This document shows positions 1 through 64,000 of a stretch of 64,000 nucleotides of DNA, in pieces. The DNA lies in the NCBI GenBank assembly GCA_019828595.1, contig JAHQRK010000038.1:303544-367543 (forward strand). The letters run 5' to 3'. The notes beneath the pieces are model-generated. The model saw only the letters and a list, made by a program, of their open reading frames with translations. It was not told where the DNA came from and ran no database searches. A program made the position numbers and the translations under genes. Origin of the DNA: Aphanomyces cochlioides. Taxonomy: Eukaryota > Oomycota > Saprolegniomycetes > Saprolegniales > Verrucalvaceae. Position 1 is the stretch's first letter. Every line of letters starts with the position of its first letter.

Positions 1-14
1 AATTCAAGAGGTTC

Positions 15-502
15 TTAGCTTGTACTTGCGGCTGCGTCAGAGAGCTTGTTGAGTCCATCGAAGAGCATGTCGAGGAAAAGAAGGAAGGACATGAAACTGA
101 CACCGTTTTTGCCAGCGATGGGGGGCAAGATGAGTCCGTCAAGAGTCATTCCAGCCAGGATTGTGATGGGAGTGCTCAGAAAGGGGATGAAGGACTGGAC
201 AAGGTCACCCACACGATATAAAACCAAGGGCATGAGAGCTACGACTCCAACCGCCGCGACTGCTCTCGAGGGTGACTTGATCGTCTTTTGAAACTCTTTG
301 TCATCAGGATCAAAAGCTTGTATGCTGCATGCAAGCACCATGGAACTTGCCGCTGTAAGACTGACCGCACTGACCGCAGTTGCATACTTGCCCAAACCAA
401 AGAGAGCTAGCGTCGCTTGGAGGAACGGAGGATTTTGTCGTCGAGATAACTGAAGTCGACCTTGAAACGACGGATTGTAAGACAATCCACGAATCGAAAC
501 AT
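15..502 (-). CDS. Small hydrophobic membrane protein, paralogue A
   Basis: I do not recognise the family. The long open frame (15-485) has no ATG at its 5' end, so I propose two exons: a short first exon at 491-502 (ATG, four codons) and a main exon at 15-449, with a 41-nt GT-AG intron at 450-490. This gives about 148 aa. The protein has a hydrophobic N-terminal half (PPFLQATLALFGLG onward), a central acidic patch FDPDDKEFQKTIKSP, two further hydrophobic stretches, and a conserved PPIAGKN...LLFLDMLFDG segment. It aligns along its length with the neighbour at 1113-1550 (shared FDP-D--F-K-IKS, IAGKN and LLFL--LFDG), so the two are tandem duplicates on the same strand. Membrane location is inferred from hydrophobicity. 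The 5' exon is the least certain part. Confidence 0.6.
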
Positions 503-1112
503 TGCGGCAGTCCGTGCGCGCACTCCAACCAGTGGAGGCAGAGACGACAGTGAGTGACGATTGACATGCCCTTCAGTCTTTGTCGGCGAGATTTCTCGGA
601 CTTTATTAGCGGGGTGGATAAATATTTCAAACTATTGGGTTGACGCCCAGGTGCTCTTGTTGCGGGCGGCATACTCCAAGCCTTTCCGTTTTCCAAGTGA
701 ACTCACGATCTAGCAACAATCAGCAGCACATGGAGAAAATCAAGTTGATGTGCTTTTTAGTGCAGGCACTGAAGGAATCGACGCCCGGCCGCATCGCAGC
801 TTGTCATACGACCCGACAGTGAGAAAGTAGAGCACGACGAGATGAGTCCACATGACGTACGAAAAAAATATTGATCGACACCATTGACCCGACCCCTCAG
901 TCATGAGTGGTTGGTTCACAACGCTCTGCTATCCCTTTCAAGGACAGCTTTGCAGAGGAAATATCGGGCTTGAACGCAGATGTTTGTACCAAACTGCGCT
1001 CTATTCATCTCGATTGAAGTCGACAATGCCCTTGATAGGAGTGAATTGACGAGGAAAGAGTGCTGCGACTGAGTGATAAATTACTGACTCGCCAAGTGGC
1101 TTACACTTTATA
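503..1112. other. Intergenic stretch, nothing assigned
   Basis: No supported gene lies here. It holds the likely promoter and 5' region of paralogue A and the 3' flank of paralogue B. Only short frames without recognisable content occur on either strand. Confidence 0.5.
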
Positions 1113-1550
1113 TTAGTGAGCACTGGCGCCTTCGACAGCTACAGGAGGGCTGTCGCGTCCGTCAAAGAGCGTGCCAAGGAAGAGCAAGATGAAGAAGAGA
1201 CACTCGGAGTTTTTGCCCGCAATGTATGGCAACACGTAGTTGCGAATGCCTCCAAAGCCAAGCGTCGTGACGGCGGCACCCATGAATGGGCTGTATCCAT
1301 TGGCAATCTCCACCAAGCAGCCCAAGCCCAAGAACGAGAGACTCACGGCCCCGACCGTCGCGACTGTCTTGGGAGCCGACTTGATAATCTTCTTGAACGT
1401 TTGGTCTTCCGGGTCAAAGTTGAGCGCACTCAGCGCCATCAACGACACTTGCATGACTCCCGTCGTGGCAAAGGCCGCGTGCGTCGCGTGGTACGTAGCA
1501 TAGTCACCCATGCCAAAGAGCGACAGCGTCACGGAGAGGAACGGCACCAT
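1113..1550 (-). CDS. Small hydrophobic membrane protein, paralogue B
   Basis: This encodes 145 aa from the ATG at 1550 (MVPFLSVTLSLFGMG). The frame stays open further upstream to 1700, but only with a non-ATG start and unconserved sequence, so I chose the ATG where similarity to paralogue A begins. Visible parts are an N-terminal hydrophobic stretch, a central ALNFDPEDQTFKKIIKS patch, a second hydrophobic stretch (VATVGAVSLSFLGLG), a glycine-rich TLGFGGIRNYVLPYIAGKN segment, and a C-terminal hydrophobic LFFILLFLGTLFDGRD. It is a tandem paralogue of the gene at 15-502. The function is unknown; a multi-pass or membrane-associated small protein is inferred. Confidence 0.65.
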   Translation of the reverse strand: MVPFLSVTLSLFGMGDYATYHATHAAFATTGVMQVSLMALSALNFDPEDQTFKKIIKSAPKTVATVGAVSLSFLGLGCLVEIANGYSPFMGAAVTTLGFGGIRNYVLPYIAGKNSECLFFILLFLGTLFDGRDSPPVAVEGASAH

Positions 1551-2822
1551 CGCCTGCCGCTCGGTTGAATACAGTGGAAAGTTGTCAAAAATGCACTTTG
1601 CATTTACACTATTTACAAAAGTTACTACGTACATTTTAGTGTGAACTACATTGGGAGCACGACACAGAGCGGTTGATCCCATCACGTTGCGAGCTCTCAA
1701 AGACGTCCAGACGCACTGGTGTGATAACTAGGATAAAGCAAACTTATACGTGACGACTTCACTGGTGTCTTTCGGCATTTTCGGGGTTTCTAGACCATGG
1801 ACAATTAACTTAGTCGATGCAGTCAAGGCCAATAAGCTGAGCAAATTCAAGCAATCCACAGGTATCTCCGACAATTACACAACAATTGTGTAGATTGCTG
1901 TGTCATTTAGAGGACCTGGTCGAGCATAGTTCCTAAAGCCCTAAATCAATAGCCCCCCCTTCCCCCGACCAGACTATGAGTTTCTTGTTTAATGTTCTCG
2001 AAACAAAAGTCAACATTGCCGAAAAGACAGTTGAAAGCCACCCCCTCAGTATATTACTGTTCACCGTCATATAGATAGCCCTTTGCGTTAAGTTTAGTAT
2101 TGTACTATCACCTCATGCACCGAATGGGGGGGGATTCGTGGGCATTCTCAAATCTTTCGTTTGCTCTGTTTTTTCATCCAAGTGCATGCAAAAACACAGG
2201 ACCCAAAGGGGGAAATGTTGGGGGGGGGCATAAAGAGTCTTGGAGGTCAAATCAAAGAATAGAACACGCACAAGAGTCCACGACGTCACCGTTCGCTTCA
2301 GTCAGCTATCACTTGCTTACACAGGCTTGTTTGTTCTCAAGCTTGCGAGCGCGGTACTGCTTTCACGTCTGTATCGTTCCTCGATTGCAATCTTGATGTA
2401 TAGCTTTTGTTTTTTGACAAAGCGATGGTTTTCATGACACCATCCGAGTCGTAAAGAAGAATGCAAGCTCCATCCAGAGCCTTGAAATCGAACGGGCAGA
2501 GCCCTCCGTGAATTGTATGCTCGGCCGCCTTAGTTCTGCAAATTTTCGCTCTTCAGCTGCCGCGCTGCTACACCCGCGATGTGGCGTCAATTTCCATGTT
2601 GCATTACTTTGGCAAAAATTTGTTGCATTGTACCCCTGGGATTGCTCTGGAATCGTACTAGGCAATTGAATCCAGCCAACATGCATGCCCCTCTCTCTCT
2701 CTCTTCGTGGAATTTCATAGCTTTGAAATGTCATCGAATGTGCTTGGAAGTCTCTTTGTGGCATGTGATTGTACATTGACGAACAATCTACAGCAACAAG
2801 CTTGGAATGATCTTTGTGGTGG
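1551..2822. other. Intergenic stretch with simple-sequence runs
   Basis: No supported gene. It contains poly-G/C runs (near 1952-1966, 2126-2132 and 2220-2228) and a CT run near 2692-2703. Short frames on both strands (60-100 codons) show no recognisable motif. The minus frame at 2432-3154 overlaps the P-loop gene in another frame and is treated as a shadow. Confidence 0.5.
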
Positions 2823-3359
2823 TTATGGCTGGTCAATAGAATCGAGCCAAGCTTGGGTTTCTCGTGGATGGCGAAAGCGGTGGACTTTGAGATGAGGATA
2901 CATCGCCAACGAAGCTGAATATTCTTGTTTTCGGATCCAGTACGTCTTGAAAAGCCAGTTGATGAGCGATTCATCGGACCAGAACCGCAAGTGCGTCCAA
3001 ATACTTTCATAGTTTGTTCCCCAGAGCTGCTCGTTTGTCCACCAACGATACAGAGATCGTCGAATGAGCCGCCACAAGACTGTCCACAGTGGATAATCAA
3101 GCCAAACGACAACATCCGCACGACGAAAGACCATATCACGAGCTTTTCTCGCATGGCCAGCTAGCGCCCACGTCGGCGACTCGGTTGCCACGGTCATTTT
3201 CTCGACATAATCGGCTGCTTTTTGCCAATTGGGCTCCCACAAAAGTCCATCCGAGTCGATGAATGGCACATTGAGCTTCTTGGAGAGAGCCAATGCCAGC
3301 GTGGATTTGCCACTCGACGTGACGCCAATAACAGTGATACGACAAGGTTGGAGCGTCAT
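2823..3359 (-). CDS. P-loop kinase-like protein (adenylate kinase/FlaR-like), copy 1
   Basis: A 178-aa intronless gene starting with ATG at 3359. Walker A is GVTSSGKST at residues 12-20. It is followed by LNVPFIDSDGLLWEPNW, the acidic D/W signature expected for small nucleoside or shikimate kinase-like NTPases, and later by DVVVWLDYPLWTVLWRL, an internal beta strand and lid region. The arrangement (PFIDSD-L-W--NW, RAD-VVWLDYPL--VLWRL--R-L-RWW, RF--P-E-QAWL) matches proteins annotated in bacteria as adenylate kinase or topology-modulation (FlaR-like) P-loop proteins. The substrate is unknown, and phosphoryl transfer from ATP is inferred from the fold. A clear paralogue lies at 14903-15445 in the opposite orientation. 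A bacterial origin is possible but untested. Confidence 0.85.
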   Translation of the reverse strand: MTLQPCRITVIGVTSSGKSTLALALSKKLNVPFIDSDGLLWEPNWQKAADYVEKMTVATESPTWALAGHARKARDMVFRRADVVVWLDYPLWTVLWRLIRRSLYRWWTNEQLWGTNYESIWTHLRFWSDESLINWLFKTYWIRKQEYSASLAMYPHLKVHRFRHPRETQAWLDSIDQP

Positions 3360-3842
3360 GGAGCAAATTGATGAGTGAAGTGCCTTGGAATATTCAAGAT
3401 TGCATTTTCAATTGTCCAATCGAAAGCCAAGATGCGATTTGATTTCATATTTGTAGCTTGAATTGCACACGTATCAAGTGTCCTCATGTTCGTCGACCAC
3501 ACGACGCAATTGCAAGAAGACGAGCAAGTTGGACGCCCTGCAATGCTCCACAATGACTGAAACATCAAGAAGGAATATGGACAAGGTGAATATGAGGACT
3601 CTTGCATGAAGAATACATGCCGGAGGAAATTTCACACTTTCAAATGTCAAAAGGATAAGCAAGCCATGTGTGTATTCTTGCTCACATCGGCGATGTCATT
3701 TCATAGCACTGCGAGAACAGCAACATGACTATATAAGCTGACCACGATGGTGCCACGACAAGTGACAAGTGTGGATACAGACGAGGACAATAGCAAGGGG
3801 CCCTCATAGTCGCCGGATGAGAATGCGTTTAGGATACAGTGT
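3360..3842. other. Intergenic stretch
   Basis: This is the upstream region of P-loop copy 1. A minus-strand ATG frame (3356-3607, 83 codons) overlaps the start of that gene and shows no recognisable domain, so I do not call it. Nothing else supported. Confidence 0.4.
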
Positions 3843-4271
3843 ATGACTTTAATTCAGCTTTCAAGATTGCGTATGCCGATATGGGTGCTTCTTCCCTTGG
3901 TAGATAAAAACCATTGTATTATTGTGCGTTCTTTCTCGAAAACTTTGAAGAATTTTCAACTATCTGAGGCTCTAGCCAAAGGCCCCATGTTCTCGTTGAC
4001 CTTCAAAGGCGTTCACCGGGTAATAAAGCCATCTACAGACTTTTATTCGCTTCACTATGGATATGACAATGTACCCAAATGGACACGGTGTAAAGACAAT
4101 CCACGGGCATTACAAAGCATTGAGACACCTTGCAATGGACTTATTATAGCCTTTTACGAAGCCAAATACCTGGCAAGCTATCGCACTAATCCAAATACAC
4201 TTGAGATAACGACAGAAGCAAGGTTTCAACTTGTGTCGTTGCTCATTTGTGGTATAGTCAGACTGTCATAG
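3843..4271 (+). CDS. Hypothetical protein, 142 aa
   Basis: An ATG-to-TAG open frame of 142 codons that I do not recognise. The N-terminus has a hydrophobic stretch (MPIWVLLPLVDKNHCIIV). The middle (PMFSLTFKGVHRVIKPS...YSLHYGYDNVPKW) reads like genuine coding sequence, and the end is hydrophobic (FQLVSLLICGIVRLS), so it could be the surviving part of a longer membrane protein. No neighbour suggests a role. It ends about 95 bp upstream of the glycosyltransferase start, across a strongly AT-rich spacer. A chance frame or decayed fragment remains possible. Confidence 0.35.
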   Translation: MTLIQLSRLRMPIWVLLPLVDKNHCIIVRSFSKTLKNFQLSEALAKGPMFSLTFKGVHRVIKPSTDFYSLHYGYDNVPKWTRCKDNPRALQSIETPCNGLIIAFYEAKYLASYRTNPNTLEITTEARFQLVSLLICGIVRLS

Positions 4272-4366
4272 ATATTTCACACTTTAATTGGTTGAAATTT
4301 AATTTAATTTTACATTTAATTGGTTTAAATGTTTTTAAAGATATTTTATTGATTTATTTTTGACCA
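4272..4366 (+). promoter_or_regulatory. AT-rich upstream region of glycosyltransferase gene
   Basis: About 95 bp made almost entirely of A/T, with repeated TTTAATTGGTT(T/G)AAAT-like units, directly before the glycosyltransferase ATG. This is inferred to be a promoter/5' UTR region. No specific factor site is recognised. Confidence 0.3.
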
Positions 4367-5982
4367 ATGGAATGTTTTCCATTCGGTCTCAGTAACAAAT
4401 CAAAGCGACGACCTCAAAGCATGCACCGCTCGCCGTTTGCTCTCTCGTCCGCGGTTGTGCGGTGCATGACGCACTCTGCGATCTTCCTAGTCTTCCTGAG
4501 TCTTTATGTCGTCTACGAAGCGTCGACAACGACCGTCGTATGGTCCTCCAGCGCTGGTATCGACGTCCATTTGTCCAGAAGCTCAACCAAGCGGTACCGC
4601 GATGTGGACGGCGACCTGATTCATCTCTCGCGTTTGAACGCTGCCTGCTTACGTCGTGTCGATGGAGGTATTACATGGTCATACAACAGCTCCACAGTCG
4701 ATGACACGCTACTTCTAACGCCAACCACGAACGAAAACGTCCTCCGGCAACTTTTGGCCCAATGCCCTGACGTTGATATCTTCTTTGACATCCATGACAG
4801 AGACCAGTGTGAAGACGCGATGGCTTACGTCAAGTATTTAAATGGCCGAGCGCTTCCTCGATGGATCTTCGAGCGTACATTCACCTACCACGGTATAAAT
4901 TCTCCTTGCAGCTAGCGTGAAGTCGTTGGGATTAGGACAACCGTGGAGGTACATGGATCTGTGTCCAAACACAGCCCTCTTATTTATGACGCCTCGGGCA
5001 TGGGCAACAGAGTTCCCCTTCAATATTCCGTCCGAGAAAACGCTTCTAGTCGTTGCATCAGACAACGATGCCCCGCGAGATTGGCAATTTGAACGAATCA
5101 ACTACCTCGTCACGACGACAAATGCCATGTACCATCATGCCCACGACTGGTTCGCATCTTCCTCCCAACCTATCTAACCTTGGAATAGGTATAGCCGTCA
5201 CGGGAACCCTCGAGGCGCTGCGATTGTCCACATGTCGGAGCGCATTTCAAGCGATTTAACTCTACACAACCCGTCGACTCGAAATTTTATCAACATGACG
5301 ATCTTCCATGCCAATATGAACCGATCTGACGCTGGCACATCAGCTATCATGGATTGTTGGCAATCTCGACCAGATTTACCACCTCTGCGCGTCTACGACG
5401 GACTGCATCTCGTCGAAAATGCCCAGAATCGATCCAACCTGCAATACTTCACCGCTTTAAATCCTGAAGACTTGGGCTCCATGCTTGCTGAGACGTCTGT
5501 CGTGCTCTGGCCCAGCTCTACCGAGTAATTTTTCTCCACCTTGGCCTTGATTATAACTTCGTCCTCGTCATAGAAGCGGCCATGCGTTGAATCAAGCACG
5601 AGCATCAGGTGCTTTGGTAGCGACGACAAATGGATCGCCGATGAATCAACTGGTTGATAATGGCTCGGGTGTGCTTATTGAAGCCTCCGAGGAAAAACCA
5701 TCCTCGTTGCCGCTGCTGGGTGAATGGCTTCGAGGATGGCCTATTTTATGGACTCACGGCGGCTCTGGAGCCGCCGCTGCACCACCCGTGTATCAAGTCA
5801 CTGCCGATGCGATTTGCCGTGCCATGGATGCCATCGTTGCCATGTCGCCCATCGAACGAGAACGCCGCGCACGAGCAGGCCAAGCGCTCTACATTAAAGC
5901 CCTGAAAGCATTCAAGCAAGCCATGTTTAGCCTCCGCATGCGACTCATGCACGACTTTGACGACCACCGACGCAAAGTATGA
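4367..5982 (+). CDS. GT-B fold glycosyltransferase with N-terminal membrane anchor
   Basis: Four exons in my model: 4367-4874, 4912-5149, 5189-5524 and 5574-5982, joining in frame to about 496 aa. Introns are 37, 39 and 49 nt. The second could instead be 60 nt, with its donor at 5129; a CTAAC branch-like site lies at 5173-5177. The first intron is the least certain. Starts at residue 1 or residue 19 (ATG at 4421) are both possible. A hydrophobic stretch (HSAIFLVFLSLYVVYEA) near residues 37-53 preceded by basic residues predicts a type II Golgi/ER signal anchor. The last exon opens with GHALNQARASGALVATTNG, followed by SPMNQLVDNGSGVLI, the nucleotide-sugar-binding C-terminal signature of GT1/GT4-like enzymes. 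Donor and acceptor are unknown; a role in protein or cell-wall glycosylation is inferred. Confidence 0.8.
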
Positions 5983-6529
5983 CCCACAAGACTCTAGGTC
6001 TTGACAGATCAATCTATTATTTGCAATTCAGAAGACATGATTCCTTCCATTGTTAGTACACCTTGACCTTGGCTACGTAAATCTATTCTCCCCAACAGCT
6101 CTGCTCGGATGTGCCCCTGCCTCCAAGAGGGCTCTATAAGGGTATGTCATTCCAACACACTTCCCCCACAGAATCCCCCCAAGAGATGAGGCGACTCCTT
6201 AATTCGTCACTTTGATGATGAGCATCGGGAAATGCCTCGTCATCTCTCGTCGTCATGGCAGACCCTCCGTCCGGTCCATGAAGCTCTACAGTTGTGCTCC
6301 CATTGAGCATCAAGATGATATTGCAGCCGCTCTACAATAATCTTTCATGTTGGTCGTATGTGCTGGGACTCTTGAGTAGATTTAACTCTCCAACTCGCGG
6401 CTGTGACCAAGCTGCCCCCCACTCGTTTAGGTTGAAGCCCCTTCCAATGTGTAGAAATCTTCATAACCCAGGTCGAAGAGTCTAATAGAATGAATTGCAT
6501 GTACAAGTTTAAGCTCTCGTTATACCAGA
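5983..6529. other. Convergent intergenic region
   Basis: This is the 3' flank between the convergent glycosyltransferase and aconitase genes. No frame above about 80 codons shows recognisable content, and nothing else is seen. Confidence 0.5.
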
Positions 6530-8914
6530 TTACGCATTCAACTTCTTCATCAAGTTCAGCGCACTGCCGTTCTTGAACCATTCAATTTGTTCTTCGTTGA
6601 ACGTGTGGTTGACGATCACGTCAAAGGTAGCGCCGCTCTTTGGGGTCACCTTGAGCGTCAAAGGCTTGCCAGGGGCAAATTTGTCCAAGCCAACAATCGA
6701 GATCTTGTCCGTGCCGGAAATCTTGTCGTAGTCGGCAGGGTTGGCAAACGTCAAAGGCAACATGCCTTGCTTCTTCAAGTTGGTTTCGTGGATACGAGCA
6801 AACGACTTGACAATCACGGCGCGGCCACCCAAGTGACGGGGTTCCAAAGCGGCGTGTTCACGAGAACTACCTTCACCGTAGTTTTCGTCACCGACAACGA
6901 CCCACGAGATGCCTTCGGCCTTGTAAGCACGGGCAACGGCAGGGACCTTGTCGTATTTTCCAGTGAAGTGGTGCAACACTTCGTTCGTCTTGTCGTTTTC
7001 AGCGTTCACGGCACCGATCAACATGTTGTTCGAGATGTTGTCCAAGTGACCACGGTACTTGAGCCATGGGCCAGCCATCGAGATGTGATCGGTCGTGCAC
7101 TTGCCCTTAGCCTTGATCAAGACAGGCAAGTTCAAGAAGTCCTTGCCGTCCCATTCGTTGAAAGGTTCCAACAAGGCCAAACGGTCCGAGGTTGGGCTCA
7201 CCTTGACGGTCAACTTGGAGCCATCGGCAGGAGGAGGTTGGAAGGTGTCTTCACCAGCGTCGAAGCCACGAGGAGGCAATTCCTTGCCATGGGGAGCATC
7301 AAACTTGAATTCCTTTCCATCAGGGGTCTTGATCGTATCGTGTTCAGGGTCGAAAGTGGTCGTGCCGGCAACGGAGCAGACAGTGACCAATTCAGGCGAG
7401 GTGACGAATGCGTGGGTTTCAGGGTTACCGTCAGCACGCTTGGCAAAGTTACGGTTGTACGAAGTCACAATCGAGTTCTTCGTGCCCATAGGGATGTCGG
7501 TACGGTTCCATTGACCAATGCAAGGACCGCAGGCGTTGGCCAAAACGGTACCACCGGCTTCAAGGAAGGTGTCCAAAATGCCATCGCGGGCAATCGTGGC
7601 GCGGACTTGTTCGGAACCGGGCGTGACGTAGTAAGGGACCTTGAACTTGAGGCCAGCCTTCTTGGCTTGCTCAGTCAAGTCGGCGCAGCGGCTCAAATCT
7701 TCGTACGACGAGTTGGTGCACGAACCGATCAAACCAGCGCTCAATTCAGTGGGCCAGCCGTTAGCTTCCGAGGCTTCCTTGATGCCCTTGCCGGCCAAGT
7801 TGGCACGATCAGGAGTGAAAGGTCCGTTCAAGAGAGGCTTGAGTTCGTCCAAGTTGATTTCGATAATTTGGTCATATTGAGCACCGGCATCGGCAGTCAA
7901 GTTAGCCTTGAACGAGTCGGCGGCCGAGGCCAAACCCGAGCGGTTCGTGGCGTGCAAGTAGTCGGCCATGCGTTGAGTGTAAGGGAAGGTCGAGCAAGTG
8001 GCACCAATTTCAGCACCCATGTTACAGATCGTACCCATACCCGTGCACGAGATCGATTCGACACCGGGGCCGAAGTATTCGACAATGGCACCGGTACCAC
8101 CCTTGACGGTCAAAATATCAGCGACCTTGAGGATAACATCCTTAGGCGAGGTCCAGCCGGACAACTTGCCAGTCAACTTGACACCAATGACCTTGGGAGC
8201 CTTCAATTCCCAAGCCATACCGGCCATGACATCGACGGCATCAGCACCACCAACACCGATAGCGCACATGCCAAGACCACCGGCATTGACAGTGTGCGAG
8301 TCAGTACCGATCATCAAACCACCAGGGAAAGCGTAGTTTTCCAAGACAATTTGATGGATAATACCGGAGCCAGGGCGCCAGAAACCCATGCCGAACTTAG
8401 CACCAGCAGAGGCCAAAAAGTCGTAAACTTCCTTGTTCACATCCTTGGCCGTGTTCAAATCGATGGTCGAGCCCTTTTCAGCTGTGATCAAGTGATCGCA
8501 GTGAATCGTAGTGGGGACAGCGGTCTTGGGCAAACCCGACGAGATAAATTGCAAGACAGCCATTTGGGCGGTCGCATCTTGCATAGCCACACGATCAGGG
8601 CGCAACTTCAAGTAGGTTTCGCCGCGCTTGGGCACACCGAAGTTAGGATCATCCAAGTGACCATAGATAATCTTCTCAGACAAGGTCAAAGGACGGTTCA
8701 ACGTCTTGCGGACGATGCCAATGTTTTTTTCCATCTTGGCGTACGTTTCTTCAATCGTAGCGCTTCCCTTGGGGTCCAAAACGGACAAAGGCGTCGAGGT
8801 CGACGCAGCGCGCTATATACATACATAAATACTCGCAAAATCTTCTGGAAATCCTACCGTAGACGCACGGGAGATGGCTTGAAGCCGAGGCGCCGTGCGA
8901 GTCAGCATCATCAT
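6530..8914 (-). CDS. ACO2: Mitochondrial aconitate hydratase
   Basis: Interconverts citrate and isocitrate in the TCA cycle using a [4Fe-4S] cluster. Exon 1 (8858-8914) begins at the first of three consecutive ATGs and encodes [19 protein letters not shown], a basic, Ser/Thr-rich mitochondrial presequence. A 45-nt GT-AG intron (8813-8857) joins it in phase 0 to exon 2 (6530-8812), giving about 779 aa, the usual length for mitochondrial aconitase. Cluster ligands are Cys384 (GSCTNSS) and Cys447/Cys450 ([11 protein letters not shown]). Active-site residues include GTDSHT at 189-194 and GEGSSREH with Ser669/Arg670. The swivelling C-terminal domain is complete. The main exon has no ATG at its 5' end, which supports the upstream exon. 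The gene is intact and shows housekeeping codon bias strong enough to leave a long antisense frame open. Confidence 0.97.
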
Positions 8915-9630
8915 TATACGATTTGCTCCTGACTTGGAAAGTTGAACACTGGGGATGGGAGCGAGCTGTCGATGGAAAAATATTTTTATTCCCGATATAC
9001 AACATCGCCATATATCCGTGGTGCAATAAAATAAATTGCAAGGTGTATTTTTATAAAGATATTTATATCCCACGGTTTCATCCATACATTTCCTGTGTAA
9101 TAAAATAAAATCCACTTCAGCGGACAAGAACCACAGATTTGACCTGCAGAGTTTTAAACTTTCTATAAAGTACAACTTGTTTAAAACTATCGAGGACCAA
9201 GGAACTTCATCGTTTGGGTTGAGGATTACAGTCGAGATTCACTTTGACAAAAGATTGCCTTTAGAGGGAGAGTGCTTGGTGTAGCCATGCATGGCATTAT
9301 TAATAGTAAGATAGGGCCTTGAAAGAACTCCAATACAATGATGGAGAGCGCACTGTCAAAACTTGACATGAGGTAGAATTAGATGGAACCTCTCGTAGCA
9401 TTGATATTTGACTAGCTGACTCTCTCTTGGACAGCACGGTTTGTACACATTGAAGTAGGCATATTCAAGCGAGCATTGACCTGTTGGTCATTGTCTCGAC
9501 ACACAGATACAAGGGGCGGATCGGGGCTTCGTCAGGGGCTAGCTCCTCGGCTAAGAGAGTCCAAGTTGTCGTCAAGGACCACAATGAGCATGACCAGGGC
9601 GATCCACCAGACTACAAAGCAATCAGACAC
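8915..9630. other. AT-rich intergenic region upstream of aconitase
   Basis: This is the promoter side of the aconitase gene, AT-rich between about 8970 and 9180. It contains two similar AATAAAATAAAAT stretches (near 9027 and 9101). No gene is supported; a plus frame at 9476-9784 overlaps the secreted-protein gene antisense and is not called. Confidence 0.45.
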
Positions 9631-10044
9631 TCAATCCATCAAGTCGAAATCACAACAATCCGATTCATCTTTTAACTTGAAGCCAAGGATTACGCGATCC
9701 GTGTCAATTTGTACACATTTTCCACATGTTTCAACTGTCTCACCAAATGTTGCAAAACAATTTATCCAACGAAGCTGCGTATAATAGTTCAAATTAGCTG
9801 GCAATTTCACCAACGCTTGCAAGATGCATTCAGGGTCTGGCTGTGTTGTTTCATATCCCGCCATCCTGTTTGACTTTTTATTGAGCTCTTCGCATGGCTT
9901 GATTGCACGTTTTGGATTGGAATAGTGGATACAGCAGCTGCTGATTGTATCGGATACGTTGTTCAAGACATTGATTCCAATGTGGTGAGGACTTTTGTGT
10001 GTTGCGGTTAGGAAAGACATGAAAAGTGTTGCAATCCACATCAT
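9631..10044 (-). CDS. Small secreted cysteine-containing protein (candidate)
   Basis: A 137-aa frame starting with two consecutive ATGs. The N-terminus MMWIATLFMSFLTATHKS reads as a signal peptide. The mature part has nine cysteines (a CC pair, KPC, PEC, INC, VETCGKC and a terminal CC pair). No RxLR or LxLFLAK-type effector motif is visible, and I recognise no domain. The ninth, unpaired Cys and possible further exons upstream leave the model open. Small secreted Cys-rich proteins are common in oomycetes as extracellular or effector-like proteins, so that role is inferred only from size, signal peptide and cysteines. Confidence 0.5.
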   Translation of the reverse strand: MMWIATLFMSFLTATHKSPHHIGINVLNNVSDTISSCCIHYSNPKRAIKPCEELNKKSNRMAGYETTQPDPECILQALVKLPANLNYYTQLRWINCFATFGETVETCGKCVQIDTDRVILGFKLKDESDCCDFDLMD

Positions 10045-11488
10045 GATAGCAAACTTTGGACTGTTTTAAACACAAAGTCAAGGAACCTCCGTCGATAATC
10101 CAATGATGCGCCCCAGTGGAACCCAAACTTATCGCCCGTCGACGAATCGCCACGCAGCATGGGTCGGATTGGACAAATCCGACGGGGAAAGGTAAGTCGG
10201 GGACTGAAGTTAGACTTGGCAACGGAACGCCCGTCGATTGAACTCTCTGCTGACAAGATCAAAGCGTCAGCTCGACTTGAGTAGCGAGCGGGATCTCGCC
10301 GAGACTGGACTGCTTTTGCGGCTGTCGTCGTTGGGATCGGACGAGTAGGTCGACAAGACGAGCATTTGTTTCGTCAACAACCTGGACGTGTTCATGCAAT
10401 CAATTGTCGATGGCAAAACAGGAGGCGAGTGAGTAATTTGATCGATGTGAGGTGTGATCATGCGATCCACATACAGTTTGGATCGCCCCATGACAAGGCG
10501 CATTCTTGCTTTCGACTACACCAGGTAGTGTGACCCGTGGATGGAAGAATTGCAGGACGAACGACACGACGAAAGGTTCTTTGGAAGCGCTGTACGACTT
10601 CCACACGAGTAGAAATGACCACGACATTGTAGACCAAGAGGGAGGCACGTTGGACCGATCGGTAGCCCAAATGCCCTCCTTGACCATCTTATCGCATTGG
10701 CCTTCCCCAAAGTGCAGACCCATACGATTGAATTCCGACAAACCGAAGGAGTGAGTCAAATTGACTCTGAAGCCCCTCGGAAACGTGTCACGTGTTCGCC
10801 TTCCGATGGGGACGAGGGGAGATGTCGCCAGACACATCAGCAAGACTCTCTGGAACTTCTGTCGAAGGCTGCGTCCAGAACGCAAACCCATCGTGCTAGT
10901 GGTCAATCCGATAGCAGGTATTCCTTGGAGCTCTCAAGAAACAGACTGTGATGGTCATGTTGTCCCTCACAAGAATGGGCTGTAGGATGACTCTCAATCA
11001 GGATATCGTGCCAACGTCCGCGCTGCTTTGTTCCACTCAACGGAAGTTAAAGAATGCGGATTCGATCAACGTTGTCTTGATAGACGCGATTGCTACTCAG
11101 TGTCCTTCCTTTCTCTGTGACATTGTCATGAAACCACACCAAGTAAGCATGCTATCAGCAATACTATATCCCAAGCGGTTGAGCATGCCAAGACGATGGA
11201 GAATGACGAGGATGCGATATTGTCTCCATCCATCGACGAGTCGTCCAACCGTGGCTTAATGGACGTTCATCGGCATGAGTGCCATGGTGTGATGGAGATA
11301 GAGAGAGGCTCGTCATGTTATCCACCCCTCAGATTTCAAAAACCAGCCCAAGATTCCAGACAACGCAACCCCGACAGGATCACCCCGAGGTCAGACGGGG
11401 GCTTCCTTCTGGATTGCAAGCTTTCCAAGCCTCTACCACGACAAAGAGCACGCGGCAAATCGAGGGGAATCGATGGCTCAACTTATTA
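10045..11488. other. Unresolved region with coding-like fragments on both strands
   Basis: No clean gene could be built. Minus strand: an open frame at 10400-10906 (168 codons, non-ATG start) and a Ser-rich tail frame at 10267-10503 ending RKSSPVSARSRSLLKSS could be exons of one gene. Plus strand: one frame (positions divisible by 3) reads DVARHISKTLWNFCRRL, then RPERKPIVLVVNPIAG near 10825-10917, then a segment around 10986-11115 and an acidic segment from 11196, broken by stops at about 10752, 10983 and 11115. The NPIAG motif resembles the start of a diacylglycerol/sphingosine kinase catalytic domain, but no GGDGT-like motif follows. This may be an intron-rich gene missed by me or a decayed one. 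Confidence 0.35.
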
Positions 11489-13370
11489 TTATAGCGTGGT
11501 TGGCAAGAGCATGACAAAGCTCATGAAATCTGTCAAGGTATATCTCGCCCAGAAATAAAACGCGGTCGACAAAAAGATGGAAATTGGCAACGCGGGCAGC
11601 GCTTTGTGCAGGACAGAGAGGAGAAACAACGTGCCCCCGAGACCCTAACGCCGCACAATGAGCCTTCTATTCGACGGGCGAGATTGAACGACGTACCATC
11701 AGGATGCAGAGAAAGCAAATGACACATGTGCTAAAGTCATAGATAGCCGCTCGACCGACGAGAACACTGTAAAAGATGAAATCGCCCAACCCCAACTTGA
11801 TCGTGTTGTCTTCCTTGGCGTCTTCATCCTCAGCGACGCGCTGAGCATTGCGAATTTCAATCGCAGATTGGATTGAGCACGGAACGCCTTCCGTGCCGCA
11901 GGAGCACACCATGTATTTGTGAAAGAGCGACGGCCACATGCGCGATTGATTGGTAAAGAAGCGAGCGGCCACTTGTTCGACTTTCCAAGTGTCGTCGGGG
12001 CTGTACCGCGCATAAAATTGAAAGACAAGCGCTTTGAATTCTTCTTCTGTCGCGCATTCCGTCACTTCAAACGGCTAATACCAACTCTATGAGCTCAAAA
12101 TTCAGGGGATCTACTGTCTTACCGCTGACATATCGACACTGGGCGCAGGGGGAGCGAGGGGCGCAGTGCGTTGGACTTGGGCTTGAGCTGCAGGCTGGGG
12201 ACGACTTGCTGTTGCCGCTGGGGGGTTGCTTCGAGTGACACGTTGAGGGGAGCGAGGGGCCACAGGGACACGTTGTGTAGGCGGTGCAAGAGCTGCCGGG
12301 GCTTGGGCTGAAGGAGCTGCTTGACTTCTAGATTGAGCTGATGCGGCGTCTTGGGTGGCGCGATTTCCAACTCCGTCACGCACTTCAGCTTCAAACAAGA
12401 GACCAGGCATGGGAGCTTGCTTTTCTTGGATAAGATTGAGCTACAGATTGATCTAAGATCACAAATTCGGTCAAGGGGAGAGGACGTACGAGAACTTTGA
12501 GCGGGCCGCAAGGCGTGAGCACAGCGCACAGATCGTAGCAAGCAAACATGACGCAAAAGATCCATGTCGTCCATTCTGGCCACATCGAGAATTGCCACGC
12601 CAAGATGACCGAGACAAAGACCAAGTAAACGTTTTGAATCCATTTTGGGATACCCTAGAAAGACGAAGATGGAAAGAAGGCCAAACTTTTGGACGAACCT
12701 TTTGATAGAAGATGCCAATCACGCCGACAAAGCTAAAGTTGATCATGATGAAGAGGAAGGATATCCAGTCCATGGGCCAGTACAAGTAGGTTTGGTTCAC
12801 AGTGTCGACCAACTGACCGCCGACAAAGCCCAGAATCGCCGACGATGAGAACATAATGTAGCCAACAAGGACCTAGATCGTCGTCAGAATCCCTCGAAAA
12901 TGCGACGGGGGTGTAGCGTCATACTCGCATGCAATTGAGCTTGTACAAGAGCGCCATGAAGAACGTCAAGAGGGTCACAAAGCCAATTACCACAAGCGCA
13001 TTGACGAGAGAATGTCCGACAACAGTGCCAGCTTTTGCGCCCTGAACTTCATTGTAGACTAAATACGAGCTCATCGAGCGTTCCAAAGCACCACTGCGGC
13101 AGTTGACGACGGCAACACTAGATTTCCATGAGCATTGGCGTCGATTTCGCCCGTGCAAACGCCGTACCTGGCAATGACCATCGTCAGACAGACGGGCCAA
13201 ATGACTGCCCAAAACGAATTGACACCGTGCATTAATGCTTCTGCGCTTTCTTCCCGCGCTTGCTGCTCTTCCGGTGTCCCTTCTCCTTCGCTGGGCGTGC
13301 GCACTTGGCCATATTTCGGCGCTAACGGGACGCTCGACCCGTCGACGCCACTTCGACTTACTTCCTCCAT
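11489..13370 (-). CDS. PSEN: Presenilin, catalytic subunit of gamma-secretase
   Basis: Intramembrane aspartyl protease of the ER/endosomal membrane. Seven exons join in frame: 13168-13370, 12925-13117, 12699-12872, 12490-12654, 12123-12440, 11697-12074 and 11489-11644. All six introns are GT-AG, with lengths 50, 52, 44, 49, 48 and 52 nt. The product is about 528 aa. Both catalytic aspartates are present: CYDLCAVL (Asp231) and KLGLGDFIFYSVLVG (Asp449). The PAL signature is HKALPALPIS (494-497). TM1 is near residues 50-67 and TM2 near 104-128, followed by the usual bundle. The cytosolic loop between the aspartates is long: a Pro/Ala/Gln-rich part encoded by exon 5, then a compact segment EEFKALVFQFYARYSPDDTW...FHKY at about 361-408 that is not part of animal presenilins. 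The start ATG at 13370 gives a 49-residue cytosolic head. Confidence 0.95.
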
Positions 13371-13775
13371 TGTCGATTGAAACTGAATTTTTTTTCGGAA
13401 AACGCCGTCCGGATGAAGAAACGGGGCAAGAAAATTAAAGCCAGCGAGACTTTTTTCACATGGCCGCCGCTCGACGACCGCGACTTTGACGACAGAAAGC
13501 GCATGAAATGGAGAGAATTGGACGACGATACCTAGCTAGGTAGCGTCCCATCAAGATGTTGAGGAGAATAAGCTCTTATTCGACCAGATTTGCCAAAGAT
13601 TTCAGCTCGAAACCGCTAAGATAAGTTATGCAGAGAAGCACCACCCTTGCGACCAGCGAAGGAATTATGGAAAAGCGCAATACAATGAGGGATTAGACTG
13701 TCCAAGCTAGTCAGTCTGAGCGCGATTGAGATGCGAATGCGGCCGCGTGGTGAATTACATTGAGTTTGGAGAAGA
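13371..13775. other. Intergenic region upstream of presenilin
   Basis: This is the likely presenilin promoter. A plus-strand ATG at 13556 opens a 21-codon frame reading like a mitochondrial presequence (MLRRISSYSTRFAKDFSSK), but no downstream exon could be joined to it with confidence. Confidence 0.3.
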
Positions 13776-14205
13776 TTGGAGCTACATGTACCCATCTCCC
13801 ACCCATTTGAGATGGAAAAACGGCTTGCACTGGATTCAAAACGACTCAACAAGGTGTCTCGCGACAGTCGTGACGATGTGTTTCATAGCGAGGAGAACGA
13901 GGAGTTCCATGTGGAGTTTGCATACTCGAAACCGCCAGATCAAGTCAACGGTCAGGATTCTCGGTGGTCGTAGCGTGGACACCTGAGACGCATGCAGAAT
14001 TGATATCACGCGGAGATTGTCTGGATGTGCCAGTCGCGAGTTTATCACAAACTTGCGAACGAATGGCTGGAGCGTCGACGGCACGAGATTGACAAGTCGA
14101 CAGCCTCGAGAATGAGCAAGAGATGCTCGAGAGGATATGAACGAGGATCCCATGGAGCCAACGAAGGAAGAGAGAGATTCACTCGCTCAACGTAGTGGTG
14201 TCTGT
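13776..14205 (+). pseudogene. Uncharacterised plus-strand coding remnant or intron-split gene
   Basis: One plus-strand frame reads EMEKRLALDSKRLNKVS onward to FAYSKPPDQ (13776-13940). After stops around 13971-14000 it continues in the same frame as SRVYHKLANEWLERRRHEID onward (about 14025-14200). A 72-nt in-frame GT-AG gap (about 13944-14015) could remove the stops. The charged, Lys/Arg/Glu-rich composition suggests a helical or coiled-coil protein. I cannot identify a family, start or end, so this could be a real small gene or decay. Confidence 0.25.
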
Positions 14206-14250
14206 CTCCATGGAGACTGCTTGGACGCATCATGGGCAGCACGAACCGCG

Positions 14251-14736
14251 CTAGGGAGGGTGAGGTTGGGCAGTGTGGAGTACTGTTAGCTTGCGTGTTG
14301 ACCGAGTTTTTGGGCAAGTTTGTCGAAGGTTTTCCAGCCATCCAAGTGAGCCGATGGAGACGGGAGGCATGCGACTGCGTGGCTCTCGCTCGAGGAATCT
14401 TTCATCCTTGAGGGACACTATATTCAACGCATTGGCGTGGGTGAAGTAAAGCAAAGGAAGCAGCTCATCAAGGCCCACCAGTCGTCGCAGTGCTCTAGAC
14501 TTGTCCCCAAGCCATTCTAGACAAACCTCGCTAGAAAAGTCGCTACCAGACCTTACTCTCGAACAACTACCGGTATTCCTCCTTGTCGTCATGAGCAATG
14601 ATTGAGCCCTGGGAGCTAGTGGGGTATGTAGACTTGTTAGAATGGTGACAACGCCTTGGAGCCATCTCCGTCTTCGTCTCCATACAGCAACGAAGACGAG
14701 TTTGCCGCGTTCGCCGTCTTTGTAGTTCAGGGCCAC
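14251..14736 (-). other. Unassigned minus-strand open frame, 161 codons
   Basis: Open from a GTG, with no ATG start. The middle (FSSEVCLEWLGDKSRALRRL and VGLDELLPLLYFTHANALNI) has protein-like character, but I recognise no domain. It may be an internal exon of an unresolved gene or a chance frame. Confidence 0.2.
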
Positions 14737-14902
14737 CAGGCTCTACAAGCATCTTACAGCGTGGGGAGAGCGAGAAAACTCCATCAGTCCTTGTCGAAAC
14801 GAGTGATGGACTCGTCCAGCATGTGCAGTACACTGTACATATGCTATACAGGTTGAACTTCAAAATATAAATTGCATCGTCCATCACTTTTGAATTTGCG
14901 CG

Positions 14903-15445
14903 ATGAAGGTCGCATCGAGTCGAATTGCAGTCATTGGCATCACGTCGAGTGGGAAATCCACGTTGGCGCTCACGTTGTCGACAAAGCTGGGTATCCCTTT
15001 TATCGATTCCGATGCGCTCTTTTGGGCTTCCAATTGGCAAAAGGCTGCCGACTACGTGGAGAAAATGACTATCGCGACCGAGCCGCTCACATGGGTCCTC
15101 GCCGGCCATTCAACGGCGGCGCGGGATATGGTCTTTCGCCGCGCTAATATTGTCGTCTGGCTCGATTATTCGCTCTGGACAATCTTGTGGCGTCTCGTCA
15201 AGCGCACTTTGCATCGGTGGTGGACGCAAGAGACGCTTTGGGGCACGACCAATCGTGAATCCCTCTGGGTGCATTTCAAGCTCTGGTCCGACGAGTCGCT
15301 CGTCCATTTTTTCTTCAAATCGTACTGGCGCTACAAGGAAGTCTACGCCGACGCGCTCGCTTTGCATCCTCATCTCCAACTCCTTCGCTTCCGCCATCCA
15401 AGCGAAACTCAAGCTTGGATTGATAGCCTCCACCAACATTCCTAA
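14903..15445 (+). CDS. P-loop kinase-like protein (adenylate kinase/FlaR-like), copy 2
   Basis: A 180-aa intronless gene with ATG at 14903. Walker A is GITSSGKST at residues 12-20, followed by GIPFIDSDALFWASNWQKAADYVEKMT and ANIVVWLDYSLWTILWRL, and it ends RFRHPSETQAWIDSL. By eye roughly 60-65% of residues match copy 1 at 2823-3359, with identical spacing of motifs. The two copies lie about 11.5 kb apart in opposite orientation. Both keep the P-loop lysine and all aromatic/acidic signature residues, so both are probably active NTPases. The substrate is not predictable from the sequence. Confidence 0.87.
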   Translation: MKVASSRIAVIGITSSGKSTLALTLSTKLGIPFIDSDALFWASNWQKAADYVEKMTIATEPLTWVLAGHSTAARDMVFRRANIVVWLDYSLWTILWRLVKRTLHRWWTQETLWGTTNRESLWVHFKLWSDESLVHFFFKSYWRYKEVYADALALHPHLQLLRFRHPSETQAWIDSLHQHS

Positions 15446-15487
15446 GTCGTAGGTATGCCACAAAGAATATTCCTTGCTTCTTCTTGA

Positions 15488-15493
15488 AATAAA
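15488..15493 (+). terminator. AATAAA polyadenylation-like signal
   Basis: A canonical AATAAA lies 43 nt after the stop codon of P-loop copy 2. Position and orientation fit a 3'-end signal, though AATAAA is also common by chance in AT-rich DNA. Confidence 0.35.
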
Positions 15494-15601
15494 GAATGTA
15501 TGTAATAATTCAAAGAATGTTCCACGCACGGTCCATGCCATTGCTGAAGGCAGGTTTAGGTGTCTCAAGAAAGACACAACGACTGGTGGGTACAAATACC
15601 A

Positions 15602-15771
15602 GAGGACATTTGATAGTTGTGAAATTAAAAATGAAGACATTTGAAACTTGTGAGATTATTCCTGGTGATATCATACCAAGAGGACATTTGATGATGTGAA
15701 ACTATACCAGCCCAGGGGACTGTACAATATGCTGGGAGTCCAGAACGACGTGGACATTTAATATCTGTGAC
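15602..15771 (+). repeat. Four dispersed GAGGACATTTGAT-like direct repeats
   Basis: Related units begin at 15602, 15633, 15680 and 15750. All share G-(A/G)GACATTT(G/A)A followed by about six bases and TGTGA or TGTGAAA. Spacing is irregular (31, 47 and 70 bp). They lie just outside the left end of the Tc1/mariner element and may be remnants of a diverged minisatellite. Confidence 0.45.
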
Positions 15772-15778
15772 TTTCGTA

Positions 15779-15813
15779 TTGTCAATTTCACTGAAATTTG
15801 GACTTCCCAGTCG
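15779..15813 (+). repeat. Left terminal inverted repeat of the transposon
   Basis: Begins TTGTCAATTTCACTG and ends CCCAGTCG. It pairs with the reverse complement of 18208-18242 at 27 of 35 positions, with the outermost nine bases identical. It is preceded by TA at 15777-15778. Confidence 0.85.
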
Positions 15814-15914
15814 TTTTGCCAAACAGATTTTGAATGTACTGGGATGAGTTAGACTTGGTTTTTGTATACTATAATTAAACAAGTATTAGCACCCCGAAAG
15901 CCACAAATTTGAAA

Positions 15915-17042
15915 ATGATCCTTCAGCAAGTCAAGCATCAACATGCATCAAGGAACACGGTGATGCATGCCCTCTTCATGTACTACTTCCTTGGAATTCA
16001 GCGTACCAAGATTGCACGTCTGCTTTGCAAGTCTCTAAGCACAGTGTCGAATTGGATTGAGCGCTATGAGTCCTCGACAGACTATCAGCGTAAGCAAACT
16101 CTAGTCCTCAAACACATCAGCGAGGAGCAACAACAATGGATTGTTGATTTCTACAAACAAAACCCCATCGCCTTTCTGGACGAGGCAAAGAAAGCATTTG
16201 AAATGCGCTTCAAGAAATATATCTCTGTGTCATCAGTTTGGCGAATTATTCACAAGTTTGGTTTTACCTGGAAGATATTGGAGCGCAGGGCTATGCAGGT
16301 ACTGCTCTATATCGTCTACTCTACTTCATATGCAACCCAGGTTAGGCAAGATGACGTCTTTCGGTTCTTTCATGAACTCGCATCTATCAATTGGTCACAC
16401 CACAACATTGAGTTTCTGGACGAAGTCAGTTTCGACTCGCGAGGGATGCTACGGAAAAGAGGATACGCCATAAAAGGTAGACGGCTGTGCTTTAGGGGCG
16501 AATTTGACAGGAAACCTCGAGTGTCCATGCTTTGTTTCATTGATGTCAACGGCATTGTGCAAGTGTTCGACACCATCGGGACTTTTGATCGTCATAAATT
16601 TGTCAAATATTGTGCCATCCATGCGAAGCAATGCTCAGTTTACCCTGGCAAAGGCTCCATTTGGATTTTGGATGGCGCAAGCATTCACTGCCACGCGGAT
16701 ATTGTGTACTCTTTGCGTTCCCTTGGCATTATACCAATCTTTTTGCCTGCTTATTGTCCATTTTTTAATCCCATCGAGTACGTGTTTGGACTCATCAAGA
16801 AGGCATTCCGACGATATTACAAGGAATCAGCAACCCGCGACTTATTGCATTTTGTCATGAGCATCATGAAGAAATTTCAGAAATACGATTTATCTCGCAT
16901 CTACCACCACTGTGGCTACACACGCCAAGGCCGTTTTCGCCACGACGAACAATTATCTGGCATACGTGAAGCTCAAGCAGCAACTGAGCTTGACAACTTG
17001 TTGGATTTCATTGACAATGATGAGCAAAACGAGACGTCGTAA
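15915..17042 (+). CDS. Tc1/mariner (DDE superfamily) transposase
   Basis: 375 aa from the first ATG at 15915; the open frame extends two codons upstream only through a TTG. The N-terminal 50 residues form a helix-turn-helix-like region (IQRTKIARLLCKSLSTVSNW), with a second basic region following (SVSSVWRIIHKFGFTWKILE). The catalytic triad is Asp169 (EFLDEVSFD), Asp253 (WILDGASIH) and Glu288 (FFNPIEYVFGLIK). The last two are separated by 34 residues, giving a DD34E core. The motif order matches IS630/Tc1/mariner transposases, which cut and paste at TA sites. There is no frameshift or internal stop. The gene lies inside matched inverted repeats. Confidence 0.95.
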   Translation: MILQQVKHQHASRNTVMHALFMYYFLGIQRTKIARLLCKSLSTVSNWIERYESSTDYQRKQTLVLKHISEEQQQWIVDFYKQNPIAFLDEAKKAFEMRFKKYISVSSVWRIIHKFGFTWKILERRAMQVLLYIVYSTSYATQVRQDDVFRFFHELASINWSHHNIEFLDEVSFDSRGMLRKRGYAIKGRRLCFRGEFDRKPRVSMLCFIDVNGIVQVFDTIGTFDRHKFVKYCAIHAKQCSVYPGKGSIWILDGASIHCHADIVYSLRSLGIIPIFLPAYCPFFNPIEYVFGLIKKAFRRYYKESATRDLLHFVMSIMKKFQKYDLSRIYHHCGYTRQGRFRHDEQLSGIREAQAATELDNLLDFIDNDEQNETS

Positions 17043-17062
17043 AATTAAAATCCATTTTTCGT

Positions 17063-18096
17063 TTAACTGAGTTCACTTTCGCTCTGCTCTTCATCGTGTT
17101 CAGCGTCGTCTAGATTAGGAATTGTATGGAGCAAGCTGTCAAAACGCTCATCAACGTCAAGAGGGAGAACCTCCCTGCCAAAGCTGCCAATAATGCTCTT
17201 TTTGGCTTCCAACATTTCAAAACATGACTTGGCTCGCAACATCAAAGTCTTCGCATCCTTCATCAAGACATTGATGTCATCCAGGCACGAATCAACGACG
17301 TCTTGAGCCAGCGTCAGGCTTCTTTGAAGACTTTCATTTCGGACTTGGGCACTGTTTGGCACAGATTCAAACAAATGAATCATATGGACAGGGGGAGGTC
17401 GGGCAACCAGGGCGTCATGTTCATGTGTCGGTCGCTTCAAGATCTGTGCGGCCCACATTCGCCAAGTAGATTCATATGCAGTGTAGAAGCCGTTCCATTG
17501 AGTTTTCAGTTCTTGAACGGTTTGTTGATGCAATGCCTCTGCTGCCGCGCCAGCTCTATCTTGATTTTGCGGCGCCACGCATTGCCGATTGAACTCTTAT
17601 AGATCTGCAGCTGAATTGATTTTGTTTCCCCACTTGAAAATCACGACGGTAAATACTCGATCGACATGGTCCACTAAATACTGGTGTGCTTGGGTTATAC
17701 TCGTCGGTTTGAATTGGTTCCTCCCCATCTTTATTGTAATGAAGGAGTCGAAGTCGTGGACTGTTGGCACGTCAGTCGAAACGGACCATTTTCGTGGGTC
17801 CGATGTATAGTTGGCCATCGAGATTATGTTGGAGCGTGAAAACTCAAAGATTCGCTCTTTGATGGCCTCCCATGATGAGCCTTCGAAAACCTGAGGTTGA
17901 AGACGCTTGCCATTGTGATCTCTCCCATAAACGGTTTCTTTCACGATTACATCAGCGCGCAAGCGATAAAGCTGGTTTGCTATAGAGAGAATCATATGAG
18001 AGTTAACTCAGATGGGAAGGTACCATGCGGGGGAGGAGGCGATGGAGAAGAACGAGTGTTGTATCTGTGCACTGGTGGGGTGGTCGCATTGATCAT
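17063..18096 (-). CDS. Second gene of the transposon, unknown function
   Basis: I do not recognise the family. One reading frame runs through most of 17063-17995, broken by a single TAA at 17597-17599. My model has three exons: 18024-18096 (ATG at 18096), 17657-17979 and 17063-17593. Introns are 44 nt (17980-18023) and 63 nt (17594-17656, removing the TAA), and the product is about 308 aa. Exon 1 is Pro/Ser-rich. The middle carries NQLYRLRADVIVKETVYGRD and FEGSSWEAIKERIFEFSRSN. The C-terminal half is helical with EALHQQTVQELKTQWNGF and ends in an acidic tail (DDAEHDEEQSESELS). If the second intron is not real, the gene is a pseudogene with one nonsense codon. Its place inside the inverted repeats makes it an accessory gene of the element. 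Confidence 0.6.
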
Positions 18097-18207
18097 GGAC
18101 GGACGGAGCGTGAATCAAGATGTGTTTTGATTGGTCGTTTGAATAATTTTTGAAGCTATATGATTGGCCAATCTATACTAAAATCGATTGCCAGAATCTA
18201 TTCGATT

Positions 18208-18242
18208 CGACTGCCAACTCCAAATTCGAATCGAATTGACAA
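18208..18242 (-). repeat. Right terminal inverted repeat of the transposon
   Basis: Starts CGACTGCC and ends GAATTGACAA, followed by TA at 18243-18244. It is the inverted partner of 15779-15813. The repeat end lies about 38 bp from the stop codon of the giant gene. Confidence 0.85.
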
Positions 18243-18280
18243 TACCAAGAAGGCCAACTTACAATGCTTAAGGCAAATGC

Positions 18281-21200
18281 TTAAGGCTCGGTCGTCGTCT
18301 GTAGTTTGGTGACGACGACTGGAAGGACTAAGCGAGCAGACTGAGGCCCGCCGGTCCCGGTGAAGCCCAAGTCGTTGACTGTTATCACGATGGCGTCTTG
18401 ACCAAACCAGCCAAGATCTGCCACGTAGTAGCTCTTGTAAAGCGCGTACTGGAGCTGCTCAAGAGACGCTTTGATCACAATCTTGTGGGTCTGTGGAGTT
18501 GATGGAATGAAGAAATCGGGCGGGACGATAACGATGCCAGCTGTCGTTGTAATCGTGAGCTCCATGATCGAGCCAAACGCTTGGTTGACGTCAGGATCCG
18601 CGATCGCGACTGTATTTGCCAGCGACAGTTTTGTGTCTTGACTTGTTTTCAGTGGTAATGCTGCCGTTGTCGACAGCACGGGCGGTTGGTTCCGCATCGA
18701 CACGACTTGTATCGTTGCCGTGGTCGACACGACACTCGCGCCACCCGAACCAGTATTGCCCAAGTCATCGATCGTCAAAATGACGCGAGGTCGCAGACGC
18801 ATGGTCGTTTCAAACGACTGGCCATCGTATGTTGCTCTGTCCAGCGTGAAAACAAGCCCAGCGAGTGCTCCATTCAAGCTAGTCTGTGTGCCACGGACAG
18901 CAAGATAAGCGTCGTTTTGCCCCGTGCCGGAAACCAGCACCAAACCTCCAGCGCTGAGGGGTCCTGGAGCTGCCAGTGTGACTGTGCCGTCCTTGGAGTC
19001 TATCGTAAGTTCCATCAAGTCGTTCAAACCAGCATCCACGTCGACAAACGAGATATTATCCAAATGGAGACTAGCCGCTCGCGCCGTTGCGTCGAGCAAG
19101 TATGCCCCTTGAGGGACATTCCAAACAGGAGCGTCGTTGAGCGCAATCACAAAGAGCGCTAGTGTCATTTGGCCTGGTAAGCTAACCCCGCCAGAGTCGT
19201 CGACAGCGTTGGCCGTGACGACTAGACTGTCTTGTCCAGCGTAGTTTGCTTCAGGCTGATACGTCAACGTGGCCAATGCAGCGTTCATACCAGAGTACGA
19301 ACCTTTCAACAACAACGAGCTCCTGGTGGATTGACTCTGAAAGACGCCAGCCGTTCGTGAGCAAGCTAAAGCGCCATGCTGCACGTACAACGACACAGTG
19401 ACCATGCTGGACGCCACGGCATCCACACACGAGACGGTCAAATTGGATAAATGCAGGATATTGTCTTCATCCACAGAAACTCCTTGCAAAGGCGATAGAG
19501 GCATCGCTGTCGCGGTGGCCAAGTCAGCGTAAGGAATCGTAATATTGATCAAATTTGGCGTTGGGAACACTCGGATATAGATAAAAGACGACGACGTCGC
19601 CCCTTGGGCGTCTGTGACGCGGATTTTAATGCTGTCATAATCGTCACCGACGTCGCTATTCCAATGCAAGCCTGAGACGTACGTCATATTCCTCAACGCT
19701 GTTGAAACTTGCGCCAATGTGCCATTGAACGTTATTGGACTGCCGTTCGATGGTGTCGTCCAGATGACAGACTTGTTGTAGCGTATCGAAATCGATCCAA
19801 ACGCGACGGCGACGTTGATTTGAAGCAAATCGATGGGAAGCAAATCATCCCAGGCGGATATGCCCGGCAGAATCAAAACTTCATCTTCAAAGGCTTCAAA
19901 GTAGTCGTGGTCGAGGCGAATATAAGGTACGTCATTCACTGGCGTGACGAGAATCGGGACAACCACCGACGATTTGAGCTTCAATGTTGCAACAAGAGTA
20001 ATCGTGTCGTTGCCGACGTAATCTCGAGCTGGCGTGTATTGCAACTTGCTCAGGATTTGATTTAGCATCGGCACTGTGCCTGTAATTGTTAACTTGGACG
20101 ACGAGGGGGCCATCGCACTATGACCAGTCAATATTCCATTCATTGCAGTGAGCTGCATCGTCAATATGCAGCTTTGATTCGAGTAAGTTGGGTCAGCCAG
20201 CTCAGGATCCATGCAGTCGACTGCTCGCAATTGAATTCTCGACAAGTCGAGGATATTGTCCTCTTGGATAACGAATGGTTGGATGGATGCAATCGCGGGC
20301 GACAAGTTGTCGGGGGCCGATTTGTTTGGTTGCGCGAGGCTTTGGGGTACGAGCCACACGGGGGGATCATCTCGTTGCTGCACAAACACGGAAGCTGTCG
20401 CGGTTGTTTGGTTGGAAAAACCACTCAATGTTAGTTGAATCGTCACGGGGAATGCGCCAAGTGCTGTGAAATAATTCCGCGGGGCCAAGTAGACCATTGA
20501 CCCCAAGATGTGATTTAGTTCTGTCGTCGTCCCTTGAAATGTCCAAGTTTGTAGCGTCAATGAAGACGACACGTTAGAAAGCCCGGAAGCCCACGATAAA
20601 GCCCCCTTGGACACTGCGATATCGAGCTTTAGTCGGGGAATATTTGGCGTTGGCGGGGGATTTGTCAAGGTTGTCGTCACTGGATAGATCATGCTTCCTT
20701 GAAACGTCCCAACTTGAAAGCTCCGTCCGTCGATTGGAATGGACGACGTCGAGTCCCACAGAGGCTGTGTGCCGCTGGAAGTTCCATCCGATTTGTACCA
20801 AATACATTCATGGATTGACTGGGGTCGGGTGCAAAAAACTAGGAGAGTTTGGAGCACGCTGTTCTGGACGGCTGATTGTACCGACAAGAACGATGGATAG
20901 CTGCTCCCTGCGCCCACAGCAATGTCTTTGACAAGTGTGATAGCCCCTCCGTTCGTCGAGTAGAGCTCCACGCCGGTATTAACATCGCTGACTGCTTGAA
21001 AGTATACCTTGCCATTGTAGACTGTCAAATATTTTGGATTGGAGCTTGCAACACCTAACCAGAGGTCTTGCACCAATGTTGGAGCATTCGTTCCATCCCA
21101 TTTCCAAACTTCACGGCCACGGACGCCATCGTCTGCCGTGAAATATAAGACACCGTTGCAAACGACAAGGTCCTGTGGCGTCGAACTTGCTGCACCTGGA

Positions 21201-24200
21201 GCAATATCAGCCACAACTTGGTACGTCCACGGTTGCCCATTGACTTGAATCGTCGTGGAGGATGCCCACAATTCACGGCCAACGAAATCTGACGTCGCGG
21301 CAAACACAAGCCGGCTTTGAAATTCCGTAAAGTTGGAGGGAGACGAGCTACGCGGTCCTAAAGCCAAATCGTCGACATAAGTTGTGAGTCCATTCGTGTG
21401 GTAGAGCTCCACGCCATAAGTTGGTGAATATGCCTGAAAGACAAGCCAGGGAGATGTCGAGAGGGTGGTCAAATACGCAGGGGAGGTATACACCAGCGTG
21501 GAATCAACTTTGGAGGCGGTGATGCCGTTCGATTGCCACAAAACTGCTGGAGGGGAAAACAAAGCCGACGATGGAGAGCGCAAACACACAATTCCAGCAA
21601 ATTCCGTGGCTGTAAAACTGTATTCAATTGGAAAGCCGTCGATACGACCAGCATGCTTGAAAGCCCCCGTCGTGGCCGAGTCGGCAAAGCGAAACCACTT
21701 ACGGGAGATGCCTTGAAAGACATATTCGACCCAGCCGCATTGATTCCAGTAGACAAAAGAATCACCACCACCGTTGAATAAGTGTTTCGCTTGACTTGTC
21801 GTCATCCAAGTGTAGCCCTGAGGGCAGTCATAGACGTGATTTACCTGCCATGTATTGGATTGCGCCACGACGAATAAAATATCGGACGATAGCGAGCTCG
21901 TTCGACGACTAGTGCAGCCAGGAGAAGTTAATTGGTACGATAAGTCCAACCCCGAGGCTTGGAAATACATCGAGCCTTGAAATACCGTCAAGTATTGCGG
22001 ATTGCTGCCACTGAAGCCAGGATTCAAGTCTGCAAACAATGCCGCGTCGACGAGACCATTGGAGACCATGAGTTCTCGGCCACATTGCATCGAATCGCCC
22101 GCAAAATACAACCGCGATTGAAAGGTGCAAAACCACTGCGGATTCAAAGCTGCTCGGTCGACTAGTTTCAACCTCCAGTCGTCACGAGCTCCCGAATTTC
22201 CACTGCGAGTGTCAGGGGGAAGCACGAGCGTCTGGTACAAACGACTAGCTATCGTCATTCCCTTGTTCATATCAAACAAAGGCATCGGGGCGTCGATTTG
22301 AATGTCCGAGATGGGCAGCGACGTGTCTTCTTGGGCTAAATACATCCACTGGCCGATTCGAATCGGAGGCAGTTTGAACACTGGCGTGACTTGAATTAAC
22401 AAGCGGCGGAAATGCTCTAAAGGAGCTCCATCGCCACGATCAACGACCCACAACGTGACGGTAATATTGCCCGTGAATCCCGCAGGGGGATCCAACAGCA
22501 AGCGATTCAATGCAGCATTCAATCGCGTCAACGAACTCTCTAGTAATAGCTGCGACGGGCTTTCTTGTACGACAGTCCGAGTCTCCAATGCTGATGGAAA
22601 GATATGACCCACGCTACTACGGATAGATAAAGTCAACACCGACGTTCCAAGCGCTGCTTCGTAAGCGAGTGCATCGACATCTTCGATCCAAAGCATCGGC
22701 AAGGAGACTCTAGTGTCTTGAGGAGCAGTCATAACAAATATTGGGAAGTATGGAGACGTAAACGGGCCTTCGATAGACCCTTGGATGCGAATTAACGGTG
22801 CGTCGTTGACTGGAAGCACGTTGAAACGAAAGATTTGGGTTTTGGCGCTGTTGATATACACAGCGAGTTGCTCGAGCCCATTGAAATTCAACTCTGGTTG
22901 ATAATACAGCGTCGACAACGTTGATGGCATTAATGCAGTTGCTGCGGACACTTGGATTGTCGACGCTGGTGGGACGACGTTGGAGCTCGGGATGCCTGTA
23001 AGTTTGCCATGCGAGACTGCCAAAGTCACGTTGATCGTTGCATACAGCGCCCAATTCGTCGGAGTCATGAATTCCAACTCGACGAGTTGTAGAGGAATGT
23101 CTTCGTACACGACAAGCGGATTGAAGACAAGACCCGGGAGGTTTGCTGTAGATGGAAGCACGGGTACCGTTATTTCCACCGTCGTCAGCTCTTTGTTGAG
23201 CTCAAATGTCAATCCGAGCGTTCCAAACCAACTCGTGGATTGGAATTCCAACTTGGACAATGCAGTATTCAACGCCTTTGCCGTTCCTTCCATCGCCATC
23301 GTCATGCCCAAGTGTTTTTGAGTCAAGAATTCCGTCTCTATAGCTGGAGGAGCGATCCAATCTACCCTGTTGTCTCTGTTGACGCTGTGAAGTTTTCCAT
23401 AAGCTCCGATTCCTGTCAATTGAGACGCGTCCAAGTACAGTGGAGGAGCGGGGAGTCCCATTTTCAAAAATACAAGGGCGTAGTCGGCTCCCTGTTGTAA
23501 ATCAACAGCTGATCTTCGCACGTGGACGTCGGCATGCTGTTTGACCCAAGTAAGCTGGCGTAGCGCTGTTTCTACTTGGCTAGACGACGCCGAGGTCGGT
23601 AATGGCAGCGTCGCCTCCGAGCCTATGCGTAAGACAAAAGTTCCACCCAAAGAATTTGCCGCGTGGGTTCCAACGACCCGGACTGAGCAAGTCGACTGGG
23701 GACAAGTAGATGAAGCCACAATAGGAAGAGGCGTCGTGGAAGACACACCACCGACAACGACGTGCCATGAAAACGCATGATTAGCGTCCGGGCCATGGCG
23801 TGTGATGGAAATCATGGCAGTGGCTGGAAAGAGTGGCTTCAGTTTAGCATGCACCGACTCGGAGATTCGACCACCTTGCGACTGATCGGCACCTTCGTCT
23901 GTGACCATTGCGACCGCGTTGCTTTGAATCGCACCCGTGGTCTGGGCCGAGTTTGGCAGAGCTAATTGAAACGTCACTGTGGTCAACATTGTCGTCGTCG
24001 CCTGTACAATAATATCAAACGCGAGATCGACGTGCTGAGCTCGTAGTTCGACTTGATACTGTGCTGGGACTTGGCCAAATCCAGCTTGAGAACGGCGGGT
24101 AACAACTCTTGCTTGGCTCCCGACACAGTCATCGACATTTCCAATAACTTGGCGATAAGTTGGCTTTAACGTCGATGTGTTGGCTGCAATCAAGAGAGGC

Positions 24201-27200
24201 ACTGCACCGTTTGCAAGTTGAAGGAATGTAATGGACCAAGTGTAGCCCCCGACAGAGTCTGGATCTGTCGTTCTGGTGACTTGGACAATATCGACAGTTG
24301 GCAGAAATTCAAGCTGCGTTTGCAGATCGACTGCGGCAATATCGCACGCTAAAGGCGGGGTTTGAGCCCCCGCAAATGACAGAGCAAACGTTCCCGAGAT
24401 GATTGAGGCCGGTTGACTCGGAAACACATCCATCAAGAGACTATTGGTCGTACCCACGAGCTGAATATCGACCTTGTAGAGCGACGACGGGTCGGGGAGT
24501 ATTTCAATACGCCAAGAATTTGATTTACCATAGGAGACCTGGACTGAAACGGGTAAAACAAATTCTAGCTTGGCTTGAATCGATTCCCCAAGGTCACGAC
24601 CAGGACCAGCGCCACGAATTTCTTCAAATTGAGACGCCACGGCCATTGCACTACAAACAATAGTCGTCGTGGTCGTTTGGGACGAGCCACGGAGTAATTG
24701 CCACGAGACTTGCAATTGAAATTGCGTCGTTGGAGCCAACGGAGTCGAATACAATGCGAATGTGAATTTCTGGTTCATTGGATTGTCGACTCGCGTTTGA
24801 ATTTCTTGGATTTCAGGTATACACCCAAGCTGAGTGGTAGTCGTCAAGCTATGAAATTGCATAAAACTCGTCGAGACCACAGACAAAGATGGCAACGAGC
24901 ACGGATGCGATACAAAGCACGGGGCAGGCTGAAAAGTGCTGTCGACTTTAAGCTCCGTCGATGACTTGAGCAATGATGGACAAGGTAGAAATTGATCGGC
25001 GTTTAGACTTGTATAATTAGCTTGGCCGTGGCCTTGATCGTCGACTGTCAAGTAAATTCCACCGTAGCCATCGACGCAAGCCAAGCTAGCTAAAATTGAA
25101 TTGAACTCTGCTTCTAATGCCATGAATATCAAGGATGAATAGACGGTTGTAGAGAGATTTGTCGTTGAGCTCTTGAGAATATTTGAAGGCTGAGAAGTCC
25201 CAAAGGTAAATGTCGCTGACGTCGACCACATGGACACCATAAACGGGGCCATGGGGAACTTTATTACGTCGGCGTCCGAGACGGTAACCTTCCATGGCTC
25301 AGGTGAAAAGTCAATCGACGGTGGATGGTTTTGATCTATCCGTTGAAATGGCACTGTGCAGTTCACTACGGGTAAACTTGGCGTTGAGACGGCAATTTGA
25401 AGTTTGTCGCTGTCTGTAAATGGTTGAAGAGTTATCGCGTTGATTGCTGGGACAACATTTACAGCCAAACCACGAACCCAAACGTGAGATGTCCAATCGA
25501 GTGTATTCAGCCGTAGGCCAGGATAAAGAGGAAGTCGGAGCTGCTTTTCGGAGCTTGTTGTGAAGACGTCGACTTGAACAAAGATTTCATCCTCGTCGGG
25601 AGCTTTCTCACCTGTGAGCGTCAAATCAAACCAACTTGCAATCGAAACAGGTTGAGATTCCTGGACTAGTTTTGGACTTGTTGCTGGTACACATTGGAGC
25701 TGAATAGGCATATAACTTGAAATGGTCTCGACTTGAATTGCAATTTCATTCGTGACAACATCGTCATCCAAGAGGCGAATGTGAATAATATCCGATAGAT
25801 TCGTAGCTTGATACACGATAGCCGATAGGAATTGATTCAGTTGCTCAGGAGGTCCTTGCTTTGTTGTCACAGACAGCGAGAGGTTCTGTTGTCCCGCAAT
25901 GAAGCGTCCAAATTGACAAGACAATGAAATTGTCCATGAATTCGCTACGAGAGGTTTCGCCGAGCCTCGCAATTCAATGAGTGGAATCTTTATGCTTTGA
26001 TTCACCTCGACAGCCAAATAAGTCGTGTTGGTCTCTAAAACCATGGGTTCATCGGCAACATGAATCGAAATCCTGGCTTCTGAAGTATTCTGGAGAGTTA
26101 AAACAAGGGTATCGTTGATGCCAAACACTGTTGGAGTATACTGAAGGCTCTGAACAAATGTATTGAGCGGCTCCTGCTCCCCGACAACACGTAACCATTG
26201 ATCTTGCTGGATGGGGTAATACAAGCCTGGAATCCAGCCAAAATCGAGTTTTCCATGAGAGATGCGCACGTCCAATTCAAAGTTGACGCCAACGTCACCA
26301 TCTTTTATAGCAAGGATCGGATTCGTGGAGCTCAAGCGCCACGATACCTGATCGTCGCGAACAATATGCCAAAAACTAGTCGACACATTGCGCCACACGG
26401 GTACATCCACGACTGGTTTCATGTAGACTGGCACTTCGACAACTTGATCCAAGCCGTACGTGACTGTGACTGTGTCAAAGCCACATTGATTGGGATAAGG
26501 GCGGTACCAGATTGAATCTGAGCGACTGAAGAGTTGTTGGAGACACACAATATCTCCAGCGATTCTCGACGGGGCTAAGCGTTGTAAGCAGGAAGCAAAA
26601 GAAATAATATCCACTGTGCCTTTGGCAGCTTGAAAATTGACAGATATGGATTGATCAAAGTCCATAGATCGTGATGAAAATTGCAATCCAACTAATGGAG
26701 CTGGCGTGTCTTCGACTCCATTCCATTGTTGGGTATACGAAAGCTGAGGCATATCCGCTGCTGTTAATTGTCGCGTTGATGGCAATATCTGCAAGGAGAT
26801 GCTGATGCATTGAGGAGGGCCCCAATCTCCATCAACTGTTTTCTCACGAACGCAAGCTTGGAGACTATCCAAATGGCTCAAAGGTTGTCTCGGTGGCGTG
26901 ATTTCAAGCTTGCAAGACTGAAGAAGATTATTCACATTGGCTAGTCGGCCTTGGAACTGAAGTGCACTTTGGTTTGTCTGGGGCTCGACGAATATACTTG
27001 GAATCAACGACGAGAGCTTTACAGAGCAACGTTGAGCTGTTAGAGTCACACGGTATGATTCACTTGGGTCCACATCCTCGATCTTCCAACGACATAGTGA
27101 TGTTGTGTCTTGGATTTGGAGCGTGGTGGAATCGACAACCCATTCTGGGGCGTCGTTGACAGGATAGATAGCTAAAGGCAACGACGCTGGTTGAATATCC

Positions 27201-30200
27201 ATCCCACACTCTATTTCAAGCGTGTCTTCGCCATAGTAATTCGGATCTGGTTGATAGATTAAGTCCCCGGCAACAACAGTTTGCTTGGCCCACATGTCAT
27301 AGCAGGAGGGACATAACAGCCAGCCTTTTTTCACCTTTGCCGTACCGTTCACCAAGAGGTGAACCATCCATGTGAGGTTTAACAAGGAGTCTTCGCTCGT
27401 TTCACCCAAAGGGACCGAAAACAAAGCGCAAGCTGGAATGGGTATGGACATGGAGAGATTGGCTTGGACAACGGCGGGAGGAAATAACGTATTTCCGAAC
27501 TCTCGAGCTGAAATTTGAACCAAATCGACCAAAGTCTCTCCATATTTGGCGTCTTGAGGCGGCGGCGTATATTGAATCGAGCTCAAATATGCAATTGCTT
27601 GATCGATAGTGCACACGACAGTCGCGCCCTTGATAGCTCCAAATGTTAACGAGCCAAGTTGTGCTGATCCAATTAGCTCAATGTGATAGTTTGGAAAGAG
27701 AGCAAATTCAGCGTCAACGGATGTTAATTCCGCAGTTGGCAGCAACGTTGTCGGCCACTCGACTTGAAAGGAGGGTGGACAAATCCATGCAAGCTCGACT
27801 GGATCTGGCACTGGATCCACGAGGATTGGCAGCTCCAACTCAGCTTCAGTTGTCCCAGTCGAGCATGATAGACTTTGCTCGACGCGAATGATTAACTTGT
27901 CAAGCCCCGCAAAATTCAAATTGGGCTTGTAAAACCAGTGTTTCAGTGGGTTGACCCCATCCGTGCTTTGTAATTTCAAACGTGAGCGTCCTTGCCGCCC
28001 TCTGTCGCTGGTGTAGAGAGTTCCTTGGCCGACCGAGGAAATCGCAGTCAGTGTCGTCGAGCAGTTGGATGGTGTCGTTGGCGATGGTTGAATTGCAAAG
28101 CCTAGTAGCGCCAGCTCCGTGTCTTCTAGTGTGTGAAGCGCCCGCACTGTCGCTGTGATTTCAGGGGGCGATAGAGTGAGGGGAACATTGATTGCAATAC
28201 GAACTTGAGTGGAATTGAGACGAAGGACCAATTCATCTTGACCATAAAACGAAGCATTTGCAGTGTAGTAGAGTCCTCTGAGCGCCGTCTTCAAGTTTTT
28301 GCACGTACTTTCAAGGACCAAATGCTGGCCTCCATCTTTCGAGCCTTCCTTGTACCGAACGTAGAATCGCACTGACAAGTCCAACCATAGTTTTCCGTAG
28401 CTGACGTCAAGCTGGAGGGCCATCGAACGACAGTCTGTCGAAGTGATCGAGAGGTTTGCAAACAGAATGGTTCGCCCTGGTCGTACTTTATACGCAGACG
28501 GTCCTGTGTAGATAATTTCAGGGGGAATTGGCGTAATTTTGCCATCCATGGCGAGGATCGTATCGTTTGGATATGCTGCAGCAAATGCAGCCAACACAGG
28601 GGGGAGCTTTCCCCCTGCGATTGGAATAACACGTTGAAGGGGAATGCTTGAAAGGCGTGGGTTTAGTTTGCCAAGTGGTGTCGGGGGCAATATGACCAGT
28701 TGGTCGCTTGGGCGAAGGGGGGAAACGTCGACTTGAATCCAAGTCGAGATCGGGATGGCTTGAATTTCAATCGAATCGACAGTGTAAATCGCCCATGCAT
28801 ATCTTGTCGAGGTCTTCTCGATGGTTGTAGCATTGACAGAGCACCGACACCATGTCGCCAGTAAATTTGTCAGCTTGATGTCGTCTACGGAAGCTGCCAC
28901 GATTAAATGATCGCCCAGTGCAAACGTCGCCTTGCTCCATGTCATCGGTTGAGCTTGTCTGACTTCGTTGGCGAGTACAAGCGTCGGCGAGGCGATTTGA
29001 ACCGTGAGGAGTGGACCAACGTACTGGAATTCCCACATGCAGCGTAAGGCTGGATTCGCACAATCCATCTTGGCCACCGCGACGTTCGGAGGAAGCACTT
29101 GTTGCAATTTAAACGGCGTCGATGTTACCACAGTCATCCAAGGGGTCGCATCAAAAGCAGGGGAGACAAAGCGCCACATGTCGGACGCTTGCATTTCTTG
29201 ACTGCCGACGTTAGACTGAGTGGCGGAGACAGAGGCGATACCAGTCGTACAGGTCGAGCAGCTTTGCTGTCCATGGCCACCAAAAAATCGAGCAACAATC
29301 GCCAAACCTGTCGGGCATGCCGTGTACACATTCGTCCAGAACGTAATGACAAACGTCAGCGGCGCAGCTTGAACCACATTGACTTGGTCAATTGATTGAT
29401 GAGCTTGCAGAGCGACTTGAATTTGAAGAGGCGTCGCTCGGGCTGGTAGCGGAGTTGTTGAAAACGCTGGCCAAAACACATTGCAAGTGCCAACAACGTC
29501 CACGATAAATGTCCCTCCTGCGACTCTTTCCGTCACGTGCAACGTCCACTCTGGAGCAATTTGAGACCCTGGTGACCTTCTAGAAACGTCCACAACGCCA
29601 CCAGCCAGAGGTAAAGCGATCGCCGTGGCTTGAATCAGTGGAATACTTGTCCCCGCCAGTGTTTGAAACGTAATTGCCCATGTCATCGAGCTTCCCGCGC
29701 CATTGTCAAGGAGGCTCGACGTTATTGTGGTGGAGATATCGCCGGCATTTGTCCACTGCGACGTCAGAGCTTGAGCGACTTCTGGAGCTGTCATGGCCAC
29801 GTCAATCACAGCAGACGACGTCACGCCTCCAAATGTAAAACTCAATTCGAGAGTGCCTTGGTCCATCGGCAAGGCTGATGTCAGCGAGACAAGCTGGATT
29901 TCCTTTGTAAATGGCGCTGAGACTGTAATTCGCTGCACGACATCCAGCGCATTCGTAGACAATGTGAGCCTCTGGACGTAGCGAAATCGATTCGTGATGT
30001 TGTTTCGGTTGACCGTCAAAGTCTGGTTTGTCGAGGGGGCAAGCGAAAGATCTGGAGGGGGGACATTAGCCATGACTGCAATAGTTGCAAAAGCCGCAGG
30101 GGACGCACTGGGAAGAGTTCCGCAACCACCGCCGTCGTCGACAACAACTCTCAATGAAGTATTCCAAGAAGTGGTTGAGTTGGACGTCGCAAGGCATATC

Positions 30201-31193
30201 GAAACCAGCGGCAGGAATGCATTCAACTGGTCTTGCTGCCCACTTTGTAGCACAATCGAGCTTGCTTCAATGTGCGTGTAATTCTCCACGACGGCGGTCT
30301 TTGCCGGCAATCCAATGCCAAAGTTGACGACGTCCATCATAAACAATCGTATCGTCAAGCCACTGGAAGCTGTTAGACGCACTCGAAGCGCACCGCCTCT
30401 GTTGGGGATTTCATTCACGTCCGAGTCTGCCACAGCTCCTGGCAATGGAAAGCACGTTCCAGGTGAAAGATGGAGTGGAGACGATGGCATGTTGAATAGT
30501 TCCGGCGGGTCGTTCACTGCTGCAATCGCGATGGGGTAATTGAAAAGAACGCCGCCACTTCGGTCGAGCTTGAAGAAGGCATCGTCAAGACGGCATGCTG
30601 AAGACAATTGCGAGAGGAAGGAAGGAGAGGCCGAGGGCGCTGCGACTGCATACACCCGGATAGACTCGAGCGATTGATCTGGTCGGATGCATGGCCTAGA
30701 CGATGTCCAGTCGAAATTATACTGCGGTGGTGGGAGATAGTCCAGTGCGCCGAGGATGTCATTTGCCGTCGAGAGAGTCGCCTCAAAGGCAAGCGTGGAC
30801 GACCGCGTGGGCGCAAAGGACGCTGGAACGTTGTCCCAGTCGCACAACCGGCGGACTCGCGATTGCCACGCATCCATGTCGTGTACTGCGAATGCGCCGT
30901 GCTCGGCTTGAACCTACCATTCATTCACGGCATCAAATCTCCATGGACTGTATACCACAACGTAGATCAGTGTAGCGGGATCAAGCGTGGAGTTTACTAT
31001 TCGGATAGCCGTCACGTTGATCGCTGTATCCTCATGGACGAGTAAATAGTCGGGGTCGATCTACACACAGCTCAGCAAGATATGGCTCAAGACATGGACC
31101 AACACGTTGAAACTGGAGCGGCGTGCCGTGAGCTAGACGCAGCCATAGCCATGCAATGATCGCCACGATGACAGCATGGGACGAGAAGGCCAT
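18281..31193 (-). CDS. Giant secreted cadherin-like / ELWxxDGT-repeat protein
   Basis: Three exons in my model: 31104-31193 (signal peptide MAFSSHAVIVAIIAWLWLRLAHG), 30956-31060 and 18281-30913. Introns are 43 nt (31061-31103) and 42 nt (30914-30955, removing an in-frame TAG). The product is about 4,275 aa. Exon 2 supplies the first repeat strand (LLVHEDTAINVTAIRIV). Dozens of cadherin-like/Ig-like beta units of about 90-120 residues follow, recognisable by NDAP/EDT starts and DxVxVxxND-type ends. Other units read GTFxLSF...GGYTWSITF. A block at about 2980-3440 has ELWxxDGT-like repeats (GRELMVSNG, GRELWAS, GREVWKWDG, GVELYSTNG, WYKSDGTSSGT). Inside it is a Cys/aromatic domain (CPQGYTWMT...YWNQCGW...TGAFKHAG) at about 3090-3152. 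No membrane anchor is seen at the C-terminus. An extracellular adhesive or matrix role is inferred. Confidence 0.9.
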
Positions 31194-32119
31194 CGTCCAA
31201 GTGTGGCGATCCTTTCTGAAAGGACACAATCTCTTAATGAAGATTTCATCATCAAATTGCACTTCAAAATGAAGTGACAGTCGTCCAAAAGGCACTTTGC
31301 ACTCAGTTCGACATTCGAATCCCTAACAAAGATTTCCAACTTGTAAAGCATAGATCGCGGTGTATTGATGCTACACTTGTACGGCCTCCGAGGCAAAAGC
31401 ATGAGGAACTTGTAGCGCCCCATTGAAATCAACGAAATTGTAGAAACAGATCGGTGTTCAAAGTTATATATGAATCGGGTTGGTACAGGAAGTCATCCTT
31501 GTTCGGTTCTGGGTTGTTCTGGCTACGAGGCATCAAATGGATTTCGAGGCACGCTCTCGAATGTGCACACGAACACTGTGCAAAATGCACAAGTTACGGT
31601 CGTGCCCTGGGGGCGCGGTAGTTCTTGAAACAGACGGGCAGTTGGACAGGGCGTGGGGGGAACCCCCTGAGGCATCCATGGGGGACGAATGTATCTTTGC
31701 ACATGATCTTCGACAGCTGACCACCAATGTCGTAGACTTGAAGCTCAAGTTCTGCGCCAAGCAGGGAGTAGTTGGAATTCTTTGTCGCTGGTTTTCCATC
31801 GGTTGAATTCAAAATCGACGATTCATCCTGGCTGAGGTTGTGGAACGTAGGATTGTGCATCGAGACACAACAAATAAAATTGCCAGCTTCTTCCTTTTTA
31901 AATCGGGTATCATGCAACGCCAGAGCGCCACGGAAGAATGGATTCTAGGCGTGTTTCTAGAGGAGGATACATGATTTGGTGGGAGCGATGGCCATTGCCT
32001 TGGCGACGAAGGACACCATGAAACAACCACTGCATCCGTCACGAGAATTGGGTCGTAGTTTAGGTACAATCGAGTGGATTCTTCCCCAAAGGCTTACATG
32101 AAAAGAGTCAACATAACAT

Positions 32120-32228
32120 CGTTGCTTGTGCGTCTTGTCATGGCTTCTTTCGTACAAACTGCAGTCTTATCGTGTCGGAGATCGTCTCTCGTGCACTTGC
32201 CAACTTTGTCTCCGTTGTTGGAGTGCAC
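32120..32228 (+). repeat. Diverged direct repeat, copy 1
   Basis: About 109 bp starting CGTTGCTTGTGCGTCTTGT and running through GGAGATCGTCTC to CTCCGTTGTTGGAGTGCAC. It is similar to 33630-33737 with scattered substitutions and small indels. On the minus strand both copies read DDL--DKTA-C-KEA-TRRTSN, so they may be pieces of paralogous genes. Confidence 0.6.
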
Positions 32229-33400
32229 AGACGAGAGGAATTCCCCAAGATGCACGTTGTCCATCAACGTGAACAAGGTACATTTTGAGGAACGCCTCTC
32301 GTATGTGCACAGAAACACCGAGGAAAATCAACAAAAATGGCCCTTCGTGGTGGACTTGAATTGGATTGATACGAATGGCCAAGCAGTCTTCTCTCAGCTC
32401 GTCAGTTCAAGCGTGGCGGGCTGCCGTGCGTCCCTGAGGATCGTGGGAAACCCTCAAGAATAATTTCTTCCTCCACTGGAAGACTTGGTCGAATTGCAGT
32501 GCCTTGTCAGCCAAATTGGTCATGCCAGGTCCATCAATTCGCAATACCATTGGACTTGGCCATCCTAGTTCGTTTGTCTTGCATACGCCACGTCAAGAAA
32601 GCGCCCCCGTCTGGGGCTCACCGTGGTCTCCCCCTTGGGGGCGTTGTTGGACGAAATGTCACGGAGCATATTTCATCTTGATGGACGATACAGATGGGTC
32701 ATTTCGGACAACATTACAAACTCCCCGACTGCGTTGAGTCTGTGGAGAAACAGGCCTCAACCACGACAATCATGCAGAGGTGGAGCTTGTACAAGCATGT
32801 ACATCGAGCTGGCATGGCGAGGACGCAGTGTGGATAGCCAACTATATTATCGCTGCGGGATTTTGAATGCCATGGTGTCGACATACATATGGCACACTTC
32901 TCTACATCCTTATCATTCCGAGGTGAATCTCCCTCGTTCCGAGGTACTCAAAGTGCCAACGAAACTCTGCAAACTGGATCACTATCAACTGAGCGGTCAA
33001 GACGTTCAGGCAGGAGTTAGATCTTGTTGTTCTCCCCAACTTGAAATCCGACGTGAGGCAAAGCTTGTAAAAGTCTTGCGTGATGGTGCCATGCGAGAAC
33101 GTCCACTTTTGATCCTTGTTGCTGGCAGCACAGTCGCTGTTGATGGCGTGGACGCCGTTTTCAGTCGCATATCCCGTCGAGGTTGCTGCGAAGGGTCTTG
33201 ACGTTCGAGTCTACAGCCACCATTCCTTGGCGCGACCAACTTCAGCAATCCACATCTTGTCGTTCACAAGACGCCATTGCCCACGTCTTGGCGACGAAGG
33301 ATAGAGTGTGGATAGACTTGGTTCATGTGGACTCGTCTGGATTGTTTAGATGCTCAGCTTGCGATTGCTCACATGTGGTACTTGGAATGTTGTCGGGACG

Positions 33401-33437
33401 CTGGAAAAGTTTTCATCCTGTCTACCGATGACAAGCT
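33401..33437 (+). repeat. Short diverged repeat shared with 35381-35417
   Basis: Both sites contain G(C)GAAAAAGTTTTCATC-TGTC followed by ACC-A-GACAA, reading EKVFI-STND/GKVFILSTDD on the plus strand. This suggests two fragments of one duplicated gene. Confidence 0.4.
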
Positions 33438-33629
33438 GATGCTGTCGCCATCAAGCAATCGTCGACTCGAGGACGACTTTGAAAATGCAACCGTCGCGAT
33501 GAGGCATGCTTGACTTGCTCGTCCTCAGCCAAGTTATGAGTGAGATTGATCTACAAAGTCTGACATGATTGAGTGATTCATGCGTTTCATTGTGCGCCGT
33601 GACTAGTTAGGATTGCACGCGATTGAATA

Positions 33630-33737
33630 CGTTGCTTGTGCGTCTTGTTGGGGCTTCTTTCTTGCAAGCTGCAGTCTTGTCGTCTTGGAGATCGTCTCGT
33701 ACACTTGTCATCTTTGTCTCCGTTGTTGGAATGCACC
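33630..33737 (+). repeat. Diverged direct repeat, copy 2
   Basis: Partner of 32120-32228, about 1.5 kb downstream in the same orientation. It is followed in both copies by CCAAGATG(C/T)AC after a 15-bp difference. Confidence 0.6.
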
Positions 33738-34342
33738 AAGATGTACCTCAGCGATTAAAAGAAGAGAAAGGTAAATTCGAAAAGGTTAGGCAGATATTCG
33801 ACTGGCATTTCAGCGAGAAAGCCCCATTCCTGTATTACAGGTGTCCCCAGATGATTGCACCAAGATGATGTCCTCACACAGGCATCCTCTGTCGTTGTCC
33901 GATCGTTTTCCTTGCATCGATTCGTGCAAACTTGAAGACTTGTTCCCTGGACAGCAGCTTCAAAAGGGGGAAACTTGCACAGCTCAACATGGACTGGAGT
34001 AGATCGACCCGTGGGTTTCAAGAGTATACAAGGTGAAATTTCGCCAATTTTGACAGGCATCAAGTCATCAGGAGAGACGTCTTTCTTCGAGTTGGTACCA
34101 TTGCAATTTGTCCTCGCATAGATCTCTTTTGTCAACTTTCCATCGGAGACGCCTCAAAAGAGTCGATCGAGCCAAGTGGATGGTCCTCGTTCGGATGGTT
34201 TGTCGTGTTCATATCATTTAAATACACGTGGCCTTGAAATTCAAGATGCCAGAGGATCACCGCCCTCTCCGAGAGTGGAGCGACTTGGAGGAGTCCGCAC
34301 GGGACAGTCTCACTCCATCTGTCGAATTCAAAATGGATGAAA

Positions 34343-35202
34343 TCACATTTTTGCTTGGCCAAGATATTGAGGTGTCGACTTGGCTAAGGCTTCGACGCGA
34401 TCAAAGAATTTCAAGTCCTCAAGGATGATCTTGTCCGTGGAGCAACCTTCATGCACGCTGAATCCATGGGCTTGCAGCTGAAAGCCAAGTGTGAGTGGGT
34501 ACTTGGTATTCGCTTCGGTGAATGTCATGAGGTTGTAGTAAGCTACAAGTGCATCCTTTTGAGCGATCTTTGACGCGTTGTGTGAAAAGTCATACACGTT
34601 GGCATGGACATACGTGTTGACTAGCACGCCCACACCGCGATGGCTCAACTTGGCGATGGCGGTCAAGATCTCCTTGGACGAATTGGCAGTGCGAATCATG
34701 GTCAGTTCCTTGTCAAGGGGTGTCAAACCAAGCTGGTTGATCGTCGTGGTGTCCATGCACGAGTGGTAAAACTCGCCAATCTTGGGTTTCTTGGCTGCAA
34801 TCAGCTCGTTGACAATGCGTTCGGCTTCAGCAGTCACGATACCGCTCATGTAGAGCACTTGACTCTTCGTGGGGGAATCACTACGTCGTTGAGCCACGTA
34901 CCACAGGCATACTTGACGAAATCCGAGCACAGATCGACCGTCCCGTCCATGAGTTTGACCATATCCGCTGGTAATTCAGAAATGAAGCCACCAGCAAGGA
35001 TGGAAACAGCTCCAGCAAACGACGCAAGTGTGGTCTTGTTCATGGCAGCGTCAAATGCAATATGCAGTGCATCGTACACTTGGTCATTGCTGCAATTTCT
35101 GTTCAAGCTGTAGAAAGTCATAGTACTCATTACAAACGCAACAGGCGACAAGTACATTGCACTGTTTCCCTCTTCGTCGTCCTTGCTCCGATTCTTTTGC
35201 AT
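34343..35202 (-). pseudogene. M13 (neprilysin-like) peptidase, N-terminal fragment with frameshift
   Basis: Two overlapping minus frames (34846-35202, ATG at 35202; and 34343-34930) carry one continuous M13 N-terminal domain. The first has DLCSDFVKYACGTWLNDVVIPP, the typical start of the extracellular domain after the membrane anchor. The second continues TKSQVLYMSGIVTAEAERIV and ends KSTPQYLGQAKM at a stop. The break is in a run of five C near 34875-34880, where one base is missing relative to the other frame. Only about the first 275-300 residues are present; the family is usually 650-750 aa, and no HExxH or ExxxD zinc motif is found downstream. It is therefore truncated and frameshifted, most likely a pseudogene. 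A sequencing error could explain the frameshift but not the missing catalytic half. Confidence 0.7.
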
Positions 35203-35820
35203 TTTCGTCCATGGCGAGATCGCCCCGCGAGGAAAAAGTCATCGAAGCAAGCGCCAAGCGAGCTGACCGGAAGGCCAAGTCCGCTTTGGACGGAAGGATC
35301 GTGCTCTGCAGTACAGACGAGATTCTGGTGTGGAGAATGGAGTCATCATGATGTTGTACTGGCACCACTGCAGTATGCTTGCGAAAAAGTTTTCATCATG
35401 TCCACCAACGACAAAGGCGTTCTCTGTGATTAATGATTCGTCCAAGTATTAATATGTAGCAAACTACAAATTGTTCAAACTGTGTATGACAAGATTATGC
35501 AGTGTTTATTCCCGTGCGAGTTGATCTGATGGAGAAGTGTAGCTGATACGTTGCTTGGACGTCGCAAATGGAAGAACGAAATGGCCAGCACAAGGCGTGT
35601 TCTATGTACTGAAGCTGTAGATAGCTAGCTGTCAAGATAGATCCCTTGAGAGTGTCAACGTAGCGCTCACAGTAAAGTTGATCCCAATCGAGGGCTCATC
35701 ACCACCGTGGTGTCCACTTCCTCGACACAGTGCAAGATGCACTCGCTCACAAGAATTCTTGCAGCCAACGACATCATCAGCAGTGGACATGACGAAATAA
35801 ATTGGTACTACATTTGTAGA
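35203..35820. other. Spacer between peptidase fragment and satellite array
   Basis: No supported gene. It contains the second copy of a short gene-like repeat (35381-35417). The junction with the array is sharp: the sequence stops matching the monomer at 35820/35821. Confidence 0.4.
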
Positions 35821-35937
35821 TAGAACTCAAAACCAAAAACGTTGTGTCTGAGAGATAACAAACTGATAGTCCTTATATATCAACAATTCTATACTATGCA
35901 TCAGATATCAGAATATACCTCCGACATTTCAATGAAA

Positions 35938-35959
35938 GTGTCATTTATTTATTTGACAC
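35938..35959. repeat. Inverted repeat in monomer (copy 1)
   Basis: GTGTCA, ten A/T bases, then TGACAC: a perfect six-base stem with a TTTATTTATT loop. It recurs at +1046 in each copy. It could be a protein-binding palindrome or chance. Confidence 0.4.
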
Positions 35960-36070
35960 ACATATCCATTGAAGACATGTCTATTTCTCAAAAATGGGGA
36001 ATATACATATGACAATTGGAAATTGCGAAACAAGGCATCTATGACTGAATAAGTGTATTATCACAAGCAC

Positions 36071-36465
36071 ATGTCATCTTCTGAGAAACACATCGAATAT
36101 GAAGAATGGACTCCATCTATTCACGCATGCATGAAACCACTGGTTAAGCATCGATATAGGCGAGTGGTCTACAATGCGTAAGCCAACAAGTAGACATCAC
36201 TATTCACATAATCGATTAAGATGTCTCGCGAAACAATCAATCGATGACCAATTTTCATGCAAGCATGCACCCATTGCGCATGGAGGATAGAAGTTTCTAT
36301 AACGTTACCTCCGTCTTGGCTCGCTACCACTCTATGGCTGAAGACATGCTTCAAATGGCCAGTCTTCGTCGCCGTCGCTACCGAGAACGCCGTCAAGAGC
36401 GCCTCGACGCCGATCGCTTGGCCTTGAATGGCATGTTCGGTCAAAGTCAGAGCCAAGGGTTCTGA
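36071..36465 (+). CDS. Predicted two-exon small basic protein encoded in each monomer (copy 1)
   Basis: Exon 1 (36071-36177) starts ATG and encodes MSSSEKHIEYEEWTPSIH onward to HRYRRVVYNA. A good donor GTAAGC at 36178 and the acceptor CATGCAAG at 36263 define an 86-nt intron. Exon 2 (36264-36465) continues in phase, giving about 102 aa ending MFGQSQSQGF. A second in-phase acceptor 27 nt downstream (GGATAG) would give 93 aa. Exon 2 is GC-richer than the rest of the monomer and encodes a helix MASLRRRRYRERRQERLDAD, suggesting nucleic-acid binding. An ATG at 36244 also opens a 73-codon intronless version. The same structure recurs at +1046 for copies 2-26. No family is recognised. Expression is unknown; one alternative is the minus-strand frame at 36169-36474. 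Confidence 0.45.
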
Positions 36466-36474
36466 TATATCCAT
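36169..36474 (-). other. Alternative 101-codon minus-strand frame in each monomer (copy 1)
   Basis: An ATG-to-stop frame overlapping the plus-strand gene almost completely, reading MDISEPLALTLTEHAIQGQA onward. It recurs in copies 1-26 with one changed residue in copies 5, 10 and 13 (Val to Ile) and one in copy 21 (Ile to Phe). Plus-strand coding looks better to me because of the splice signals and the Arg-rich helix, but the copies are too similar to test which strand is under selection. Confidence 0.25.
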
Positions 36475-36717
36475 TAGAACTCTAAATCAAAAGCAGCGAC
36501 AGATACGAAAACAATGGTATCGAGAAATGGCGCAACTATGCAGGAGTAATAACAGTTTAAGTGGAGAGCTCAAGTATATTTGACGCAGCTATTACCATGA
36601 GTAAAACGGCATGATTAGCTCAGAGCAGCACATGTACACTAGAAATCATCGCATTCTGGAGGTCGTTGTGCTCAATCAAGGTTCCAACGTAATATCCAGA
36701 TGTCGTGGACATCAATC

Positions 36718-36863
36718 AAACGTGTTCGAAACCCGAAAATAACAGGTCGAAACATGAATAGAACACGTTTAACATGTTTTTGACGTGTTTGAAACAATAA
36801 AACGTTTTTGTTTTCATGTTTTAAACAGTTAAACGTGTTTTTAAACCGTTTTGAACATGTCCG
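36718..36863. repeat. Cluster of short AACRTGTTT-like repeats in monomer (copy 1)
   Basis: Within about 145 bp there are roughly ten variants of AAC(A/G)(T/C)GTTT, for example AACGTGTT, AACACGTT, AACATGTT, GACGTGTT, AAACGTTT, AACGTGTT, AACCGTTT and AACATGT. Many are near-palindromic, often with GAAAC or TAAAC between them. The cluster recurs in copies 1-26; 101 bp of it are missing from copy 27. It could be a set of protein-binding sites or a nested minisatellite. Confidence 0.6.
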
Positions 36864-39800
36864 TAATAGAACTCAAAACCAAAAACGTTGTGTCTGAGAG
36901 ATAACAAACTGATAGTCCTTATATATCAACAATTCTATACTATGCATCAGATATCAGAATATACCTCCGACATTTCAATGAAAGTGTCATTTATTTATTT
37001 GACACACATATCCATTGAAGACATGTCTATTTCTCAAAAATGGGGAATATACATATGACAATTGGAAATTGCGAAACAAGGCATCTATGACTGAATAAGT
37101 GTATTATCACAAGCACATGTCATCTTCTGAGAAACACATCGAATATGAAGAATGGACTCCATCTATTCACGCATGCATGAAACCACTGGTTAAGCATCGA
37201 TATAGGCGAGTGGTCTACAATGCGTAAGCCAACAAGTAGACATCACTATTCACATAATCGATTAAGATGTCTCGCGAAACAATCAATCGATGACCAATTT
37301 TCATGCAAGCATGCACCCATTGCGCATGGAGGATAGAAGTTTCTATAACGTTACCTCCGTCTTGGCTCGCTACCACTCTATGGCTGAAGACATGCTTCAA
37401 ATGGCCAGTCTTCGTCGCCGTCGCTACCGAGAACGCCGTCAAGAGCGCCTCGACGCCGATCGCTTGGCCTTGAATGGCATGTTCGGTCAAAGTCAGAGCC
37501 AAGGGTTCTGATATATCCATTAGAACTCTAAATCAAAAGCAGCGACAGATACGAAAACAATGGTATCGAGAAATGGCGCAACTATGCAGGAGTAATAACA
37601 GTTTAAGTGGAGAGCTCAAGTATATTTGACGCAGCTATTACCATGAGTAAAACGGCATGATTAGCTCAGAGCAGCACATGTACACTAGAAATCATCGCAT
37701 TCTGGAGGTCGTTGTGCTCAATCAAGGTTCCAACGTAATATCCAGATGTCGTGGACATCAATCAAACGTGTTCGAAACCCGAAAATAACAGGTCGAAACA
37801 TGAATAGAACACGTTTAACATGTTTTTGACGTGTTTGAAACAATAAAACGTTTTTGTTTTCATGTTTTAAACAGTTAAACGTGTTTTTAAACCGTTTTGA
37901 ACATGTCCGTAATAGAACTCAAAACCAAAAACGTTGTGTCTGAGAGATAACAAACTGATAGTCCTTATATATCAACAATTCTATACTATGCATCAGATAT
38001 CAGAATATACCTCCGACATTTCAATGAAAGTGTCATTTATTTATTTGACACACATATCCATTGAAGACATGTCTATTTCTCAAAAATGGGGAATATACAT
38101 ATGACAATTGGAAATTGCGAAACAAGGCATCTATGACTGAATAAGTGTATTATCACAAGCACATGTCATCTTCTGAGAAACACATCGAATATGAAGAATG
38201 GACTCCATCTATTCACGCATGCATGAAACCACTGGTTAAGCATCGATATAGGCGAGTGGTCTACAATGCGTAAGCCAACAAGTAGACATCACTATTCACA
38301 TAATCGATTAAGATGTCTCGCGAAACAATCAATCGATGACCAATTTTCATGCAAGCATGCACCCATTGCGCATGGAGGATAGAAGTTTCTATAACGTTAC
38401 CTCCGTCTTGGCTCGCTACCACTCTATGGCTGAAGACATGCTTCAAATGGCCAGTCTTCGTCGCCGTCGCTACCGAGAACGCCGTCAAGAGCGCCTCGAC
38501 GCCGATCGCTTGGCCTTGAATGGCATGTTCGGTCAAAGTCAGAGCCAAGGGTTCTGATATATCCATTAGAACTCTAAATCAAAAGCAGCGACAGATACGA
38601 AAACAATGGTATCGAGAAATGGCGCAACTATGCAGGAGTAATAACAGTTTAAGTGGAGAGCTCAAGTATATTTGACGCAGCTATTACCATGAGTAAAACG
38701 GCATGATTAGCTCAGAGCAGCACATGTACACTAGAAATCATCGCATTCTGGAGGTCGTTGTGCTCAATCAAGGTTCCAACGTAATATCCAGATGTCGTGG
38801 ACATCAATCAAACGTGTTCGAAACCCGAAAATAACAGGTCGAAACATGAATAGAACACGTTTAACATGTTTTTGACGTGTTTGAAACAATAAAACGTTTT
38901 TGTTTTCATGTTTTAAACAGTTAAACGTGTTTTTAAACCGTTTTGAACATGTCCGTAATAGAACTCAAAACCAAAAACGTTGTGTCTGAGAGATAACAAA
39001 CTGATAGTCCTTATATATCAACAATTCTATACTATGCATCAGATATCAGAATATACCTCCGACATTTCAATGAAAGTGTCATTTATTTATTTGACACACA
39101 TATCCATTGAAGACATGTCTATTTCTCAAAAATGGGGAATATACATATGACAATTGGAAATTGCGAAACAAGGCATCTATGACTGAATAAGTGTATTATC
39201 ACAAGCACATGTCATCTTCTGAGAAACACATCGAATATGAAGAATGGACTCCATCTATTCACGCATGCATGAAACCACTGGTTAAGCATCGATATAGGCG
39301 AGTGGTCTACAATGCGTAAGCCAACAAGTAGACATCACTATTCACATAATCGATTAAGATGTCTCGCGAAACAATCAATCGATGACCAATTTTCATGCAA
39401 GCATGCACCCATTGCGCATGGAGGATAGAAGTTTCTATAACGTTACCTCCGTCTTGGCTCGCTACCACTCTATGGCTGAAGACATGCTTCAAATGGCCAG
39501 TCTTCGTCGCCGTCGCTACCGAGAACGCCGTCAAGAGCGCCTCGACGCCGATCGCTTGGCCTTGAATGGCATGTTCGGTCAAAGTCAGAGCCAAGGGTTC
39601 TGATATATCCATTAGAACTCTAAATCAAAAGCAGCGACAGATACGAAAACAATGGTATCGAGAAATGGCGCAACTATGCAGGAGTAATAACAGTTTAAGT
39701 GGAGAGCTCAAGTATATTTGACGCAGCTATTACCATGAGTAAAACGGCATGATTAGCTCAGAGCAGCACATGTACACTAGAAATCATCGCATTCTGGAGG

Positions 39801-42800
39801 TCGTTGTGCTCAATCAAGGTTCCAACGTAATATCCAGATGTCGTGGACATCAATCAAACGTGTTCGAAACCCGAAAATAACAGGTCGAAACATGAATAGA
39901 ACACGTTTAACATGTTTTTGACGTGTTTGAAACAATAAAACGTTTTTGTTTTCATGTTTTAAACAGTTAAACGTGTTTTTAAACCGTTTTGAACATGTCC
40001 GTAATAGAACTCAAAACCAAAAACGTTGTGTCTGAGAGATAACAAACTGATAGTCCTTATATATCAACAATTCTATACTATGCATCAGATATCAGAATAT
40101 ACCTCCGACATTTCAATGAAAGTGTCATTTATTTATTTGACACACATATCCATTGAAGACATGTCTATTTCTCAAAAATGGGGAATATACATATGACAAT
40201 TGGAAATTGCGAAACAAGGCATCTATGACTGAATAAGTGTATTATCACAAGCACATGTCATCTTCTGAGAAACACATCGAATATGAAGAATGGACTCCAT
40301 CTATTCACGCATGCATGAAACCACTGGTTAAGCATCGATATAGGCGAGTGGTCTACAATGCGTAAGCCAACAAGTAGATATCACTATTCACATAATCGAT
40401 TAAGATGTCTCGCGAAACAATCAATCGATGACCAATTTTCATGCAAGCATGCACCCATTGCGCATGGAGGATAGAAGTTTCTATAACGTTACCTCCGTCT
40501 TGGCTCGCTACCACTCTATGGCTGAAGACATGCTTCAAATGGCCAGTCTTCGTCGCCGTCGCTACCGAGAACGCCGTCAAGAGCGCCTCGACGCCGATCG
40601 CTTGGCCTTGAATGGCATGTTCGGTCAAAGTCAGAGCCAAGGGTTCTGATATATCCATTAGAACTCTAAATCAAAAGCAGCGACAGATACGAAAACAATG
40701 GTATCGAGAAATGGCGCAACTATGCAGGAGTAATAACAGTTTAAGTGGAGAGCTCAAGTATATTTGACGCAGCTATTACCATGAGTAAAACGGCATGATT
40801 AGCTCAGAGCAGCACATGTACACTAGAAATCATCGCATTCTGGAGGTCGTTGTGCTCAATCAAGGTTCCAACGTAATATCCAGATGTCGTGGACATCAAT
40901 CAAACGTGTTCGAAACCCGAAAATAACAGGTCGAAACATGAATAGAACACGTTTAACATGTTTTTGACGTGTTTGAAACAATAAAACGTTTTTGTTTTCA
41001 TGTTTTAAACAGTTAAACGTGTTTTTAAACCGTTTTGAACATGTCCGTAATAGAACTCAAAACCAAAAACGTTGTGTCTGAGAGATAACAAACTGATAGT
41101 CCTTATATATCAACAATTCTATACTATGCATCAGATATCAGAATATACCTCCGACATTTCAATGAAAGTGTCATTTATTTATTTGACACACATATCCATT
41201 GAAGACATGTCTATTTCTCAAAAATGGGGAATATACATATGACAATTGGAAATTGCGAAACAAGGCATCTATGACTGAATAAGTGTATTATCACAAGCAC
41301 ATGTCATCTTCTGAGAAACACATCGAATATGAAGAATGGACTCCATCTATTCACGCATGCATGAAACCACTGGTTAAGCATCGATATAGGCGAGTGGTCT
41401 ACAATGCGTAAGCCAACAAGTAGACATCACTATTCACATAATCGATTAAGATGTCTCGCGAAACAATCAATCGATGACCAATTTTCATGCAAGCATGCAC
41501 CCATTGCGCATGGAGGATAGAAGTTTCTATAACGTTACCTCCGTCTTGGCTCGCTACCACTCTATGGCTGAAGACATGCTTCAAATGGCCAGTCTTCGTC
41601 GCCGTCGCTACCGAGAACGCCGTCAAGAGCGCCTCGACGCCGATCGCTTGGCCTTGAATGGCATGTTCGGTCAAAGTCAGAGCCAAGGGTTCTGATATAT
41701 CCATTAGAACTCTAAATCAAAAGCAGCGACAGATACGAAAACAATGGTATCGAGAAATGGCGCAACTATGCAGGAGTAATAACAGTTTAAGTGGAGAGCT
41801 CAAGTATATTTGACGCAGCTATTACCATGAGTAAAACGGCATGATTAGCTCAGAGCAGCACATGTACACTAGAAATCATCGCATTCTGGAGGTCGTTGTG
41901 CTCAATCAAGGTTCCAACGTAATATCCAGATGTCGTGGACATCAATCAAACGTGTTCGAAACCCGAAAATAACAGGTCGAAACATGAATAGAACACGTTT
42001 AACATGTTTTTGACGTGTTTGAAACAATAAAACGTTTTTGTTTTCATGTTTTAAACAGTTAAACGTGTTTTTAAACCGTTTTGAACATGTCCGTAATAGA
42101 ACTCAAAACCAAAAACGTTGTGTCTGAGAGATAACAAACTGATAGTCCTTATATATCAACAATTCTATACTATGCATCAGATATCAGAATATACCTCCGA
42201 CATTTCAATGAAAGTGTCATTTATTTATTTGACACACATATCCATTGAAGACATGTCTATTTCTCAAAAATGGGGAATATACATATGACAATTGGAAATT
42301 GCGAAACAAGGCATCTATGACTGAATAAGTGTATTATCACAAGCACATGTCATCTTCTGAGAAACACATCGAATATGAAGAATGGACTCCATCTATTCAC
42401 GCATGCATGAAACCACTGGTTAAGCATCGATATAGGCGAGTGGTCTACAATGCGTAAGCCAACAAGTAGACATCACTATTCACATAATCGATTAAGATGT
42501 CTCGCGAAACAATCAATCGATGACCAATTTTCATGCAAGCATGCACCCATTGCGCATGGAGGATAGAAGTTTCTATAACGTTACCTCCGTCTTGGCTCGC
42601 TACCACTCTATGGCTGAAGACATGCTTCAAATGGCCAGTCTTCGTCGCCGTCGCTACCGAGAACGCCGTCAAGAGCGCCTCGACGCCGATCGCTTGGCCT
42701 TGAATGGCATGTTCGGTCAAAGTCAGAGCCAAGGGTTCTGATATATCCATTAGAACTCTAAATCAAAAGCAGCGACAGATACGAAAACAATGGTATCGAG

Positions 42801-45800
42801 AAATGGCGCAACTATGCAGGAGTAATAACAGTTTAAGTGGAGAGCTCAAGTATATTTGACGCAGCTATTACCATGAGTAAAACGGCATGATTAGCTCAGA
42901 GCAGCACATGTACACTAGAAATCATCGCATTCTGGAGGTCGTTGTGCTCAATCAAGGTTCCAACGTAATATCCAGATGTCGTGGACATCAATCAAACGTG
43001 TTCGAAACCCGAAAATAACAGGTCGAAACATGAATAGAACACGTTTAACATGTTTTTGACGTGTTTGAAACAATAAAACGTTTTTGTTTTCATGTTTTAA
43101 ACAGTTAAACGTGTTTTTAAACCGTTTTGAACATGTCCGTAATAGAACTCAAAACCAAAAACGTTGTGTCTGAGAGATAACAAACTGATAGTCCTTATAT
43201 ATCAACAATTCTATACTATGCATCAGATATCAGAATATACCTCCGACATTTCAATGAAAGTGTCATTTATTTATTTGACACACATATCCATTGAAGACAT
43301 GTCTATTTCTCAAAAATGGGGAATATACATATGACAATTGGAAATTGCGAAACAAGGCATCTATGACTGAATAAGTGTATTATCACAAGCACATGTCATC
43401 TTCTGAGAAACACATCGAATATGAAGAATGGACTCCATCTATTCACGCATGCATGAAACCACTGGTTAAGCATCGATATAGGCGAGTGGTCTACAATGCG
43501 TAAGCCAACAAGTAGACATCACTATTCACATAATCGATTAAGATGTCTCGCGAAACAATCAATCGATGACCAATTTTCATGCAAGCATGCACCCATTGCG
43601 CATGGAGGATAGAAGTTTCTATAACGTTACCTCCGTCTTGGCTCGCTACCACTCTATGGCTGAAGACATGCTTCAAATGGCCAGTCTTCGTCGCCGTCGC
43701 TACCGAGAACGCCGTCAAGAGCGCCTCGACGCCGATCGCTTGGCCTTGAATGGCATGTTCGGTCAAAGTCAGAGCCAAGGGTTCTGATATATCCATTAGA
43801 ACTCTAAATCAAAAGCAGCGACAGATACGAAAACAATGGTATCGAGAAATGGCGCAACTATGCAGGAGTAATAACAGTTTAAGTGGAGAGCTCAAGTATA
43901 TTTGACGCAGCTATTACCATGAGTAAAACGGCATGATTAGCTCAGAGCAGCACATGTACACTAGAAATCATCGCATTCTGGAGGTCGTTGTGCTCAATCA
44001 AGGTTCCAACGTAATATCCAGATGTCGTGGACATCAATCAAACGTGTTCGAAACCCGAAAATAACAGGTCGAAACATGAATAGAACACGTTTAACATGTT
44101 TTTGACGTGTTTGAAACAATAAAACGTTTTTGTTTTCATGTTTTAAACAGTTAAACGTGTTTTTAAACCGTTTTGAACATGTCCGTAATAGAACTCAAAA
44201 CCAAAAACGTTGTGTCTGAGAGATAACAAACTGATAGTCCTTATATATCAACAATTCTATACTATGCATCAGATATCAGAATATACCTCCGACATTTCAA
44301 TGAAAGTGTCATTTATTTATTTGACACACATATCCATTGAAGACATGTCTATTTCTCAAAAATGGGGAATATACATATGACAATTGGAAATTGCGAAACA
44401 AGGCATCTATGACTGAATAAGTGTATTATCACAAGCACATGTCATCTTCTGAGAAACACATCGAATATGAAGAATGGACTCCATCTATTCACGCATGCAT
44501 GAAACCACTGGTTAAGCATCGATATAGGCGAGTGGTCTACAATGCGTAAGCCAACAAGTAGACATCACTATTCACATAATCGATTAAGATGTCTCGCGAA
44601 ACAATCAATCGATGACCAATTTTCATGCAAGCATGCACCCATTGCGCATGGAGGATAGAAGTTTCTATAACGTTACCTCCGTCTTGGCTCGCTACCACTC
44701 TATGGCTGAAGACATGCTTCAAATGGCCAGTCTTCGTCGCCGTCGCTACCGAGAACGCCGTCAAGAGCGCCTCGACGCCGATCGCTTGGCCTTGAATGGC
44801 ATGTTCGGTCAAAGTCAGAGCCAAGGGTTCTGATATATCCATTAGAACTCTAAATCAAAAGCAGCGACAGATACGAAAACAATGGTATCGAGAAATGGCG
44901 CAACTATGCAGGAGTAATAACAGTTTAAGTGGAGAGCTCAAGTATATTTGACGCAGCTATTACCATGAGTAAAACGGCATGATTAGCTCAGAGCAGCACA
45001 TGTACACTAGAAATCATCGCATTCTGGAGGTCGTTGTGCTCAATCAAGGTTCCAACGTAATATCCAGATGTCGTGGACATCAATCAAACGTGTTCGAAAC
45101 CCGAAAATAACAGGTCGAAACATGAATAGAACACGTTTAACATGTTTTTGACGTGTTTGAAACAATAAAACGTTTTTGTTTTCATGTTTTAAACAGTTAA
45201 ACGTGTTTTTAAACCGTTTTGAACATGTCCGTAATAGAACTCAAAACCAAAAACGTTGTGTCTGAGAGATAACAAACTGATAGTCCTTATATATCAACAA
45301 TTCTATACTATGCATCAGATATCAGAATATACCTCCGACATTTCAATGAAAGTGTCATTTATTTATTTGACACACATATCCATTGAAGACATGTCTATTT
45401 CTCAAAAATGGGGAATATACATATGACAATTGGAAATTGCGAAACAAGGCATCTATGACTGAATAAGTGTATTATCACAAGCACATGTCATCTTCTGAGA
45501 AACACATCGAATATGAAGAATGGACTCCATCTATTCACGCATGCATGAAACCACTGGTTAAGCATCGATATAGGCGAGTGGTCTACAATGCGTAAGCCAA
45601 CAAGTAGATATCACTATTCACATAATCGATTAAGATGTCTCGCGAAACAATCAATCGATGACCAATTTTCATGCAAGCATGCACCCATTGCGCATGGAGG
45701 ATAGAAGTTTCTATAACGTTACCTCCGTCTTGGCTCGCTACCACTCTATGGCTGAAGACATGCTTCAAATGGCCAGTCTTCGTCGCCGTCGCTACCGAGA

Positions 45801-48800
45801 ACGCCGTCAAGAGCGCCTCGACGCCGATCGCTTGGCCTTGAATGGCATGTTCGGTCAAAGTCAGAGCCAAGGGTTCTGATATATCCATTAGAACTCTAAA
45901 TCAAAAGCAGCGACAGATACGAAAACAATGGTATCGAGAAATGGCGCAACTATGCAGGAGTAATAACAGTTTAAGTGGAGAGCTCAAGTATATTTGACGC
46001 AGCTATTACCATGAGTAAAACGGCATGATTAGCTCAGAGCAGCACATGTACACTAGAAATCATCGCATTCTGGAGGTCGTTGTGCTCAATCAAGGTTCCA
46101 ACGTAATATCCAGATGTCGTGGACATCAATCAAACGTGTTCGAAACCCGAAAATAACAGGTCGAAACATGAATAGAACACGTTTAACATGTTTTTGACGT
46201 GTTTGAAACAATAAAACGTTTTTGTTTTCATGTTTTAAACAGTTAAACGTGTTTTTAAACCGTTTTGAACATGTCCGTAATAGAACTCAAAACCAAAAAC
46301 GTTGTGTCTGAGAGATAACAAACTGATAGTCCTTATATATCAACAATTCTATACTATGCATCAGATATCAGAATATACCTCCGACATTTCAATGAAAGTG
46401 TCATTTATTTATTTGACACACATATCCATTGAAGACATGTCTATTTCTCAAAAATGGGGAATATACATATGACAATTGGAAATTGCGAAACAAGGCATCT
46501 ATGACTGAATAAGTGTATTATCACAAGCACATGTCATCTTCTGAGAAACACATCGAATATGAAGAATGGACTCCATCTATTCACGCATGCATGAAACCAC
46601 TGGTTAAGCATCGATATAGGCGAGTGGTCTACAATGCGTAAGCCAACAAGTAGACATCACTATTCACATAATCGATTAAGATGTCTCGCGAAACAATCAA
46701 TCGATGACCAATTTTCATGCAAGCATGCACCCATTGCGCATGGAGGATAGAAGTTTCTATAACGTTACCTCCGTCTTGGCTCGCTACCACTCTATGGCTG
46801 AAGACATGCTTCAAATGGCCAGTCTTCGTCGCCGTCGCTACCGAGAACGCCGTCAAGAGCGCCTCGACGCCGATCGCTTGGCCTTGAATGGCATGTTCGG
46901 TCAAAGTCAGAGCCAAGGGTTCTGATATATCCATTAGAACTCTAAATCAAAAGCAGCGACAGATACGAAAACAATGGTATCGAGAAATGGCGCAACTATG
47001 CAGGAGTAATAACAGTTTAAGTGGAGAGCTCAAGTATATTTGACGCAGCTATTACCATGAGTAAAACGGCATGATTAGCTCAGAGCAGCACATGTACACT
47101 AGAAATCATCGCATTCTGGAGGTCGTTGTGCTCAATCAAGGTTCCAACGTAATATCCAGATGTCGTGGACATCAATCAAACGTGTTCGAAACCCGAAAAT
47201 AACAGGTCGAAACATGAATAGAACACGTTTAACATGTTTTTGACGTGTTTGAAACAATAAAACGTTTTTGTTTTCATGTTTTAAACAGTTAAACGTGTTT
47301 TTAAACCGTTTTGAACATGTCCGTAATAGAACTCAAAACCAAAAACGTTGTGTCTGAGAGATAACAAACTGATAGTCCTTATATATCAACAATTCTATAC
47401 TATGCATCAGATATCAGAATATACCTCCGACATTTCAATGAAAGTGTCATTTATTTATTTGACACACATATCCATTGAAGACATGTCTATTTCTCAAAAA
47501 TGGGGAATATACATATGACAATTGGAAATTGCGAAACAAGGCATCTATGACTGAATAAGTGTATTATCACAAGCACATGTCATCTTCTGAGAAACACATC
47601 GAATATGAAGAATGGACTCCATCTATTCACGCATGCATGAAACCACTGGTTAAGCATCGATATAGGCGAGTGGTCTACAATGCGTAAGCCAACAAGTAGA
47701 CATCACTATTCACATAATCGATTAAGATGTCTCGCGAAACAATCAATCGATGACCAATTTTCATGCAAGCATGCACCCATTGCGCATGGAGGATAGAAGT
47801 TTCTATAACGTTACCTCCGTCTTGGCTCGCTACCACTCTATGGCTGAAGACATGCTTCAAATGGCCAGTCTTCGTCGCCGTCGCTACCGAGAACGCCGTC
47901 AAGAGCGCCTCGACGCCGATCGCTTGGCCTTGAATGGCATGTTCGGTCAAAGTCAGAGCCAAGGGTTCTGATATATCCATTAGAACTCTAAATCAAAAGC
48001 AGCGACAGATACGAAAACAATGGTATCGAGAAATGGCGCAACTATGCAGGAGTAATAACAGTTTAAGTGGAGAGCTCAAGTATATTTGACGCAGCTATTA
48101 CCATGAGTAAAACGGCATGATTAGCTCAGAGCAGCACATGTACACTAGAAATCATCGCATTCTGGAGGTCGTTGTGCTCAATCAAGGTTCCAACGTAATA
48201 TCCAGATGTCGTGGACATCAATCAAACGTGTTCGAAACCCGAAAATAACAGGTCGAAACATGAATAGAACACGTTTAACATGTTTTTGACGTGTTTGAAA
48301 CAATAAAACGTTTTTGTTTTCATGTTTTAAACAGTTAAACGTGTTTTTAAACCGTTTTGAACATGTCCGTAATAGAACTCAAAACCAAAAACGTTGTGTC
48401 TGAGAGATAACAAACTGATAGTCCTTATATATCAACAATTCTATACTATGCATCAGATATCAGAATATACCTCCGACATTTCAATGAAAGTGTCATTTAT
48501 TTATTTGACACACATATCCATTGAAGACATGTCTATTTCTCAAAAATGGGGAATATACATATGACAATTGGAAATTGCGAAACAAGGCATCTATGACTGA
48601 ATAAGTGTATTATCACAAGCACATGTCATCTTCTGAGAAACACATCGAATATGAAGAATGGACTCCATCTATTCACGCATGCATGAAACCACTGGTTAAG
48701 CATCGATATAGGCGAGTGGTCTACAATGCGTAAGCCAACAAGTAGATATCACTATTCACATAATCGATTAAGATGTCTCGCGAAACAATCAATCGATGAC

Positions 48801-51800
48801 CAATTTTCATGCAAGCATGCACCCATTGCGCATGGAGGATAGAAGTTTCTATAACGTTACCTCCGTCTTGGCTCGCTACCACTCTATGGCTGAAGACATG
48901 CTTCAAATGGCCAGTCTTCGTCGCCGTCGCTACCGAGAACGCCGTCAAGAGCGCCTCGACGCCGATCGCTTGGCCTTGAATGGCATGTTCGGTCAAAGTC
49001 AGAGCCAAGGGTTCTGATATATCCATTAGAACTCTAAATCAAAAGCAGCGACAGATACGAAAACAATGGTATCGAGAAATGGCGCAACTATGCAGGAGTA
49101 ATAACAGTTTAAGTGGAGAGCTCAAGTATATTTGACGCAGCTATTACCATGAGTAAAACGGCATGATTAGCTCAGAGCAGCACATGTACACTAGAAATCA
49201 TCGCATTCTGGAGGTCGTTGTGCTCAATCAAGGTTCCAACGTAATATCCAGATGTCGTGGACATCAATCAAACGTGTTCGAAACCCGAAAATAACAGGTC
49301 GAAACATGAATAGAACACGTTTAACATGTTTTTGACGTGTTTGAAACAATAAAACGTTTTTGTTTTCATGTTTTAAACAGTTAAACGTGTTTTTAAACCG
49401 TTTTGAACATGTCCGTAATAGAACTCAAAACCAAAAACGTTGTGTCTGAGAGATAACAAACTGATAGTCCTTATATATCAACAATTCTATACTATGCATC
49501 AGATATCAGAATATACCTCCGACATTTCAATGAAAGTGTCATTTATTTATTTGACACACATATCCATTGAAGACATGTCTATTTCTCAAAAATGGGGAAT
49601 ATACATATGACAATTGGAAATTGCGAAACAAGGCATCTATGACTGAATAAGTGTATTATCACAAGCACATGTCATCTTCTGAGAAACACATCGAATATGA
49701 AGAATGGACTCCATCTATTCACGCATGCATGAAACCACTGGTTAAGCATCGATATAGGCGAGTGGTCTACAATGCGTAAGCCAACAAGTAGACATCACTA
49801 TTCACATAATCGATTAAGATGTCTCGCGAAACAATCAATCGATGACCAATTTTCATGCAAGCATGCACCCATTGCGCATGGAGGATAGAAGTTTCTATAA
49901 CGTTACCTCCGTCTTGGCTCGCTACCACTCTATGGCTGAAGACATGCTTCAAATGGCCAGTCTTCGTCGCCGTCGCTACCGAGAACGCCGTCAAGAGCGC
50001 CTCGACGCCGATCGCTTGGCCTTGAATGGCATGTTCGGTCAAAGTCAGAGCCAAGGGTTCTGATATATCCATTAGAACTCTAAATCAAAAGCAGCGACAG
50101 ATACGAAAACAATGGTATCGAGAAATGGCGCAACTATGCAGGAGTAATAACAGTTTAAGTGGAGAGCTCAAGTATATTTGACGCAGCTATTACCATGAGT
50201 AAAACGGCATGATTAGCTCAGAGCAGCACATGTACACTAGAAATCATCGCATTCTGGAGGTCGTTGTGCTCAATCAAGGTTCCAACGTAATATCCAGATG
50301 TCGTGGACATCAATCAAACGTGTTCGAAACCCGAAAATAACAGGTCGAAACATGAATAGAACACGTTTAACATGTTTTTGACGTGTTTGAAACAATAAAA
50401 CGTTTTTGTTTTCATGTTTTAAACAGTTAAACGTGTTTTTAAACCGTTTTGAACATGTCCGTAATAGAACTCAAAACCAAAAACGTTGTGTCTGAGAGAT
50501 AACAAACTGATAGTCCTTATATATCAACAATTCTATACTATGCATCAGATATCAGAATATACCTCCGACATTTCAATGAAAGTGTCATTTATTTATTTGA
50601 CACACATATCCATTGAAGACATGTCTATTTCTCAAAAATGGGGAATATACATATGACAATTGGAAATTGCGAAACAAGGCATCTATGACTGAATAAGTGT
50701 ATTATCACAAGCACATGTCATCTTCTGAGAAACACATCGAATATGAAGAATGGACTCCATCTATTCACGCATGCATGAAACCACTGGTTAAGCATCGATA
50801 TAGGCGAGTGGTCTACAATGCGTAAGCCAACAAGTAGACATCACTATTCACATAATCGATTAAGATGTCTCGCGAAACAATCAATCGATGACCAATTTTC
50901 ATGCAAGCATGCACCCATTGCGCATGGAGGATAGAAGTTTCTATAACGTTACCTCCGTCTTGGCTCGCTACCACTCTATGGCTGAAGACATGCTTCAAAT
51001 GGCCAGTCTTCGTCGCCGTCGCTACCGAGAACGCCGTCAAGAGCGCCTCGACGCCGATCGCTTGGCCTTGAATGGCATGTTCGGTCAAAGTCAGAGCCAA
51101 GGGTTCTGATATATCCATTAGAACTCTAAATCAAAAGCAGCGACAGATACGAAAACAATGGTATCGAGAAATGGCGCAACTATGCAGGAGTAATAACAGT
51201 TTAAGTGGAGAGCTCAAGTATATTTGACGCAGCTATTACCATGAGTAAAACGGCATGATTAGCTCAGAGCAGCACATGTACACTAGAAATCATCGCATTC
51301 TGGAGGTCGTTGTGCTCAATCAAGGTTCCAACGTAATATCCAGATGTCGTGGACATCAATCAAACGTGTTCGAAACCCGAAAATAACAGGTCGAAACATG
51401 AATAGAACACGTTTAACATGTTTTTGACGTGTTTGAAACAATAAAACGTTTTTGTTTTCATGTTTTAAACAGTTAAACGTGTTTTTAAACCGTTTTGAAC
51501 ATGTCCGTAATAGAACTCAAAACCAAAAACGTTGTGTCTGAGAGATAACAAACTGATAGTCCTTATATATCAACAATTCTATACTATGCATCAGATATCA
51601 GAATATACCTCCGACATTTCAATGAAAGTGTCATTTATTTATTTGACACACATATCCATTGAAGACATGTCTATTTCTCAAAAATGGGGAATATACATAT
51701 GACAATTGGAAATTGCGAAACAAGGCATCTATGACTGAATAAGTGTATTATCACAAGCACATGTCATCTTCTGAGAAACACATCGAATATGAAGAATGGA

Positions 51801-54800
51801 CTCCATCTATTCACGCATGCATGAAACCACTGGTTAAGCATCGATATAGGCGAGTGGTCTACAATGCGTAAGCCAACAAGTAGACATCACTATTCACATA
51901 ATCGATTAAGATGTCTCGCGAAACAATCAATCGATGACCAATTTTCATGCAAGCATGCACCCATTGCGCATGGAGGATAGAAGTTTCTATAACGTTACCT
52001 CCGTCTTGGCTCGCTACCACTCTATGGCTGAAGACATGCTTCAAATGGCCAGTCTTCGTCGCCGTCGCTACCGAGAACGCCGTCAAGAGCGCCTCGACGC
52101 CGATCGCTTGGCCTTGAATGGCATGTTCGGTCAAAGTCAGAGCCAAGGGTTCTGATATATCCATTAGAACTCTAAATCAAAAGCAGCGACAGATACGAAA
52201 ACAATGGTATCGAGAAATGGCGCAACTATGCAGGAGTAATAACAGTTTAAGTGGAGAGCTCAAGTATATTTGACGCAGCTATTACCATGAGTAAAACGGC
52301 ATGATTAGCTCAGAGCAGCACATGTACACTAGAAATCATCGCATTCTGGAGGTCGTTGTGCTCAATCAAGGTTCCAACGTAATATCCAGATGTCGTGGAC
52401 ATCAATCAAACGTGTTCGAAACCCGAAAATAACAGGTCGAAACATGAATAGAACACGTTTAACATGTTTTTGACGTGTTTGAAACAATAAAACGTTTTTG
52501 TTTTCATGTTTTAAACAGTTAAACGTGTTTTTAAACCGTTTTGAACATGTCCGTAATAGAACTCAAAACCAAAAACGTTGTGTCTGAGAGATAACAAACT
52601 GATAGTCCTTATATATCAACAATTCTATACTATGCATCAGATATCAGAATATACCTCCGACATTTCAATGAAAGTGTCATTTATTTATTTGACACACATA
52701 TCCATTGAAGACATGTCTATTTCTCAAAAATGGGGAATATACATATGACAATTGGAAATTGCGAAACAAGGCATCTATGACTGAATAAGTGTATTATCAC
52801 AAGCACATGTCATCTTCTGAGAAACACATCGAATATGAAGAATGGACTCCATCTATTCACGCATGCATGAAACCACTGGTTAAGCATCGATATAGGCGAG
52901 TGGTCTACAATGCGTAAGCCAACAAGTAGACATCACTATTCACATAATCGATTAAGATGTCTCGCGAAACAATCAATCGATGACCAATTTTCATGCAAGC
53001 ATGCACCCATTGCGCATGGAGGATAGAAGTTTCTATAACGTTACCTCCGTCTTGGCTCGCTACCACTCTATGGCTGAAGACATGCTTCAAATGGCCAGTC
53101 TTCGTCGCCGTCGCTACCGAGAACGCCGTCAAGAGCGCCTCGACGCCGATCGCTTGGCCTTGAATGGCATGTTCGGTCAAAGTCAGAGCCAAGGGTTCTG
53201 ATATATCCATTAGAACTCTAAATCAAAAGCAGCGACAGATACGAAAACAATGGTATCGAGAAATGGCGCAACTATGCAGGAGTAATAACAGTTTAAGTGG
53301 AGAGCTCAAGTATATTTGACGCAGCTATTACCATGAGTAAAACGGCATGATTAGCTCAGAGCAGCACATGTACACTAGAAATCATCGCATTCTGGAGGTC
53401 GTTGTGCTCAATCAAGGTTCCAACGTAATATCCAGATGTCGTGGACATCAATCAAACGTGTTCGAAACCCGAAAATAACAGGTCGAAACATGAATAGAAC
53501 ACGTTTAACATGTTTTTGACGTGTTTGAAACAATAAAACGTTTTTGTTTTCATGTTTTAAACAGTTAAACGTGTTTTTAAACCGTTTTGAACATGTCCGT
53601 AATAGAACTCAAAACCAAAAACGTTGTGTCTGAGAGATAACAAACTGATAGTCCTTATATATCAACAATTCTATACTATGCATCAGATATCAGAATATAC
53701 CTCCGACATTTCAATGAAAGTGTCATTTATTTATTTGACACACATATCCATTGAAGACATGTCTATTTCTCAAAAATGGGGAATATACATATGACAATTG
53801 GAAATTGCGAAACAAGGCATCTATGACTGAATAAGTGTATTATCACAAGCACATGTCATCTTCTGAGAAACACATCGAATATGAAGAATGGACTCCATCT
53901 ATTCACGCATGCATGAAACCACTGGTTAAGCATCGATATAGGCGAGTGGTCTACAATGCGTAAGCCAACAAGTAGACATCACTATTCACATAATCGATTA
54001 AGATGTCTCGCGAAACAATCAATCGATGACCAATTTTCATGCAAGCATGCACCCATTGCGCATGGAGGATAGAAGTTTCTATAACGTTACCTCCGTCTTG
54101 GCTCGCTACCACTCTATGGCTGAAGACATGCTTCAAATGGCCAGTCTTCGTCGCCGTCGCTACCGAGAACGCCGTCAAGAGCGCCTCGACGCCGATCGCT
54201 TGGCCTTGAATGGCATGTTCGGTCAAAGTCAGAGCCAAGGGTTCTGATATATCCATTAGAACTCTAAATCAAAAGCAGCGACAGATACGAAAACAATGGT
54301 ATCGAGAAATGGCGCAACTATGCAGGAGTAATAACAGTTTAAGTGGAGAGCTCAAGTATATTTGACGCAGCTATTACCATGAGTAAAACGGCATGATTAG
54401 CTCAGAGCAGCACATGTACACTAGAAATCATCGCATTCTGGAGGTCGTTGTGCTCAATCAAGGTTCCAACGTAATATCCAGATGTCGTGGACATCAATCA
54501 AACGTGTTCGAAACCCGAAAATAACAGGTCGAAACATGAATAGAACACGTTTAACATGTTTTTGACGTGTTTGAAACAATAAAACGTTTTTGTTTTCATG
54601 TTTTAAACAGTTAAACGTGTTTTTAAACCGTTTTGAACATGTCCGTAATAGAACTCAAAACCAAAAACGTTGTGTCTGAGAGATAACAAACTGATAGTCC
54701 TTATATATCAACAATTCTATACTATGCATCAGATATCAGAATATACCTCCGACATTTCAATGAAAGTGTCATTTATTTATTTGACACACATATCCATTGA

Positions 54801-57800
54801 AGACATGTCTATTTCTCAAAAATGGGGAATATACATATGACAATTGGAAATTGCGAAACAAGGCATCTATGACTGAATAAGTGTATTATCACAAGCACAT
54901 GTCATCTTCTGAGAAACACATCGAATATGAAGAATGGACTCCATCTATTCACGCATGCATGAAACCACTGGTTAAGCATCGATATAGGCGAGTGGTCTAC
55001 AATGCGTAAGCCAACAAGTAGACATCACTATTCACATAATCGATTAAGATGTCTCGCGAAACAATCAATCGATGACCAATTTTCATGCAAGCATGCACCC
55101 ATTGCGCATGGAGGATAGAAGTTTCTATAACGTTACCTCCGTCTTGGCTCGCTACCACTCTATGGCTGAAGACATGCTTCAAATGGCCAGTCTTCGTCGC
55201 CGTCGCTACCGAGAACGCCGTCAAGAGCGCCTCGACGCCGATCGCTTGGCCTTGAATGGCATGTTCGGTCAAAGTCAGAGCCAAGGGTTCTGATATATCC
55301 ATTAGAACTCTAAATCAAAAGCAGCGACAGATACGAAAACAATGGTATCGAGAAATGGCGCAACTATGCAGGAGTAATAACAGTTTAAGTGGAGAGCTCA
55401 AGTATATTTGACGCAGCTATTACCATGAGTAAAACGGCATGATTAGCTCAGAGCAGCACATGTACACTAGAAATCATCGCATTCTGGAGGTCGTTGTGCT
55501 CAATCAAGGTTCCAACGTAATATCCAGATGTCGTGGACATCAATCAAACGTGTTCGAAACCCGAAAATAACAGGTCGAAACATGAATAGAACACGTTTAA
55601 CATGTTTTTGACGTGTTTGAAACAATAAAACGTTTTTGTTTTCATGTTTTAAACAGTTAAACGTGTTTTTAAACCGTTTTGAACATGTCCGTAATAGAAC
55701 TCAAAACCAAAAACGTTGTGTCTGAGAGATAACAAACTGATAGTCCTTATATATCAACAATTCTATACTATGCATCAGATATCAGAATATACCTCCGACA
55801 TTTCAATGAAAGTGTCATTTATTTATTTGACACACATATCCATTGAAGACATGTCTATTTCTCAAAAATGGGGAATATACATATGACAATTGGAAATTGC
55901 GAAACAAGGCATCTATGACTGAATAAGTGTATTATCACAAGCACATGTCATCTTCTGAGAAACACATCGAATATGAAGAATGGACTCCATCTATTCACGC
56001 ATGCATGAAACCACTGGTTAAGCATCGATATAGGCGAGTGGTCTACAATGCGTAAGCCAACAAGTAGACATCACTATTCACATAATCGATTAAGATGTCT
56101 CGCGAAACAATCAATCGATGACCAATTTTCATGCAAGCATGCACCCATTGCGCATGGAGGATAGAAGTTTCTATAACGTTACCTCCGTCTTGGCTCGCTA
56201 CCACTCTATGGCTGAAGACATGCTTCAAATGGCCAGTCTTCGTCGCCGTCGCTACCGAGAACGCCGTCAAGAGCGCCTCGACGCCGATCGCTTGGCCTTG
56301 AATGGCATGTTCGGTCAAAGTCAGAGCCAAGGGTTCTGATATATCCATTAGAACTCTAAATCAAAAGCAGCGACAGATACGAAAACAATGGTATCGAGAA
56401 ATGGCGCAACTATGCAGGAGTAATAACAGTTTAAGTGGAGAGCTCAAGTATATTTGACGCAGCTATTACCATGAGTAAAACGGCATGATTAGCTCAGAGC
56501 AGCACATGTACACTAGAAATCATCGCATTCTGGAGGTCGTTGTGCTCAATCAAGGTTCCAACGTAATATCCAGATGTCGTGGACATCAATCAAACGTGTT
56601 CGAAACCCGAAAATAACAGGTCGAAACATGAATAGAACACGTTTAACATGTTTTTGACGTGTTTGAAACAATAAAACGTTTTTGTTTTCATGTTTTAAAC
56701 AGTTAAACGTGTTTTTAAACCGTTTTGAACATGTCCGTAATAGAACTCAAAACCAAAAACGTTGTGTCTGAGAGATAACAAACTGATAGTCCTTATATAT
56801 CAACAATTCTATACTATGCATCAGATATCAGAATATACCTCCGACATTTCAATGAAAGTGTCATTTATTTATTTGACACACATATCCATTGAAGACATGT
56901 CTATTTCTCAAAAATGGGGAATATACATATGACAATTGGAAATTGCGAAACAAGGCATCTATGACTGAATAAGTGTATTATCACAAGCACATGTCATCTT
57001 CTGAGAAACACATCGAATATGAAGAATGGACTCCATCTATTCACGCATGCATGAAACCACTGGTTAAGCATCGATATAGGCGAGTGGTCTACAATGCGTA
57101 AGCCAACAAGTAGACATCACTATTCACATAATCGATTAAGATGTCTCGCGAAACAAACAATCGATGACCAATTTTCATGCAAGCATGCACCCATTGCGCA
57201 TGGAGGATAGAAGTTTCTATAACGTTACCTCCGTCTTGGCTCGCTACCACTCTATGGCTGAAGACATGCTTCAAATGGCCAGTCTTCGTCGCCGTCGCTA
57301 CCGAGAACGCCGTCAAGAGCGCCTCGACGCCGATCGCTTGGCCTTGAATGGCATGTTCGGTCAAAGTCAGAGCCAAGGGTTCTGATATATCCATTAGAAC
57401 TCTAAATCAAAAGCAGCGACAGATACGAAAACAATGGTATCGAGAAATGGCGCAACTATGCAGGAGTAATAACAGTTTAAGTGGAGAGCTCAAGTATATT
57501 TGACGCAGCTATTACCATGAGTAAAACGGCATGATTAGCTCAGAGCAGCACATGTACACTAGAAATCATCGCATTCTGGAGGTCGTTGTGCTCAATCAAG
57601 GTTCCAACGTAATATCCAGATGTCGTGGACATCAATCAAACGTGTTCGAAACCCGAAAATAACAGGTCGAAACATGAATAGAACACGTTTAACATGTTTT
57701 TGACGTGTTTGAAACAATAAAACGTTTTTGTTTTCATGTTTTAAACAGTTAAACGTGTTTTTAAACCGTTTTGAACATGTCCGTAATAGAACTCAAAACC

Positions 57801-60800
57801 AAAAACGTTGTGTCTGAGAGATAACAAACTGATAGTCCTTATATATCAACAATTCTATACTATGCATCAGATATCAGAATATACCTCCGACATTTCAATG
57901 AAAGTGTCATTTATTTATTTGACACACATATCCATTGAAGACATGTCTATTTCTCAAAAATGGGGAATATACATATGACAATTGGAAATTGCGAAACAAG
58001 GCATCTATGACTGAATAAGTGTATTATCACAAGCACATGTCATCTTCTGAGAAACACATCGAATATGAAGAATGGACTCCATCTATTCACGCATGCATGA
58101 AACCACTGGTTAAGCATCGATATAGGCGAGTGGTCTACAATGCGTAAGCCAACAAGTAGACATCACTATTCACATAATCGATTAAGATGTCTCGCGAAAC
58201 AATCAATCGATGACCAATTTTCATGCAAGCATGCACCCATTGCGCATGGAGGATAGAAGTTTCTATAACGTTACCTCCGTCTTGGCTCGCTACCACTCTA
58301 TGGCTGAAGACATGCTTCAAATGGCCAGTCTTCGTCGCCGTCGCTACCGAGAACGCCGTCAAGAGCGCCTCGACGCCGATCGCTTGGCCTTGAATGGCAT
58401 GTTCGGTCAAAGTCAGAGCCAAGGGTTCTGATATATCCATTAGAACTCTAAATCAAAAGCAGCGACAGATACGAAAACAATGGTATCGAGAAATGGCGCA
58501 ACTATGCAGGAGTAATAACAGTTTAAGTGGAGAGCTCAAGTATATTTGACGCAGCTATTACCATGAGTAAAACGGCATGATTAGCTCAGAGCAGCACATG
58601 TACACTAGAAATCATCGCATTCTGGAGGTCGTTGTGCTCAATCAAGGTTCCAACGTAATATCCAGATGTCGTGGACATCAATCAAACGTGTTCGAAACCC
58701 GAAAATAACAGGTCGAAACATGAATAGAACACGTTTAACATGTTTTTGACGTGTTTGAAACAATAAAACGTTTTTGTTTTCATGTTTTAAACAGTTAAAC
58801 GTGTTTTTAAACCGTTTTGAACATGTCCGTAATAGAACTCAAAACCAAAAACGTTGTGTCTGAGAGATAACAAACTGATAGTCCTTATATATCAACAATT
58901 CTATACTATGCATCAGATATCAGAATATACCTCCGACATTTCAATGAAAGTGTCATTTATTTATTTGACACACATATCCATTGAAGACATGTCTATTTCT
59001 CAAAAATGGGGAATATACATATGACAATTGGAAATTGCGAAACAAGGCATCTATGACTGAATAAGTGTATTATCACAAGCACATGTCATCTTCTGAGAAA
59101 CACATCGAATATGAAGAATGGACTCCATCTATTCACGCATGCATGAAACCACTGGTTAAGCATCGATATAGGCGAGTGGTCTACAATGCGTAAGCCAACA
59201 AGTAGACATCACTATTCACATAATCGATTAAGATGTCTCGCGAAACAATCAATCGATGACCAATTTTCATGCAAGCATGCACCCATTGCGCATGGAGGAT
59301 AGAAGTTTCTATAACGTTACCTCCGTCTTGGCTCGCTACCACTCTATGGCTGAAGACATGCTTCAAATGGCCAGTCTTCGTCGCCGTCGCTACCGAGAAC
59401 GCCGTCAAGAGCGCCTCGACGCCGATCGCTTGGCCTTGAATGGCATGTTCGGTCAAAGTCAGAGCCAAGGGTTCTGATATATCCATTAGAACTCTAAATC
59501 AAAAGCAGCGACAGATACGAAAACAATGGTATCGAGAAATGGCGCAACTATGCAGGAGTAATAACAGTTTAAGTGGAGAGCTCAAGTATATTTGACGCAG
59601 CTATTACCATGAGTAAAACGGCATGATTAGCTCAGAGCAGCACATGTACACTAGAAATCATCGCATTCTGGAGGTCGTTGTGCTCAATCAAGGTTCCAAC
59701 GTAATATCCAGATGTCGTGGACATCAATCAAACGTGTTCGAAACCCGAAAATAACAGGTCGAAACATGAATAGAACACGTTTAACATGTTTTTGACGTGT
59801 TTGAAACAATAAAACGTTTTTGTTTTCATGTTTTAAACAGTTAAACGTGTTTTTAAACCGTTTTGAACATGTCCGTAATAGAACTCAAAACCAAAAACGT
59901 TGTGTCTGAGAGATAACAAACTGATAGTCCTTATATATCAACAATTCTATACTATGCATCAGATATCAGAATATACCTCCGACATTTCAATGAAAGTGTC
60001 ATTTATTTATTTGACACACATATCCATTGAAGACATGTCTATTTCTCAAAAATGGGGAATATACATATGACAATTGGAAATTGCGAAACAAGGCATCTAT
60101 GACTGAATAAGTGTATTATCACAAGCACATGTCATCTTCTGAGAAACACATCGAATATGAAGAATGGACTCCATCTATTCACGCATGCATGAAACCACTG
60201 GTTAAGCATCGATATAGGCGAGTGGTCTACAATGCGTAAGCCAACAAGTAGACATCACTATTCACATAATCGATTAAGATGTCTCGCGAAACAATCAATC
60301 GATGACCAATTTTCATGCAAGCATGCACCCATTGCGCATGGAGGATAGAAGTTTCTATAACGTTACCTCCGTCTTGGCTCGCTACCACTCTATGGCTGAA
60401 GACATGCTTCAAATGGCCAGTCTTCGTCGCCGTCGCTACCGAGAACGCCGTCAAGAGCGCCTCGACGCCGATCGCTTGGCCTTGAATGGCATGTTCGGTC
60501 AAAGTCAGAGCCAAGGGTTCTGATATATCCATTAGAACTCTAAATCAAAAGCAGCGACAGATACGAAAACAATGGTATCGAGAAATGGCGCAACTATGCA
60601 GGAGTAATAACAGTTTAAGTGGAGAGCTCAAGTATATTTGACGCAGCTATTACCATGAGTAAAACGGCATGATTAGCTCAGAGCAGCACATGTACACTAG
60701 AAATCATCGCATTCTGGAGGTCGTTGTGCTCAATCAAGGTTCCAACGTAATATCCAGATGTCGTGGACATCAATCAAACGTGTTCGAAACCCGAAAATAA

Positions 60801-63016
60801 CAGGTCGAAACATGAATAGAACACGTTTAACATGTTTTTGACGTGTTTGAAACAATAAAACGTTTTTGTTTTCATGTTTTAAACAGTTAAACGTGTTTTT
60901 AAACCGTTTTGAACATGTCCGTAATAGAACTCAAAACCAAAAACGTTGTGTCTGAGAGATAACAAACTGATAGTCCTTATATATCAACAATTCTATACTA
61001 TGCATCAGATATCAGAATATACCTCCGACATTTCAATGAAAGTGTCATTTATTTATTTGACACACATATCCATTGAAGACATGTCTATTTCTCAAAAATG
61101 GGGAATATACATATGACAATTGGAAATTGCGAAACAAGGCATCTATGACTGAATAAGTGTATTATCACAAGCACATGTCATCTTCTGAGAAACACATCGA
61201 ATATGAAGAATGGACTCCATCTATTCACGCATGCATGAAACCACTGGTTAAGCATCGATATAGGCGAGTGGTCTACAATGCGTAAGCCAACAAGTAGACA
61301 TCACTATTCACATAATCGATTAAGATGTCTCGCGAAACAATCAATCGATGACCAATTTTCATGCAAGCATGCACCCATTGCGCATGGAGGATAGAAGTTT
61401 CTATAACGTTACCTCCGTCTTGGCTCGCTACCACTCTATGGCTGAAGACATGCTTCAAATGGCCAGTCTTCGTCGCCGTCGCTACCGAGAACGCCGTCAA
61501 GAGCGCCTCGACGCCGATCGCTTGGCCTTGAATGGCATGTTCGGTCAAAGTCAGAGCCAAGGGTTCTGATATATCCATTAGAACTCTAAATCAAAAGCAG
61601 CGACAGATACGAAAACAATGGTATCGAGAAATGGCGCAACTATGCAGGAGTAATAACAGTTTAAGTGGAGAGCTCAAGTATATTTGACGCAGCTATTACC
61701 ATGAGTAAAACGGCATGATTAGCTCAGAGCAGCACATGTACACTAGAAATCATCGCATTCTGGAGGTCGTTGTGCTCAATCAAGGTTCCAACGTAATATC
61801 CAGATGTCGTGGACATCAATCAAACGTGTTCGAAACCCGAAAATAACAGGTCGAAACATGAATAGAACACGTTTAACATGTTTTTGACGTGTTTGAAACA
61901 ATAAAACGTTTTTGTTTTCATGTTTTAAACAGTTAAACGTGTTTTTAAACCGTTTTGAACATGTCCGTAATAGAACTCAAAACCAAAAACGTTGTGTCTG
62001 AGAGATAACAAACTGATAGTCCTTATATATCAACAATTCTATACTATGCATCAGATATCAGAATATACCTCCGACATTTCAATGAAAGTGTCATTTATTT
62101 ATTTGACACACATATCCATTGAAGACATGTCTATTTCTCAAAAATGGGGAATATACATATGACAATTGGAAATTGCGAAACAAGGCATCTATGACTGAAT
62201 AAGTGTATTATCACAAGCACATGTCATCTTCTGAGAAACACATCGAATATGAAGAATGGACTCCATCTATTCACGCATGCATGAAACCACTGGTTAAGCA
62301 TCGATATAGGCGAGTGGTCTACAATGCGTAAGCCAACAAGTAGACATCACTATTCACATAATCGATTAAGATGTCTCGCGAAACAATCAATCGATGACCA
62401 ATTTTCATGCAAGCATGCACCCATTGCGCATGGAGGATAGAAGTTTCTATAACGTTACCTCCGTCTTGGCTCGCTACCACTCTATGGCTGAAGACATGCT
62501 TCAAATGGCCAGTCTTCGTCGCCGTCGCTACCGAGAACGCCGTCAAGAGCGCCTCGACGCCGATCGCTTGGCCTTGAATGGCATGTTCGGTCAAAGTCAG
62601 AGCCAAGGGTTCTGATATATCCATTAGAACTCTAAATCAAAAGCAGCGACAGATACGAAAACAATGGTATCGAGAAATGGCGCAACTATGCAGGAGTAAT
62701 AACAGTTTAAGTGGAGAGCTCAAGTATATTTGACGCAGCTATTACCATGAGTAAAACGGCATGATTAGCTCAGAGCAGCACATGTACACTAGAAATCATC
62801 GCATTCTGGAGGTCGTTGTGCTCAATCAAGGTTCCAACGTAATATCCAGATGTCGTGGACATCAATCAAACGTGTTCGAAACCCGAAAATAACAGGTCGA
62901 AACATGAATAGAACACGTTTAACATGTTTTTGACGTGTTTGAAACAATAAAACGTTTTTGTTTTCATGTTTTAAACAGTTAAACGTGTTTTTAAACCGTT
63001 TTGAACATGTCCGTAA

Positions 63017-63959
63017 TAGAACTCAAAACCAAAAACGTTGTGTCTGAGAGATAACAAACTGATAGTCCTTATATATCAACAATTCTATACTATGCATCAG
63101 ATATCAGAATATACCTCCGACATTTCAATGAAAGTGTCATTTATTTATTTGACACACATATCCATTGAAGACATGTCTATTTCTCAAAATGGGGAATATA
63201 CATATGACAATTGGAAATTGCGAAACAAGGCATCTATGACTGAATAAGTGTATTATCACAAGCACATGTCATCTTCTGAGAAACACATCGAATATGAAGA
63301 ATGGACTCCATCTATTCACGCATGCATGAAACCACTGGTTAAGCATCGATATAGGCGAGTGGTCTACAATGCGTAAGCCAACAAGTAGACATCACTATTC
63401 ACATAATCGATTAAGATGTCTCGCGAAACAATCAATCGATGACCAATTTTCATGCAAGCATGCACCCATTGCGCATGGAGGATAGAATTTCTATAACGTT
63501 ACCTCCGTCTTGGCTCGCTACCACTCTATGGCTGAAGACATGCTTCAAATGGCCAGTCTTCGTCGCCGTCGCTACCGAGAACGCCGTCAAGAGCGCCTCG
63601 ACGCCGATCGCTTGGCCTTGAATGGCATGTTCGGTCAAAGTCAGAGCCAAGGGTTCTGATATATTCATTAGAACTCTAAATCAAAAGCAGCGACAGATAC
63701 GAAAACAATGGTATCGAGAAATGGCGCAACTATGCAGGAGTAATAACAGTTTCAGTGGAGAGCTCAAGTATATTTGACGCAGCTATTACCATGAGTAAAA
63801 CGGCATGATTAGCTCAGAGCAGCACATGTACACTAGAAATCATCGCATTCTGGAGGTCGTTGTGCTCAATCAAGGTTCCAACGTAATATCCAGATGTCGT
63901 GGACATCAATCAAACGTGTTCAAAACCCGAAAATAACAGCGTTTTGAACATGTCCGTAA
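63017..63959 (+). repeat. Diverged, shortened copy 27 of the monomer
   Basis: 943 bp. Relative to copies 1-26 it lacks one A in the CTCAAAAATGG run (near 63187) and one G near 63488, which shifts both predicted reading frames. It also has substitutions near 63665, 63753 and 63922, and a 101-bp deletion joining AAAATAACAG directly to CGTTTTGAACATG near 63940. The divergence marks it as an edge or older copy. Confidence 0.9.
63266..63657 (+). pseudogene. Frameshifted copy 27 of the monomer-encoded gene
   Basis: Exon 1 is intact, but the one-base loss near 63488 moves exon 2 out of frame, so after MEDR the reading changes completely and the Arg-rich helix is lost. The opposite-strand frame is shifted by the same deletion and ends early, at 63450. 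Confidence 0.5.
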
Positions 63960-64000
63960 TAGAACTCAAAACCAAAAACGTTGTGTCTGAGAGATAACAA
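63960..64000 (+). repeat. Start of copy 28, cut by the window end
   Basis: The last 41 bases match the monomer start, so the array continues beyond the window. Confidence 0.9.

Follow-up and report, generated by a model that had tools for sequence, protein, structure and literature searches.

A near-perfect 1,046-bp tandem array at a contig end, most probably a macrosatellite derived from a PIF/Harbinger-like transposon

The right-hand part of the 64,000-nucleotide window (the whole stretch of DNA analysed) consists of almost perfectly repeated DNA, which raises the question of what the repeated unit is and how it came to be multiplied to this extent. When positions 36,001-64,000 were compared with themselves at all periods from 50 to 4,999 bp, a period of 1,046 bp gave the top self-match (97.7%), and the runner-up among periods that are not multiples of 1,046 bp reached 31%. 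The following feature was delimited by comparing the sequence with itself at an offset of 1,046 bp and by a BLASTN search with unit 1:

35821..64000, + strand: tandem array of the 1,046-bp unit

The onset at 35821, exactly where the first-pass annotation had placed it, was abrupt, the self-match setting in without fading. Both methods also bore out that annotation's count of 26 consecutive near-perfect copies of equal length. These 26 full units occupied positions 35821-63016 and every one was exactly 1,046 bp long; 22 were identical, unit 1 among them, and the other four differed from these by one base, units 5, 10 and 13 by 375C>T and unit 21 by 417T>A (unit position 1 corresponds to 35821). 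They were followed by a damaged unit 27 (63017-63959), which has lost about 100 bp in one deletion and a single base in each of two others and carries three substitutions, and then by the start of unit 28 (63960-64000), a stub cut off by the end of the contig. Because the window ends where its contig ends (C32, 367,543 bp), the array is longer than the window shows, and the earlier figure of at least 28 kb holds as a lower limit. The G+C content was 39.9% in the array versus 49.4% in the flank. Identity among 22 of the 26 units, together with the recurrence of one variant in the non-adjacent units 5, 10 and 13, supports the earlier proposal of recent amplification or homogenisation.

Comparison with a transposon on contig C14 resolved the unit into three modules and a short joint, given here for the first unit:

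35821..36244, + strand: module A, transposon left end (unit positions 1-424), opening with the terminal repeat AGAACTCAAAACCAAAAAC (from 35822), its first base being the exact left edge of the array
36244..36465, + strand: module B, a 73-codon frame plus stop (unit positions 424-645), the C-terminal end of a DDE_Tnp_4 transposase
36469..36852, + strand: module C, transposon right end (unit positions 649-1032), inverted relative to module B when compared with the C14 element
36853..36866, + strand: 14-bp joint GAACATGTCCGTAA separating module C from the following unit's terminal repeat, read from the sequence, the BLASTN match with C14 stopping at unit position 1032

Module A matched the left end of the C14 element at 64.6% over monomer positions 1-423, and it occurred a second time as a lone copy (C32:285375-285795, 98%) with the same starting base. 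Module C matched C14 on the opposite strand (68% by BLASTN, ending at monomer position 1032); in C14 its counterpart comes after the stop codon of the transposase and has the terminal repeat at its end, but in the array unit this stretch is turned round. Owing to this flip, the two terminal repeats within each unit have the same orientation, that of module C (AGAACTCTAAATCAAAAGC) starting at 36476 in the direction of the module A repeat. At the level of sequence, these alignments show the unit to be a rearranged relative of a PIF/Harbinger-like DNA transposon, in which the left 424 bp are followed by the final 73 codons of the transposase and by a right end that is flipped. The array therefore has the composition of a transposon-derived satellite, namely head-to-tail repeats with a unit homologous to a transposon. 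No Rfam family reached its gathering score when positions 1-40000 of the window were searched for an RNA gene in the unit. The suggestion of an amplified gene cassette was half right, in that each unit does carry the 3' end of a transposase gene, but only this part of it.

The identity of the 73-codon frame was solved by using the longer C14 frame as the query. Taken alone, the 73 residues gave no Pfam match at E up to 1, and as a query against the protein database they returned no candidate, probably because length limits exclude full transposases. In a genome search with the frame (150 of 155 candidates scored), the nearest relative outside the array was the C14 transposase, with 89% amino acid identity; a DDE_Tnp_4 protein of Aphanomyces euteiches (P0121) was closer, with 96%. 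The residues NV of the array frame were absent from P0121, from the C14 copy and from the other relatives aligned at that place. Over 71 codons compared with C14, there were 24 synonymous and 8 amino-acid-changing differences (dN 0.058, dS 1.45, dN/dS about 0.04), against 2 and 3 synonymous and 30 and 30 changed codons in the two shifted frames, which is strong evidence for a coding ancestry of the module B frame. The protein-level constraint belongs to the ancestral transposase and not to the array.

Among the at least 103 units found in the genome, the frame was fully intact in 96, was free of stops but lacked its first residues through 430delA in 6, and was broken in 1. Such intactness, together with the strong constraint on the ancestor, could be taken to mean that the frame encodes a putative small basic protein, for example a repressor of a related transposase, and that the array was amplified by selection for its dose. 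However, the intactness follows from homogenisation alone, the constraint is older than the array and is explained by a working transposase in the ancestor, and the frame comprises the last 73 residues only; we therefore regard adaptive amplification as highly improbable. Most likely, the array does nothing for the host and represents selfish or passive DNA that may be silenced.

Two complete relatives indicate what the parent transposon looked like. On C14, the stretch from a left terminal repeat at C14:1213923 to a right one at C14:1233159 measures 19,237 bp and is bordered by AAT at either end; its first 0.5 kb and last 5.2 kb were read, and these 19.2 kb are likely to be one element. The C5 element, 636 bp long, has the same two ends (97% and 93% to C14) with ATT on both sides. 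Both elements carry short terminal inverted repeats of 19 bp, identical at 18 of 19 positions. PIF/Harbinger elements generate a 3-bp target site duplication, TWA, and carry a second gene, for a Myb/SANT-like protein. Perfect 3-bp target duplications were present in both complete relatives, as AAT/AAT in C14 and ATT/ATT in C5, not TWA; our first guess of a TA duplication was given up in favour of 3 bp after same-strand comparison of both ends of the two elements. The C-terminal piece of the C14 transposase matched DDE_Tnp_4 (PF13359) with 26.3 bits, above the Pfam cut-off of 24.8, and the N-terminal piece of the same broken gene scored 17.0 bits, below it; the A. euteiches relative P0121 reached 47.7 bits. 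A 472-aa frame upstream of the C14 transposase matched no Pfam family at E up to 0.01. Outside the array, the terminal-repeat patterns occurred, among the genome matches listed, only in the lone C32 copy, the C5 pair and the C14 pair; in two of the searches, 3 of the 103 and 6 of the 106 matches lay beyond those listed and were assigned from the counts to C81 units and to C5/C14. Transposase relatives, by contrast, are common in the genome: the N-terminal piece had 79 matches, some of which belong to a single gene.

A genome-wide search for the monomer, which the first-pass annotation had proposed as a check, revealed at least 103 units, about 107 kb in a 76.2-Mb assembly, on 3 of the 94 contigs. 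By protein search with the 73-codon frame (150 of 155 candidates scored), C9 held 43 units, C32 27 and C81 33. In agreement with this, a 35-base tag of the unit gave 104 matches in the genome at up to three mismatches, 73 forward and 31 reverse, 100 of the 104 being listed. On C9, the array spans base 1 to 45014 and consists of 12 plus-strand units, a head-to-head joint at about 12412-12420 and then 31 minus-strand units up to single-copy DNA. C81 is 34,062 bp long; it was read at both ends, the first 300 and last 200 bases (500 of 34,062) being array, and tag positions span the remainder, so that it appears to be filled by array units. Among the compared units of C32 and C9, 375C>T was confined to C32, and 799C>A (minus-strand units 8, 30 and 31) and 430delA (6 units) were confined to C9.

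An assembler could in principle have multiplied one or two real units, with fold-back reads creating the C9 inversion. The arrays of C32 and C9 do end their contigs, the units at these contig ends are damaged, and C81 is a short contig of array. On the other hand, three contigs are involved, and the variants that mark individual units differ between C32 and C9. A fold-back also predicts mirrored variants, but 799C>A of the eighth minus-side unit is absent from its mirror, plus-side unit 5, which makes a fold-back origin of the inversion unlikely. An assembly artefact as a whole is extremely improbable.

The edges of the array bear on its origin. The left edge falls exactly at the module A terminal repeat; the sharp boundary noticed at first pass is thus right, and it is a transposon end. 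On C9, the array breaks off at unit position 677, which is 21 bp into the module C terminal repeat (start 656). Two features in the left flank were compared with the flank on C9:

34343..35046, - strand: M13 peptidase gene fragment (PF05649, E 2.3e-18), 0.8 kb outside the array, with a DNA match to 35046
4364..4912, + strand: open frame of a gene family also present 12-13 kb from the C9 array (52% over 98 aa, E 5e-33)

The peptidase fragment fits the earlier description of the array as lying beside a zone of decayed genes. Among the 18 matches listed, its closest relatives in the genome were three genes beside the C9 array (C9:47248-53935), with 54-69% amino acid identity by piece; the next match by E-value was C32:194709-195026 (34%), and short pieces of other genes reached up to 48%. 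The M13 copies of the C32 and C9 flanks shared 75-82% DNA identity and, by this measure, look like paralogues, not alleles. We conclude that the array has probably split a single peptidase gene cluster, with C32 on one side of it and C9 on the other; this is drawn from the peptidase genes of the two flanks, the path C32-C81-C9 not being assembled. As one locus, C32 and C9 require an inversion within the array, and one is seen on C9. If they are one locus, the array starts with the left end of the element and ends with a truncated right end in opposite orientation, like a single transposon insertion. The left flank of the array is GAT and the joint within the unit AAT, a mismatch which means that the founder was not simply the first unit with its flank. 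A search for the ancestral empty site, composed of the two 12-bp flanks within the unit, gave no genome match at up to three mismatches; derivation of modules A and C from one insertion at AAT therefore depends solely on the 3-bp match, for which the chance is 1 in 64 and which was noted post hoc.

The position of the arrays at contig ends is also what would be expected of subtelomeric arrays at two chromosome ends, the right end of C32 and the left end of C9. Both are cut by the contig ends and, followed outward from single-copy DNA, run in one direction as far as the inversion on C9. Telomeres of this genome carry the motif CCCCCAAA; the repeat TTTAGGG, tried as three in a row, had no match in the genome. 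Against a subtelomeric location, no doubled telomere repeat (CCCCCAAA or its complement) was present in C9:1-60000 or in the window, none of the seven contig starts that bear telomere repeats has a unit in its first 4 kb, and the close kinship of the M13 genes in the two flanks points to a single locus. We consider this location quite unlikely. The starts of 20 other contigs, 17 of them searched over 4 kb and 3 over 10 kb, were free of units, the seven telomeric ones included.

A centromeric or pericentromeric satellite, in which the array would be the kinetochore site of its chromosome and homogenisation the usual centromere turnover, would likewise be a long, near-identical tandem array that breaks the assembly, and the G+C content of the array below that of its flank points the same way. 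Transposon-rich centromeres, moreover, have been reported in an oomycete (PMC7082073). However, full units were found on 3 of 94 contigs and not on most, they probably represent one locus, and the flanks carry genes, so that a centromere is very unlikely. A centromeric or subtelomeric satellite, among the possibilities envisaged at first, is not supported as a genome-wide repeat, given the presence of full units on three contigs, the peptidase genes on both sides and the unit-free contig starts; a centromere peculiar to one chromosome, or a chromosome end beyond the contig ends, is possible.

We conclude that the array is most probably a transposon-derived macrosatellite, the product of a disabled transposon whose copies multiplied on the spot and were made uniform by recombination. 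Its history may have been as follows: 1) an internal deletion would have joined module A to module B, 2) the right end would have been flipped, 3) one crippled copy between M13 peptidase genes would have been duplicated for the first time, 4) the number of units would have risen to at least 103 through unequal exchange and conversion among them or through copying from circles, 5) the same exchange and conversion would keep the units nearly identical, and 6) one head-to-head inversion inside the array would have reversed its right part. The mode of amplification is inferred, as unequal exchange, circles and replication slippage leave similar traces. Since the terminal repeats all point the same way within a uniform stretch, normal excision of units is not expected.

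Alternative transposition is another conceivable cause. Here, the flipped right end would have created directly oriented ends that the transposase of a related element cut on sister chromatids, producing direct and inverted duplications one after another. For maize, ends in direct orientation on sister chromatids are described as giving rise to inverted duplications and deletions (PMC3744419), and re-replication has also been reported (PMC4270019). Such a process would explain why the array grew and why it starts exactly at a transposon end, and likewise the AAT and ATT flanks, complementary to each other, inside each unit and the head-to-head inversion on C9. The data do not require it, and we hold it to be unlikely.

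Transposon-derived satellites are well known (reviewed in PMC9659126, which lists the double-insertion paper of McGurk and Barbash among its references), and the present array, read as a macrosatellite of this origin, is an unusually clear case of this already known phenomenon. The birth of satellites from mobile elements has mostly been reconstructed from old, blurred arrays. In the present array, the three modules can still be told apart, as can the two terminal repeats, the joints and one edge at a transposon end, and complete relatives with target duplications exist in the same genome. The order of deletion, flip, duplication and homogenisation can be tested by comparison of strains.

The nearest system in form is the Bari1 cluster in the h39 heterochromatin of Drosophila melanogaster, for which about 80 head-to-tail copies at one locus are described, each without its first two bases, with aberrant transposition and circle-type copying as the proposed origin (PMC8834629). 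Both are head-to-tail arrays of DNA transposon copies, at one locus in Bari1 and probably at one locus here. Going by that account, Bari1 belongs to Tc1-mariner and has a near-complete element as its unit, whereas the present array comes from another superfamily and another lineage, is flanked by genes and has a deletion and inversion derivative as its unit. The authors of the Bari1 review state that, to their knowledge, its tandem organisation had no comparable described transposon example (PMC8834629); the present locus provides a comparable case from a distant lineage.

In the accessible parts of the literature on Aphanomyces tandem repeats and satellite DNA, no description of the present array was found. 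The array host is an oomycete close to Aphanomyces: its aconitase shares 93% identity with a database cluster named after A. astaci and 89% with Achlya. For A. euteiches, a relative of the same group and probably of the same genus as the array host, 10 of the 41 AeSat satellite families are reported to resemble transposons, DNA/Harbinger included (PMC8780586). As described there, that survey covers monomers of 100-500 bp only and reports no coding sequence, and a 1,046-bp unit would fall outside it (PMC8780586); surveys with such limits miss arrays of long units. Tetris/TIR-220 of Drosophila virilis is described as a satellite made of DNA transposon ends (PMC4079207); there, by that description, repeats of about 220 bp inside the terminal repeats were amplified, whereas here it is the whole rearranged element. 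Tandem repeats of an oomycete have also been described in Phytophthora parasitica as PpSat1-PpSat4; according to that report, PpSat1 and PpSat2, the latter with a short monomer (142 bp), matched no Repbase repeat, and PpSat4 has a MuDR transposon signature (PMC7290008).

Searching the array unit, which is a rearranged PIF/Harbinger-like transposon, revealed three GTTT(0-3)AAAC motifs in module C, the flipped right end (unit positions 649-1032), and none in positions 1-648. These motifs are perhaps protein-binding sites close to the transposon end. A degenerate short 21-bp repeat was also located in module C (window 36726-36765), at the equivalent place in every unit.

The lone copy of module A, the left end of the transposon, was found to be enclosed by a palindrome (C32:283430-290131) with an arm identity of 99.9-100%. 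One arm is interrupted by roughly 1.6 kb of inserted sequence, and the 281-aa open frame in this insert appeared transposase-like by eye. On C14, a contig with an element related to the unit, bp 1213923-1233159 possibly constitute a PIF/Harbinger-like element of 19.2 kb; comparison of both ends revealed 19-bp terminal repeats and AAT duplications, and a 472-aa open frame, for which no Pfam match was found, lies near the right end together with a broken transposase.

The contig C9, which opens with the array, has the following array flank:

C9:46107-55091, three copies of the M13 peptidase gene

Two of these copies are in tandem and one is inverted, the broken middle copy being made up of two frames. 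Other frames were located within the window:

18281-30913 (-), 4,210 codons in one uninterrupted open frame
15879-17042 (+), a frame for a 387-aa transposase that matches DDE_3 (PF13358, E 1.3e-19)

The latter presumably represents a Tc1/mariner-type element.

Reading of contig ends identified the 8-bp CCCCCAAA/TTTGGGGG as the telomere repeat of the genome, at these positions:

Starts of C1, C3, C4, C5, C8, C12 and C17
End of C2

No oomycete paper containing TTTGGGGG was present among the literature matches listed for TTTGGGGG with telomere terms, which covered 20 of 374 and 10 of 53. The 8-bp repeat differs from TTTAGGG, reported as the telomere repeat of Phytophthora parasitica in PMC7290008.
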